This document shows positions 1 to 42,563 of a DNA stretch of 42,563 bases, piece by piece. Both the position numbers and the translations under genes were made by a program. This DNA is from Clostridiales bacterium. GTDB taxonomy: Bacteria; Bacillota; Clostridia; Christensenellales; Pumilibacteraceae. The DNA lies in the NCBI GenBank assembly GCA_022508405.1, contig JAFLVI010000007.1:1-42563 (forward strand). The letters run 5' to 3'. The notes below the pieces were generated by a model, which saw only the letters and a list, made by a program, of their open reading frames with translations, was not told where the DNA came from and made no database searches. Each line of letters starts with the position of its first letter. Position 1 is the first letter of the stretch.

Positions 1-1
1 C

Positions 2-496
2 TCTTTGCAAGTTACTCAAGCCACATATACGGGGCAAAATCTCGGTGCAAGCAATATGGAACGGGTATCAATAGGGGCAAAACAGACTTTTTTAATGTCG
101 GAAATTATTACGCTTGTTTTATCGGTTGTTGTATTCTTTCTAGCCGAGCAAATAACGACGTTATTCAATCTGACGGACGAAGCTACGGCATACTGCATTA
201 CACATCTTCGCACAATAGCGATTCTTTTACCCATTCTTGCGGCATACTTCCCGATACTCGGACTTTTTCAAGGTGCAAACAACGGCTTTAAGGCGACGAT
301 TGTCGCATCTATGGCACTGCTTGTCAGGGTTGTAACAACATACACGCTTTGTTATCTGCCGTTTATGGGCTACCGTATAATTTGGTGGAACACTGCGTTT
401 GGTTGGGGAGTCGGTATGATATTAACTTGGTGTCTATATTTCCACGGTGGGTGGAAGAATAGATGGTTGAACAAACAGAACACAGTGGAGAAATGA
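2..496 (+). CDS. MATE family multidrug/Na+ exporter, C-terminal part (5' end outside window)
   Basis: The reading frame is open from base 2, so the gene starts upstream of the window and only about the last 164 residues are present. The fragment begins with a polar stretch containing QNLGA, which matches the conserved loop of MATE exporters that precedes the second half of the transporter. It then has four hydrophobic segments (roughly residues 30-50, 72-92, 98-118 and 125-145 of the visible part) and a short basic C-terminal tail (KNRWLNKQN). MATE proteins are inner-membrane antiporters that export cationic compounds in exchange for Na+ or H+. The next gene starts one base after its TGA stop, so the two are probably co-transcribed. 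The family call is fairly secure; the substrate cannot be told from this fragment. Confidence 0.8.
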   Translation, partial: SLQVTQATYTGQNLGASNMERVSIGAKQTFLMSEIITLVLSVVVFFLAEQITTLFNLTDEATAYCITHLRTIAILLPILAAYFPILGLFQGANNGFKATIVASMALLVRVVTTYTLCYLPFMGYRIIWWNTAFGWGVGMILTWCLYFHGGWKNRWLNKQNTVEK

Positions 497-497
497 A

Positions 498-1295
498 ATG
501 GAATACGTTACTTTAAACAACGGCATTCAATTGCCGATATTGGGGTATGGAACATATCAAACGCCACCGCGCATCACTGAGCGGTGTGTGTTGGACGCGC
601 TGAGTGTTGGCTACCGTTCGATTGATACTGCTCAATGTTACGGCAACGAACGAGAAGTCGGGCTTGCATGCCGAGTATCCGGAATCGCGCGTTCGGAGTT
701 ATTCATCACAACAAAGTTATGGGCTTGCCGCGGATATCGAGATACGGCAGATTCTATTGAAAGATCTTTACGAGAACTCGATTTAGACTATATTGATTTG
801 CTGCTCATTCACGAGCCTACTGGCGACGTTAACGAAATCTACCGCGCGATGGAAACTGCATACAAAGACGGAAAAATACGCGCAATAGGTATATCGAACT
901 TTTTGGAAGACATGTACTTGAACATTGTCAACCATTGTAAAATAGTACCGGCTATCAATCAAGTGGAAACGCATATCTTCCGTCAGCAGAGAAAGTTGCG
1001 CGAATTGGAAGCACAAATCGGAACGAAACATGAGAGTTGGTCGCCGCTTGCCTGCGGTCAAAACAATATCTTCCGTAATCCCACTCTTATGCAGATAGCT
1101 GAAAATCACGGCAAATCCGTTGCTCAAGTTGCCTTGCGGTTTTTAACACAACAAGGAATTATAGTTATACCTAAATCAACCCATATCGAACGAATGAAAG
1201 AAAATTTCGATTCGTTAGAGTTCGATTTGGAATCAAAAGAAATGCGCGAAATCGAACAACTTGAAATCGGAAAGAGCCTGTTCGGTTGGTGGTAA
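498..1295 (+). CDS. Aldo/keto reductase
   Basis: This is a 265-residue NADPH-dependent oxidoreductase of the AKR superfamily, predicted cytosolic. The catalytic tetrad is visible: Asp43 and Tyr48 in DTAQCYGNE, Lys73 in TTKLW, and His105 in LLLIHEP. The later NADP-phosphate-binding segment IPKSTHIERMKEN is present, and the ISNF segment and the NQVE motif sit where they should. Length is usual for compact prokaryotic AKRs. The ATG is preceded by GTGGAG at 485-490. It follows the MATE gene by one base and precedes the flavodoxin-like gene by 21 bases, which suggests a small operon dealing with reactive or toxic small molecules (inference). The natural substrate is unknown; AKRs of this type reduce aldehydes, methylglyoxal or 2,5-diketogluconate. 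Confidence 0.88.
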   Translation: MEYVTLNNGIQLPILGYGTYQTPPRITERCVLDALSVGYRSIDTAQCYGNEREVGLACRVSGIARSELFITTKLWACRGYRDTADSIERSLRELDLDYIDLLLIHEPTGDVNEIYRAMETAYKDGKIRAIGISNFLEDMYLNIVNHCKIVPAINQVETHIFRQQRKLRELEAQIGTKHESWSPLACGQNNIFRNPTLMQIAENHGKSVAQVALRFLTQQGIIVIPKSTHIERMKENFDSLEFDLESKEMREIEQLEIGKSLFGWW

Positions 1296-1316
1296 TAAAA
1301 GAAAAGGAGAAACAAT

Positions 1317-1853
1317 ATGAAGATTTTGGTACTTGAAAGCAGTCCGCATATTAACGGTTCGTCCAACTTGCTTGCAGAAAATTTTGTGCGCGGCGCAAAG
1401 GAAGCAGGGAACTCCGTGACTGTTTTTGATGTTGCTAGAGCAAACATTCACCCATGTCTAGCTTGCGAAGTATGCGGAATGAACGGCCCTTGTTCGCAAA
1501 ATGACGACATGGGAAAACTGAAGGAGCTTATTTTGCAGTCTGATTTGGTCGTGTTCGTTACGCCGCTTTACTACTTTGGAATGTCCGCACCGCTAAAGAT
1601 TGTGATTGACCGCTGTTACAGTTTTAATAGTAAGCTCCATGACAAAGATTTGAAAACAGCGCTTATTGCCACTTCGTGGGACAGCAACGAAGTAAAGATG
1701 CGTCCGCTCGAGCAACACTATCAGATGATATGTCACTATTTGGGCTTTAAAGATAAAGGCATGATTATTGGGTTAGGTTGCGGGACTCCTTCCATGACGC
1801 AGAAAACTATCTATCCGCAAAAGGCTTACGAACTCGGCAAAGCAATAAAGTAA
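1317..1853 (+). CDS. Flavodoxin-fold NAD(P)H-dependent oxidoreductase (iron-sulfur flavoprotein-like)
   Basis: This is a 178-residue protein with the N-terminal flavodoxin-like start MKILVLESSPHINGSSN, whose S/N/S-rich loop binds the FMN phosphate. A cysteine group C47-x2-C50-x2-C53-x5-C59 follows, like the compact Cys motif of iron-sulfur flavoproteins and related NADPH-dependent FMN reductases. The TPLYYFGMSAPLK segment is the conserved second flavin-contacting loop. A strong ribosome site, AAGGAGAAA, lies just before the ATG. It is probably part of the transcription unit with the aldo/keto reductase upstream, and both would use reduced nicotinamide. Whether the cysteines hold a 4Fe-4S cluster cannot be decided from sequence alone. 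The physiological acceptor is unknown. Confidence 0.8.
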   Translation: MKILVLESSPHINGSSNLLAENFVRGAKEAGNSVTVFDVARANIHPCLACEVCGMNGPCSQNDDMGKLKELILQSDLVVFVTPLYYFGMSAPLKIVIDRCYSFNSKLHDKDLKTALIATSWDSNEVKMRPLEQHYQMICHYLGFKDKGMIIGLGCGTPSMTQKTIYPQKAYELGKAIK

Positions 1854-1889
1854 TTGTTTACAAAATTAAACATCAAAATTAGTAAATGA

Positions 1890-1918
1890 TTGACATAGTG
1901 CGTATTACTTCTTATAAT
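1890..1918 (+). promoter_or_regulatory. Sigma-A promoter directly abutting an ATG (leaderless candidate)
   Basis: A consensus -35 TTGACA at 1890-1895 and a consensus -10 TATAAT at 1913-1918 are separated by exactly 17 bases. The ATG of the acetyltransferase is at 1925, six bases after the -10, where transcription would normally begin. No ribosome-binding site can fit in a transcript from this promoter. Confidence 0.8.
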
Positions 1919-1924
1919 TTAGGT

Positions 1925-2497
1925 ATGGATACAAAGCATTTTTTGGAAATTATGAATCGTGGCGATTATGTTGCCGCAGACTCCGAAGCACACATTGTTA
2001 TGCACGCGTTGTCCGACGAGGCTCGGAAAGTTACCGCAGAGCTCAACAATGTCTATCATACAAGCGAAGAAATCCGTTCGATTTTTTCAAAGCTCATAGG
2101 AAAAGAAGTTGACGAAGATTTTGGATTGTTCCCGCCATTTTATTCCGACTGCGGAAAGAATATAACGGTTGGGAAGCGTGTTTTTATAAATTCGGGCTGT
2201 TGTTTTCAGGATCAAGGCGGCATAGAAATCGGTGATGATGTGCTTATCGGTCAGCAGGTTGTGATTGCAACACTCAACCATGATTTAAATCCCGAAAAGC
2301 GAGGAAGTATGATTCCGAAGCATGTAAAAATCGGAAATAAAGTATGGATTGGCGCACACGCAACAATTCTTGCAGGCGTTACGATTGGCGACAATTCGGT
2401 GGTAGCGGCTGGTGCGGTTGTAACCAAAAATGTGCCTGAAAACACCGTTGTTGGCGGAGTGCCTGCAAAAATCATAAAAAACATTGACGAGGGTTAA
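1925..2497 (+). CDS. Hexapeptide-repeat sugar/maltose O-acetyltransferase family
   Basis: This is a left-handed beta-helix acetyltransferase of the Maa/LacA/NodL type, 190 residues from the ATG at 1925. It transfers acetyl from acetyl-CoA to a sugar hydroxyl. The N-terminal helical cap ([12 protein letters not shown]) is followed by hexapeptide repeats with the [10 protein letters not shown] segment carrying the catalytic His, and by the typical C-terminal run [41 protein letters not shown]. An in-frame ATG at 1886 would add 13 residues, but it lies upstream of the -35 box of a perfect promoter, so I chose 1925. The stop is two bases before the next gene, which is probably translated from the same message. 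The acceptor sugar is unknown. A second, clearly distinct member of the family is at 41090. Confidence 0.88.
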
Positions 2498-2498
2498 A

Positions 2499-2981
2499 AT
2501 GAAAAGGCTGAAATCAATCGTAATTGCACTGTCAGCTTCGTTATATATTTTCTTTTCGGCTGTCGGGTGTACTCCGAATAAAAAACAAGTAGGCAATCAA
2601 AAAGATAAAGACGGTGTACAGATTAGTATCTCTGTCGGTGCACAAAATTTTTCAGCTACACTTGCGGACAATGCTACTGCTCAAGCGTTTATAGCGTTGT
2701 TTCCGCTCACGCTTGACATGAGCGAGCTTAATGGCAACGAAAAGTATAATTATCTCGGCGATAGCTTGCCCGCTAACGCGACTAAGCCGGGGACAATTCA
2801 CGCAGGAGATTTAATGCTGTACGGAACAAACTGCGTGGTGCTCTTTTATAAGACATTTTCTTCGTCATACTCTTATACGAGAATAGGCTGGGTTGACAAC
2901 GCAAAAGGGCTTGCTTCTGCGCTGGGTAGCGGCAATGTTACGGTTACGTTTGCGGTTTCCGGCACGACGGAAGCGGTATAG
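2499..2981 (+). CDS. Cyclophilin-like-fold surface lipoprotein
   Basis: This encodes a 160-residue predicted lipoprotein. The signal peptide MKRLKSIVIALSASLYIFFS is followed by the lipobox AVGC, with lipidated Cys24. The rest is one domain that I match to the bacterial cyclophilin-like domain family: conserved points are FSATLADNATAQAF near the start, FPLTLDMSELNGNEKY, LPANA, HAGDLMLYGTN, VVLFY and SYSYTRIG. Such domains lack the proline-isomerase history of eukaryotic cyclophilins and their role is unknown. The start is ATG 2499 with GAGGG upstream; an ATG at 2484 lies inside the preceding gene and lacks a signal peptide. The reading frame stops at 2979-2981, but the next frame continues for over 100 codons with an Ig-like surface-protein remnant, so the gene may be truncated by a frameshift. 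A paralogous domain occurs at 36904. Confidence 0.72.
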   Translation: MKRLKSIVIALSASLYIFFSAVGCTPNKKQVGNQKDKDGVQISISVGAQNFSATLADNATAQAFIALFPLTLDMSELNGNEKYNYLGDSLPANATKPGTIHAGDLMLYGTNCVVLFYKTFSSSYSYTRIGWVDNAKGLASALGSGNVTVTFAVSGTTEAV

Positions 2982-3328
2982 TTACATGGCAAGTAACATC
3001 CGGTAATGCTTTTATAAACAGTAAAGGCGTCGTAACAACAATCGGTGCCGGAGACGTGACAATAGTCGCAACAAAGGCAGGGGATTGCAACTTCTACTCA
3101 ACGTCGACCTTAATAACTTTTACCGGCAACAAGGCGCTTGCCAATTACATACTGCCTAGCGGATTGACTGCAATCTACGGCGAAACGCTTGCGGACGTGA
3201 AGCTGCCAAACGGTTGGACGTGGGATGACGCTCTTTCAACCAAAGCGGGCAATGCGGGTAAGCGTATAATGGCAATCATTTTTGCAAAAAAATTCAAAGA
3301 ATCAAAAGGGCAACAATCACAAAAATAA
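2957..3328 (+). pseudogene. Frameshifted remnant of an Ig-like surface repeat protein
   Basis: In the frame one base off from the preceding lipoprotein, an uninterrupted coding stretch runs from about 2957 to 3328 with no credible start of its own. It translates to a BIG2-like Ig domain (GSGIVTWQVTSGNAF, then GVVTTIGAGDVTIVATKAGD) followed by a module of the kind LTAIYGETLADVKLPNGWTW..., a repeat common in large Firmicute surface proteins. It ends abruptly after an A-rich stretch (AKKFKESKGQQSQK) without the usual continuation. Shifting the frame near 2969-2970 joins it to the upstream lipoprotein as ...VSGTTGSGIVTWQ. It is either the decayed 3' part of that gene or the end of a lost neighbour fused by deletion. 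A sequencing error at the GG run cannot be excluded. Confidence 0.6.
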
Positions 3329-3385
3329 TTTTGGTGACATATAAACAAAACTGTGTACGAATACAAATCGTTATACCGAAAAAAG

Positions 3386-3433
3386 GCACAAAAAAACGGG
3401 CTTATTCCCAAAAGGAGTAAGTCCGTTTTGTGC
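3386..3433. terminator. Bidirectional rho-independent terminator
   Basis: A long hairpin: the left arm (3386-3408, GCACAAAAAAACGGGC then TTATTCC) pairs with the right arm (3414-3433, GGAGTAAG then TCCGTTTTGTGC) around a short A-rich loop. A- and T-runs lie on both sides. It sits between the plus-strand remnant and the minus-strand membrane gene, so it can serve both convergent units. Confidence 0.8.
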
Positions 3434-3445
3434 TAAAATGATTTT

Positions 3446-3715
3446 TTATAATTGAATCCAAAAGAACACGCTCATAATAGATATAAAGGCTAAAAACAAA
3501 AATAGTGCGGGAACAATAAATTTGGCTATCACTTTATCAATTATGCCTTCGGCTTCGTCCAACGCTTTTCTTTGAAAAAATGCCGGAATAATCAACAAAA
3601 CTATTCCGCCTATGCCGGCTACTATGGAAAACTTAAATATATAAACAATGCCGAAAATCGCAATGACAAAAAGTATTACCGAAAGAATGCTGTAAAATAT
3701 CGATTTTTTGCTCAT
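3446..3715 (-). CDS. Small hypothetical membrane protein, three hydrophobic segments
   Basis: I do not recognise this 89-residue protein. It has three predicted membrane helices at about residues 5-27, 30-47 and 65-87, with a charged loop (QRKALDEAEGIIDKVI) between the second and third. It has good gene signals: ribosome site AGGAGAG (plus strand CTCTCCT at 3721-3727) six bases before the ATG, an upstream -35/-10 pair, and a terminator after its stop. It stands alone on the minus strand, back to back with the lipoprotein gene at 3892. No function can be assigned. Confidence 0.65.
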   Translation of the reverse strand: MSKKSIFYSILSVILFVIAIFGIVYIFKFSIVAGIGGIVLLIIPAFFQRKALDEAEGIIDKVIAKFIVPALFLFLAFISIMSVFFWIQL

Positions 3716-3734
3716 AATTTTCTCTCCTGAATAA

Positions 3735-3763
3735 AGTCTAACATAAAAAACGCATTATTTCAA
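3735..3763 (-). promoter_or_regulatory. Promoter for the small minus-strand membrane protein
   Basis: Reading the minus strand, TTGAAA (plus 3758-3763) and TAGACT (plus 3735-3740) are separated by 17 bases, and the ATG with its ribosome site follows about 20 bases on. The -10 is weak, so the call is moderate. Confidence 0.5.
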
Positions 3764-3792
3764 TAATTATTATATAATTTTTTTTAAAAGTC

Positions 3793-3821
3793 TTGATTTT
3801 TAATTCAAAATGTGATATAAA
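3793..3821 (+). promoter_or_regulatory. Promoter for the 654-residue lipoprotein
   Basis: The -35 TTGATT (3793-3798) and -10 TATAAA (3816-3821) are 17 bases apart in a very AT-rich stretch. This leaves a leader of about 65 bases with a ribosome site GGAGA at 3881-3885 before the ATG at 3892. Confidence 0.6.
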
Positions 3822-3891
3822 AAACGTACTAATTATATATATACATCTTGCTTTTGTTTTGGCTTACAATTTTAATTATAGGAGAAACAAA

Positions 3892-5856
3892 ATGAAAAAG
3901 AAGCTCATACCACTTATTGTAGCGATTGTATGTTCGCTTTTTTGTGCGTGCGGACTTATCGCATGCGGCGGCGATGACGGCGCCGGCGGCGGCAAAACGC
4001 TACAAAGCATTGTTGTTGTAGACAACAGCGGCGAGCATTCAGGCACCTATGATCTTGGCGTGATTACAAGCCTCGATTCTTTAAGCTCGCTCAAGGTCTA
4101 CGCCAAGTATTCGGACGGAACAAAAACCGATATCACGTCCGAAGTCAGCTTAAGCTACACCCACAACGGAAACGCAATCCCGTCGCTTACAGGAAATTTT
4201 GATGACGGTTCATATAAGATTACGGCTTCGTATCAAGGCAAATACGTATATGTTACGTTTACTGTGGGCGGTCAAGCGAGCAACTCGCCGTACTCGCTTA
4301 CATTGAGCAAAACCGAATGGCGTTATCAAGCAGAAGCGCCTACGCCAACCGTTACCGAAAACGGCACGCCGCTTGCGGAAAACGAGTACATAATTTACTA
4401 CATAACCGCAGCAAAGTATAACGAAATCAAAGACGCTTCCGACTTTGACGATAAACTCATTAACGAGCGCGAATGGTTTACATCCACGGAGTATCTCAAA
4501 CCCGGTAGTTATTACTTTTTTGCAAGCGTTTACTCCGACAATTCCAATTTTGTTCAAGTGACCGTTCAAAAGGCAAAACTCAATGTCAGCTTTGACGGAG
4601 AGCCCGCAATCACATTAGCCAATACTTATTGGCCGAGCGGTACACTCGGCACGATGAAAATATCGAATATCGATTTAATGTGCAATAACATGACTGTTTT
4701 GTCTGCCGAAACGGGCGAGCCTGTGTCCGGTTATCTCATTTGGCAAAATCCCGACGAGCAAATCACATGCGCCGCCAACGGTCAAACAAGAAAGGTCGCG
4801 TGCCGTGCCTCCGAAGACGACGCCTACGATGACTACGTTCTTCCCAACGATATAGAAATCGAACTCGATAGGTCCGTCTTATCAAGGAAATGGCTTTACG
4901 AAACCGAGCATACTTTTGATGCAACCGCCCACGATATTATGCTTGGAAATATTTCGCCGGGAAGCGGTGATATCGATTTGTGGAATAATATAATCACAAT
5001 AACAAAAAGCTATAACGGCGGCACAGGAGAGACCGTTACGTTGGATGAAAACGCCGGACTTGGCACGGCGCGTGAAGTCGGCGTTTACACCTTTAAGATT
5101 GCGTTTAAGGATAAAGTTAATTACGTCTGGAGTTGGGATGACGATCAAAACCAAAACCAAACTAGCAGCGACGACTACACTCTCACATATACTGTTAAGG
5201 GCATGGCCTCCTCTGCAAACTTTAATCGCACCAACAAAACGTTTTCCGTTGACGCCGATCTCAAGGTTAGATTGGAAATGAATGCGGACAGCAACTACGA
5301 TAACGACGAATCATTAACTTCCACTCCTTACGCGGCGGGGACTCTTGTGGTCACTTCGCTCGGCGGTTACGGCGCAAACAGTAAGGACATGACGCAAGTG
5401 TCCGCTACGGTCACGGTGGTTAACGAAGGCGGTAAAGATTATGTGGAAATACAAATTACCGATTTAAAGCAAGGTATTTCCATAAGTTTAGGAGATTTTA
5501 CGCTTTACCTTCAGGTTACCGCAGTAGGAGATCAAAACTTTGATGATATAGACAGAGAGACATCGGTAAACATTACGCTTGCTCCCGAAATTCCCGCCGA
5601 TATGGGTAAAAAGCTTGTAGGAACAAAGGTTTCCACTTTGTATACGCAGTACCCCAGTCTTGTAACCAAGTTCGGCACATGGAAGCTGCAAGCTAAAATC
5701 AACGGAGTTTACGTAGACGTCGATGTCGAGCAAGGCGCTTTGCAAGAAGGTAAAAATGAATTAAAGCTTGTATTTGTAGCGGCCGATGAGTATAAAGATC
5801 GGTTTACTATAACTAAAGTAATTGAATTTATTATCACGGGCGTAAACAGTTTGTAA
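3892..5856 (+). CDS. Large surface lipoprotein with Ig-like domains
   Basis: This encodes a 654-residue predicted lipoprotein. The start is ATG 3892, preceded by GGAGA; the ORF is open from 3793, but those codons overlap the promoter and precede no ribosome site. The signal peptide MKKKLIPLIVAIVCSLFCAC ends in the lipobox GLIAC, with lipidated Cys25, then a flexible GGDDGAGGG spacer. Residues about 35-120 (LQSIVVVDNSG...YAKYSDGTKTDIT...YKITASYQGKYVYVTFTV) have the look of a bacterial Ig-like domain. The remainder is beta-rich, acidic and rich in Asp, Asn and Thr, with repeated short blocks (YTLTYTVKG; FTLYLQVTAVGDQNF) suggesting more Ig-like or MBG-type modules. There are no enzyme motifs. 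It is monocistronic between a promoter and a terminator. An adhesive or wall-spacing role is a guess. Confidence 0.75.
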   Translation: MKKKLIPLIVAIVCSLFCACGLIACGGDDGAGGGKTLQSIVVVDNSGEHSGTYDLGVITSLDSLSSLKVYAKYSDGTKTDITSEVSLSYTHNGNAIPSLTGNFDDGSYKITASYQGKYVYVTFTVGGQASNSPYSLTLSKTEWRYQAEAPTPTVTENGTPLAENEYIIYYITAAKYNEIKDASDFDDKLINEREWFTSTEYLKPGSYYFFASVYSDNSNFVQVTVQKAKLNVSFDGEPAITLANTYWPSGTLGTMKISNIDLMCNNMTVLSAETGEPVSGYLIWQNPDEQITCAANGQTRKVACRASEDDAYDDYVLPNDIEIELDRSVLSRKWLYETEHTFDATAHDIMLGNISPGSGDIDLWNNIITITKSYNGGTGETVTLDENAGLGTAREVGVYTFKIAFKDKVNYVWSWDDDQNQNQTSSDDYTLTYTVKGMASSANFNRTNKTFSVDADLKVRLEMNADSNYDNDESLTSTPYAAGTLVVTSLGGYGANSKDMTQVSATVTVVNEGGKDYVEIQITDLKQGISISLGDFTLYLQVTAVGDQNFDDIDRETSVNITLAPEIPADMGKKLVGTKVSTLYTQYPSLVTKFGTWKLQAKINGVYVDVDVEQGALQEGKNELKLVFVAADEYKDRFTITKVIEFIITGVNSL

Positions 5857-5914
5857 ATCGGCAAGCGTGTGCGCTGTTTACAGCGGCACAGACATTTCTA
5901 AGTGTAGTTAAGTT

Positions 5915-5953
5915 AAACGCGGTTTTGAACGCAAGTTCTAAATCGCGTTTTTA
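5915..5953 (+). terminator. Rho-independent terminator after the lipoprotein gene
   Basis: AAACGCGGTTTTGAAC (5915-5930) pairs with GTTCTAAATCGCGTTT (5935-5950) around a GCAA tetraloop, with two mispairs, followed by TTA. It lies 58 bases after the lipoprotein stop. Confidence 0.8.
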
Positions 5954-5998
5954 TTATGCCCGTAACATGTAAATGTTTTGTAAAATATTCGAATATTA

Positions 5999-6027
5999 TT
6001 GACAGCGCGCGTTTTACGTGCTAAATT
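5999..6027 (+). promoter_or_regulatory. Promoter for the carbonic anhydrase / NAD synthetase group
   Basis: The -35 TTGACA (5999-6004) and -10 TAAATT (6022-6027) are 17 bases apart. It lies between the upstream terminator and the carbonic anhydrase ATG at 6072, leaving a leader of about 38 bases. Confidence 0.6.
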
Positions 6028-6071
6028 AAAATCGGGAGTGGTTATTGCCGTCGGTAATAATATAAAATGCT

Positions 6072-6623
6072 ATGCAAAACAATCATACAAACGCCTCCGA
6101 TGCCTTAGCGCGGCTTATGGAAGGTAACAAAACTTATATAGATTCGGTAAAAGCCATCGGGGATATTTCGCCCGAAAAACGCCTTTTCACAACCGAACAC
6201 GGACAGCATCCGTATGCGGTGGTCGTAAGCTGTTCGGATTCGCGCGTCATTCCAGAATGTATTTTTTCGGCGGGGATAGGCGACTTGTTTGTGATTCGCG
6301 TCGCCGGAAACGTCATAGACAATCATCAGCTTGGCAGTATAGAATACGCCACCGAACATCTCGGCTGCAAGCTTGTGGTTGTGCTCGGGCACACCGGTTG
6401 CGGCGCAGTGGGCGCGGCTTTGCACAAAAACAGCGGTTATGTGCAGTCTATCACAGATGAAATTAAGCGCGCTATCGGAGATGAACACGACGAGCAAAAG
6501 GCGAGCGTGCTCAACGTACGTCACAGCGTTGCCGTTATCAAGGAGCGCTTGACCTTAGTCGGAGTAGATGTTGTTGGTGCGCTGTATCATACCGACAGCG
6601 GCGTTGTTGACTTTAATATTTGA
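6072..6623 (+). CDS. Beta-class carbonic anhydrase
   Basis: This is a 183-residue cytosolic zinc enzyme interconverting CO2 and bicarbonate. All ligands and catalytic residues are visible: Cys54, Asp56 and Arg58 in CSDSR, and His107 and Cys110 in GHTGCGAV. The Asp-Arg pair and the RVAGNVID segment are typical of the beta class, and the length fits bacterial clade B enzymes. An in-frame stop at 6063 rules out a longer start. The ATG lacks a good ribosome site (GGGAG is over 30 bases upstream), so translation may be weak or use an unusual leader. Bicarbonate supply for carboxylation reactions is the usual role. NAD synthetase follows 33 bases downstream and is probably in the same unit. Confidence 0.93.
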   Translation: MQNNHTNASDALARLMEGNKTYIDSVKAIGDISPEKRLFTTEHGQHPYAVVVSCSDSRVIPECIFSAGIGDLFVIRVAGNVIDNHQLGSIEYATEHLGCKLVVVLGHTGCGAVGAALHKNSGYVQSITDEIKRAIGDEHDEQKASVLNVRHSVAVIKERLTLVGVDVVGALYHTDSGVVDFNI

Positions 6624-6656
6624 TTTTGCTTACATTCGGCATAAAAAGGCGAAAAA

Positions 6657-7382
6657 ATGAAAGAAAGAATTGTCCGGTGGATAAAAAACTATTTTGAAGA
6701 AAACGGCAAGGGCTGTAATGCCGTAATAGGCATTTCGGGCGGAAAGGATAGCTCTGTGTGCGCCGCGCTCCTTGTGGAAGCGCTGGGTAAAGACAGAGTA
6801 ATCGGCGTGCTCATGCCGCAAGGCAACCAGCACGATATTGACGTTTCGCACGAGCTTGTCAATTTCCTAGGTATAAAGCATTTTGTAGTAAATATAGGCG
6901 ACACGTGCGAGAGCCTTGTAAAAGCAATAAGCGAAAGCGGTATTGCTCAAGAGAGCTTGCGCACAAACAAGGTCTACTATTCCAACACGCCGGCAAGAGT
7001 GCGAATGACGGTGCTTTACGGAATATCCGCGCTGTACAACGGCAGAGTGGCAAACACGTGCAACAAGTCTGAAGACTACGTGGGATATTCCACCAAGTTC
7101 GGCGACAGCGCGGGCGACTTCAGTCCGCTTTCCGACTTGCTCGTTAAGGAAGTAAAGGCGCTCGGCTACGAGCTGGGACTGCCCAAAAAGTTTATAGAAA
7201 AAGCGCCTGAGGACGGACTTTCGGGCAAGACCGACGAGGACAACTTAGGCTTTACTTATGCCGTGCTCGATAAGTATATAGAAACGGGCGAAATAGACGA
7301 TCCCGAAGTAAAGGAAAAAATCGACAGAATGCACAGGGCAAATCTCCATAAGATCAGCCCCATGCCCATGTTTAGGAAGTAA
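6657..7382 (+). CDS. nadE: NH3-dependent NAD+ synthetase
   Basis: This is a 241-residue ATP-pyrophosphatase family enzyme that amidates nicotinic acid adenine dinucleotide to NAD+, the last step of NAD synthesis. The PP-loop SGGKDS is at residues 27-32. Later conserved blocks are visible: VANTCNKSEDYVGYSTKFGDSAGDFSPLSDL, the EKAPEDGLSGKTDEDNLGFTY segment and the terminal HKISPMP. There is no N-terminal nitrilase (glutaminase) domain, so it must use free ammonia. The ribosome site AAGGCGA precedes the ATG. It lies between carbonic anhydrase and an ECF S component, spaced 33 and 27 bases, suggesting an operon. Confidence 0.95.
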   Translation: MKERIVRWIKNYFEENGKGCNAVIGISGGKDSSVCAALLVEALGKDRVIGVLMPQGNQHDIDVSHELVNFLGIKHFVVNIGDTCESLVKAISESGIAQESLRTNKVYYSNTPARVRMTVLYGISALYNGRVANTCNKSEDYVGYSTKFGDSAGDFSPLSDLLVKEVKALGYELGLPKKFIEKAPEDGLSGKTDEDNLGFTYAVLDKYIETGEIDDPEVKEKIDRMHRANLHKISPMPMFRK

Positions 7383-7409
7383 CGCTATAAAGTAAAAAGG
7401 AGTTTAATT

Positions 7410-7991
7410 ATGATAGAAAACGTATTGGTAAGAAGCAACATTTCTTTTAAAGTAAAGATTGCGGTTAAAAGCCTTATTGCGGCGGGCATTGTTGCGCTTG
7501 CAGTAATATTGCCGCAGCTTGTTCATCTTGCCGCGGGGCAGGCTGGCGGCGTAAAGTGGCTACCCATGTATGCGCCCGTGCTGATAGGCGGCTGTCTGTT
7601 GGGCTGGGCGTGGGGAATGGGTATCGGCATAATGTCACCCGTAGTCAGCTTTTTGATTACGCTTGCTTTCGGCAATCCCATGCCTGCGCTAACTAGGCTT
7701 CCGTTTATGATGGCGGAGCTTGCCGTATTTGCCGCAGTGACCGGCTTGTTTTCCAAAAAGATTGCGGCAAACGGTTGGATGGCGTTTCCCGCAGTGATCT
7801 TAGCGCAAGTTTCGGGAAGAACGCTATTTATGTTGCTTGTACTTATTTTCCAATCGGCAACGCCGTTTACGCCCGCCGTCATTTGGGCGCAGATACAGAC
7901 CGGACTTTTGGGGCTGTTTTTGCAGGCCGTAATCGTTCCGTTTATAGTTATGGGCTTAAAGTCGATTTTGGACAGGGACAAAAATGACTGA
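7410..7991 (+). CDS. ECF transporter S component (substrate unknown)
   Basis: This 193-residue protein is almost wholly hydrophobic, with about six membrane segments, and has the shape of the substrate-binding S component of an energy-coupling-factor vitamin importer. It has a basic amphipathic N-terminus, AxxxA-rich early helices, and a central YAPVLIGGCLLGWAWGMGIGIMSP block typical of such proteins. No EcfA or EcfT gene is in the window, so it would share a module encoded elsewhere (group II). It overlaps the following DUF1893 gene by eight bases and follows nadE. Uptake of a vitamin or nucleobase-type precursor is plausible, perhaps linked to NAD, but this is context inference only. The ribosome site AAAAGGAG precedes the ATG. 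Confidence 0.75.
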   Translation: MIENVLVRSNISFKVKIAVKSLIAAGIVALAVILPQLVHLAAGQAGGVKWLPMYAPVLIGGCLLGWAWGMGIGIMSPVVSFLITLAFGNPMPALTRLPFMMAELAVFAAVTGLFSKKIAANGWMAFPAVILAQVSGRTLFMLLVLIFQSATPFTPAVIWAQIQTGLLGLFLQAVIVPFIVMGLKSILDRDKND

Positions 7992-8394
7992 TTTACAGAT
8001 AGCAAAAAACAACCTTGCCGGACATACGATTTGTCTGTGCAAAGACGGCGAGTGCATTGTAAGCGACAAGCGCGGCATATCGCCAATTATGGGTTTTATT
8101 GCGGACGGGGTGAATCTAACCGGTTATTCGGTTGCCGACGTTGTTGTGGGCAAAGCCGCCGCCATGCTTTTTGTCAAGTGCGCTATTAAAAGCGTATTTG
8201 CAAAAATACTTTCCAAAGCCGCCAAAAGAGTTTTGGAAACCCACGGATTGTACTTTGAGTATGAAACGCTTGCGGAAAATATTATCAACCGCGCGGGAAC
8301 AGACATCTGCCCGATGGAAAAAGCGGTTTTAAACACAGACGATATCGAAGAAGCGTATTTACTTTTGAAAAAACGCTTGGCCGCTATGATGTAA
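7984..8394 (+). CDS. DUF1893 protein (deaminase-like fold)
   Basis: This 136-residue protein matches the DUF1893 family by its opening GHTICLCKDGECIVSDKRGISPIMGFI, the following VADVVVGKAAAMLFVKC (the family's conserved helix resembling the zinc-binding HAE/PCxxC region of cytidine deaminases) and CPMEKAVLNTDD near the end. A member from Thermotoga maritima has been described as having a cytidine-deaminase-like fold lacking the usual zinc ligands, with unknown activity. Here too I see no HAE...PCxxC set. The gene overlaps the ECF S component by eight bases, which implies coupled translation and a shared pathway. An enzyme or sensor acting on the imported compound is a reasonable guess. Confidence 0.8.
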   Translation: MTDLQIAKNNLAGHTICLCKDGECIVSDKRGISPIMGFIADGVNLTGYSVADVVVGKAAAMLFVKCAIKSVFAKILSKAAKRVLETHGLYFEYETLAENIINRAGTDICPMEKAVLNTDDIEEAYLLLKKRLAAMM

Positions 8395-8411
8395 TTTTTG
8401 GGATTTAGCCT

Positions 8412-8972
8412 ATGAAAAACAAAATGATTTTTCTTGCCGTGTTCTTTCTGATAGGACTGCTGGCATGCGGAATAACATATTATTTTGTGCGTAACTCCGT
8501 TCTGTTTTCTTTTGCGATTACTTTTGGGACGTGTTTTTATCATTTTGGCATTCGATTGGCAGTCGGACACGGCATAGACGCTGTTTATCATAACAAGATG
8601 AATTATAATAGGTGGTGGTTTAAGGAAAGAAAGTGGGAGGCAAAATTATATAAGCTTCTTATGGTTAAAAAGTGGAAAAAACATCTACCCACATACAATC
8701 CGCAAGCCTACAGCATTACCGAACATTCGTTTGAAGAAATAATACAAGTCACATGCCAGTCCGAAGTAGTGCATGAATTGAATATGCTTTTAAGCTTTGT
8801 TCCGGTCATTTTTACTATTTGGTTCGGTTCGCTTACGGCTTTTCTTATAACTTCTTGCGTCGCATTTTGTTTTGACGGTATATTCGTAATTATACAAAGA
8901 TACAATCGTCCGCGATTGAGACGGTTGGTTATTCTGGCGGCTAAGCGCAATTCAAGCAAAGCTGCCGAATAA
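8412..8972 (+). CDS. CrtO-like membrane acyltransferase family protein
   Basis: This 186-residue protein has an N-terminal pair of membrane helices (about residues 5-25 and 31-50), a central cytosolic part with RWWFKERKWEAKLYKLLMVKKWKKHLP, and a second helix pair (about 115-155) followed by IQRYNRPRLRRL. The W-E-KxYxxLxVkkWKxxLP block resembles the core of the family that includes glycosyl-4,4'-diaponeurosporenoate acyltransferase CrtO. In Clostridia such stand-alone homologues occur without carotenoid genes, and none are here, so the substrate is open. It starts 17 bases after the DUF1893 stop with only a weak ribosome site. The family call is from memory of the motif and is moderate. Confidence 0.55.
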   Translation: MKNKMIFLAVFFLIGLLACGITYYFVRNSVLFSFAITFGTCFYHFGIRLAVGHGIDAVYHNKMNYNRWWFKERKWEAKLYKLLMVKKWKKHLPTYNPQAYSITEHSFEEIIQVTCQSEVVHELNMLLSFVPVIFTIWFGSLTAFLITSCVAFCFDGIFVIIQRYNRPRLRRLVILAAKRNSSKAAE

Positions 8973-9003
8973 ACTTGGCGATATTGCCCAATATAATTAC
9001 TAC

Positions 9004-9032
9004 TTGACAAATTTTTACCGGTATGGTATAAT
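9004..9032 (+). promoter_or_regulatory. Consensus promoter for the SHOCT membrane protein
   Basis: A perfect -35 TTGACA (9004-9009) and -10 TATAAT (9027-9032) with 17-base spacing. The leader to the ATG at 9127 is about 88 bases. This is one of the strongest promoters in the window. Confidence 0.85.
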
Positions 9033-9126
9033 ATCGCAAATACTTAAGCGTGCAAAATTTTTTTGCGGCTTATATACTAATAAATTGTACGGATTAAGTA
9101 AATAAATCTTATAGTTGAGGGGCACT

Positions 9127-10143
9127 ATGGGACTATTTGATTTCTTTTTAGGCAGAGCCACCCGCAGCAATCGCGGGGGAATGCCGGCTGAGTACAGGGA
9201 AGCCTTGCGCGAAATGCGCAAGCAAAAATCAAAGCTGTACCGCACCATGCGCATGGCCGTTATATTTGCTGCCGTAATGTCGGGAACATTGTTTGCTCTT
9301 GCGATAATGGTATCCGATTTGCGCAAGGAAGGCGTGTTTAAGTTTGTGTTTATCATATTCGCGCTTTGTGCGGGCGGCGGCATGACTTTGCCTTGGATAA
9401 CACAATTCGAAAGGGATCGCAGAAAGGCCGCAAATGGCGAAAAGGTAGCCGCTTGGCGCAAATACGTAGTGTTCGGTTTTTGGGGACTTATCGGAGTCTG
9501 CACACTACTATGGATTATTTCCGTGTTTGTTTTAGGCGACGGAATCAAGCTTGTTATAGAGTATGCCAAGTTAAACAGCGACGAAATTCCCAATTTTGAT
9601 AAACCGTTTAAAATGCTGCGCACATCCATAATAGTAACAATGCAGGTGGCAATAGGCTCGGTAATCGCAACAAGCACCATGCGTTACGGCAAGAAATACA
9701 TGATGTTGCGCGTTATAATTTACGTGGCGCTGTTGTACCTTGATTTTTGGTTTACGTGGTTTGTCGGCGGAGTCACAATTTACAGACTTACGCACACCTT
9801 TACGCCCATATCCAACACATTGCTTTGGGTGCTTGCGGTAATGGCGACGGTTGCACTTGCCACGGCTGGCGGTATATTCGGCGCTCAGGCAAGAAGAAAG
9901 GAAATTGAGCTGTTTATGAAAGGCGACATGAAAGCGCTTACCGAAGGCGATGTAGACCTTATAGACACGGAAGCCCATTCCGACGTCGGCAAAGCCGAAC
10001 CGTTTGCGCCCGCACCCGCGCCAAAGCCCGAAACAAAGGATCCGGAACAGCAGCTTACCAAAATCAAAGAACTGTTTGATAAGGGAATAATCACCGAAGA
10101 AGAATATCAGGCGAAAAGAAAAGATATTATCGATAAGATGTAA
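9127..10143 (+). CDS. Multi-pass membrane protein with C-terminal SHOCT domain
   Basis: This is a 338-residue protein. The start is ATG 9127, with GAGGGG at 9117-9122; a TTG at 9115 is in frame but lies within that ribosome site. A short soluble N-terminus rich in Arg and Lys is followed by about six membrane helices (near residues 43-62, 70-95, 114-140, 162-180, 192-215 and 230-250). An acidic, proline-rich linker (EPFAPAPAPKPETK) leads to a C-terminal SHOCT motif, LTKIKELFDKGIITEEEYQAKRKDIIDKM. SHOCT helices are short oligomerisation tails found on many unrelated proteins. I do not recognise the membrane part. It is monocistronic, between a consensus promoter and a strong terminator. Confidence 0.65.
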   Translation: MGLFDFFLGRATRSNRGGMPAEYREALREMRKQKSKLYRTMRMAVIFAAVMSGTLFALAIMVSDLRKEGVFKFVFIIFALCAGGGMTLPWITQFERDRRKAANGEKVAAWRKYVVFGFWGLIGVCTLLWIISVFVLGDGIKLVIEYAKLNSDEIPNFDKPFKMLRTSIIVTMQVAIGSVIATSTMRYGKKYMMLRVIIYVALLYLDFWFTWFVGGVTIYRLTHTFTPISNTLLWVLAVMATVALATAGGIFGAQARRKEIELFMKGDMKALTEGDVDLIDTEAHSDVGKAEPFAPAPAPKPETKDPEQQLTKIKELFDKGIITEEEYQAKRKDIIDKM

Positions 10144-10150
10144 ATTTAAT

Positions 10151-10183
10151 AAAAGGCTTGTTCATAGTGAACAAGCCTTTTTT
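10151..10183 (+). terminator. Rho-independent terminator
   Basis: AAAGGCTTGTTCA (10152-10164) and TGAACAAGCCTTT (10168-10180) form a perfect 13-bp stem around a TAG loop, followed by TTT. It starts eight bases after the SHOCT protein stop. Confidence 0.92.
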
Positions 10184-10285
10184 AAATGCTTGTTGGATGC
10201 GTTCAGGATATCGTACTGTTTTCGGAGCACAGTTGAAGGCGGGGAGCGGCATTTTAAATTTACTTAACCAACAAAAATTATTTGC

Positions 10286-10314
10286 TTGACATTGCTTTTT
10301 AAATGTGATAAATT
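10286..10314 (+). promoter_or_regulatory. Promoter for the dgt-dnaG-rpoD cluster
   Basis: The -35 TTGACA (10286-10291) and -10 TAAATT (10309-10314) are 17 bases apart and lie between the preceding terminator and dgt. The only strong ribosome-like site, AAGGAGAAG (10329-10337), is about 21 bases from the dgt ATG, unusually far. No other promoter is evident until tRNA-Leu, so this one may drive about 7 kb. Confidence 0.55.
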
Positions 10315-10357
10315 ATAGTAACTTCTATAAGGAGAAGTGCGCCCTTTTATCAATTAA

Positions 10358-11350
10358 ATGGATTATAAGTCTATTACATACAAAATTCAAGACGAATATT
10401 TGTCGCCGTACGCGTGCAAGGACAAGGACACCAAAGGGAGAGCAAAACCGCTTGAGCCCTGTCCCATGCGTACGGAGTTTCAGCGTGACCGCGACCGCAT
10501 TATTCACAGCAAGGCTTTTAGGCGGTTAAAGCACAAGACGCAGGTCTTTTTGTCACCCGAAGGCGATCATTACCGGACTAGGCTTACGCACACGCTGGAG
10601 GTCAGCCAGATAGCGCGCACTATTTCGCGCTGCTTGCGGCTTAACGAAGATTTGACCGAAGCGATTGCGCTCGGGCACGATCTTGGGCACACGCCGTACG
10701 GACATGCAGGCGAGCGCGCATTGGGTAAGTTTACGCACTTTAAGCACAACGAGCAAAGCCTGCGCATGGTCGACAAGATAGAAAACGACGGGCAGGGCAT
10801 GAATCTCACGTTTGAGGTGCGCGACGGCATACTCAACCATTCGGGCGACGGAAAAGCGTGCACGCTTGAGGGCAGGGTTGTGGCTTTTGCCGACAGAATA
10901 GCCTATATAAATCACGATATTGACGACGCTATTCGCGGGGGCGTTATTAAGGCGGCGGATATTCCCAAGCGTTTTACGGATATGTTCGGCGATACGCATT
11001 CCAAGCGGATTTCGGCTATGATTTACGATATAATTAACACGAGTTATGGCAAAAATACCGTTGCTCAGTCCAAAGAATTTTCGGCAGGCACAAACGAACT
11101 AAGGCAGTTCATGTTCGACAACGTTTACACGTCGTCGCTTGCCAAGTCCGAAGAAAAAAAGGCGATAAAGATGATAGAGTACTTGTATCTGTACTTTGTC
11201 GATCACGAAAGCGAACTGCCCAAACAGTTTATATACGACGATGAGTCGATTGAGCGGCGGGTATGCGATTATATTTCCACTATGTCCGATCATTACGCTG
11301 TGCGCACGTTTGAAAATCTTACCGTGCCGCGCAACTGGTCAAAGATGTAA
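10358..11350 (+). CDS. dgt: dGTP triphosphohydrolase-like HD-domain protein
   Basis: This is a 330-residue cytosolic metal-dependent phosphohydrolase that releases triphosphate from deoxynucleotides. The HD signature is clear: His78 in RTRLTHTLEV, and His107-Asp108 in ALGHDLGHTPYGHAGE. The N-terminal RDRDRIIHSKAFRRLKHKTQVF is the hallmark of the short, deoxyguanosinetriphosphatase-like branch. It is shorter than E. coli Dgt (about 500 residues) but the usual size for Clostridia. A stop codon immediately precedes the ATG in frame, so this start is forced. In Clostridia this gene commonly precedes dnaG and rpoD, as here, which fits a role in keeping dNTP pools for replication. Confidence 0.93.
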   Translation: MDYKSITYKIQDEYLSPYACKDKDTKGRAKPLEPCPMRTEFQRDRDRIIHSKAFRRLKHKTQVFLSPEGDHYRTRLTHTLEVSQIARTISRCLRLNEDLTEAIALGHDLGHTPYGHAGERALGKFTHFKHNEQSLRMVDKIENDGQGMNLTFEVRDGILNHSGDGKACTLEGRVVAFADRIAYINHDIDDAIRGGVIKAADIPKRFTDMFGDTHSKRISAMIYDIINTSYGKNTVAQSKEFSAGTNELRQFMFDNVYTSSLAKSEEKKAIKMIEYLYLYFVDHESELPKQFIYDDESIERRVCDYISTMSDHYAVRTFENLTVPRNWSKM

Positions 11351-11383
11351 GCGTTTTCTATTTATTAGGCAAAAAGAGGTTTT

Positions 11384-13144
11384 GTGGACAGAGAATTTTC
11401 CGATTTTATTTCAAAGGTGCTTGACAAGACGGACATAGTATCGGTTATTTCGCGTTATGTCAAGGTCGAGCGCAAGGGCAACACTTACTGGGCCTGCTGT
11501 CCGTTTCATCACGAAACGCAGCCCTCGTTTTCCGTTGCGCCGGACAAGCAGTTTTTTCACTGTTTCGGCTGCAAGGAAAGCGGCAATGCGCTGTCCTTTT
11601 TGATGAAGATGGAAAATATAGAGTTTATCGACGCGCTTAAAATGCTTGCCGAACAGGCGGGGTTGGAAATGCCAAAGCCCAAAGCAGGCAGCTACCAGAG
11701 CCACGTGGACAAAAAACAGCGCGAAATACTGTACAATCTTATGCGCGACGCGGCGCGGCACTATCACGAAAATCTGCAAAGTCCGCGTGCCGAAATATTC
11801 AACAACTACTTGGTCGAGCGCGAGATTACTCCGCAAATGGTGCGCAGATTCGGTTTGGGCGCAAGTCTCGACTTTACGGAAATGTTAGATTATCTAAAAG
11901 GCAAGGGCTACACGTACGAGCAAATGCACGCCGCCGGCATAGCGGAAAGCAAGGACGGCAGGGAATACGATGTTTTCGGCAAGCGCCTAATATACCCGAT
12001 AATCGACAACATGAACAATGTGGTTGCGTTCGGCGGCAGGACGTTGGAAAAAGACGTACATTTTGCCAAATACCGCAACAGTTCCCAGACGGATATTTTT
12101 GACAAGTCAAAGGTGATTTACGGCATAAACCTGCTTAAAAAGCGCAAAAGTAAAGCGCCGATCGACTATGTAATAATGACGGAAGGGTATATGGATGTGA
12201 TTGCGCTTCACAAGGCCGGTTTCGATACGGCGGTTGCGTCCATGGGTACGGCGCTCACCACGCGTCAGGCGCGTCAGCTCAAAATTTACAGTGATCTCGT
12301 TTATATCAGCTACGACGGCGATACCGCGGGACAAAAGGCGACAATGCGCGGGCTGGACATTCTGCGCGAGTGCGGACTTACGGTCAAGGTGGTGCGCCTT
12401 CCCGAAGGGCTTGACCCAGACGACGTTATCAAGCGTTTCGGCACAGAAGGGTACAAAAAGCTGTTGGACGAGGCGGTGCCGCTCACTGCGCACAAGATAG
12501 ACGTGCTAAAGAACAAGTACAATCTTGACGACCCCGACCAGAAAGCGCAGTTCGCCATAGAGAGTACAACCGATATCGTAATGTCGCTTGACAACCCGAT
12601 AGAGCAGGAGCAATACTTCGACTATGTGGCAAAGCTTACGAGATTTTCCGTAGACGCACTAAAGCGGCAGGCAAACTTTAATGTCCAAACGGCTAAACAA
12701 CCAAAGCGCGAGCGCGAGCAGCCCGTTCAGGAGCAGGACGAACAAATCGAGTACGACGATACAATCAAGTTTTTTCTGTCCAGCCTGATACGTGCCGAAG
12801 ACTATGCCGACTACGAAAGAAACGTGGCGGCGGCAATGCCAGATTCGTTTACGTTACGGTTGTACAGCTGGTGCAACGATCACAAGGGATTTAAGCCCGC
12901 CGATGTTTTTACGGCGTTCGGATACGACAACGGTGTGCTTAGCGAGCTATACGATTACCGCGGCTTGCCCGGGGACGGCAGACAGAAGTTTAAAGACGTT
13001 CAAAACGAGCTGTACCGCCGAGTGCTGGTAAAGGAACGCAACGGACTTTCGGCGCTGTACGAGAGTACCAAGGACAAAAAATATATCGAACAAGTGGGCG
13101 AGATAGAAGCCGAACTTGCAAAAATAAAGAAATACCGCAGTTAA
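11384..13144 (+). CDS. dnaG: DNA primase
   Basis: This is a 586-residue primase that makes RNA primers for replication. The N-terminal CHC2 zinc finger has ligands Cys39, His42, Cys60 and Cys63 (CPFH...HCFGC). The catalytic core with YPIIDNMNNVVAFGGRTL follows, and the TOPRIM domain is shown by TEGYMDVIAL (about residue 265) and YDGDTAGQKA (about 308). The C-terminal part, which binds DnaB helicase, is helical and charged with a Q/E/R-rich linker near 440-465. The start is GTG 11384, with AGAGG nine bases upstream. Middle gene of the macromolecular-synthesis cluster between dgt and rpoD. Confidence 0.97.
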   Translation: MDREFSDFISKVLDKTDIVSVISRYVKVERKGNTYWACCPFHHETQPSFSVAPDKQFFHCFGCKESGNALSFLMKMENIEFIDALKMLAEQAGLEMPKPKAGSYQSHVDKKQREILYNLMRDAARHYHENLQSPRAEIFNNYLVEREITPQMVRRFGLGASLDFTEMLDYLKGKGYTYEQMHAAGIAESKDGREYDVFGKRLIYPIIDNMNNVVAFGGRTLEKDVHFAKYRNSSQTDIFDKSKVIYGINLLKKRKSKAPIDYVIMTEGYMDVIALHKAGFDTAVASMGTALTTRQARQLKIYSDLVYISYDGDTAGQKATMRGLDILRECGLTVKVVRLPEGLDPDDVIKRFGTEGYKKLLDEAVPLTAHKIDVLKNKYNLDDPDQKAQFAIESTTDIVMSLDNPIEQEQYFDYVAKLTRFSVDALKRQANFNVQTAKQPKREREQPVQEQDEQIEYDDTIKFFLSSLIRAEDYADYERNVAAAMPDSFTLRLYSWCNDHKGFKPADVFTAFGYDNGVLSELYDYRGLPGDGRQKFKDVQNELYRRVLVKERNGLSALYESTKDKKYIEQVGEIEAELAKIKKYRS

Positions 13145-13156
13145 GGGAGTATACAC

Positions 13157-14467
13157 ATGAAGGGACACAAGGAAAAAAAGCAGGTAGTAGAAGAAGTGGT
13201 GGAACCGCCGTACGTGCCGTCCGAAACGATTACCGCCGCGCTGAGCGAGTTGCTGGCCGGCGCCGGAACGGACGGTGTTGAGTATAACATTATACTCGAC
13301 AAGCTTGTTCCGCTTGAGGCAGGCGCAAACGATATGGATTATGCGCTCAAGTTTTTCGAAGAAAACGGCATATGCATACTCAAGGACGGAAAGCGCGCAC
13401 CTATTTTGACGTCCAAAATGAACAATGCGCTATCCAAGCTTATTGCAATAGGCAGACAGCGCAACTTTTTGTCAAACGTGGAAATCGGCGAAAAGCTGAC
13501 TATCGAGTGCGGAGCCGATGCGCAACAGCTTGAAGAAGCAATGCGCATAATCCGCGAAAGCGACATAGAGATTACGGACGGACAGGTCAAAAATGCAGAG
13601 TTAAAAAGCATAGACAGTCTTATCGGCGGGGAGACCAATGCGGACGATCCAGTAAAGGTGTTTCTTAAGGATATAGGCAGAATTCCGCTTTTAAGCGCCG
13701 ATGAGGAAACCGAACTGGCAAAGCGCATGTCGGAAGGCGACGAGTACGCCAAAAACAAGCTTACGGAAGCTAACTTAAGGCTTGTGGTAGCAATAGCCAA
13801 GCGTTATGTCGGGCGCGGCATGCAGTTGCTCGACTTGATTCAGGAAGGCAATCTCGGCTTGATGAAGGCGGTGGAAAAGTTTGACTATACAAAAGGATTT
13901 AGGTTTTCCACGTACGCCACGTGGTGGATTAGACAGGCGATTACGCGCGCAATAGCAGATCAGGCGCGCACCATTCGTATCCCCGTGCACATGGTGGAAA
14001 CAATAAACAAGCTTGCGCGCACCACGCGCATACTTGTGCAAAAGCTGGGCAGGGACCCCACACCCGAAGAGCTTGCCGCGGAAATGGACTTGCCTGTGGA
14101 GCGCGTTATGGAAATTCAGCGCATAAGTCAGGATCCCGTATCGCTGGAAATGCCGGTCGGCGAGGAAGAAGACAGCCACTTAGGCGACTTTTTGGAAGAC
14201 GAAAAGTCCAAGGCGCCGCAAGACTTTGCGGAAGCGGGCATGCTAAGGGAACAGCTTGCGGCAGTGCTTAACACGCTCACGCCGCGCGAAGAAATGGTTA
14301 TTCGCTTGCGTTACGGACTGGACGACGCGCATCCGCGCACTTTGGAAGACGTGGGCAAGGAGTTTGGAGTAACGCGCGAACGCATACGTCAGATTGAGGC
14401 AAAGGCGCTAAGAAAACTCAGAAACCCCGCGCGTAGCAAGCGGTTAAAGGACTTTACAGACAGATAA
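13157..14467 (+). CDS. rpoD: RNA polymerase primary sigma factor
   Basis: This 436-residue housekeeping sigma factor directs RNA polymerase to -10/-35 promoters like those seen throughout the window. Regions 1.2 to 4.2 are complete: [17 protein letters not shown] (1.2), [13 protein letters not shown]...[20 protein letters not shown] (2.1-2.2), [16 protein letters not shown] (2.3-2.4) and the helix-turn-helix [28 protein letters not shown] (4.2). It is longer than a typical Clostridial SigA (about 360-390 residues). The extra length is N-terminal, where residues about 25-76 and about 91-142 both resemble region 1.1, so this module may be duplicated. There are 12 bases between the dnaG stop and this ATG, and trmK begins directly after the stop. 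Confidence 0.97.
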
Positions 14468-15088
14468 ATGAGCAAAAGGCTGGATTTAATCAAATCGCTT
14501 ATTGTTCCGACAAAGGTTATAGCCGACGTCGGTTGCGACCACGGTTTGATTGCGGAATACTGCACTAAGGTCGCCGAGCGCGTTATAGCTTCCGATATAA
14601 GCGAAAAATGTTTGCAAAAGGCCAAAGACAAGCTTGTCGGTGCTAAAAACGTTTCATTCATATGCTGTGACGGGCTCAAGTACACGTGTGACGAGGCGAT
14701 TATTTCCGGAATGGGCGGAATACTTATTTCTCGAATTTTGCGAGAAGCGGAGTGTCTTCCTAAAACGCTTATCGTAAGTCCGCACCGCGATGAAGGACTT
14801 GTAAGGACAACGCTTATCGAACTTGGCTACGGCATAGACGCTGACATACCGGTGTTTGACCGAAGCAAGTACTATTCGGTGATACGAGCGGATAAGGACT
14901 GCGGAATACGGCAGTTGTCGCACCTGCAAACGCTTTTCGGCGTTGATTGTGCAACACCAAACGATGTGCTTAAAAAGCGTTTATTTCAGCTGTTAGATAC
15001 ATATTCGGTCGCGCCGCAACAAAACGGTCAAATTCTTTCGGATATTAAGGCTGTTATGCAACTGCAACAAATTGTCAACATAGAATAA
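14468..15088 (+). CDS. trmK: tRNA (adenine-N1)-methyltransferase, position 22
   Basis: This 206-residue protein matches TrmK, which methylates A22 in the D-arm of tRNA using S-adenosylmethionine. The SAM motif is IADVGCDHGLIAEYC (residues about 18-32), followed by ASDISEKCLQKAKDKL (motif II) and the SGMGGILISRIL block diagnostic of the family. The C-terminal part is helical. The ATG directly follows the rpoD stop without a gap, so translation is probably coupled. trmK next to rpoD is a classical Firmicute arrangement. Usually a Nif3-family gene comes next; here it is absent and the zinc-ribbon gene follows directly. Confidence 0.92.
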   Translation: MSKRLDLIKSLIVPTKVIADVGCDHGLIAEYCTKVAERVIASDISEKCLQKAKDKLVGAKNVSFICCDGLKYTCDEAIISGMGGILISRILREAECLPKTLIVSPHRDEGLVRTTLIELGYGIDADIPVFDRSKYYSVIRADKDCGIRQLSHLQTLFGVDCATPNDVLKKRLFQLLDTYSVAPQQNGQILSDIKAVMQLQQIVNIE

Positions 15089-15099
15089 AGGAGAACATC

Positions 15100-15831
15100 A
15101 TGGACGAACAAATCAAACAATCTTTCAAAAAGTTGATTGCCTATCAAAAAAAGGATATAGAGCTTCGCAAACTCAACAATCTCATCGAGCGCGACGAGGC
15201 GCTTGCCGTGATGAACAAGTACAAGCTTGTGTTTAACGATGCAAAAAGCGCAATCGCCGAGTGCGATAACCAAGCGGGCTTGCTTTTGGATACGTTTGCC
15301 GAGCTGCAAAAATATATTGTAGATAACGAAGCGTTGCTCGGCGAACTCGAGGGCGAAGAATGCGAAGGCGAGGAGGAGCTTGAACGCCGCGTAAAACGGC
15401 TTGAAAGTCTTAAATCCAAGTTCCAAGCCGCAGACAAAAAGATACACGACATACAGGATAAAGCAAAAGCGGTGTGCAATCGCCGCGCCGAAGCGCTCAA
15501 AACGGGCAAGGCCGCTCAACAGAAGTTTGCCGAAGCGCGCGACAAGCACGGCAAGCTTGTGGGATCCAAAGCCGCCGAGCTGGATAAACTTAAGTCCGAA
15601 CTCGACGAATTGCGCAAGACTCTTGACGAAAAGCTTTTTGCCGAATACACAAAGCTTGTGGAGGAGAATAAATTCCCGCCCATTGTTCCTGCGTCCGGTG
15701 ATGAAAAAAAGAATATGTTCAACTGCGGCGGTTGCGGACTTAATTTGCCGCAAAAGGGTAATGCGCTTTTGCAGGATCAGGGTTGGTTCCGTTGTGAAAA
15801 CTGTCATAGAATAATAGTTCATTTGGATTAG
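15100..15831 (+). CDS. Coiled-coil protein with C-terminal C4 zinc ribbon
   Basis: This 243-residue protein has a long charged helical hairpin (residues about 1-180, rich in Glu, Lys and Leu heptads), then a C-terminal zinc ribbon with Cys209-x2-Cys212 and Cys232-x2-Cys235 (NCGGCG...FRCENC). This is the family formerly called DUF164/zf-RING_7, which is widespread beside trmK and nif3 genes; some members have been given a nucleic-acid-related role, but function is not settled. The ribosome site AAAGGAG precedes the ATG. Its place between trmK and galU fits the Clostridial cluster. Confidence 0.82.
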   Translation: MDEQIKQSFKKLIAYQKKDIELRKLNNLIERDEALAVMNKYKLVFNDAKSAIAECDNQAGLLLDTFAELQKYIVDNEALLGELEGEECEGEEELERRVKRLESLKSKFQAADKKIHDIQDKAKAVCNRRAEALKTGKAAQQKFAEARDKHGKLVGSKAAELDKLKSELDELRKTLDEKLFAEYTKLVEENKFPPIVPASGDEKKNMFNCGGCGLNLPQKGNALLQDQGWFRCENCHRIIVHLD

Positions 15832-15847
15832 TTTCAGCGAGGTTGTT

Positions 15848-16711
15848 ATGCAATCAGTCATACGCAAGGCAGTAATTCCGTGCGGCGGAATGGGTACAAG
15901 GTTTTTGCCCGCAACAAAGGCGATTCCTAAGGAAATTATGCCCATTATCGACACGCCCGTGCTATCGTATATAGTCGACGAACTTATTTCGAGCGGAATC
16001 TATCAAATTCATATTGTTTTGGGCAAGGGCAAGCAGGCGATTAAAAACTATTTTGTTCCCAACAGTCGCATGGAAAATTCGCTCAAGCATAAGCCTGAAA
16101 TGCTCCAAAAACTAAGGGACATATCCAAAAACGCGGAAATCACGTTCAGCATGCAGCATTCTCCGCGCGGCAGCGGCGATGCCATTATGTGCGCAAGGGA
16201 ATTTACCGGAAACGACCCGTTTATTATGGCAAACGGCGACGATCTTATCGTCGGCGACCAGCCGGCTACAGAGCAGCTTTGTCTTGCATATGCAAAGCAC
16301 CCTGCGCTTATTATCGGAGTTCAGCAGGTGCCGGCGGCGGAAACGTATAAGTACGGTATTATCGATCCCAAAAGCGTGGACGGCAAGTTTGTATGGTGCA
16401 AGGGAATGGTGGAAAAGCCCAAGTCCGATCCTCCGTCCCGCTATGCGGCTGTCGGAAGATACTTACTCACGCCCGAGGTTTACGAGCGTATCGAATGCGT
16501 GCGTGTGGTAAACGGCGAAATCAGCCTTACCGACGCAATATACGCTATGATGAAGGAAGGCAAGGTATATGCCTACGATCTGGACGGCAAAAGGTACGAT
16601 ATGGGCGACAAGTTCGGCGCGCTCACCGCAACTGTGGACTTTGCGCTTAAAAATCCCGAACTCAAGGATAAGTTTGCTCAATACTTGCGGTCGGTAGTAG
16701 ACGGAACGTAA
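15848..16711 (+). CDS. galU: UTP-glucose-1-phosphate uridylyltransferase
   Basis: This 287-residue nucleotidyltransferase makes UDP-glucose from UTP and glucose-1-phosphate for envelope glycans and glycolipids. The nucleotide-binding signature is complete: VIPCGGMGTRFLPATKAIPKEIMPI at residues 9-33, where the Lys of the KE pair is catalytic, then PFIMANGDDLIV with the metal-binding Asp, and the EKP and GRYLL motifs. Length and order match bacterial GalU. It is preceded by the zinc-ribbon gene (16 bases) and followed after one base by the amidohydrolase-like gene. Glycogen and surface-polysaccharide supply are both possible roles. Confidence 0.95.
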   Translation: MQSVIRKAVIPCGGMGTRFLPATKAIPKEIMPIIDTPVLSYIVDELISSGIYQIHIVLGKGKQAIKNYFVPNSRMENSLKHKPEMLQKLRDISKNAEITFSMQHSPRGSGDAIMCAREFTGNDPFIMANGDDLIVGDQPATEQLCLAYAKHPALIIGVQQVPAAETYKYGIIDPKSVDGKFVWCKGMVEKPKSDPPSRYAAVGRYLLTPEVYERIECVRVVNGEISLTDAIYAMMKEGKVYAYDLDGKRYDMGDKFGALTATVDFALKNPELKDKFAQYLRSVVDGT

Positions 16712-16712
16712 T

Positions 16713-17351
16713 ATGGAAATAAATAGGATAAACGCGCTGTGTACTGCAAATATAAAAAAGGCAAAAACCGATTGCGACATGGTAATAGCGTGTTGCGATA
16801 AAGCAGTAGCGCAGGACGGTGTACATATAGTCGTGCCGTACGGTAAATCGCTTGCAAGCGGCGTAAGCGAAGTGTATATAAACGACATGTTGAACGAAGA
16901 TTTGCTGGAAAGCGCGTGTGACTATATAATAACAAACAACGCGCGCGCGATTGTTCGTGCGGCGTACGATATGGAAGAAGCCGGAATAATCGAGGCGCGT
17001 CACAAGCTTTCGCCCGTAATGTTGCTTCACAAGCTTGGGATACTCGGCAACGTCGCAATAGCCGGCGGCGTATGTTTGGATAACGACGATTTAGACCTTA
17101 TGGCGCAGGAGAAAGTGCCGCTTATTTTGCTGCCGACTGCGGACGCCGGATACGGACACGGATTTGCGCCGGTGTGTGCGGCGGCTCATAGGGGAATTAG
17201 ATTGGGCATTGGTACTTTTGACTGTAAGTATAACGTAAACGCCGATTTGGATTACGAACTTAATTTTTTGGCTTTGACGGCAAATGCGGAAATGCGCACA
17301 CAAAATGCGCTGGATAAGGAAACGCTAAAAAAGATTTTGGCTTTCAAGTAA
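16713..17351 (+). CDS. Half-length amidohydrolase-like protein, catalytic residues lost
   Basis: This 212-residue protein resembles only the second half of an amidohydrolase-superfamily barrel of the cytosine/MTA deaminase type. From about residue 93 it follows the family pattern: LLHKLGILGNVAIAGGVCLDNDDLDLMAQEKVPLILLPTAD, then GHGFAPV..., RGIRLGIGTF and an NVNADLDYELNFL helix. The metal-binding His expected in the segment that here reads AGGVCL is Gly/Cys (119-121), and the GTD that carries the catalytic Asp reads GTFD, shifted by one. The N-terminal half-barrel with the HxH metal motif is absent, with only one base to galU for it. It is therefore probably not an enzyme, though the frame is intact. 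Role unknown. Confidence 0.6.
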   Translation: MEINRINALCTANIKKAKTDCDMVIACCDKAVAQDGVHIVVPYGKSLASGVSEVYINDMLNEDLLESACDYIITNNARAIVRAAYDMEEAGIIEARHKLSPVMLLHKLGILGNVAIAGGVCLDNDDLDLMAQEKVPLILLPTADAGYGHGFAPVCAAAHRGIRLGIGTFDCKYNVNADLDYELNFLALTANAEMRTQNALDKETLKKILAFK

Positions 17352-17380
17352 AATTTATTTTGTAACACGATAAAAATAAG

Positions 17381-17409
17381 TTGACAAAGCTCGATTGATT
17401 TAGTACAAT
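17381..17409 (+). promoter_or_regulatory. Promoter for tRNA-Leu
   Basis: The -35 TTGACA (17381-17386) and -10 TACAAT (17404-17409) are 17 bases apart, and the tRNA begins 12 bases after the -10. It gives the tRNA its own transcription, separate from the galU unit. Confidence 0.85.
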
Positions 17410-17421
17410 ATGTTAGCAAAT

Positions 17422-17505
17422 GCGGTTATGGCGGAATTGGCAGACGCGCAAGACTAAGGATCTTGTGGTAACTCCGTGCAGGTTCAAGTCCTGTTAACCG
17501 CACCA
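17422..17505 (+). tRNA. tRNA-Leu, anticodon AAG
   Basis: This is a complete cloverleaf of 84 bases including encoded CCA. The acceptor GCGGTTA (17422-17428) pairs with TAACCGC (17495-17501). The anticodon stem CAAGA/TCTTG (17449-17453 and 17461-17465) encloses the loop CTAAGGA, giving anticodon AAG at 17456-17458. A variable arm (GTGGTAACTCCGTG region) of the long class II type confirms a leucine-type tRNA, and the T-arm loop is TTCAAGT. The discriminator is A (17502). AAG reads CUU, which appears often in the genes of this window. A34 would probably need conversion to inosine to read CUC. Confidence 0.93.
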
Positions 17506-17514
17506 AACAAAAAT

Positions 17515-17537
17515 AAGAGCCAAAGGCTCTTTTTTTA
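17515..17537 (+). terminator. Terminator of tRNA-Leu
   Basis: AGAGCC (17516-17521) and GGCTCT (17525-17530) close an AAA loop and are followed by seven T. The hairpin is extended by imperfect pairing so that CACCAAA at the tRNA 3' end (17501-17507) faces TTTGGTG (17538-17544). Confidence 0.88.
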
Positions 17538-17546
17538 TTTGGTGCG

Positions 17547-17676
17547 AATGAAGCGCCGCTGACGCAGCATGAAGGAATGAAGACACTTTTGTTAATGAAG
17601 ACGCTCGCTATCGCTCGCTAATGTCGGTGGTGCTTCGCTTCATTTTTAAATAGTATCCAAAGGTGATGTCTTCATT
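17547..17676. repeat. ATGAAG-rich imperfect palindromic repeat element
   Basis: ATGAAG occurs at 17548, 17569, 17577 and 17595, with inverted copies near 17638 and 17670. Two arms nest across the segment: AATGAAGCG (17547-17555) with CGCTTCATT (17636-17644), and AATGAAGACA (17576-17585) with TGTCTTCATT (17667-17676). Between them lies a direct GCTCGCTATCGCTCGCTA repeat (17603-17620). There is no coding potential. It resembles the short extragenic palindromic elements scattered in some gut Firmicutes (from memory, not verified). Confidence 0.5.
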
Positions 17677-17930
17677 AGACGATATTCTTTTCTTAAAAGC
17701 TTATGTTATACATACATTAACTCGAGTGGGCAAAAGCGTAAACAATAATAATATTCGGTGTGACATTTTGAGCGAGCGCGAAGTCGCGTTTTACTTCATA
17801 TACTATATATAGTATACATATATGCCTAAATATCAACACTTACTGAGCATATTGTGATAGTTTTTTTGCACATTATCGAACAAGTTGTAAATTTAGTGCG
17901 AAAAATTTGGCTGTTAAAAGGTATATATGT
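17677..17930. other. AT-rich gene-free control region upstream of the protease operon
   Basis: No ORF with gene-like features and no RNA gene is evident here. It holds a short GC hairpin followed by T (GCGCGAAGTCGCGTTTT near 17775-17791) and a perfect 18-bp palindrome, TATACTATATATAGTATA, at 17799-17816. Together with 17931-18175 it forms the approach to the protease operon. The palindrome is the most likely protein-binding site in it. Confidence 0.55.
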
Positions 17931-17959
17931 TTGACAAACGCTTGTCAATGCGGTATAAT
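17931..17959 (+). promoter_or_regulatory. Protease-operon promoter P1 with overlapping inverted repeat
   Basis: A perfect -35 TTGACA (17931-17936) and -10 TATAAT (17954-17959) have 17-base spacing. The -35 and spacer contain a 7-bp inverted repeat, TTGACAA-ACGC-TTGTCAA (17931-17948), which would make a natural operator overlapping the -35 box. A transcript from here would have a leader of about 210 bases before the ATG at 18176. Confidence 0.85.
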
Positions 17960-18060
17960 AACAGGTAGCATCTCGGTTTTGGATTAGACAAAGAAGTCTG
18001 CCAACGCCGTTATTGTCGTTTAAGAAATCTTGGGTATATTTATTGCTCGGACAATTAAAC

Positions 18061-18090
18061 TTGACAGATGGGCGGCAGAATTGTTACAAT
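18061..18090 (+). promoter_or_regulatory. Protease-operon promoter P2
   Basis: The -35 TTGACA (18061-18066) and -10 TACAAT (18085-18090) are 18 bases apart, giving a second start about 130 bases after P1 and a leader of about 80 bases. Downstream at 18132-18148 lies the inverted repeat TGTTCG-AATTA-CGAACA, placed where a repressor could block P2 and readthrough from P1. Confidence 0.7.
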
Positions 18091-18175
18091 CAAGCAGTAT
18101 GCCAACCGATTATGTCGAACCTACACTTATTTGTTCGAATTACGAACATCAACGCAACATTCGAGAGGATATACA

Positions 18176-21100
18176 ATGACTAATACAGCTCGAAAGGCAC
18201 TAAACACCAAACTTATATTCATTTTAATCGCAGCGCTGCTGGCGCTGGTTTTAGCGTTGCAGGTCGTGTATGCGCCTATAAATGTATATGCTCCCGACAG
18301 GGGCGGCAACAGCAACACCGCTACTGCCGACAGCATGAACGGTGTATCGGTTAAATATACACCGGCGGAAAACGGATTGCAGGGTGAGGAATACGATTAT
18401 AAGCTTTCCGACGATTCCGCTCGTGCCGCTTCCGCCAAATCCCTGCCTGCACCCAGCAAAAAAGTTGATGTTATTGTGTCGCTCGAGGGCACTTCCATGA
18501 TGGACTATGCGGTAAGCAAGGGCATTAGCGTCGCAAAGGCCATTGCCACCGAGGGCGGACAAAAGAATTTGGAAAACCTGCGCAAAATACGTGAGAGCGC
18601 AATAAACGATTTATCAAAATACATAATAGAAAAGCGTTATGATTACAGCACTGTCATGAACGCGTTTTCCGCTACTGTGCGTTACGGCGATGTTGCCGCC
18701 ATTGAGCGCGATAGCCGTGTTAAAAACGTAATACTTTCGGAAACTTATCTTGCGCCGCAAACCGTCACCGAAAACTACGTTGACGTTTACGAAACGGGTA
18801 TATTCAACTCCGAGGGCGTGGGCTACGACGGAACGGGCACTGTTGTCGCCGTTTTGGATACCGGTACCGACTACACGCACGAAGTATTCGATATGGAACT
18901 TAATGCCGACACGCTTGCAATATCCAAGGACGACGTTGCGGCTGTCGCATCGGCGCTTACGGCTACGTCGCTTTCCGCCGCCGTCGGTGACATTATAGAC
19001 GAAGACGATCTTTACATAAGCTCCAAGCTTCCTTACGCATACGATTATGCGGACAGCGACGCCAATGTTTATCCCAAAGAGGCACACGGTACGCACGTTG
19101 CGGGTATTATCGCCGGCAAGTCCAAAACAATTACAGGCGTTGCAACCGGTGCGCAGATTGCCACTTTTAAGGTTTTCTCCGATTATAATAGCGGCGCTAA
19201 AAGCGAGTGGATTATGGCAGCGCTCAACGATTGCATCACTTTAGGCGTTGACGCCATCAATATGTCGCTTGGCTCGTCCTGCGGTTTTTCGCGCGAGGTG
19301 GACGAGGTTGTTGTAAATGAAGTATACGATTCCATCAATGCTGCCGGCATATGCTTAGTCGTTGCGGCCAGCAACGATGCGTCTTCGGCGCAAAGCAGTA
19401 CTTGGGGCAATACCAACCTTGCCAGCAATCCCGATTCAGGCACGGTCGGCTCGCCCGGGTCGTACAATGCGGCGCTTTCCGTAGGGTCGGTTAGCGGCGT
19501 AAAAACAAAATACTTTATTTCCAACGGAAAGGAAATTTATTTTAACGAGTCGCGTTTGATAGGCAAGACCGAGGCCAACGACTTTGTGGCCGGCATGCTC
19601 GGCAACAAAACGGAAGGAACTTTCGATTATGTCGTAATCCCCGGCGTAGGCATGCCTGTAAACTATAACGGTATAAATGTAGAAGGTAAGGTAGCGGTTG
19701 TCAAGCGCGGACAAACCAACTTTGAAGAAAAGGTGCGCGTTGCCGCCAGCCGCGGCGCCATAGGCGTTATTGTTTACAACAATGTTTCCGGTACAATCAG
19801 CATGTCTGTCGGTACCAAGCTTATAGTGCCCAGCTGCTTTATTACTATGGATCTTGCAAAAGATCTGGTTGCGGCAGGTAGCGGAAAGATCAAACTTTCC
19901 ACTTCCTATCTTGCCGGTCCGTTTATGTCCGACTTTTCAAGCTGGGGTTGCTTGCCCAATCTAATACTTGCACCCGACATCACCGCGCACGGCGGAGAAA
20001 TTTACTCGTCAATCCCCGGCGGCGACCAGTACGATAAGTTCAGTGGTACATCCATGGCTTGTCCCAACCTTGCCGGTGCGCTCATACTGGTGCGTGAGTT
20101 TGTAAAGGAAAAGGAACGTCAGGCGTCCACCATAGCAATTCGCGACGAATCGTACAGCCGCATGATGAGCACTGCTACCATAGTCAAAAACGAGGAAGGC
20201 AATCCGTATTCACCGCGCAAGCAAGGCGCCGGCATTGCCGATATTTCGCATTCTATAAACACAAAGGCGTATCTTACCGTAGACGGTTTGAACAAGCCCA
20301 AGCTCTCGCTCGGCGATGATCCGGAGCGCACGGGCGTATACGAGTTGAAGTTCAATCTTGTCAACGATTCTAATAGTGCAATCAGTTATTCATTCGATCA
20401 GTACGTCATGACGGAGAGCATCTCCAGTGACGACCGAACCGTATCCGAAAAAGCGCATCTGTTTACCGATACCAAAAACACCTATTCCGTTCAACAGAAA
20501 AAAGGTGTAGCAAAGATAAATAACAACACCATTTTGCTCGGTGGCTATGGTGAAGCGGCTATTACGGTAAAAATCGAGCTTTCCGCCGCGGATAAACAGT
20601 ACTTAAACACTCTGTTTATAAACGGTATGTTTGTCGAAGGCTATGTATTGCTTAAGAGCCAAAATACCGACGGAATAGATTTGAACATACCGTACATGGC
20701 GTTTTACGGTGATTGGGCGGACGCACCCATGCTTGACGTAACCGAATACGAGGTGGGCGAATCCGCCGTTGACGATTCCGTTTTGGAAGAAGACAAGCTT
20801 AAAGCCGATGTTCATGCAACGCTTCCGTATTCGGGCTTCTACTCCGCGTGGGGTGTCGATAATATGGGTTATTACGGTATGGGCGCCTATGCGTTTAATA
20901 TCGCCAGCGGGTATAAGACGCCCGTCACGCAGGAAAAATTTGCCGCACTTACCACCAATTCCGACGGCGATTATATGTTGTACATGATAAACGCCGGTCT
21001 TCTGCGTTGTGCAAAACGCGTGGATATGGAAATCCGTAACAGCGCCACCGGCGAACTTGTTTGGTCGGGTGTGGACTACAATGCGCGTAAAAGCCATTCC

Positions 21101-24100
21101 AGCGGCGGCAGTCAGACCGGCGGCATGGTGCTTATAGAGCTTGACATTCGCAAGCTCGATTTACCCAACAATGCCAAGTACACGTTTAGCATGACGTGCT
21201 ATCTCGACTGGAAAAAGGACAACGATTACATCGGCGACTACAGCGACCAAATGGACAAAATGGACGAGTACCAATACGGTAACAAAAACACCTTCTCGTT
21301 TGAGTTCACAATAGATAACGAGGCGCCGCAAATTGCCGGTGCCGCCATACGCAAGGTTGCGTCCGGCAATTCGTACCGTTACTCTTTGGAATTGAGCCTG
21401 TATGACAACCATTACATGCAAGGTTTTGCTCTTTACACATATGGCGGTAAAGAATTGATAAGCGGTTATGAGCGTCTTACCGATGTTACATCGCTCAAAA
21501 ACGGCGTTGTGCCTGTGGACGGCGAGTTCAATTCGGAAACGTTGTGTTCTGTGGATATTTCCGGCTACTGGAATAAAATAATAGAAAACGAAGGCAAGCT
21601 GTATGTCACATTGTACGACTATGCCAAAAATTCTTCTTCGTTCGAGCTTGTTGTAAGCGAAACCGGAGACGATTCGGCAAATCCCGATGCATCGCTTGTG
21701 ATTTCGCCCAAAGAAGATTTGACCATAACCAAAAACCGCAACGTTCGCGATAACTATACGGTAAAAGTAAATGAACAGCTTGACTTTTCTACACTTTTAA
21801 CTGTTCGTGCCAATATCAACGACAAAAATGATTCGGACGCAGTGTATCAAGAAGGATATTGGATGAAAGACCTTATTTGGTCTGTTGACGACAATACCAT
21901 TGTTGATATTACAAACGAAGGTGTTTTGACCGGCTTAAAGGAAGGCGAAACAACTTTATACGTTCGCACACCCAATACAAGCGCATTTGACGAAAACGAT
22001 ACAACGCACTGTCTTAAGTTTGTAATCAAGGTGGAAGGCGTTCAGGCAGGCGGGCTTAAGATTTCCGGTGTGGAGCTTTCCGCAACTGCGCTCAACTTGG
22101 AGCGCGGCGAAACCGCAATCATCACAGCAAAAATAAAGCCTTACGGTTACAGCGAACCGTTTAAGCTAAACTGGACATCCACCGGTGCAACTATTGTTTC
22201 GGTTAGTGTAAACGAAGGCGGTATGTCTGTTGAGATTAAAGCGTTAAAGAGCGGTTCCGCACAAATTCAGGCAAACGTAGTCGGCAGCTACATATCCGGT
22301 TATTGCGACGTTACCGTTCTGCAAGAATTTTTGGTGAACGATAATATTTATCTTCGTTCTTATACCGGACGCGGCGGCGACTGGGTCAACGAAAACGGCG
22401 AGATCGAGCACAATGTTGTGGAAATACCCGATGATTTGGGCGTGTCGTTTATTTATCCCAGTGCATTCTACGGCAACGAATATATAGAAAAGGTAATTAT
22501 TCCGGAAGGTATTACTTCGCTCATGCGTGCGACTTTCTTTAATTGCAGCAACCTTAAAGAAGTCGTCTTGCCGGAATCGCTTACATCGATAGATTATCTT
22601 GCGTTTGCCAACTGCAACAAGCTGGAAAAAATCAATCTCGGACATGTGCAAACTATAGGCGATTCGGCATTCTGGGGTTGTGCTATGGAAGAAATCGATT
22701 TGTCTAAATGTACATACATAGACAAGTACGCATTTGTTTACTGCAACAACCTTAAGACGTTGGATTTGTCGCGTGTCGGTATGATAGGCGGCGGCGCATT
22801 TGCGCATTGCTCCGGCTTAAAGTCGGTTGTTATCCCTGAAAACACTTCAATGGCATACGACACTACGTATTTGCTTAATGGCGGTATCAACCGCGGCGGC
22901 GTGTTTGCATTCTGCACTAACCTTAAAACCGTTACCATCAAATCGCGTACGGTTGGGGAAAGCGCTTTTTACGCCTGCTTGTCGCTGGAAAATGTAATTT
23001 TCGAAAACGACGTAGATGTTATCGATGTAAATGCGTTTGCGCATTGTTACGAGCTTAAAAACGTAACGTTCTACGGCAGTGTGTACAAAATAAGCGATAT
23101 GGCTTTCCTTAGATGCATAGAACTGAAAGAATTCACAATACCCAACGGGCTGACTATTTTGGGCGAAAATGTGTTCTATCTTTGCGACAAGCTGTCCAAG
23201 ATAATCGTTTCTTCAGGCGCTATGCTTGACACCATAGGTACCGGATCGCTCGGCGGACTGGACATAGAGGAGTTTGTTGTTGAGGACGGGAATAAATATC
23301 TTTCCTCCGAGGACGGCGTTTTGTACGACCGCGCAATGAAAAAGCTTATCGCGTATCCCAATGCGAAAATCAATAGTACCGGCGAATTTACTGTTCCCGA
23401 TAAAGTAAGAACAATAGGCGAATCTGCGTTTTCGCGTGTTCGGTCACTCGGTATGATCGATTTAAACAAAGTAGAATACATAGAGGCCGAGGCGTTCTTC
23501 AATATAGTTTATGTCAACGGCAACACCACCGCTTATGTCCAGTTTACCGGTTATAACAATGTCAAGTACATAGGCGCTATGGCATTCTACAGAGCAGTCA
23601 TTACAGCGTTGCCTATATCTCTTAACAACACGACGTATATCGGTGACGGTGCGTTTTATATGGCTTCGCTTTATCAAAACAGCAGTATGCCTGCCAATGC
23701 AACGCTTACCATACCCAAAAATCTCAAGTATCTTGGTGAAAGGGCTTTCTCGGGCGGCGTTCTTGTAACGACCGATGATGAAGAAATTTTGTTCTCATTG
23801 AATATTTCCACAGTCTCGTTTACGCAAAGCTCTATAAAAAGCGTAGGCAAGGGTGCGTTTGCTTACAATCCCTCGCTTACAAAGATTGAATTCGGCAATC
23901 TCGAAGCTATCAGTGAGAGCATGTTTGAAAACTGCGCGTGGACGTCGACGTCTTTGTTTGGCGGAACAAACAAACAGGGCATTAAAGAAGTAAGCATACC
24001 CGACACGATCAAGACGATAGGCAGCAAAGCGTTTAACGGCAACTACCTTCTCTCCAAAGTATCTTTGTCGTCAAATCTTACGAATATTGCGGACAGCGCG

Positions 24101-25660
24101 TTTGCCGGTACTGCAATAACCACTATCAATCTTCCGGACAATATTGTTAGCATAGGCGCAAGCGCGTTTGCGGATTCGCAACTGCAAAGTATCGTTTTAC
24201 CCGAAAAGGTTACGGAAATAGGCAACAATGCGTTTGCCCGCACTCCGTTGACTACAGTCGGATACAAAACGGGCAAAGGCGCGGTTAAATCAATAGGCAA
24301 CGGTGCGTTTAGAAATTGCGATAAGCTTACAAACGCGCAGTTCCCGTATGCCGAAACCATAGGCAACAATGCTTTCAACGGCTGCAAATTGCTCGACCAA
24401 ATCGACTTTAGTTCGGCAAAAACAATAGGCACCGCCGCATTTGCCGGTTGTGAAGCATTGGATGCAATAACGCTTAATAAAGTGGAAACTATCGGCGAAC
24501 GTGCATTTGAGGGCGCAACCAATGTTACGTCCGTCACAATGCCTATGATCAAAAAGATTGGCGGGGAAGCGTTTAGCGGCACGGCTATTACAACCGTTTC
24601 TCTTCCCGAGGGCTTTACCACTGCGGAAGATAAGGCATTCTACGGTGCGAATATGCTTTCCTCAATAACAGTTGCCGCAAACAACAAAACTTATAAGAGC
24701 ATGGACGGCGTGCTTTACAGTGTAAATGACAAGGGTATGTACACCTTGGTCAGCTATCCTGCGTGTAAGACGGACATAACAGATTATACCGTCTATAATA
24801 AGACAATCAAGCTTAGCGCGTACGCATTTAACGGCAACACCACGCTTGAGAGCATTACGTTGCCTGTTTACTTGCAGGTGATAGGAATGTCTGCTATGAG
24901 CGGAATGACAAGTCTGACAAAGCTTACAATCAATGCCGTAAATGCGCCTACGCTGGAAAGCTATGCGTACATGGTTTATCCGGAAATCGACGATGACGAA
25001 TCGGACAGCGGCAATGCGGACAGCGATGTTGTAGGCGATGACGATGTAGAAAACGACAACGAAATTGTCAACAGAAACGACGGTGTGTTTACCAACTTCT
25101 ACGACAACTTCAACTTCGCCTTTGAGGACGCGGATAAGGAGCAGCAGCTTAAAATATATATTCCGTACAACAACAGCGGGTATTATGAAAACCGCATCTG
25201 GAAGCTGTATGTCGGCAGATGTCTTAACACTACAGACAAGGTTCACGCAACACTCGGCACACTTCAGGTAATAGAAAACATCAAGACCGAGCTTGCAAAA
25301 ACCACTCATGACCAAAACAATATAAAACGTCTCCTTAACATAGTTAGAAACATCAACGTTGTTCAGCAACAGCTTATTTACGGCAATTACGATTACGAGG
25401 TTAAGGATAACAGCGGAACAACCGTTGCTACAATAGATAAGGCGTATTACAACGACATGCTTGAGGGTAAAAACTTCTATCAAGCATTGTCGGCGCTTCA
25501 AGGTCAGACGTCGGCATCTGCAGCTTTTGCCGATGGTCAGTACGGAATAGCGGCATTAAAAGGCGATGCCGGAATTGTATCTGTTGTAATTATTACGACG
25601 CTTTGTCTTGTGTTTGTAATAACCTTGATTACATTTTGTGCGAAAAGGAGGGGACGCTAA
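18176..25660 (+). CDS. Giant membrane-anchored subtilisin-like protease with leucine-rich-repeat array
   Basis: This is a 2494-residue surface protein. The start is ATG 18176 with GAGAGG; an upstream in-frame ATG at 18068 lies inside promoter P2. A signal sequence spans about residues 10-33. The S8 catalytic triad is Asp228 (VLDTGTD), His304 (HGTHVAG) and Ser626 (SGTSMACP), with oxyanion Asn400; a protease-associated domain (about 500-570) is inserted before Ser, as in C5a-peptidase-like cell-envelope proteases. A beta-sandwich region follows, then a BIG2 domain (about 1290-1380). BspA-type LRR_5 repeats (IGDSAFWGC-like) run from about 1415 to 2260, interrupted once. The end has an Asp-rich stretch, helices, a membrane helix (about 2466-2486) and KRRGR. 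No LPXTG is seen, so the helix itself probably anchors it. First gene of the protease-Opp operon; the LRRs probably bind protein or host ligands. Confidence 0.9.
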   Translation: MTNTARKALNTKLIFILIAALLALVLALQVVYAPINVYAPDRGGNSNTATADSMNGVSVKYTPAENGLQGEEYDYKLSDDSARAASAKSLPAPSKKVDVIVSLEGTSMMDYAVSKGISVAKAIATEGGQKNLENLRKIRESAINDLSKYIIEKRYDYSTVMNAFSATVRYGDVAAIERDSRVKNVILSETYLAPQTVTENYVDVYETGIFNSEGVGYDGTGTVVAVLDTGTDYTHEVFDMELNADTLAISKDDVAAVASALTATSLSAAVGDIIDEDDLYISSKLPYAYDYADSDANVYPKEAHGTHVAGIIAGKSKTITGVATGAQIATFKVFSDYNSGAKSEWIMAALNDCITLGVDAINMSLGSSCGFSREVDEVVVNEVYDSINAAGICLVVAASNDASSAQSSTWGNTNLASNPDSGTVGSPGSYNAALSVGSVSGVKTKYFISNGKEIYFNESRLIGKTEANDFVAGMLGNKTEGTFDYVVIPGVGMPVNYNGINVEGKVAVVKRGQTNFEEKVRVAASRGAIGVIVYNNVSGTISMSVGTKLIVPSCFITMDLAKDLVAAGSGKIKLSTSYLAGPFMSDFSSWGCLPNLILAPDITAHGGEIYSSIPGGDQYDKFSGTSMACPNLAGALILVREFVKEKERQASTIAIRDESYSRMMSTATIVKNEEGNPYSPRKQGAGIADISHSINTKAYLTVDGLNKPKLSLGDDPERTGVYELKFNLVNDSNSAISYSFDQYVMTESISSDDRTVSEKAHLFTDTKNTYSVQQKKGVAKINNNTILLGGYGEAAITVKIELSAADKQYLNTLFINGMFVEGYVLLKSQNTDGIDLNIPYMAFYGDWADAPMLDVTEYEVGESAVDDSVLEEDKLKADVHATLPYSGFYSAWGVDNMGYYGMGAYAFNIASGYKTPVTQEKFAALTTNSDGDYMLYMINAGLLRCAKRVDMEIRNSATGELVWSGVDYNARKSHSSGGSQTGGMVLIELDIRKLDLPNNAKYTFSMTCYLDWKKDNDYIGDYSDQMDKMDEYQYGNKNTFSFEFTIDNEAPQIAGAAIRKVASGNSYRYSLELSLYDNHYMQGFALYTYGGKELISGYERLTDVTSLKNGVVPVDGEFNSETLCSVDISGYWNKIIENEGKLYVTLYDYAKNSSSFELVVSETGDDSANPDASLVISPKEDLTITKNRNVRDNYTVKVNEQLDFSTLLTVRANINDKNDSDAVYQEGYWMKDLIWSVDDNTIVDITNEGVLTGLKEGETTLYVRTPNTSAFDENDTTHCLKFVIKVEGVQAGGLKISGVELSATALNLERGETAIITAKIKPYGYSEPFKLNWTSTGATIVSVSVNEGGMSVEIKALKSGSAQIQANVVGSYISGYCDVTVLQEFLVNDNIYLRSYTGRGGDWVNENGEIEHNVVEIPDDLGVSFIYPSAFYGNEYIEKVIIPEGITSLMRATFFNCSNLKEVVLPESLTSIDYLAFANCNKLEKINLGHVQTIGDSAFWGCAMEEIDLSKCTYIDKYAFVYCNNLKTLDLSRVGMIGGGAFAHCSGLKSVVIPENTSMAYDTTYLLNGGINRGGVFAFCTNLKTVTIKSRTVGESAFYACLSLENVIFENDVDVIDVNAFAHCYELKNVTFYGSVYKISDMAFLRCIELKEFTIPNGLTILGENVFYLCDKLSKIIVSSGAMLDTIGTGSLGGLDIEEFVVEDGNKYLSSEDGVLYDRAMKKLIAYPNAKINSTGEFTVPDKVRTIGESAFSRVRSLGMIDLNKVEYIEAEAFFNIVYVNGNTTAYVQFTGYNNVKYIGAMAFYRAVITALPISLNNTTYIGDGAFYMASLYQNSSMPANATLTIPKNLKYLGERAFSGGVLVTTDDEEILFSLNISTVSFTQSSIKSVGKGAFAYNPSLTKIEFGNLEAISESMFENCAWTSTSLFGGTNKQGIKEVSIPDTIKTIGSKAFNGNYLLSKVSLSSNLTNIADSAFAGTAITTINLPDNIVSIGASAFADSQLQSIVLPEKVTEIGNNAFARTPLTTVGYKTGKGAVKSIGNGAFRNCDKLTNAQFPYAETIGNNAFNGCKLLDQIDFSSAKTIGTAAFAGCEALDAITLNKVETIGERAFEGATNVTSVTMPMIKKIGGEAFSGTAITTVSLPEGFTTAEDKAFYGANMLSSITVAANNKTYKSMDGVLYSVNDKGMYTLVSYPACKTDITDYTVYNKTIKLSAYAFNGNTTLESITLPVYLQVIGMSAMSGMTSLTKLTINAVNAPTLESYAYMVYPEIDDDESDSGNADSDVVGDDDVENDNEIVNRNDGVFTNFYDNFNFAFEDADKEQQLKIYIPYNNSGYYENRIWKLYVGRCLNTTDKVHATLGTLQVIENIKTELAKTTHDQNNIKRLLNIVRNINVVQQQLIYGNYDYEVKDNSGTTVATIDKAYYNDMLEGKNFYQALSALQGQTSASAAFADGQYGIAALKGDAGIVSVVIITTLCLVFVITLITFCAKRRGR

Positions 25661-27159
25661 TGAAAAAGCTTAGAATTGCGGCAATATGTATACTTGCAGT
25701 TCTTGCGGTATTTGCCTTTGGTGCATGTAGCAGCAAAAAATCCCCCAAAATGTATACCGTTACTTTTAATACAATGGGCGGATCTGCGGTATCTTCCTAC
25801 AAACTGGAGGCCGGCAAAAAAATCACTCGTCCCAAGACAATTCCCACAAAGGAAATGTTTGTATTTGATGATTGGTATTGGGAAAATCCCAAAAAGGCCG
25901 GCGAAATACAAAAGTTTGTATTCGGCACCAAGATATCACAGAACATTACGTTATTTGCGGGCTGGATAGGCGAGACAAGCGTAAAAATAGACTTCGATCC
26001 CAACGGCGGAGCATTTGAAAACGATAAGGAAGTCTCACTATACGGGCTTATCGGCGCTCAAATGACAGAACCTGAGGATGTGCCTACTCGCACAGGATAC
26101 GTCTTTGACGGCTGGTATACGGAAGAGGAGTGCTACAACAAGTTCCCGTTTAGTGTGTTCCCCTCGGATAATGCCACGCTGTATGCAGGCTGGGCAAGGG
26201 ACACCGAGAATTATGTGTTTATTTCGTACTACGGCAACGATGAGTTATTGCTAGTCGAGCCTGTGGAAAAAGACGAAGACGTTGTTTTGCCCGATTTATT
26301 CGATGCGGACAGCGATATTGTTACAACCGGTTGGTTTGTGGACAACAATCCCAACAGACCTTATACATTCGGCAAAGCCACAGTCGATTTGGACTTATAT
26401 ACCGATTATTATACCAACGGCTTGGTGTTTAGCAGTTCTACAAGGTACAGCACGGTTGCCGGTTATGAAGGCACTGCCACCAAGGTGATTGTTCCGCCTG
26501 CTTACGGCGGCAAACCGGTTACTGCCATCGGCGATGACGCGTTTTACAGAACGGGGGAACTCCCTTCGATAAAATCTGTATCGCTTCCAGACAGCATAAC
26601 CACAATAGGCGACAGAGCTTTTTACAACTGTCAGTACCTTGCGTCAATCAATTTAACAGACAACGTTACTCATATCGGCGAAAACGCATTTTACCGTAAC
26701 ACACGGCTAAGGACGGTAGGCGATATTACCGGTGTTATGGGCGAAGGGCTTGGAGCCGGTGCGTTCAACGGCTGTAGCGATTTGCGCCAAATCGAACTTG
26801 GCAACGGATTGACAAAGATATCGGATTATACGTTTAACGACTGTTCGGCACTCAACCAAATAACACTGTCCGGCGCGTTAAAGGGTATAGGTAATTATGC
26901 ATTCAGCGGTTGCACATCGCTTAAGTCCATCGAGATCGAATCTTCGGTTTTGGAGACAATAGGCGATTACGCATTTGCGGACTGTTCCGCCCTTGTGGAT
27001 GTTACGATTGCAAAGGAAAGTGCCGCGGTTACGCTTGGCGGCAACGCATTTTTAAACAGCCGCAACGTTACAATCTATGTTCCGTCCAATCTTCTTGATG
27101 CTTACAAAAACAACGCAACCAACAACAAATTCAAGGATAAATTTGCAGCGATAAGGTAG
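25660..27159 (+). CDS. InlB-repeat and leucine-rich-repeat surface lipoprotein
   Basis: This encodes a 499-residue lipoprotein. The ATG at 25660 shares a base with the protease stop (TAATG) and follows AAAAGGAGGGG, so translation is coupled to the protease. The signal peptide MKKLRIAAICILAVLAVFAF ends at lipobox GAC, with Cys23. Two InlB/Listeria-Bacteroides repeats follow (about residues 33-105 and 107-180; YTVTFNTMGG..., IDFDPNGGAF...FDGWYTEEE...TLYAGW), a degenerate third near 185-245, then about seven BspA-type LRR_5 repeats (260-480; ITTIGDRAFYNCQ, ISDYTFNDCSAL). No enzyme motif is present. It shares both module types with neighbours, suggesting a membrane-tethered binding partner of the protease. 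Such modules are known for adhesion; the ligand is unknown. Confidence 0.85.
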   Translation: MKKLRIAAICILAVLAVFAFGACSSKKSPKMYTVTFNTMGGSAVSSYKLEAGKKITRPKTIPTKEMFVFDDWYWENPKKAGEIQKFVFGTKISQNITLFAGWIGETSVKIDFDPNGGAFENDKEVSLYGLIGAQMTEPEDVPTRTGYVFDGWYTEEECYNKFPFSVFPSDNATLYAGWARDTENYVFISYYGNDELLLVEPVEKDEDVVLPDLFDADSDIVTTGWFVDNNPNRPYTFGKATVDLDLYTDYYTNGLVFSSSTRYSTVAGYEGTATKVIVPPAYGGKPVTAIGDDAFYRTGELPSIKSVSLPDSITTIGDRAFYNCQYLASINLTDNVTHIGENAFYRNTRLRTVGDITGVMGEGLGAGAFNGCSDLRQIELGNGLTKISDYTFNDCSALNQITLSGALKGIGNYAFSGCTSLKSIEIESSVLETIGDYAFADCSALVDVTIAKESAAVTLGGNAFLNSRNVTIYVPSNLLDAYKNNATNNKFKDKFAAIR

Positions 27160-27163
27160 ACAA

Positions 27164-28666
27164 ATGCAAAACGCAATTTCAACAAAACGCAGAAAGCTTT
27201 TTCTGTTCATACTGTTTATTGTGCTTGCCGTATTAGGCATATTTGTGTTTACGGCGTGTTCCGAGGAAGCCGGTGAGCAAACGTTAAGAAACAAAGGATA
27301 TCAGGTCTTTGTTGTTTACGATTTTAACGGCGGCACATGGAACACCAATAAATCCGTCACGGTTGCCGTAAAGAAAAATAGTTTGCTCCCCGCGCCGCTT
27401 CGCACCAACGGCGGAGTAGGCTTTCCTACTAGGAAAAACTACTCGTTTAAGGGCTTTTATCCCGCTGAGACCGATGAAGACGGTAATGTGGTTTATGATG
27501 AGAACGGAAAAGTAGTAATTTCCGACACCGAATGGAATTTTGAAACCGACAGGGTAGAAGACAAAGATTTTACGCTGTATGCCAAGTGGTGGGACAATTA
27601 CAAAGTGGTTTTGCACTACGGCGAAAGCTACGAATTCAGTACGGAAATTGACTTGTCGCGCAATCAGGACGGTAGTCCGGTCACCATTACGGCAAATTCT
27701 TTAAGAGTAAATGACGTAACATTTTTATCTTACAATATGGTTAAAGACAGTACGGACGAAGCGACCGCGCTAAATAAATTCCCGTTTGATCTTTCTCCGT
27801 ATGTCCCGTCAGGCGACGGTTTGGAAATCGACGTGTGGGGCAAATCATTGATGGGAAATTACGTATTGGTTCGCTCCGCAAGCGACTTAAGCATTTCTTC
27901 TGTCGGTGAGAATACAAATTATTATTTGCTGGAAGATATCGACTTTAAAGGCGAAAAGTATGACGAGAGCAGTTCGCTACAGACGACAAAGCTCCCCAAG
28001 TCGTACGGCGGCAAATTTATAGGTAACGGTCATACTATCAGCAACTTCAATATTAAAATGGATACGCTGGACCGCACATATAACAGCTTTGGACTGTTTA
28101 GAACGCTGGAGTCGGGTGCGGAAATCACAGGCGTAACATTCAATAACTTTACGTTCAGCTACGATTTGTCCAATTCCAATATCAGCAACTACTATGTGGG
28201 TATGCTGGCGGGACAATGCGAGCAAAACGTAAAAATCGAAGACGTGCACTTTACATCTTGCAAATTGGAATATTTAGTCGGGACGGGAGTGCAAGACGGC
28301 TCTGTCGTAATAGCGGACGACCTGCTTGTCGCTCAAAAACCGCAGTCGGTTGTTCTTAATAACTGCTCCGAAACCGAAACTATGCGCGTCTACTCAACAG
28401 GCGTACTTACGGACGACCAAGAGTATATAATTTACGTAAAGTATACGTTGGATAACGACGCAATAGTTTTGGACAAAGACTCAATCTACAAGCTGGCGCA
28501 AAAGAACAGCAACGGTAATTATTCCAACAAAACTATTGAAAGCACGGAATACAAAGGTAACAACACGTACGTTTTGACGCGGCTGGACGGCAGCGAGTAC
28601 GACGTGACAATTACAGTCGATAATGGCAAGTTACATGCCACTATGGTATTAAAAGAAACAACATAA
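27164..28666 (+). CDS. GLUG-like/InlB-repeat surface lipoprotein
   Basis: This encodes a 500-residue lipoprotein. The signal peptide has a basic start (MQNAISTKRRK), a long hydrophobic core and lipobox FTAC, with Cys32. Residues about 45-145 contain one InlB-type repeat of unusual length (VVYDFNGGTWNTNK...FKGFYPAE...FTLYAKWW). Residues about 245-360 resemble the GLUG/IgA-protease-type repeat: LLEDIDFKGE, then YGGKFIGNGHTISNFNI and GLFRTLESGAEITGVTFNNF. The C-terminal third is beta-rich without recognisable motifs. It starts four bases after the preceding lipoprotein and ends 22 bases before oppA. The binding of proteins or glycans at the surface is inferred only from modules and context. Confidence 0.8.
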   Translation: MQNAISTKRRKLFLFILFIVLAVLGIFVFTACSEEAGEQTLRNKGYQVFVVYDFNGGTWNTNKSVTVAVKKNSLLPAPLRTNGGVGFPTRKNYSFKGFYPAETDEDGNVVYDENGKVVISDTEWNFETDRVEDKDFTLYAKWWDNYKVVLHYGESYEFSTEIDLSRNQDGSPVTITANSLRVNDVTFLSYNMVKDSTDEATALNKFPFDLSPYVPSGDGLEIDVWGKSLMGNYVLVRSASDLSISSVGENTNYYLLEDIDFKGEKYDESSSLQTTKLPKSYGGKFIGNGHTISNFNIKMDTLDRTYNSFGLFRTLESGAEITGVTFNNFTFSYDLSNSNISNYYVGMLAGQCEQNVKIEDVHFTSCKLEYLVGTGVQDGSVVIADDLLVAQKPQSVVLNNCSETETMRVYSTGVLTDDQEYIIYVKYTLDNDAIVLDKDSIYKLAQKNSNGNYSNKTIESTEYKGNNTYVLTRLDGSEYDVTITVDNGKLHATMVLKETT

Positions 28667-28688
28667 TTTATGTTAACTAGGAGGTAAT

Positions 28689-31295
28689 ATGAAAATCTCG
28701 TTTAAAAAGACTCTTGCAAAAATGTTATGCCTTACAATGGGCGTCAGCTCTATGGCTGCGCCGCTAATCGGTTGCGGTCAAAAATCGACCACGCCCGTCT
28801 TGCTGCTTGCAACAGACGCGTTGGATACCGTATTCAACCCGTTCTTTTACACATCGGGTCCGGACGGTGAAATAGTAGGTCAGACTCAAATCGGCATGCT
28901 TTCCAGTGACAAAAACGGCCAGCTGATAGCCAACTGGAACGAACCGTGCGTTGCGTTTGAATGGAGTTATGTAAAGCACGGCGATCCGTCTATGGTGCAG
29001 GGCAATGATTACGGTGATTACTATACAGATTATTACTTTGCGTTAAAGGACAATATCAAGTTCAGCGACGGCGTACTACTTACCAAGGACGACGTGTTGT
29101 TCAATATGTATATGTATCTCGATCCCGCTTACACCGGTTCTAACACGATGTATTCGGTCAAGATTGACGGCCTTACGGAATACCGCACGCAGACTGCCGA
29201 TTTGGATAACGCCGCCGGTGCCGACCAATATTTCCAAAACAAAGTAGAGGGCAGACTTAAAAAGATTTTGGCATGGGTAGAGGACGAAGACGCACCGTGG
29301 GGTGACGCCGGATTTTCCCAATACGAATATTATCCCGGCGAAAAAACGCTTGAAAGCGATATAAAAAGAATTCAAGAGTACTACAAGACCTCGCTTAGCG
29401 AAACTTGGACGTCCGTTATTTCCGCCGATATCGAAAAGGAGTACGAAAAGTACAAGGGTTCGGACGGCAAACTGCTTATTACCGAGCCGTATCAGCTTTT
29501 CCTGTATTATTACGGCATAGTTAATTTACGCGAACACCGCGTCAGTACTTCCACCGGCAGTGTAGTCGACTATTACGAATACGAAAATAATTTCCCGCAA
29601 AAGGATATTCCCAACAAAAAAGACGACAGAAAGAGCAATAAGTTTAGGGATACGCTTATAAATTACGTATATAACGGAAAGTTTGACGCAACGGAACAGG
29701 CTAATGCCACGAATGGATTCAGACAAAATCTTTATGATGTAATGAATTCCTATCCTGTAAATGCGTATATGGAGGAGTATTTGCTGTCCGACGTTAAATA
29801 CCGTGAATTTAAGAACAACATGCAAGTAAAATCAATCCGCGGTATTACGGTGGAAAAGCAAGACACAATAAAAGTTGTCGATGAAAATACGGGTAATGTA
29901 GTAGAAAAACCGTTAAAAGACGCCGCAGGCAATCCCAAGTCGTACTACGTTTTGCATGTCAAGATAAAGGGTGTAGACCCCAAGGCACAGCAAAACTTTG
30001 CGTTTACCGTCGCCCCCGGTCACTACTATTCCACCAAGGAAGAATGGGCTAAAGCTACAGGCGACAACGATAAGGATAACGAGTTTTTCGGCGTAAAATT
30101 CTCCGACCCTTCGTTTATGGATTCGGTCAGAGTCAAGCAACTGCCTTTGGGTGCGGGACCTTACCGTGCGGCTAAAAGCACTGGCGGCGTAGCAACAAAG
30201 AAGAGCGACTTCTTTGGCTCCAACAATATCGTCAACTTCGAGGCAAATCCCAACTTCTTATTGGGTAAACCCAAAATCAAAAAGCTTCGCTATAAAGTTA
30301 TAAGCAGTTCCCAGCTGTATAATGCTGTTAAGAAAGGCGAGGTTGACTATGCGTCTCCTTCCATGAAGAGAGAGGAGATTACCCAGCTTGCAAAAGACGC
30401 AGGAAAGTTAAGTTCGGAAAGTGCGGATAATCTCGGTTACGGCTATATCGGCATAAGCGCGCGTTACATTCCCAATATCTATATTCGTAAAGCCATTATG
30501 ACAACGCTCGATTCCCAGATGTGTATTGATTCATACTACGGTGGAGAGGGCGGCTCGGTAATAACAAGACCGATGTCCAAGACTCTTGAGGGTTATTACT
30601 TGGATTGGGATGCGTATTATGAATTTGACGATACAGGTGCGAAGGCAAAAGAGTTTTTGGAAGACGGCGGTTGCCGCTATGAAAACGGCGTTTATTTAGA
30701 CGAAACTGGGAAAAAGATGAAGTACACGTTTACCATTGCCGGCGACAGCGACGATCACCCCGCAAACTACATGCTTTTACGGTCTGCGGAAATCCTTAAC
30801 GATTTAGGTTTGGAGATTACGGTCACGCACGACTCAATGGCGCTTTCCAAGCTGTCCAGCGGATTGCTTACCGTATGGGCTGCTGCGTGGAGCTCTTCGT
30901 CCGATCCCGATATGTTCCAAGTTTATCACAAAAATTCACAGGCAACAAGCACAACCGCATGGGGCTACAAATACATATTCAGCAGTCAGTTCCAAGAGTT
31001 GGAGCCGAAAAACAACAAGCTAGGTTACGATCAACGTAAGATGATAGACGAGCTTTCCGCTTTGATTGACGACGGCAGAGAAACCGATGTAAAGGAAGAG
31101 CGTATAGAAATTTACGACCAAGCTATGGATAAGCTTATGGATCTTGCGGTGGAATTCCCCACATACCAGAGAAAGGTTTTCTATATCTGGAGAAAAGGCG
31201 TGTTTAAGGAAAAGACCATGCTTCGCGGCACAGGCAACGTTACGACCTATCAGTCGCCGCTTTCAAGAATTTGGGAAGTGGAACTAGCTAAATAA
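28689..31295 (+). CDS. oppA: Oligopeptide ABC transporter substrate-binding lipoprotein, enlarged
   Basis: This 868-residue lipoprotein belongs to the SBP_bac_5 family that delivers peptides to the Opp/Dpp permease. The lipobox is PLIGC, with Cys29. The family core is present: LKDNIKFSDGVLLTKDDVLFNMYMYLDP (about 115-145), GAGPYRA (about 488), the IRKAIMTTLD block (about 600) and the C-terminal AAWSSSSDPDMF region (about 736). It is some 250-300 residues longer than usual OppA, mainly from an acidic insertion at about 165-380 between the first two lobes' motifs. A strong ribosome site (AGGAGG) precedes the ATG. Being in one unit with a surface protease, it probably binds its products; a wider cleft for longer peptides is speculation. 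Confidence 0.9.
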   Translation: MKISFKKTLAKMLCLTMGVSSMAAPLIGCGQKSTTPVLLLATDALDTVFNPFFYTSGPDGEIVGQTQIGMLSSDKNGQLIANWNEPCVAFEWSYVKHGDPSMVQGNDYGDYYTDYYFALKDNIKFSDGVLLTKDDVLFNMYMYLDPAYTGSNTMYSVKIDGLTEYRTQTADLDNAAGADQYFQNKVEGRLKKILAWVEDEDAPWGDAGFSQYEYYPGEKTLESDIKRIQEYYKTSLSETWTSVISADIEKEYEKYKGSDGKLLITEPYQLFLYYYGIVNLREHRVSTSTGSVVDYYEYENNFPQKDIPNKKDDRKSNKFRDTLINYVYNGKFDATEQANATNGFRQNLYDVMNSYPVNAYMEEYLLSDVKYREFKNNMQVKSIRGITVEKQDTIKVVDENTGNVVEKPLKDAAGNPKSYYVLHVKIKGVDPKAQQNFAFTVAPGHYYSTKEEWAKATGDNDKDNEFFGVKFSDPSFMDSVRVKQLPLGAGPYRAAKSTGGVATKKSDFFGSNNIVNFEANPNFLLGKPKIKKLRYKVISSSQLYNAVKKGEVDYASPSMKREEITQLAKDAGKLSSESADNLGYGYIGISARYIPNIYIRKAIMTTLDSQMCIDSYYGGEGGSVITRPMSKTLEGYYLDWDAYYEFDDTGAKAKEFLEDGGCRYENGVYLDETGKKMKYTFTIAGDSDDHPANYMLLRSAEILNDLGLEITVTHDSMALSKLSSGLLTVWAAAWSSSSDPDMFQVYHKNSQATSTTAWGYKYIFSSQFQELEPKNNKLGYDQRKMIDELSALIDDGRETDVKEERIEIYDQAMDKLMDLAVEFPTYQRKVFYIWRKGVFKEKTMLRGTGNVTTYQSPLSRIWEVELAK

Positions 31296-31326
31296 TAGTC
31301 CGATTGACTACGACTAAAGGTAAAAA

Positions 31327-32310
31327 ATGGTTAAGTACATCTTAAAAAGAGTAATATACTCCATACTGATTTTGTTGCTGGTATCATTGCTGTTGTACCT
31401 GATTATGCGTATGCTGCCCAACGACTTTGTTGACAAAACATACGAATCTCAGTTGAATAGCGGTGTTATGACAAAGGAAGACCTGCATCGAATAAAGGAA
31501 ACGCTAGGTATTGCCGATAACTCCTTTAAAGGCATAATGAGGGGTTACGGAGATTGGCTTAAAAACGCACTCCGCGGCGACTTAGGCTTGTCGTTAAAAT
31601 ATCAAGCGCCGGTCGGACAGGTTATTTCCGACCACATGTGGATATCGTTTGGCATTGCCATGTTTGCGTTTATCTTCCAGTTTATCATTGCCATTCCGCT
31701 TGGCATAAAGGCTGCAACACATCAGTACGGTGCGGTGGACTACACAACGTCCGTTTTGGCAATGGTAGGCATTTCCTTGCCGTCCTTCTTTTTGGCATAC
31801 CTGTTAATGCGCGTTTTATCAATCGAATTAGGGTGGTTCCCGTTGCAGGGTATAGATTCCGGACGCGGGAGCGGGTTTGACCTAGGCGATCTTCTTTGGC
31901 ATATGGTCTTGCCCATGTTGACTATTATTATCGGTTCGATAGGCGGACTTATGCGTCACACGCGTACCAACACGCTTGAGGTGCTCAATCAGGACTATGT
32001 GCGCACTGCGCGTGCAAAGGGACTGTCGGAACGCAAGGTTGTATACAAGCATGTGTTCCGTAACACAATGGTTCCCATTGTCACCATGACGGCGGGTATT
32101 ATCCCGGGACTTTTCGGCGGCATGATGATATTGGAAAAAGTTTTTGCCATAGACGGCATAGGAAGAATTGCATACGAAGCAATGGGCGTGGGAGATTTTC
32201 CGCTTGTTATGGGGTACAATATGTTTATTTCCATACTTACGGTGCTCGGCACATTGCTTTCCGACCTTGCTTACATGCTGGTTGACCCCAGAATAAAGAT
32301 TTCAAAATAG
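31327..32310 (+). CDS. oppB: Oligopeptide ABC transporter permease
   Basis: This 327-residue inner-membrane protein has the BPD_transp_1 pattern. The N-terminal KYILKRVIYSILILLLVSLLLYL helix is followed by an extracellular loop, then helices around 105-130, 140-165, 185-210, 245-270 and 295-315. The EAA loop that docks on the ATPases is visible as VRTARAKGLSERKVVYKHVFRNTMVPIVT (about 220-248). Size and layout match OppB/DppB. It pairs with OppC to form the peptide pore, with OppA delivering substrate. It lies 31 bases after oppA and ten bases before oppC. Confidence 0.94.
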   Translation: MVKYILKRVIYSILILLLVSLLLYLIMRMLPNDFVDKTYESQLNSGVMTKEDLHRIKETLGIADNSFKGIMRGYGDWLKNALRGDLGLSLKYQAPVGQVISDHMWISFGIAMFAFIFQFIIAIPLGIKAATHQYGAVDYTTSVLAMVGISLPSFFLAYLLMRVLSIELGWFPLQGIDSGRGSGFDLGDLLWHMVLPMLTIIIGSIGGLMRHTRTNTLEVLNQDYVRTARAKGLSERKVVYKHVFRNTMVPIVTMTAGIIPGLFGGMMILEKVFAIDGIGRIAYEAMGVGDFPLVMGYNMFISILTVLGTLLSDLAYMLVDPRIKISK

Positions 32311-32320
32311 GCGGTGTATT

Positions 32321-33508
32321 GTGGAAGAAAATAAACAAGAAATTCTTAATAACGCCGCCGAAATCGAGCAAAGTCCCGTTTCGGATATACAGCCCGATAT
32401 GAATGCTGCGGATACTGCGGCTGCAGTGGCCGTTTCCCAACAGGAAAAAGCCCCGCAAAAAGAAAAAACAAGCGAGTTTATTTCGGACAACGTCAGGATT
32501 GTTTCGCCGTTTAAGCTTGTTCTAAAGCGGTTTTTCAGATCGCGGCTTTCCGTTATCGGACTTATAATGTTCCTTTCCGTTGTTGTTTTCTCCTTTTTGG
32601 GACCCGTTTTTGTTCCTTGGGGAGAGAAGGAAATAGACCGTTCTCAATCGTACCGTACATATTACGATATCTCATCCCTTTATTCGGTAGTAGACGAAGA
32701 AGGCAATGAGTTGTTTACGTATTACACCTTTTCGGTAAGCAGACCGGAAAACCTTAATATTTACGCGCCGTCGTTTACGTACGGCATAAACAAGCAAGGC
32801 AAAAGGGCGCTTCATCTATTCGGTACGGACGGCACAGGCTACGACATTCTTGTAAGACTTATGTACGGCGGACGGCTTTCGCTCATGCTAAGCTTTTTGG
32901 TCGTTTTGGTCTATACTCTTATAGGTATTATAATGGGCGGACTTGCCGGCTACTTCGGCGGCTGGGTTGATATGCTTATAATGCGGCTTGTGGATATAAT
33001 TAACTGCTTGCCGTCTTTACCGCTTATGCTCATTTTGGGCGCAGTTTTTGACGGATGGCATGTAAGCCCCAATTTGCGCGTATATTTTATGATGGGCGTG
33101 CTTACATTGATGAGTTGGTCGGGTACTGCCAGACTTGTGCGCGGACAAATTTTGACATTGCGCGAGCAGGAGTATATGGTGGCTACCGATGCGCTTGGAT
33201 TCAGCCCTTGGCGAAAGATATTTAAGCATTTGGTGCCAAACGTCATGCCGCAGCTGATTGTTTCCATGACGCTCGGACTGGGCGGAACAATACTGACCGA
33301 AGCGTCGCTCAGCTTTTTGGGCCTTGGCGCACCGCCCGATGTTGCGTCACTGGGAAGAATGGTCAACGCGGCGGAAAGTCAAACTGTACTTGAAAAATAT
33401 ACTATGGCATGGTTGCCGGCGGGATTGATAATTATTCTTGCGGTTGTTGCCTTCAACTTTATCGGTGACGGATTGCGCGATGCGCTTGATCCCAAGATGA
33501 AGAGGTGA
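32321..33508 (+). CDS. oppC: Oligopeptide ABC transporter permease, extended N-terminus
   Basis: This 395-residue permease has the OppC features FRSRLSVIGLIMF at the first helix (about 68-90) and the EAA docking loop TDALGFSPWRKIFKHLVPNVMPQLI (about 288-312). It starts with GTG at 32321. It is about 90-100 residues longer than typical OppC, from an N-terminal acidic, Gln/Ala-rich tail (residues 1-55) and a longer external loop between the first and second helices (about 95-165: EKEIDRSQSYRTYY... SFTYGINKQGKRALHLFG). The external loop could contact the large OppA or the surface lipoproteins, which is inference. It forms the pore with OppB. Confidence 0.93.
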   Translation: MEENKQEILNNAAEIEQSPVSDIQPDMNAADTAAAVAVSQQEKAPQKEKTSEFISDNVRIVSPFKLVLKRFFRSRLSVIGLIMFLSVVVFSFLGPVFVPWGEKEIDRSQSYRTYYDISSLYSVVDEEGNELFTYYTFSVSRPENLNIYAPSFTYGINKQGKRALHLFGTDGTGYDILVRLMYGGRLSLMLSFLVVLVYTLIGIIMGGLAGYFGGWVDMLIMRLVDIINCLPSLPLMLILGAVFDGWHVSPNLRVYFMMGVLTLMSWSGTARLVRGQILTLREQEYMVATDALGFSPWRKIFKHLVPNVMPQLIVSMTLGLGGTILTEASLSFLGLGAPPDVASLGRMVNAAESQTVLEKYTMAWLPAGLIIILAVVAFNFIGDGLRDALDPKMKR

Positions 33509-33512
33509 TGCA

Positions 33513-35285
33513 ATGGAAGAAAAACAAGAAAAAAAGAAGGGCGGTAACCGCATAAAAGCGTGGTACAGACGCGTCACGCATAAGGACGATCCCCATTATA
33601 TTTCCGGCAAAGAACAGCGCAAAATCGCCAAAGACAATCGTAAAGCGACGCGCGAGTTCGAAAAGAAAAAACGCAGAAATGTTTCCGAATCGGATTATAT
33701 TTCCCAAATGCGCGACAATAACAACATTTTGGAAATAGATAATCTTTGCACGTATTTCTTTACCGATGCCGGCGTTTCCAAAGCGGTGGACGGCGTTTCG
33801 TTTGACATTCCCAAAAGCTCTATTGTGGGCGTAGTAGGCGAAAGCGGTTGCGGCAAGTCCGTTACTTCGCTTTCCGTTATGCAACTTGTTCAAGCGCCGC
33901 AGGGTCAGATTGTCGACGGTTCTATACGGTTTAACACTCAAGACTACAAAAAGGGCGAGGACGGCAAGCCCATTCCCATCTGGGAATACGAAGAAGTAGA
34001 CGGGCAACGTGTAATCAAAACAGCGCCTAAGCTCGACAAAAAGGGTAAGCCCGTGCTCGACAAGGACGGCAAGCCCGTTTTGGTTCAGGTTCAGGCGGTG
34101 GACGGCAACGGATTTCCCGCATTCGAAATGGAGGATAAGGTTTTTGACATTGCCAAAATGCCTACGCGTGCTATGCAACGCATACGCGGCAAGGAAATTG
34201 CAATGATTTTTCAAGAACCCATGACAAGCCTTAATCCGCTATTTACCATAGGTAACCAGTTGGACGAGGTTGTTTTGCTCCACACCCCCGGCGCGGATAA
34301 GGCGCTTGCGCACAAGCGCACAATAGAAATGTTGGGACTTGTCGGAATAGCCATGCCCGATATAGTCTACAAAAGATATCCGCATGAGCTGTCCGGCGGT
34401 ATGCGTCAGCGCGTGATGATAGCTATGGCCCTTGCGTGCAATCCCAAGCTGATTGTCGCAGACGAGCCGACTACGGCGCTTGACGTTACAATTCAGGCTC
34501 AGGTTTTGGAGCTTCTTAAGGAAATCAAGACTAAAATCAACGGTTCTATCATGATAATAACGCACGACTTGGGCGTTATTGCCGGCATGGCGGACTACGT
34601 TGTTGTTATGTACGCAGGGCGCGTGATAGAAAAGGGCACGGTGGAGGACATTTTTGACACTCCGTTGCACCCTTACACTGTGGGATTGCAAAAGAGCAAG
34701 CCCGTTATGAACAAGGACGTGGAATGGCTGTACAGCATTAAAGGTCAGGTCCCCAATCCTATCAATATGCCCAAATATTGCTATTTTAAGGATCGCTGTG
34801 AAAGCTGTGTTGAATGCTGCAACGGCGAGTATCCGCCGCTTGTAAAGGTGTCCGATACGCATTACGTGGCGTGTTACCGCGGCGAAGAAATGATGGCGGC
34901 GTTAAAAGCTAAGGCTGAAGAACAAAAAGCACAGGCGGATAATGACGCTTTGGGCGTCGAAAATGCGGAACAGGCGGCTTCGGACGAACAGGCCGCAACA
35001 CTTGAGACCGATAAAAAGAAAAAGACAAAGTCCGCCAAAACCAAATCGAAGCACGCAGAGCCCAAGGTGGTTATCGCCACCAAAAAGCCTGCAAAAAAGT
35101 CGAGCACAACTAAGGCTAAGACCGCTACTGCTGCCAAGACAAATGTTGCCGCTACAGCTAAGGCAAAGACATCCGCTTCGGCTAAGCCTGCCGCCAAGTC
35201 AAGCGGCACAAAAAAGGCTTCAACAAGCAAGTCAACTACCAAAAAAAGCCCGCAGAGTAAGTCCGGCGAGAAGGAGAATAAGTAA
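33513..35285 (+). CDS. oppD: Oligopeptide ABC transporter ATPase with H1-like tail
   Basis: This 590-residue ATPase energises the peptide importer. Walker A GESGCGKS is at 109-116, the Q-loop at IFQEPMTSLNP (about 232), signature LSGGMRQR at 293-300, Walker B LIVADEPT at 313-320, and the H-loop in ITHDLGV (about 350). The OppD/F C-terminal Cys-rich motif follows (YCYFKDRCESCVECC). Three oddities: a basic N-terminal extension of about 70 residues; a 60-residue insertion between the Walker A domain and Q-loop (about 145-210) with an imperfect KKGKPVL/KDGKPVL duplication; and a C-terminal tail of about 130 residues made almost only of Lys, Ala, Ser and Thr. The final stop overlaps the oppF start (TAATG). 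Confidence 0.94.
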   Translation: MEEKQEKKKGGNRIKAWYRRVTHKDDPHYISGKEQRKIAKDNRKATREFEKKKRRNVSESDYISQMRDNNNILEIDNLCTYFFTDAGVSKAVDGVSFDIPKSSIVGVVGESGCGKSVTSLSVMQLVQAPQGQIVDGSIRFNTQDYKKGEDGKPIPIWEYEEVDGQRVIKTAPKLDKKGKPVLDKDGKPVLVQVQAVDGNGFPAFEMEDKVFDIAKMPTRAMQRIRGKEIAMIFQEPMTSLNPLFTIGNQLDEVVLLHTPGADKALAHKRTIEMLGLVGIAMPDIVYKRYPHELSGGMRQRVMIAMALACNPKLIVADEPTTALDVTIQAQVLELLKEIKTKINGSIMIITHDLGVIAGMADYVVVMYAGRVIEKGTVEDIFDTPLHPYTVGLQKSKPVMNKDVEWLYSIKGQVPNPINMPKYCYFKDRCESCVECCNGEYPPLVKVSDTHYVACYRGEEMMAALKAKAEEQKAQADNDALGVENAEQAASDEQAATLETDKKKKTKSAKTKSKHAEPKVVIATKKPAKKSSTTKAKTATAAKTNVAATAKAKTSASAKPAAKSSGTKKASTSKSTTKKSPQSKSGEKENK

Positions 35286-36502
35286 TGTCGGAAGAAACTA
35301 TCGAAGTAAAAAACAACGAGGCGGCGCAAGACGATTATATTTTGGAAGTTTGCAACTTAAAGAAATACTTTTTAACCAAAAAGGAATTTAAGTTTGTAAA
35401 AGTACCGGTGGAAAATAATTCCAAATCGACCTCTACAGCTATGCAGGACGCCGCAAACTCCGTTGAAAGTCAAGAAAGCAACAGAGATGTTGTCTCGCCC
35501 GAAATTCCCGTAGAAAAATCCGATGTTCTGCCCGAGACGAACGTCGACGAAGAACAGAGTTCCAAACCGAAAAAAGATCACAAAATCAAGTTGATTCTTG
35601 ACAAAACTTATGTTAAGGCGGTTAACGACGTCAGCTTTAAGGTGAAGCGCGGAGAAACGCTCGGCATAGTAGGCGAAAGCGGTTGCGGCAAGAGTACTAT
35701 GGGCAGGAGCATTCTCAGGCTGTTTGATATCACGGACGGCAAGGTGTTTTTTGAAGGAACGGAGATTACCGCATTAAAGCCGAGAGAACTGCGCAAATTT
35801 CGCACCAAAATGCAAATTATTTTTCAGGACCCGTACGGCAGTTTGCCGCCGCGCAGTCCTGTCGGTCAGATTATAGGCGAAGCGGTCAAGGTCCACAAAA
35901 TAGTCCCTAAGTCCGAGTACCGCGACTATGTTATAGATATCATGCGCAAGTGCGGCTTGCAGGACTTTTACTTTGACAGATATCCGCACGAGTTTTCCGG
36001 CGGACAACGCCAGCGTATTTGTATAGCAAGAGCTTTGGCGGTTAAGCCCAAATTTGTCGTCTGCGACGAGCCGGTTTCGGCATTGGACGTTTCCATTCAA
36101 GCGCAGGTTATCAATCTGTTAAAGGAATTGCAGCGCGATCTTGGCTTGACATATCTGTTCATATCGCACGACTTGAGCGTTGTTCAGCACATTTCGGACC
36201 GCGTTGGCGTTATGTATCTGGGTCAGTTTGTCGAGATGGGTGACGAAAAGGATATTTTCAATAACCCCATGCATCCGTATACTCACGCGCTTTTATCCGC
36301 CGTGCCCGTGCCCGATCCGCATTACAAGGGTAAGCGTATTGTACTACAGGGCGACATACCAAGCCCCGCCAATCCGCCTTCGGGTTGCAAGTTCCACACG
36401 CGCTGCTCGCGGTGCATGGAAGTGTGCAAGCATGTGCAACCTAAGTTTAAGGACTACGGCAATGGGCACATGTGCGCATGTCATCTGTATCCGCAGGATT
36501 GA
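35285..36502 (+). CDS. oppF: Oligopeptide ABC transporter ATPase
   Basis: This 405-residue ATPase is the partner of OppD. Walker A GESGCGKS is at 130-137, the Q-loop IFQDPYGSLPPR, signature FSGGQRQR (in place of the usual LSGGQRQR), Walker B VVCDEPVSALD, and ISHDLSV for the H-loop. The C-terminal oligopeptide motif CKFHTRCSRCMEVC is present. The first domain is split by a low-complexity acidic insertion at about 40-103 (QESNRDVVSPEIPVEKSD...). The ATG overlaps the oppD stop. With oppD the importer has both ATPase halves, so the system is complete. Confidence 0.94.
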   Translation: MSEETIEVKNNEAAQDDYILEVCNLKKYFLTKKEFKFVKVPVENNSKSTSTAMQDAANSVESQESNRDVVSPEIPVEKSDVLPETNVDEEQSSKPKKDHKIKLILDKTYVKAVNDVSFKVKRGETLGIVGESGCGKSTMGRSILRLFDITDGKVFFEGTEITALKPRELRKFRTKMQIIFQDPYGSLPPRSPVGQIIGEAVKVHKIVPKSEYRDYVIDIMRKCGLQDFYFDRYPHEFSGGQRQRICIARALAVKPKFVVCDEPVSALDVSIQAQVINLLKELQRDLGLTYLFISHDLSVVQHISDRVGVMYLGQFVEMGDEKDIFNNPMHPYTHALLSAVPVPDPHYKGKRIVLQGDIPSPANPPSGCKFHTRCSRCMEVCKHVQPKFKDYGNGHMCACHLYPQD

Positions 36503-36511
36503 GGAAAGACT

Positions 36512-36772
36512 TTGGGAAAGAACAAAAAAAAGTATGCCGATGACGACGGCAGAACCATAGCGGATATGAACGTGGACGGCATGCCGTGGTATCAGCGCAA
36601 CAAGCCGGACAAAAAGATTACCGATGAGGATAAGCCCACGCGCAAGGAAAGGCATGCCATGATGCGAGCTTGGTTTTCCGTATATCTGCCGCGAATACTT
36701 GCAATAGTCGTTGGTTTTGGGCTTGCTGCTGCCGTTACGGTGTGTTGGCTTAACGGTTGGTTTGTAAAATAG
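36512..36772 (+). CDS. Small single-pass membrane protein at the end of the Opp operon
   Basis: This 86-residue protein begins with TTG at 36512, with AGGAAAG upstream. The N-terminal half is very charged and includes YADDDGRTIADMNVDGMPWY, a sequence I recall from unnamed small Clostridial proteins, and is followed by KKITDEDKPTRKERHAMMRAWF. One membrane helix spans about residues 60-82. The orientation would be N-in. It is nine bases after oppF and immediately before a terminator, so it closes the operon. It may be an accessory or stability factor of the permease, but function is unknown. Confidence 0.7.
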   Translation: MGKNKKKYADDDGRTIADMNVDGMPWYQRNKPDKKITDEDKPTRKERHAMMRAWFSVYLPRILAIVVGFGLAAAVTVCWLNGWFVK

Positions 36773-36787
36773 ACAAAAATATGTATT

Positions 36788-36817
36788 AAAAGACAGAGTA
36801 TGCACTCTGTCTTTTTG
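36788..36817 (+). terminator. Terminator of the protease-Opp operon
   Basis: AAAAGACAGAGT (36788-36799) and ACTCTGTCTTTT (36804-36815) form a perfect 12-bp stem around ATGC, followed by T. I see no other strong hairpin-plus-T-run between 18176 and here, which supports a single unit. Confidence 0.9.
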
Positions 36818-36851
36818 TTTATTCGGAATGGATACATTACAAAATAATTAT

Positions 36852-36880
36852 TTGCCTTTGCTGCTTGATTGTGGTATAAT
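36852..36880 (+). promoter_or_regulatory. Promoter for the InlB/cyclophilin-like lipoprotein
   Basis: A weak -35 TTGCCT (36852-36857) and perfect -10 TATAAT (36875-36880), 17 bases apart, lead to the ATG at 36904 with a leader of about 17 bases and only a poor ribosome site (AAAGAAA). Confidence 0.65.
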
Positions 36881-36903
36881 AAAACAAAATCACAAAGAAA
36901 CAT

Positions 36904-37617
36904 ATGGGTAAATCTATAAAAAAGATAATAATTGTATTTTCAATCGTCTTTATCGCAATAAGCATTGGATTGATAGGTTGCGGCAGCAACGGGGACAAGT
37001 CGGGAAACAACGGCTCGCCTAAGTATTATACCGTAACGTTTGACAGTCGCGGCGGCAGTGCTGTGTCAAGCAAGCAAGTGTTAAGCGGCAATCTTGTTGC
37101 CAAACCGACTGCTCCGTTCCGCGAAGGGTATTGTTTAACGGGGTGGTTTACTATCGACGGCGATGAATGGCATTTCGACACAGATAAAGTATACGGAGAT
37201 ATTACGCTGTATGCGGGTTGGTCGACGTCGGACGAATCTTTGGAAAATGAGGAAATTACGACAATGTTTATTACAATCAACGGAAATAAGCTTGCGGTAA
37301 AGCTTGAAAAAAACTCATCGGTAGACGCGCTTGTCGAGCTGTTGAAGCATGGCGACATGGTTTATACTGCCGACGACTACGGAAATTTTGAAAAAGTAGG
37401 TAGTTTGGGTCACAGTTTGCCCACAAACAATTCCAATATTACTGCTTCTGCAGGAGATGTAATTCTGTATAGCGGTAATCAGATTGTCTTGTTTTACGGC
37501 AGTAATTCGTGGTCGTATACGCGTCTTGGAAAGATAGAAGGTTATACTGCTTCACAGCTGCGCGAATTGCTGGGAGCGGGCAAAGGCGCAATGTCGGTTA
37601 CACTCAGTCTCAGCTGA
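36904..37617 (+). CDS. InlB-repeat plus cyclophilin-like surface lipoprotein
   Basis: This encodes a 237-residue lipoprotein. The signal peptide ends with lipobox LIGC, with Cys26. Residues 40-105 are an InlB/Listeria-Bacteroides repeat (YTVTFDSRGGSAVSS...LTGWFTIDG...ITLYAGW) whose start matches that of the lipoprotein at 25660. From about 120 the sequence is a cyclophilin-like domain, with SAGDVILYSGNQIVLFY and SWSYTRLGKI corresponding to the domain of the lipoprotein at 2499. It has its own promoter and follows the Opp terminator. It links two module families otherwise found in separate proteins here. Its role is unknown; a surface ligand-binding part is likely. Confidence 0.78.
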   Translation: MGKSIKKIIIVFSIVFIAISIGLIGCGSNGDKSGNNGSPKYYTVTFDSRGGSAVSSKQVLSGNLVAKPTAPFREGYCLTGWFTIDGDEWHFDTDKVYGDITLYAGWSTSDESLENEEITTMFITINGNKLAVKLEKNSSVDALVELLKHGDMVYTADDYGNFEKVGSLGHSLPTNNSNITASAGDVILYSGNQIVLFYGSNSWSYTRLGKIEGYTASQLRELLGAGKGAMSVTLSLS

Positions 37618-37634
37618 AAATTTCGCATTTAATC

Positions 37635-37664
37635 TTGACAACAACAGTGTAATATATGTAAAAT
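37635..37664 (+). promoter_or_regulatory. Promoter for the esterase gene
   Basis: A perfect -35 TTGACA (37635-37640) and -10 TAAAAT (37659-37664) with 18-base spacing lie between the lipoprotein stop and the esterase ATG at 37682. The ribosome site GAGAGG is at 37669-37674. Confidence 0.65.
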
Positions 37665-37681
37665 ATATGAGAGGTGCGAGC

Positions 37682-38728
37682 ATGAATGATAATAAAGACA
37701 AATCGGAAAATACTAATCCGCTGACTGAGAAGGATGAAACTGTGTCGAATGATGTTGTCGGCGCCGAACTTTCCGATAAGGAAAAGCGCAAGCGCAAGCG
37801 CACCGTGCGCCGTACAAAAAAACTTTTTCGCGCCATAGATATCTTTTTTTCGCATGCGCAAAACTCTTGTCCGTACGTAAATAAAAACAACATAAAAACA
37901 ATCGATGTTCAATCGGATATAGTTTACGATGATAGTGTGCCCGAAATCTGCAAGTTGGATTTTTACCGCCAAAAGACAGACGAAAAGCAACCCGCCATAA
38001 TATTGATACACGGCGGCGGTTTTTCCGCAGGAGATAAAAAGTATCGCAAGGGTAGGTCGCAGTTTTTTGCTCTGCACGGATTTAGCGTTTTCTGCGTAAA
38101 TTACGGACTGGCGCCTCAGTACATTTTTCCCGAGCCGCTAAAGCATATTGTTGCCGCGGCAAACTTTGTTTACGACAATGCAGATACTTTCAACATAGAT
38201 ACAAAAAGGATTTTTGTCGGCGGGGATAGCGCCGGCGGATATTATGCGGCTATGATGGCGGCTTTTAACTGTTCGGAAAAACTTAAGGAAGAAATCGGCG
38301 TGTCGCCTAAGTTTCGCTTTTTCGGCGCGTTGTTTAATTGCGGCGTATATGATATGAATACTGTATTGAACACCAAATATCCGTTTGGTCTGTCTAAGGG
38401 CGTGATTTTGAGTATGACGGGCATCAAGCCGGACGACTTTAATACTTATAAATACCGCGACGTTTGCGTGCCTGCCGAGCTTGTGGGAAAAGACTATCCG
38501 CCGACTTTTATAATATATTCTAACAACGATATATTCTGCAAAGGGCAGGGCGACGTCATGATAGACGTCCTTAGCAAAAACGGCGTGTATCACGAATATT
38601 TTTGTGCGCTCTATTCCGGTTCCAATCATTGTTTTTCGCTTACTTGGAGCGGCGAAGACGCCTCGGCCGCAAACGAACTTATGCTGTCTTTTGCAAAGCG
38701 GCTTGCCGATGACAAAATCAAATTCTGA
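37682..38728 (+). CDS. Alpha/beta hydrolase, hormone-sensitive-lipase-like esterase
   Basis: This is a 348-residue hydrolase. The start is ATG 37682, after GAGAGG; the ATG at 37667 precedes that ribosome site. The oxyanion motif HGGGF (about residue 110) and nucleophile elbow GGDSAGG (about 180, Ser in GDSAG) identify the HSL/acetyl-esterase branch. The catalytic Asp is probably in YSNNDIFC (about 280) and the His in GSNHCFS (about 318). The N-terminal 60 residues are unusual: acidic then strongly basic (KRKRKRTVRRTKK). No signal peptide is present, so it is cytosolic or membrane-associated through the basic patch. Substrate unknown; deacetylation of sugars or drugs is a common role. It might pair functionally with the nearby acetyltransferase. 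Confidence 0.85.
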   Translation: MNDNKDKSENTNPLTEKDETVSNDVVGAELSDKEKRKRKRTVRRTKKLFRAIDIFFSHAQNSCPYVNKNNIKTIDVQSDIVYDDSVPEICKLDFYRQKTDEKQPAIILIHGGGFSAGDKKYRKGRSQFFALHGFSVFCVNYGLAPQYIFPEPLKHIVAAANFVYDNADTFNIDTKRIFVGGDSAGGYYAAMMAAFNCSEKLKEEIGVSPKFRFFGALFNCGVYDMNTVLNTKYPFGLSKGVILSMTGIKPDDFNTYKYRDVCVPAELVGKDYPPTFIIYSNNDIFCKGQGDVMIDVLSKNGVYHEYFCALYSGSNHCFSLTWSGEDASAANELMLSFAKRLADDKIKF

Positions 38729-38748
38729 CAAATAAATTTACGTTTTTG

Positions 38749-38777
38749 TTGACGGAATAACTCTTAAATGTTACAAT
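38749..38777 (+). promoter_or_regulatory. Promoter abutting an ATG (second leaderless candidate)
   Basis: The -35 TTGACG (38749-38754) and -10 TACAAT (38772-38777) are 17 bases apart. The ATG of the O-antigen-ligase-like gene is at 38785, seven bases after the -10, with no ribosome site between. Confidence 0.72.
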
Positions 38778-38784
38778 AAAGAAG

Positions 38785-40248
38785 ATGAAGGAACAATTTG
38801 ACAAAATTGTTAATAGCAAATTCGGAAGAACTGCGGACAAGCTGTGCAATTCCGTTTGGTATATTATTGCCTACGGTGTTGTTTGTGTGCTAAGCCATAC
38901 GCTGGAAATTCCGGTGATAGGCGCGGTATTGCTTGTATTGCTGTTGGTTCCCGCTTTGTTGTTTTGCAAAAATTCATTTGTTTTAATGCCGTTTTTAATG
39001 ATGTGCGCCTTTGTCATGTCGGAGAGCACCAATCCAGAAACGGGATACTACAATACGCCGCTAAGAATTTCCGTTTTATGTATTGTGCTCGTAATCGCTG
39101 TTGCGGCAGTTGTGTTTAACATTTTGTACTATAAAAAATGGAAACAAATATATAAACGGGCATACTTTACGGTGTCGCTTGCGCTCATGTACGGCGCATT
39201 GATAATCGGCGGAATGGGCAGTTCCTTTTTTACGGTGAGTGGATTTACCATGTCGTTGGCTATTGCGGCGGCAACGATTTTGCCGTATGCGCTGTTGGTT
39301 AACTGCGGTGAATACGAGGGCAGAAAGACTGTAGAATACTTTGGTTGGGCGCTGATAGTTGCCGCAATGGTTATTTCGATTGATTTTTTTCACAAGTTTA
39401 TTATAAACGATTTTAATTTACAAGTTTGGGTAGTAAAGGAGTTTTTAAAACTGGGATTTGTCGGACCTAATACCGGTGCGTCGGTTGTGACAATGGCAAT
39501 ACCCATGACGTTCTATTTTGTGTATAAGTACAAAAAGGGATACTGGTTGGTGCCGTTGGTTGCGGTAGAATTGTTTACAGTGGTTGCGTCGTATTCTCGC
39601 GCGTCGCTTGTTGTCGCCGCGCCCATAACGGTTGCAATCGCTATATTTTTGTGCTTTAAAAAGACCGAAGGGCGGCGCGGGTATCTTATTATGTTTGCGC
39701 TTTCGGCGCTGGCGGCAATCGTTATTGCTATAGTTCTTAGGCATTGGATATGGAATAAACTTGTCGAGTTGTTTTCCGGCAATGTCACGGGAAGCGGACG
39801 AACAACATTGTGGAAAACAGGATTTAATGCTTGGTGCAAATCGCCGATATTCGGTATCGGACTGTGGTTTTTACGCCTGAACGATGCACATTGGTATTAT
39901 TCGTTCCACTGCACGCCGCTTACGTATTTGTACTGCGGTGGCATATTGGCGCTGGCCGGATATATTTACCACAGATACAGAACCGTAAGACTCACGTTTT
40001 CCGCTAAACTTACCGTCGAGCGTGTGTTTGTGGCGCTATGCGGCCTTACGATGATATGCAACGCCTTGCTTGATACGGCTATGACTGCGGCAACGCACTT
40101 GATTCATTACGCGATTATACTCGTGCTTATAGAATGCGATGTAAAGGCGACAAAAAGCAATCAAACGGATATAAAAGACGTAATCGATGCGGATAATACC
40201 GTCGAAGAACAAAATATTCAGACGGAACCTGAAGGTGATATACAATGA
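38785..40248 (+). CDS. O-antigen ligase / polymerase-like multi-pass membrane protein
   Basis: This 487-residue protein has about 11-12 membrane helices. SYSRASL (about residue 270) and the external loop GNVTGSGRTTLWKTGFNAWCKSPIFGIG (about 332-360) match the Wzy_C/O-antigen-ligase family, which joins or polymerises lipid-linked glycans outside the membrane. The C-terminal 45 residues are polar and acidic. Since the organism seems monoderm, the target would be a wall or capsule polymer, not lipopolysaccharide. Its last four bases overlap the start of the Mrp gene (ATGA). No other glycan genes are visible nearby except galU and two sugar acetyltransferases. Confidence 0.82.
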   Translation: MKEQFDKIVNSKFGRTADKLCNSVWYIIAYGVVCVLSHTLEIPVIGAVLLVLLLVPALLFCKNSFVLMPFLMMCAFVMSESTNPETGYYNTPLRISVLCIVLVIAVAAVVFNILYYKKWKQIYKRAYFTVSLALMYGALIIGGMGSSFFTVSGFTMSLAIAAATILPYALLVNCGEYEGRKTVEYFGWALIVAAMVISIDFFHKFIINDFNLQVWVVKEFLKLGFVGPNTGASVVTMAIPMTFYFVYKYKKGYWLVPLVAVELFTVVASYSRASLVVAAPITVAIAIFLCFKKTEGRRGYLIMFALSALAAIVIAIVLRHWIWNKLVELFSGNVTGSGRTTLWKTGFNAWCKSPIFGIGLWFLRLNDAHWYYSFHCTPLTYLYCGGILALAGYIYHRYRTVRLTFSAKLTVERVFVALCGLTMICNALLDTAMTAATHLIHYAIILVLIECDVKATKSNQTDIKDVIDADNTVEEQNIQTEPEGDIQ

Positions 40249-41072
40249 GCGAATGTACTCATAATTGCAACACGTGCGGACAAAAGTGTTCCGCACCGCA
40301 AACGGATAATCCACACGAATTGTCGCGCATAAAGCGGGTTATTGCCGTTGTAAGCGGCAAGGGCGGCGTTGGAAAGTCATCCGTTACAGCAATGCTTGCG
40401 ACCGCGATGAACAATAAAGGGTACCGTACGGCAGTGTTGGACGCCGATATAACAGGCCCGTCCATTCCTAAAATGTACGGCGTTCACGGCGGAGTGCAAA
40501 GCGACGGATCGGGGATTTTTCCCGCACAATCGGCAGGCGGAATCAGAATTATTTCGTCCAATCTTTTGTTGGAAAACGAGAGTGACCCCATTGTTTGGCG
40601 CGGTCCTATTATAGCCGGAATGGTAAAGCAGTTTTGGACGGATGTCATCTGGGGGGATGTTGATTACATGTTTATCGATTGCCCGCCGGGGACGGGCGAC
40701 GTGCCGCTTACCGTGTTTCAGTCTATAAAGATAGACGGCATAGTTGTGGTCACTACGCCGCAATCGCTTGTTTCCATGATAGTGGAAAAGGCAGTCAATA
40801 TGGCTAATATGATGAAAATACCGGTGCTCGGCATTGTGGAAAACATGAGCTATGTGGTTTGTCCGGACTGCGGAAAGCGCATTGACGTATTCGGTAACGG
40901 CAAAGCGGTGGGCGATGTCGCGCAAAAATTCGGTTTGCCGGTGCTTGCCGAAATTCCGTACGATGCGCGGCTTGTCGAAGCGGCAGACGGCGGAAAAATG
41001 GATGATGAGTTTGACTATATCGCTCCTGCGGCGGACATTTTGGAAAGCGGCTTGCCCGTAAAAGCTCATTAG
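40245..41072 (+). CDS. Mrp/NBP35-type Fe-S cluster carrier ATPase
   Basis: This is a 275-residue P-loop protein. Deviant Walker A GKGGVGKS is at 38-45, switch DADITGPS at about 67-74, and FIDCPPGTGD at 143-152. The CPDC motif (Cys206 and Cys209) bridges a 4Fe-4S cluster between two subunits. The N-terminus has four more cysteines (Cys4, Cys8, Cys11, Cys15), as in the Nbp35-like bacterial form. It carries Fe-S clusters to target proteins in the cytosol. The ATG overlaps the preceding membrane-protein stop by four bases, so translation is coupled, though a functional link is not obvious. Confidence 0.93.
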   Translation: MSECTHNCNTCGQKCSAPQTDNPHELSRIKRVIAVVSGKGGVGKSSVTAMLATAMNNKGYRTAVLDADITGPSIPKMYGVHGGVQSDGSGIFPAQSAGGIRIISSNLLLENESDPIVWRGPIIAGMVKQFWTDVIWGDVDYMFIDCPPGTGDVPLTVFQSIKIDGIVVVTTPQSLVSMIVEKAVNMANMMKIPVLGIVENMSYVVCPDCGKRIDVFGNGKAVGDVAQKFGLPVLAEIPYDARLVEAADGGKMDDEFDYIAPAADILESGLPVKAH

Positions 41073-41089
41073 CACGAAGTGTGGATGAT

Positions 41090-41710
41090 ATGACAGAAAA
41101 GGAAAAAATGCTTGCGGGCAAAATTTACGATCCCGCTTCGCAAGAGCTTTTGTCGCTCCGGCAAAACGCGCATAGACTTTGCAAGCTTTACAATGATACG
41201 TTTGAAGAAGATGTTGAGACGCGCGAAAAAATTATTGCCGAGCTTATCCCAAGCATGGGAAGCGGCGGTTACTTACAAGGCCCGATATATTTTGATTATG
41301 GGATTTTTACAAAGCTCGGAAAAAACTTTTATGCTAATTTCAATTTGACGGTACTCGACGTTTGTCCCGTTACTATAGGAGACAATGTTTTTGTCGGACC
41401 TAATGTGTCTATACTCACGCCCAAACATCCGCTTAGGTATCAAGACCGCAATATCTACAAGGGCGATGACGGCAGGATGACAAATAAGGAGTGCGGTTCG
41501 CCTATAACAATCGGTGATAATTGCTGGATAGCCGGCAATGTGACTATTCTCGCAGGCGCAGTAATAGGGTCCGGCTGTGTTATAGGCGCTGGCTCGGTCG
41601 TTGCGGGAAATATTCCCGATAACAGTTTGGCTTACGGCAATCCCTGCAAGGTTGTGCGCAAAATAACCGAAGCGGACGCGTTAATGTACAAAAAAGAGCT
41701 ATTAAGCTAA
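41090..41710 (+). CDS. Maltose/galactoside O-acetyltransferase family
   Basis: This 206-residue protein has the classical Maa/LacA start MTEKEKMLAGKIYDP, the cap region with RLCKLYND, and hexapeptide repeats ending in GDNCWIAGNVTILAGAVIGSG and SLAYGNPCKVVRKI. The catalytic His is in TPKHPL. An in-frame GTG at 41081 would add three residues; ATG 41090 gives the family's normal start, although neither has a clear ribosome site. It acetylates a sugar or oligosaccharide hydroxyl from acetyl-CoA. It follows the Mrp gene by 17 bases and converges with the glycosylase gene, overlapping its 3' end by four bases. More like true maltose acetyltransferase than the paralogue at 1925. Confidence 0.92.
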   Translation: MTEKEKMLAGKIYDPASQELLSLRQNAHRLCKLYNDTFEEDVETREKIIAELIPSMGSGGYLQGPIYFDYGIFTKLGKNFYANFNLTVLDVCPVTIGDNVFVGPNVSILTPKHPLRYQDRNIYKGDDGRMTNKECGSPITIGDNCWIAGNVTILAGAVIGSGCVIGAGSVVAGNIPDNSLAYGNPCKVVRKITEADALMYKKELLS

Positions 41711-42237
41711 TCTAAATATTTTGCAATCGCCGCGTACGCTGAAATTAGCGCGTCAAGCTTGACTTTGCAGTTTTGCGGGCTGGTGGACGGCAGGCGTTGC
41801 GCACTATTTATTACGTGATTGTTTATAGTTTGATTGTAGCGCATGAGTAGTTCGTGCGCTTTTGTTCCTGTGGTAAAAATGTGCGTAATTTTACTGTAAC
41901 GCGTAAGCAGTCCCGATATATCGTTATAAACAACATTTGTTATGGTACTGTCAGACGCGCCCGAAATATCGCAACTGGAAATTACATCCCATAGCGCGAT
42001 GCGGTGGGATAGTGCGAGTTGTGTTTTTGCTTGGTTATCGGTAGGACAATCGCAGCCGAGTACGGCGGACAAAACGCGCCAAAACCTGTTTTGCGGATGA
42101 GCGTAGTAAAACGCGCTTAAAGCGGACTTTGGCGACAGCATTGATCCGAGTATCAAAACGGTACTGTTGTCATCTATAATCGGCGGAACACCTTCGTGCG
42201 TAGCATGGCGAATTATTTTATTTGAGTGCATGTTCAT
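41707..42237 (-). CDS. Hypoxanthine-DNA glycosylase, uracil-DNA glycosylase superfamily
   Basis: This is a 176-residue protein on the minus strand. The N-terminal VLILGSMLSPKSALSAFYYAHPQNRFWRVLSAVL (residues 27-60) and C-terminal LPSTSPQN match the family 6 UDG/hypoxanthine-DNA glycosylase type (DNA-deoxyinosine glycosylase). The Asn in HPQNRFW is the catalytic position. The enzyme removes deaminated adenine from DNA, opening base-excision repair. The start is uncertain: no ribosome site precedes ATG (plus 42235-42237) or the next in-frame ATG two codons on; the upstream plus-strand G-run is a C-run on this strand. It has its own promoter and converges with the acetyltransferase. Confidence 0.86.
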   Translation of the reverse strand: MNMHSNKIIRHATHEGVPPIIDDNSTVLILGSMLSPKSALSAFYYAHPQNRFWRVLSAVLGCDCPTDNQAKTQLALSHRIALWDVISSCDISGASDSTITNVVYNDISGLLTRYSKITHIFTTGTKAHELLMRYNQTINNHVINSAQRLPSTSPQNCKVKLDALISAYAAIAKYLD

Positions 42238-42272
42238 AAGGGGGGGATACCGTCTTTGCTGTTGTGGCTTTA

Positions 42273-42301
42273 ATTATATCAAAATTAAACTACTTTTGCA
42301 A
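42273..42301 (-). promoter_or_regulatory. Promoter for the hypoxanthine-DNA glycosylase gene
   Basis: On the minus strand, TTGCAA (plus 42296-42301) and a perfect TATAAT (plus 42273-42278) are separated by 17 bases. The leader to the ATG is about 29 bases and holds a run of seven C. Confidence 0.68.
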
Positions 42302-42454
42302 GGGGAAAACTCCCTAAGAATGTCCGCGAACAGCGCGGACGGGCTTTGGCTATGCCAAGCGCCTAGCGAACCGCACGCCGAAAGGTCCTGACATGAATTA
42401 AAAGTCGCGGTTCTTTATTAAGTACAATGTAAAATTATATTTTATTCGGCGTGC
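42302..42454. other. Gene-free segment with several hairpins; possible structured RNA
   Basis: No protein gene fits. In order on the plus strand I see GTCCGCG (42322-42328) with CGCGGAC (42334-42340); GCTTTGGC paired imperfectly with GCCAAGC around TAT (42343-42361); GAACCGC (42368-42374) with GCGGTTC (42407-42413); and GCACGCCGAA (42373-42382) with TTCGGCGTGC (42445-42454). The last two pairs interlock. I do not recognise it as a known RNA family, and the transcribed strand is not clear. Confidence 0.45.
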
Positions 42455-42474
42455 TTCTCACTCCTGAAAGTTTG

Positions 42475-42515
42475 CCAAAACAAAAGACGTGCACAAGGCA
42501 CGTCTTTTGTTTTGG
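42475..42515 (-). terminator. Terminator of tRNA-Lys, includes the CCA end
   Basis: A perfect 18-bp inverted repeat: CCAAAACAAAAGACGTGC (42475-42492), loop ACAAG, then GCACGTCTTTTGTTTTGG (42498-42515). The final TGG is the complement of the tRNA's own CCA. T-runs are inside the stem on both strands, so it could stop transcription in either direction. Confidence 0.85.
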
Positions 42516-42563
42516 TACACCCTCGGAGACTCGAACTCCGGACCCACTGATTAAGAGTCAGTT
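42513..42563 (-). tRNA. tRNA-Lys, anticodon CTT, 3' part (5' end outside window)
   Basis: The reverse complement shows anticodon stem ACTGA/TCAGT around loop CTCTTAA, giving anticodon CTT (lysine AAG), then GGGTC, a T-arm CGGAG-TTCGAGT-CTCCG, acceptor AGGGTGT, discriminator A and encoded CCA. The acceptor 5' strand, D-arm and part of the anticodon stem lie past the window end. Confidence 0.88.

Follow-up and report, generated by a model that had tools for sequence, protein, structure and literature searches.

A conserved gene block joins a leucine-rich-repeat subtilase to an Opp-type importer in gut bacteria of the order Christensenellales

The window, a stretch of 42 563 nucleotides, carries nine genes on one strand between positions 18176 and 36772. 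They encode a giant subtilase with leucine-rich repeats (LRRs), two repeat lipoproteins, an OppABCDF importer and a small one-helix protein. We consider it fairly probable that this putative operon is a dedicated protein-cutting and peptide-import (protein harvest) system. Its protease and opp genes lie together in many families of the order, and comparison of their sequences indicates that they are inherited as a block.

The initial annotation gave about 31 bases as the longest gap between genes and noted two stop/start overlaps (TAATG), and re-measurement bears this out: the nine open reading frames are separated by 4, 22, 31, 10, 4 and 9 bases and by two one-base stop/start overlaps (TAATG at 25658–25662 and 35283–35287). 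A purine-rich stretch is visible by eye 5′ of every gene. The predicted promoter (TTGACA-17-TATAAT, 17931–17959, + strand) matches the sigma-70 consensus at 12 of 12 positions, with both hexamers unchanged in the window and four relatives. It is followed by a conserved leader hairpin (17974–18009, +), found in the window and six relatives with at most three mismatches to a pattern that has one match in the window's own genome; the consensus fold was computed from six sequences. A known leader RNA was ruled out, as Rfam gave no match at E values up to 1. An intrinsic terminator with a 12-pair stem and a T tail, recognized by sequence pattern, lies at 36788–36815 (+), and hairpins 3′ of the small gene were also seen by eye in L039, L041 and L048. 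Within 17500–37400, matches to the promoter pattern (34 versus 31.8 in shuffled sequences) and the terminator pattern (28 versus 26.1) are at chance level and so give no sign of strong internal elements, although such elements could escape a scan of this kind. The block thus combines tight same-strand spacing with one promoter and one terminator, all read from sequence signals, and the nine genes are predicted to be co-transcribed as one unit. Across related loci, the median gaps between adjoining genes of the system, computed from the first possible start codon, range from −4 to 63 bases, the exception being 178 bases from the protease to lipoprotein 2 where these are neighbours; in a minority of loci, ∼180–400 bases follow the protease, leaving room for another promoter. 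A chance arrangement or an assembly error was ruled out, since the same block is present in many genomes.

The first gene (18176–25660, +) encodes a protein of 2494 residues that, by its sequence, is a cell-envelope-proteinase-type subtilase (S8 family, lactocepin/C5a peptidase type). Pfam assigns Peptidase_S8, PA, fn3_5 and eight stretches of LRR_5, with the PA insert (PF02225) and the Fn3-like domain (PF06280) after the catalytic domain both scoring over the cut-off; the LRRs are of the BspA type. The catalytic triad proposed at the outset (Asp228/His304/Ser626) sits in the expected motifs, and all non-gap residues at these positions agree in 63 non-identical homologues (60 Asp, 60 His and 61 Ser). 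C5a peptidase, chemokine protease C and cell envelope proteinase A head the list of nearest solved structures for the catalytic half. The C-terminal helix suggested as a tether is present and is followed by a KRRGR tail; no LPXTG sortase anchor, which is usual but not universal in cell-envelope proteinases, was seen in the protease by eye. Charge pairing between cytoplasmic tails of the protease and OppD/OppF was considered and dropped, as the tails vary in place and sign with no clear complementarity.

Both lipoproteins had been described as carrying LRR, InlB and GLUG-like modules, some of them common to the protease. This holds for lipoprotein 1 (25660–27159, +) in that it combines InlB-type repeats with BspA-type LRRs (Flg_new in two stretches and LRR_5 in Pfam), the latter also present in the protease. 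Lipoprotein 2 (27164–28666, +) has an InlB-type N-terminal part, matched by Flg_new alone and below threshold, and a weakly GLUG/M26_N-like C-terminal part, but it lacks the LRR module that the protease and lipoprotein 1 have in common. It is a constant neighbour of OppA: an HMM finds it in all 65 linked loci, several of which also contributed to the 25 sequences behind the model. It is the called gene directly before OppA in 57 of these, and its coordinates adjoin OppA in seven more where ORF picking favoured an overlapping frame, the remaining locus being L066. This survey, like the trees described below, excluded ten named records as duplicates of genomes in the set. The small protein encoded by gene 9 (36512–36772, +) aligns with relatives in a motif DDGRTI..MN.DGMP.Y and has no match in Pfam.

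Genes 4–8, all on the + strand, encode the full importer first proposed, each domain scoring over its Pfam cut-off: SBP_bac_5 in OppA, an enlarged solute-binding lipoprotein of 868 residues (28689–31295); BPD_transp_1 in the permeases OppB (31327–32310) and OppC (32321–33508); and ABC_tran with oligo_HPY in the ATPases OppD (33513–35285), which has an ∼80-residue insert following Walker A and a basic tail of low complexity, and OppF (35285–36502). The NCBIfam oligopeptide equivalog cut-offs are missed by OppA (89 versus 650), OppB (232 for Opp4B versus 450) and OppC (309 versus 350). With OppA so far below its cut-off, the cargo is read from the domains, which point to oligopeptides.

Conservation of the protease–opp linkage in relatives had been set beforehand as the test on which the proposal could fail, and the linkage recurs in many families of the order. 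Among 396 genomes of the order, the protease and OppA lie on the same contig and strand within 15 kb in 78 of the 85 genomes with listed places for both. The other seven comprise G050 and G054, where protease and opp are at separate places, G025, which fits a contig break, and G189, G271, G289 and G372. OppA matches occur in 113 genomes, 24 of which have no listed place and fall outside the 85 (one of them, G070, is linked); protease matches occur in 109, of which 24 have no OppA match or only an unplaced one among the matches listed. Among the matches listed, OppA is also matched strongly in four genomes where the protease finds no counterpart. The family contributes 43 protease-matching genomes out of 74: 31 linked, two apart and ten not decidable. 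Of these ten, G008, G017 and G020 gave no match to the OppA of the window; G065 looks apart. An SBP_bac_5 protein was found in 41 of the 43 protease carriers versus eight of the 31 non-carriers (p = 2e-10, kinship ignored) and, by genus, in 10 of 10 with the protease versus four of eight without (p = 0.02). No OppA was seen at 15 loci whose protease relatives are LRR-less, meaning that BLAST at 1e-6 gave no hit to the LRR part of the window protease; several of these stretches end at a contig edge. Nor does an OppA lie in the stretch read for the LRR proteases of L194, L195 and L199. Contig edges fall right after the protease in L198 and L200 and ∼2 kb after it in L195. Three stretches of the LRR-less survey contain ATPase-like matches to OppF, which were taken as unrelated.

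Two gene orders are found, with the protease before opp (type I) or after it (type II). Type II forms a single split with support 1.0 in the protease tree and the OppA tree alike, and the protease and OppA distance matrices correlate with r = 0.92, a value reached in none of 999 permutations, in keeping with inheritance of the genes as a block. DnaG served as a control within the genus: its identity to that of the window is 61–69% for four type II species and 69–88% for ten type I species (eight of them at 69–74%), the DnaG of type II genome G018, only a fragment, being left out; protease identity, by contrast, drops from 68–85% for type I to 43–46% for type II.

In the protein-harvest reading that we favour, the leucine-rich solenoid of the membrane-anchored subtilase would hold or position an extracellular protein, helped in the window's species by the LRR/InlB lipoprotein 1, and the subtilase would cut it near the membrane. 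Lipoprotein 2 may act as an accessory subunit in guiding or presenting peptides, and the released oligopeptides would be bound by OppA and imported by OppBCDF. We infer that the protease feeds the importer; the binding partners proposed for the LRRs and lipoprotein 2 are putative. A more ambitious version, which we advance tentatively and think rather doubtful as a whole, is a physical machine on the cell surface in which OppBC is capped by a complex of the LRR protease, lipoprotein 2 and the enlarged OppA. Such an assembly would take hold of protein, cleave it and import the products while losing no peptides to the surroundings; it would exist as two gene-order subtypes across one order of bacteria from animal guts, and lipoprotein 2 would add a new, constant subunit to Opp. 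Its logic would be that of the SusCD loci, which serve glycans, but applied to protein and in Gram-positives.

An unlikely account, though the strongest competitor, is that the genes are co-regulated and mechanically independent, the LRR protease being an adhesin or host-factor protease and Opp serving general peptide nutrition. The kinship of the catalytic half to C5a peptidase and chemokine protease C, the score of the LRR part, below cut-off, on the model of the streptococcal LRR adhesin HupY and the two genomes with the parts apart all speak for it; however, the linkage persists where the order of the genes has changed and the block has been replaced as a whole, and 25 of the 31 linked family genomes, like the window's genome (82% complete), yielded no SBP_bac_5 protein besides the linked OppA. 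Opp importers of Bacilli are known to take up signal peptides, and a regulatory role is conceivable for the small gene and the leader hairpin, so the protease might trim a signal peptide or shed surface fragments that Opp imports to inform the cell; we regard this as improbable, because Pfam and NCBIfam find no peptide-receptor regulator within the block and a 2494-residue LRR protease seems large for such a task. A cargo other than oligopeptides released by the protease (for example a metal complex, haem or a glycopeptide from a host protein) would suit the distance of OppA from curated peptide models and the additional matches of its relatives (five of 23 to TIGR04028 and one, weakly, to CntA), but it is scarcely probable given that Opp4A is the best or first model for all 23, below its cut-off, and that the best solved match is the oligopeptide-binding AppA.

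If protein harvest is the correct reading, one block would be the principal or even the sole route of the Opp type found for peptides in many of these species. A named protease would then be tied to a named importer in a relative that is in culture, Anaerocaecibacter muris CLA-AA-M11, whose loci L106 and L039 have the window's gene order, and protein use would become directly testable. The block also offers a candidate accessory lipoprotein family without a name and a fusion of a cell-envelope proteinase with an LRR solenoid that occurs in step with the importer. In the open-licence literature we found nothing on protein use by these gut Clostridia, and little is in print on their feeding; titles and opening lines of abstracts in open-licence PMC yielded no paper on the gene block.

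The block is a variant of the known PrtP plus Opp arrangement, a comparison drawn in the initial annotation that is apt at the domain level. Lactococcal PrtP, a sortase-anchored protease that feeds OppABCDF in casein use, is likewise a surface subtilase of cell-envelope-proteinase type and aligns to the window protease with 29% identity over ∼760 residues; the window protease differs in its BspA-type LRRs and in that genes for two repeat lipoproteins and opp follow its own in the same orientation. On plasmid p267A, prtP adjoins prsA, and the incomplete gene table lists no opp gene within 20 kb. A plasmid origin was ruled out, as none of 78 matching plasmid records covers 80% of the query; the best eight are from Lactococcus at ∼29% identity, seven with an annotated prtP under the match. 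The streptococcal C5a peptidase and chemokine protease C, which are known to cut host immune proteins, are closest among solved structures, and the window protease has in addition the LRR array and the Opp linkage. Its best NCBIfam match, NF040553 (residues 94–859, 252 bits versus a cut-off of 1400), represents the LPXTG-anchored serine peptidases SGO_0316/SGO_0317, in place of whose anchor it has a helix and a basic tail. Finally, BspA-type LRR and InlB-repeat surface proteins have the LRR_5 and Flg_new modules in common with the block, but in this block a protease carries the LRR array as a fusion, and an importer is encoded next to the InlB-type lipoproteins.

The block at 18176–36772 consists of nine genes on one strand, encoding an LRR protease, lipoproteins 1 and 2, OppABCDF and a small protein. 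As the initial annotation had described, they are tightly spaced head to tail, with intergenic gaps of 4–31 bases and, at two TAATG joints, an overlap of one base. A promoter match (TTGACA-17-TATAAT, + strand, 17931), with both hexamers identical in four relatives, lies downstream of a tRNA-Leu gene that has its own hairpin and T run. A terminator-like hairpin (+ strand, 12 pairs and a T tail) follows gene 9; promoter-like and terminator-like pattern matches in the region are not commoner than in shuffled DNA. Directly 3′ of the promoter match, a leader hairpin (17974–18009) is kept in seven close species with at most three mismatches to a pattern that matches once in its own genome. No Rfam family was found for it, and covariation is uninformative because its pairs are nearly invariant. 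The start of gene 1 at 18176 is preceded by AGAGG; an alternative in-frame ATG is located at 18068, and the intervening segment (18068–18176) reads as a conserved leader of varying length among relatives.

Gene 1 encodes an S8 subtilase of 2494 residues with a PA insert and an fn3_5 domain, in which the catalytic part is followed by a BspA-type LRR array, with a membrane helix and then a short basic tail at the C-terminal end. The subtilisin triad assigned earlier is intact in all non-gap rows of an alignment of 63 homologues. Among solved structures, C5a peptidase, chemokine protease C and cell envelope proteinase A come closest. Compared with five close relatives, identity per hundred residues is 82–94% over residues 201–700, 88% over 1401–1500 and 58–76% over 1501–2300, inside the LRR array. 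The protease genes of two relatives (loci L055 and L061) each contain a single in-frame TAG, at different sites, which may reflect assembly error, decay or recoding.

For the genome containing the window, the assembly totals 1.51 Mb and is 82% complete. Candidatus Gallimonas is among the named relatives, and one genome of the same genus corresponds to Anaerocaecibacter muris CLA-AA-M11 (NCBI family Pumilibacteraceae), whose source is given as a mouse faecal suspension in PMC12802175. A protease match is present in 43 of the 74 family genomes; of these, 26 have OppA downstream on the same contig and strand, five have it upstream and two elsewhere, and in ten its position is undecidable. Across the order, family included, 109 of 396 genomes match the protease (1e-40) and 113 match OppA (1e-20). 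Where both matches could be placed, they share contig and strand in 78 of 85 genomes, at distances of up to 14.2 kb. Among the placed matches listed, opp is downstream in 69 genomes, upstream in eight and both in one. By a rough estimate, genes placed at random in a genome of 1.8 Mb would show such linkage in under 1% of cases; as related genomes are not independent, separate confirmations number fewer than 78. We also read 20 further loci (18 genomes from this and other orders of the class) with a protease match and no placed OppA. Fifteen have a protease without a match to the LRR part of the window's protease, and none of these loci shows an OppA. In five the LRR part is present: L198 runs into a contig edge in lipoprotein 2, and L200 likewise runs out at an edge. 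The exceptions are L194, L195 and L199, in which the stretch read contains no OppA.

Two gene orders were found. Type I runs protease, (LRR lipoprotein), lipoprotein 2, OppABCDF, small gene; type II runs lipoprotein 2, OppABCDF, (small gene), protease and then other lipoproteins. One genome (G357; contig C2, loci L162–L165) carries both, with the proteases ∼31 kb apart. For 66 loci (53 type I and 13 type II), type II forms one split with support of 1.0 in both the protease and OppA trees, and the two distance matrices correlate at 0.92. Within the genus, DnaG identity to that of the window is 61–69% in four type II species and 69–88% in ten type I species, whereas protease identity is 43–46% and 68–85%, respectively; some members of other families reach 52–60%. 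A common species history does not by itself account for these patterns. It seems that the whole block is moved or replaced together.

Of the LRR, InlB and GLUG-like modules ascribed to the two lipoproteins, gene 2 has two InlB-type repeats and LRRs, and gene 3 (lipoprotein 2) an InlB-type N-terminal part and a weakly GLUG/M26_N-like C-terminal part. Lipoprotein 2 was found in all 65 linked loci. In 57 it is the gene called immediately upstream of OppA, and in seven more its coordinates adjoin OppA; it also precedes OppA in both genomes with the protease elsewhere. Because this pairing persists without an adjacent protease and the LRR lipoprotein is optional, lipoprotein 2 and opp are the most constant unit, with the LRR protease as a regular companion. 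The small one-helix protein (gene 9, + strand, 36512–36772) accompanies the system in varying positions: behind OppF, ahead of lipoprotein 2 or ahead of the type II protease. An HMM search recovered it in 27 of the 65 loci, a set in which many end short of its usual site. Four loci (L105, L106, L127 and L132) have a protein of ∼1500 residues immediately upstream of the protease that is absent from the window; in L106, the only one scanned, it is a lipoprotein carrying InlB-type repeats.

Genes 4–8 could all be assigned as OppABCDF, in keeping with the full oligopeptide importer proposed originally. OppA is large (868 residues), and its scores against curated oligopeptide models fall far short of the cut-offs; its best solved-structure match is the oligopeptide-binding AppA. 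It is the sole SBP_bac_5 protein found in 25 of 31 linked family genomes (counting two contig-end pieces in G062 as one gene), and no other was found in the window's own assembly. OppD (33513–35285) carries an insert of ∼80 charged residues behind Walker A, which is also present in L055, L065, L148 and L151 and shorter in the type II loci L142 and L144; a long basic tail is confined to close relatives. In one genus (L065, L151, L152 and L153) OppD has an additional N-terminal part of ∼400 residues rich in hydrophobic helices, without a Pfam match in L153. A type II OppF (L143, 8178–10220) has zinc-ribbon domains within an N-terminal extension.

The anatomy and linkage make it most likely that extracellular protein would be captured and then cut, and the resulting peptides bound and imported. 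The chief rival, less likely but plausible, holds that the protease acts as an adhesin or cuts host factors, and that it simply shares its regulation with Opp. On the capture-and-import reading, the genes would be co-transcribed, the proteins would probably be in physical contact and the cargo would be oligopeptides.

Lactococcal PrtP with Opp works on the same principle and uses a protease of this kind (PrtP is ∼29% identical to the window protease in alignment), but on the lactococcal plasmid examined prsA adjoins prtP and the incomplete gene table lists no opp gene within 20 kb. In published accounts, prtP and the opp cluster are separate components of proteolysis (PMC7358451), PrtP and Opp are separate, often plasmid-borne dairy traits (PMC13335696) and proteinase and Opp appear in differing contexts (PMC6218691). 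Searches of open-licence papers turned up no cell-envelope proteinase with LRRs that shares an operon with Opp.
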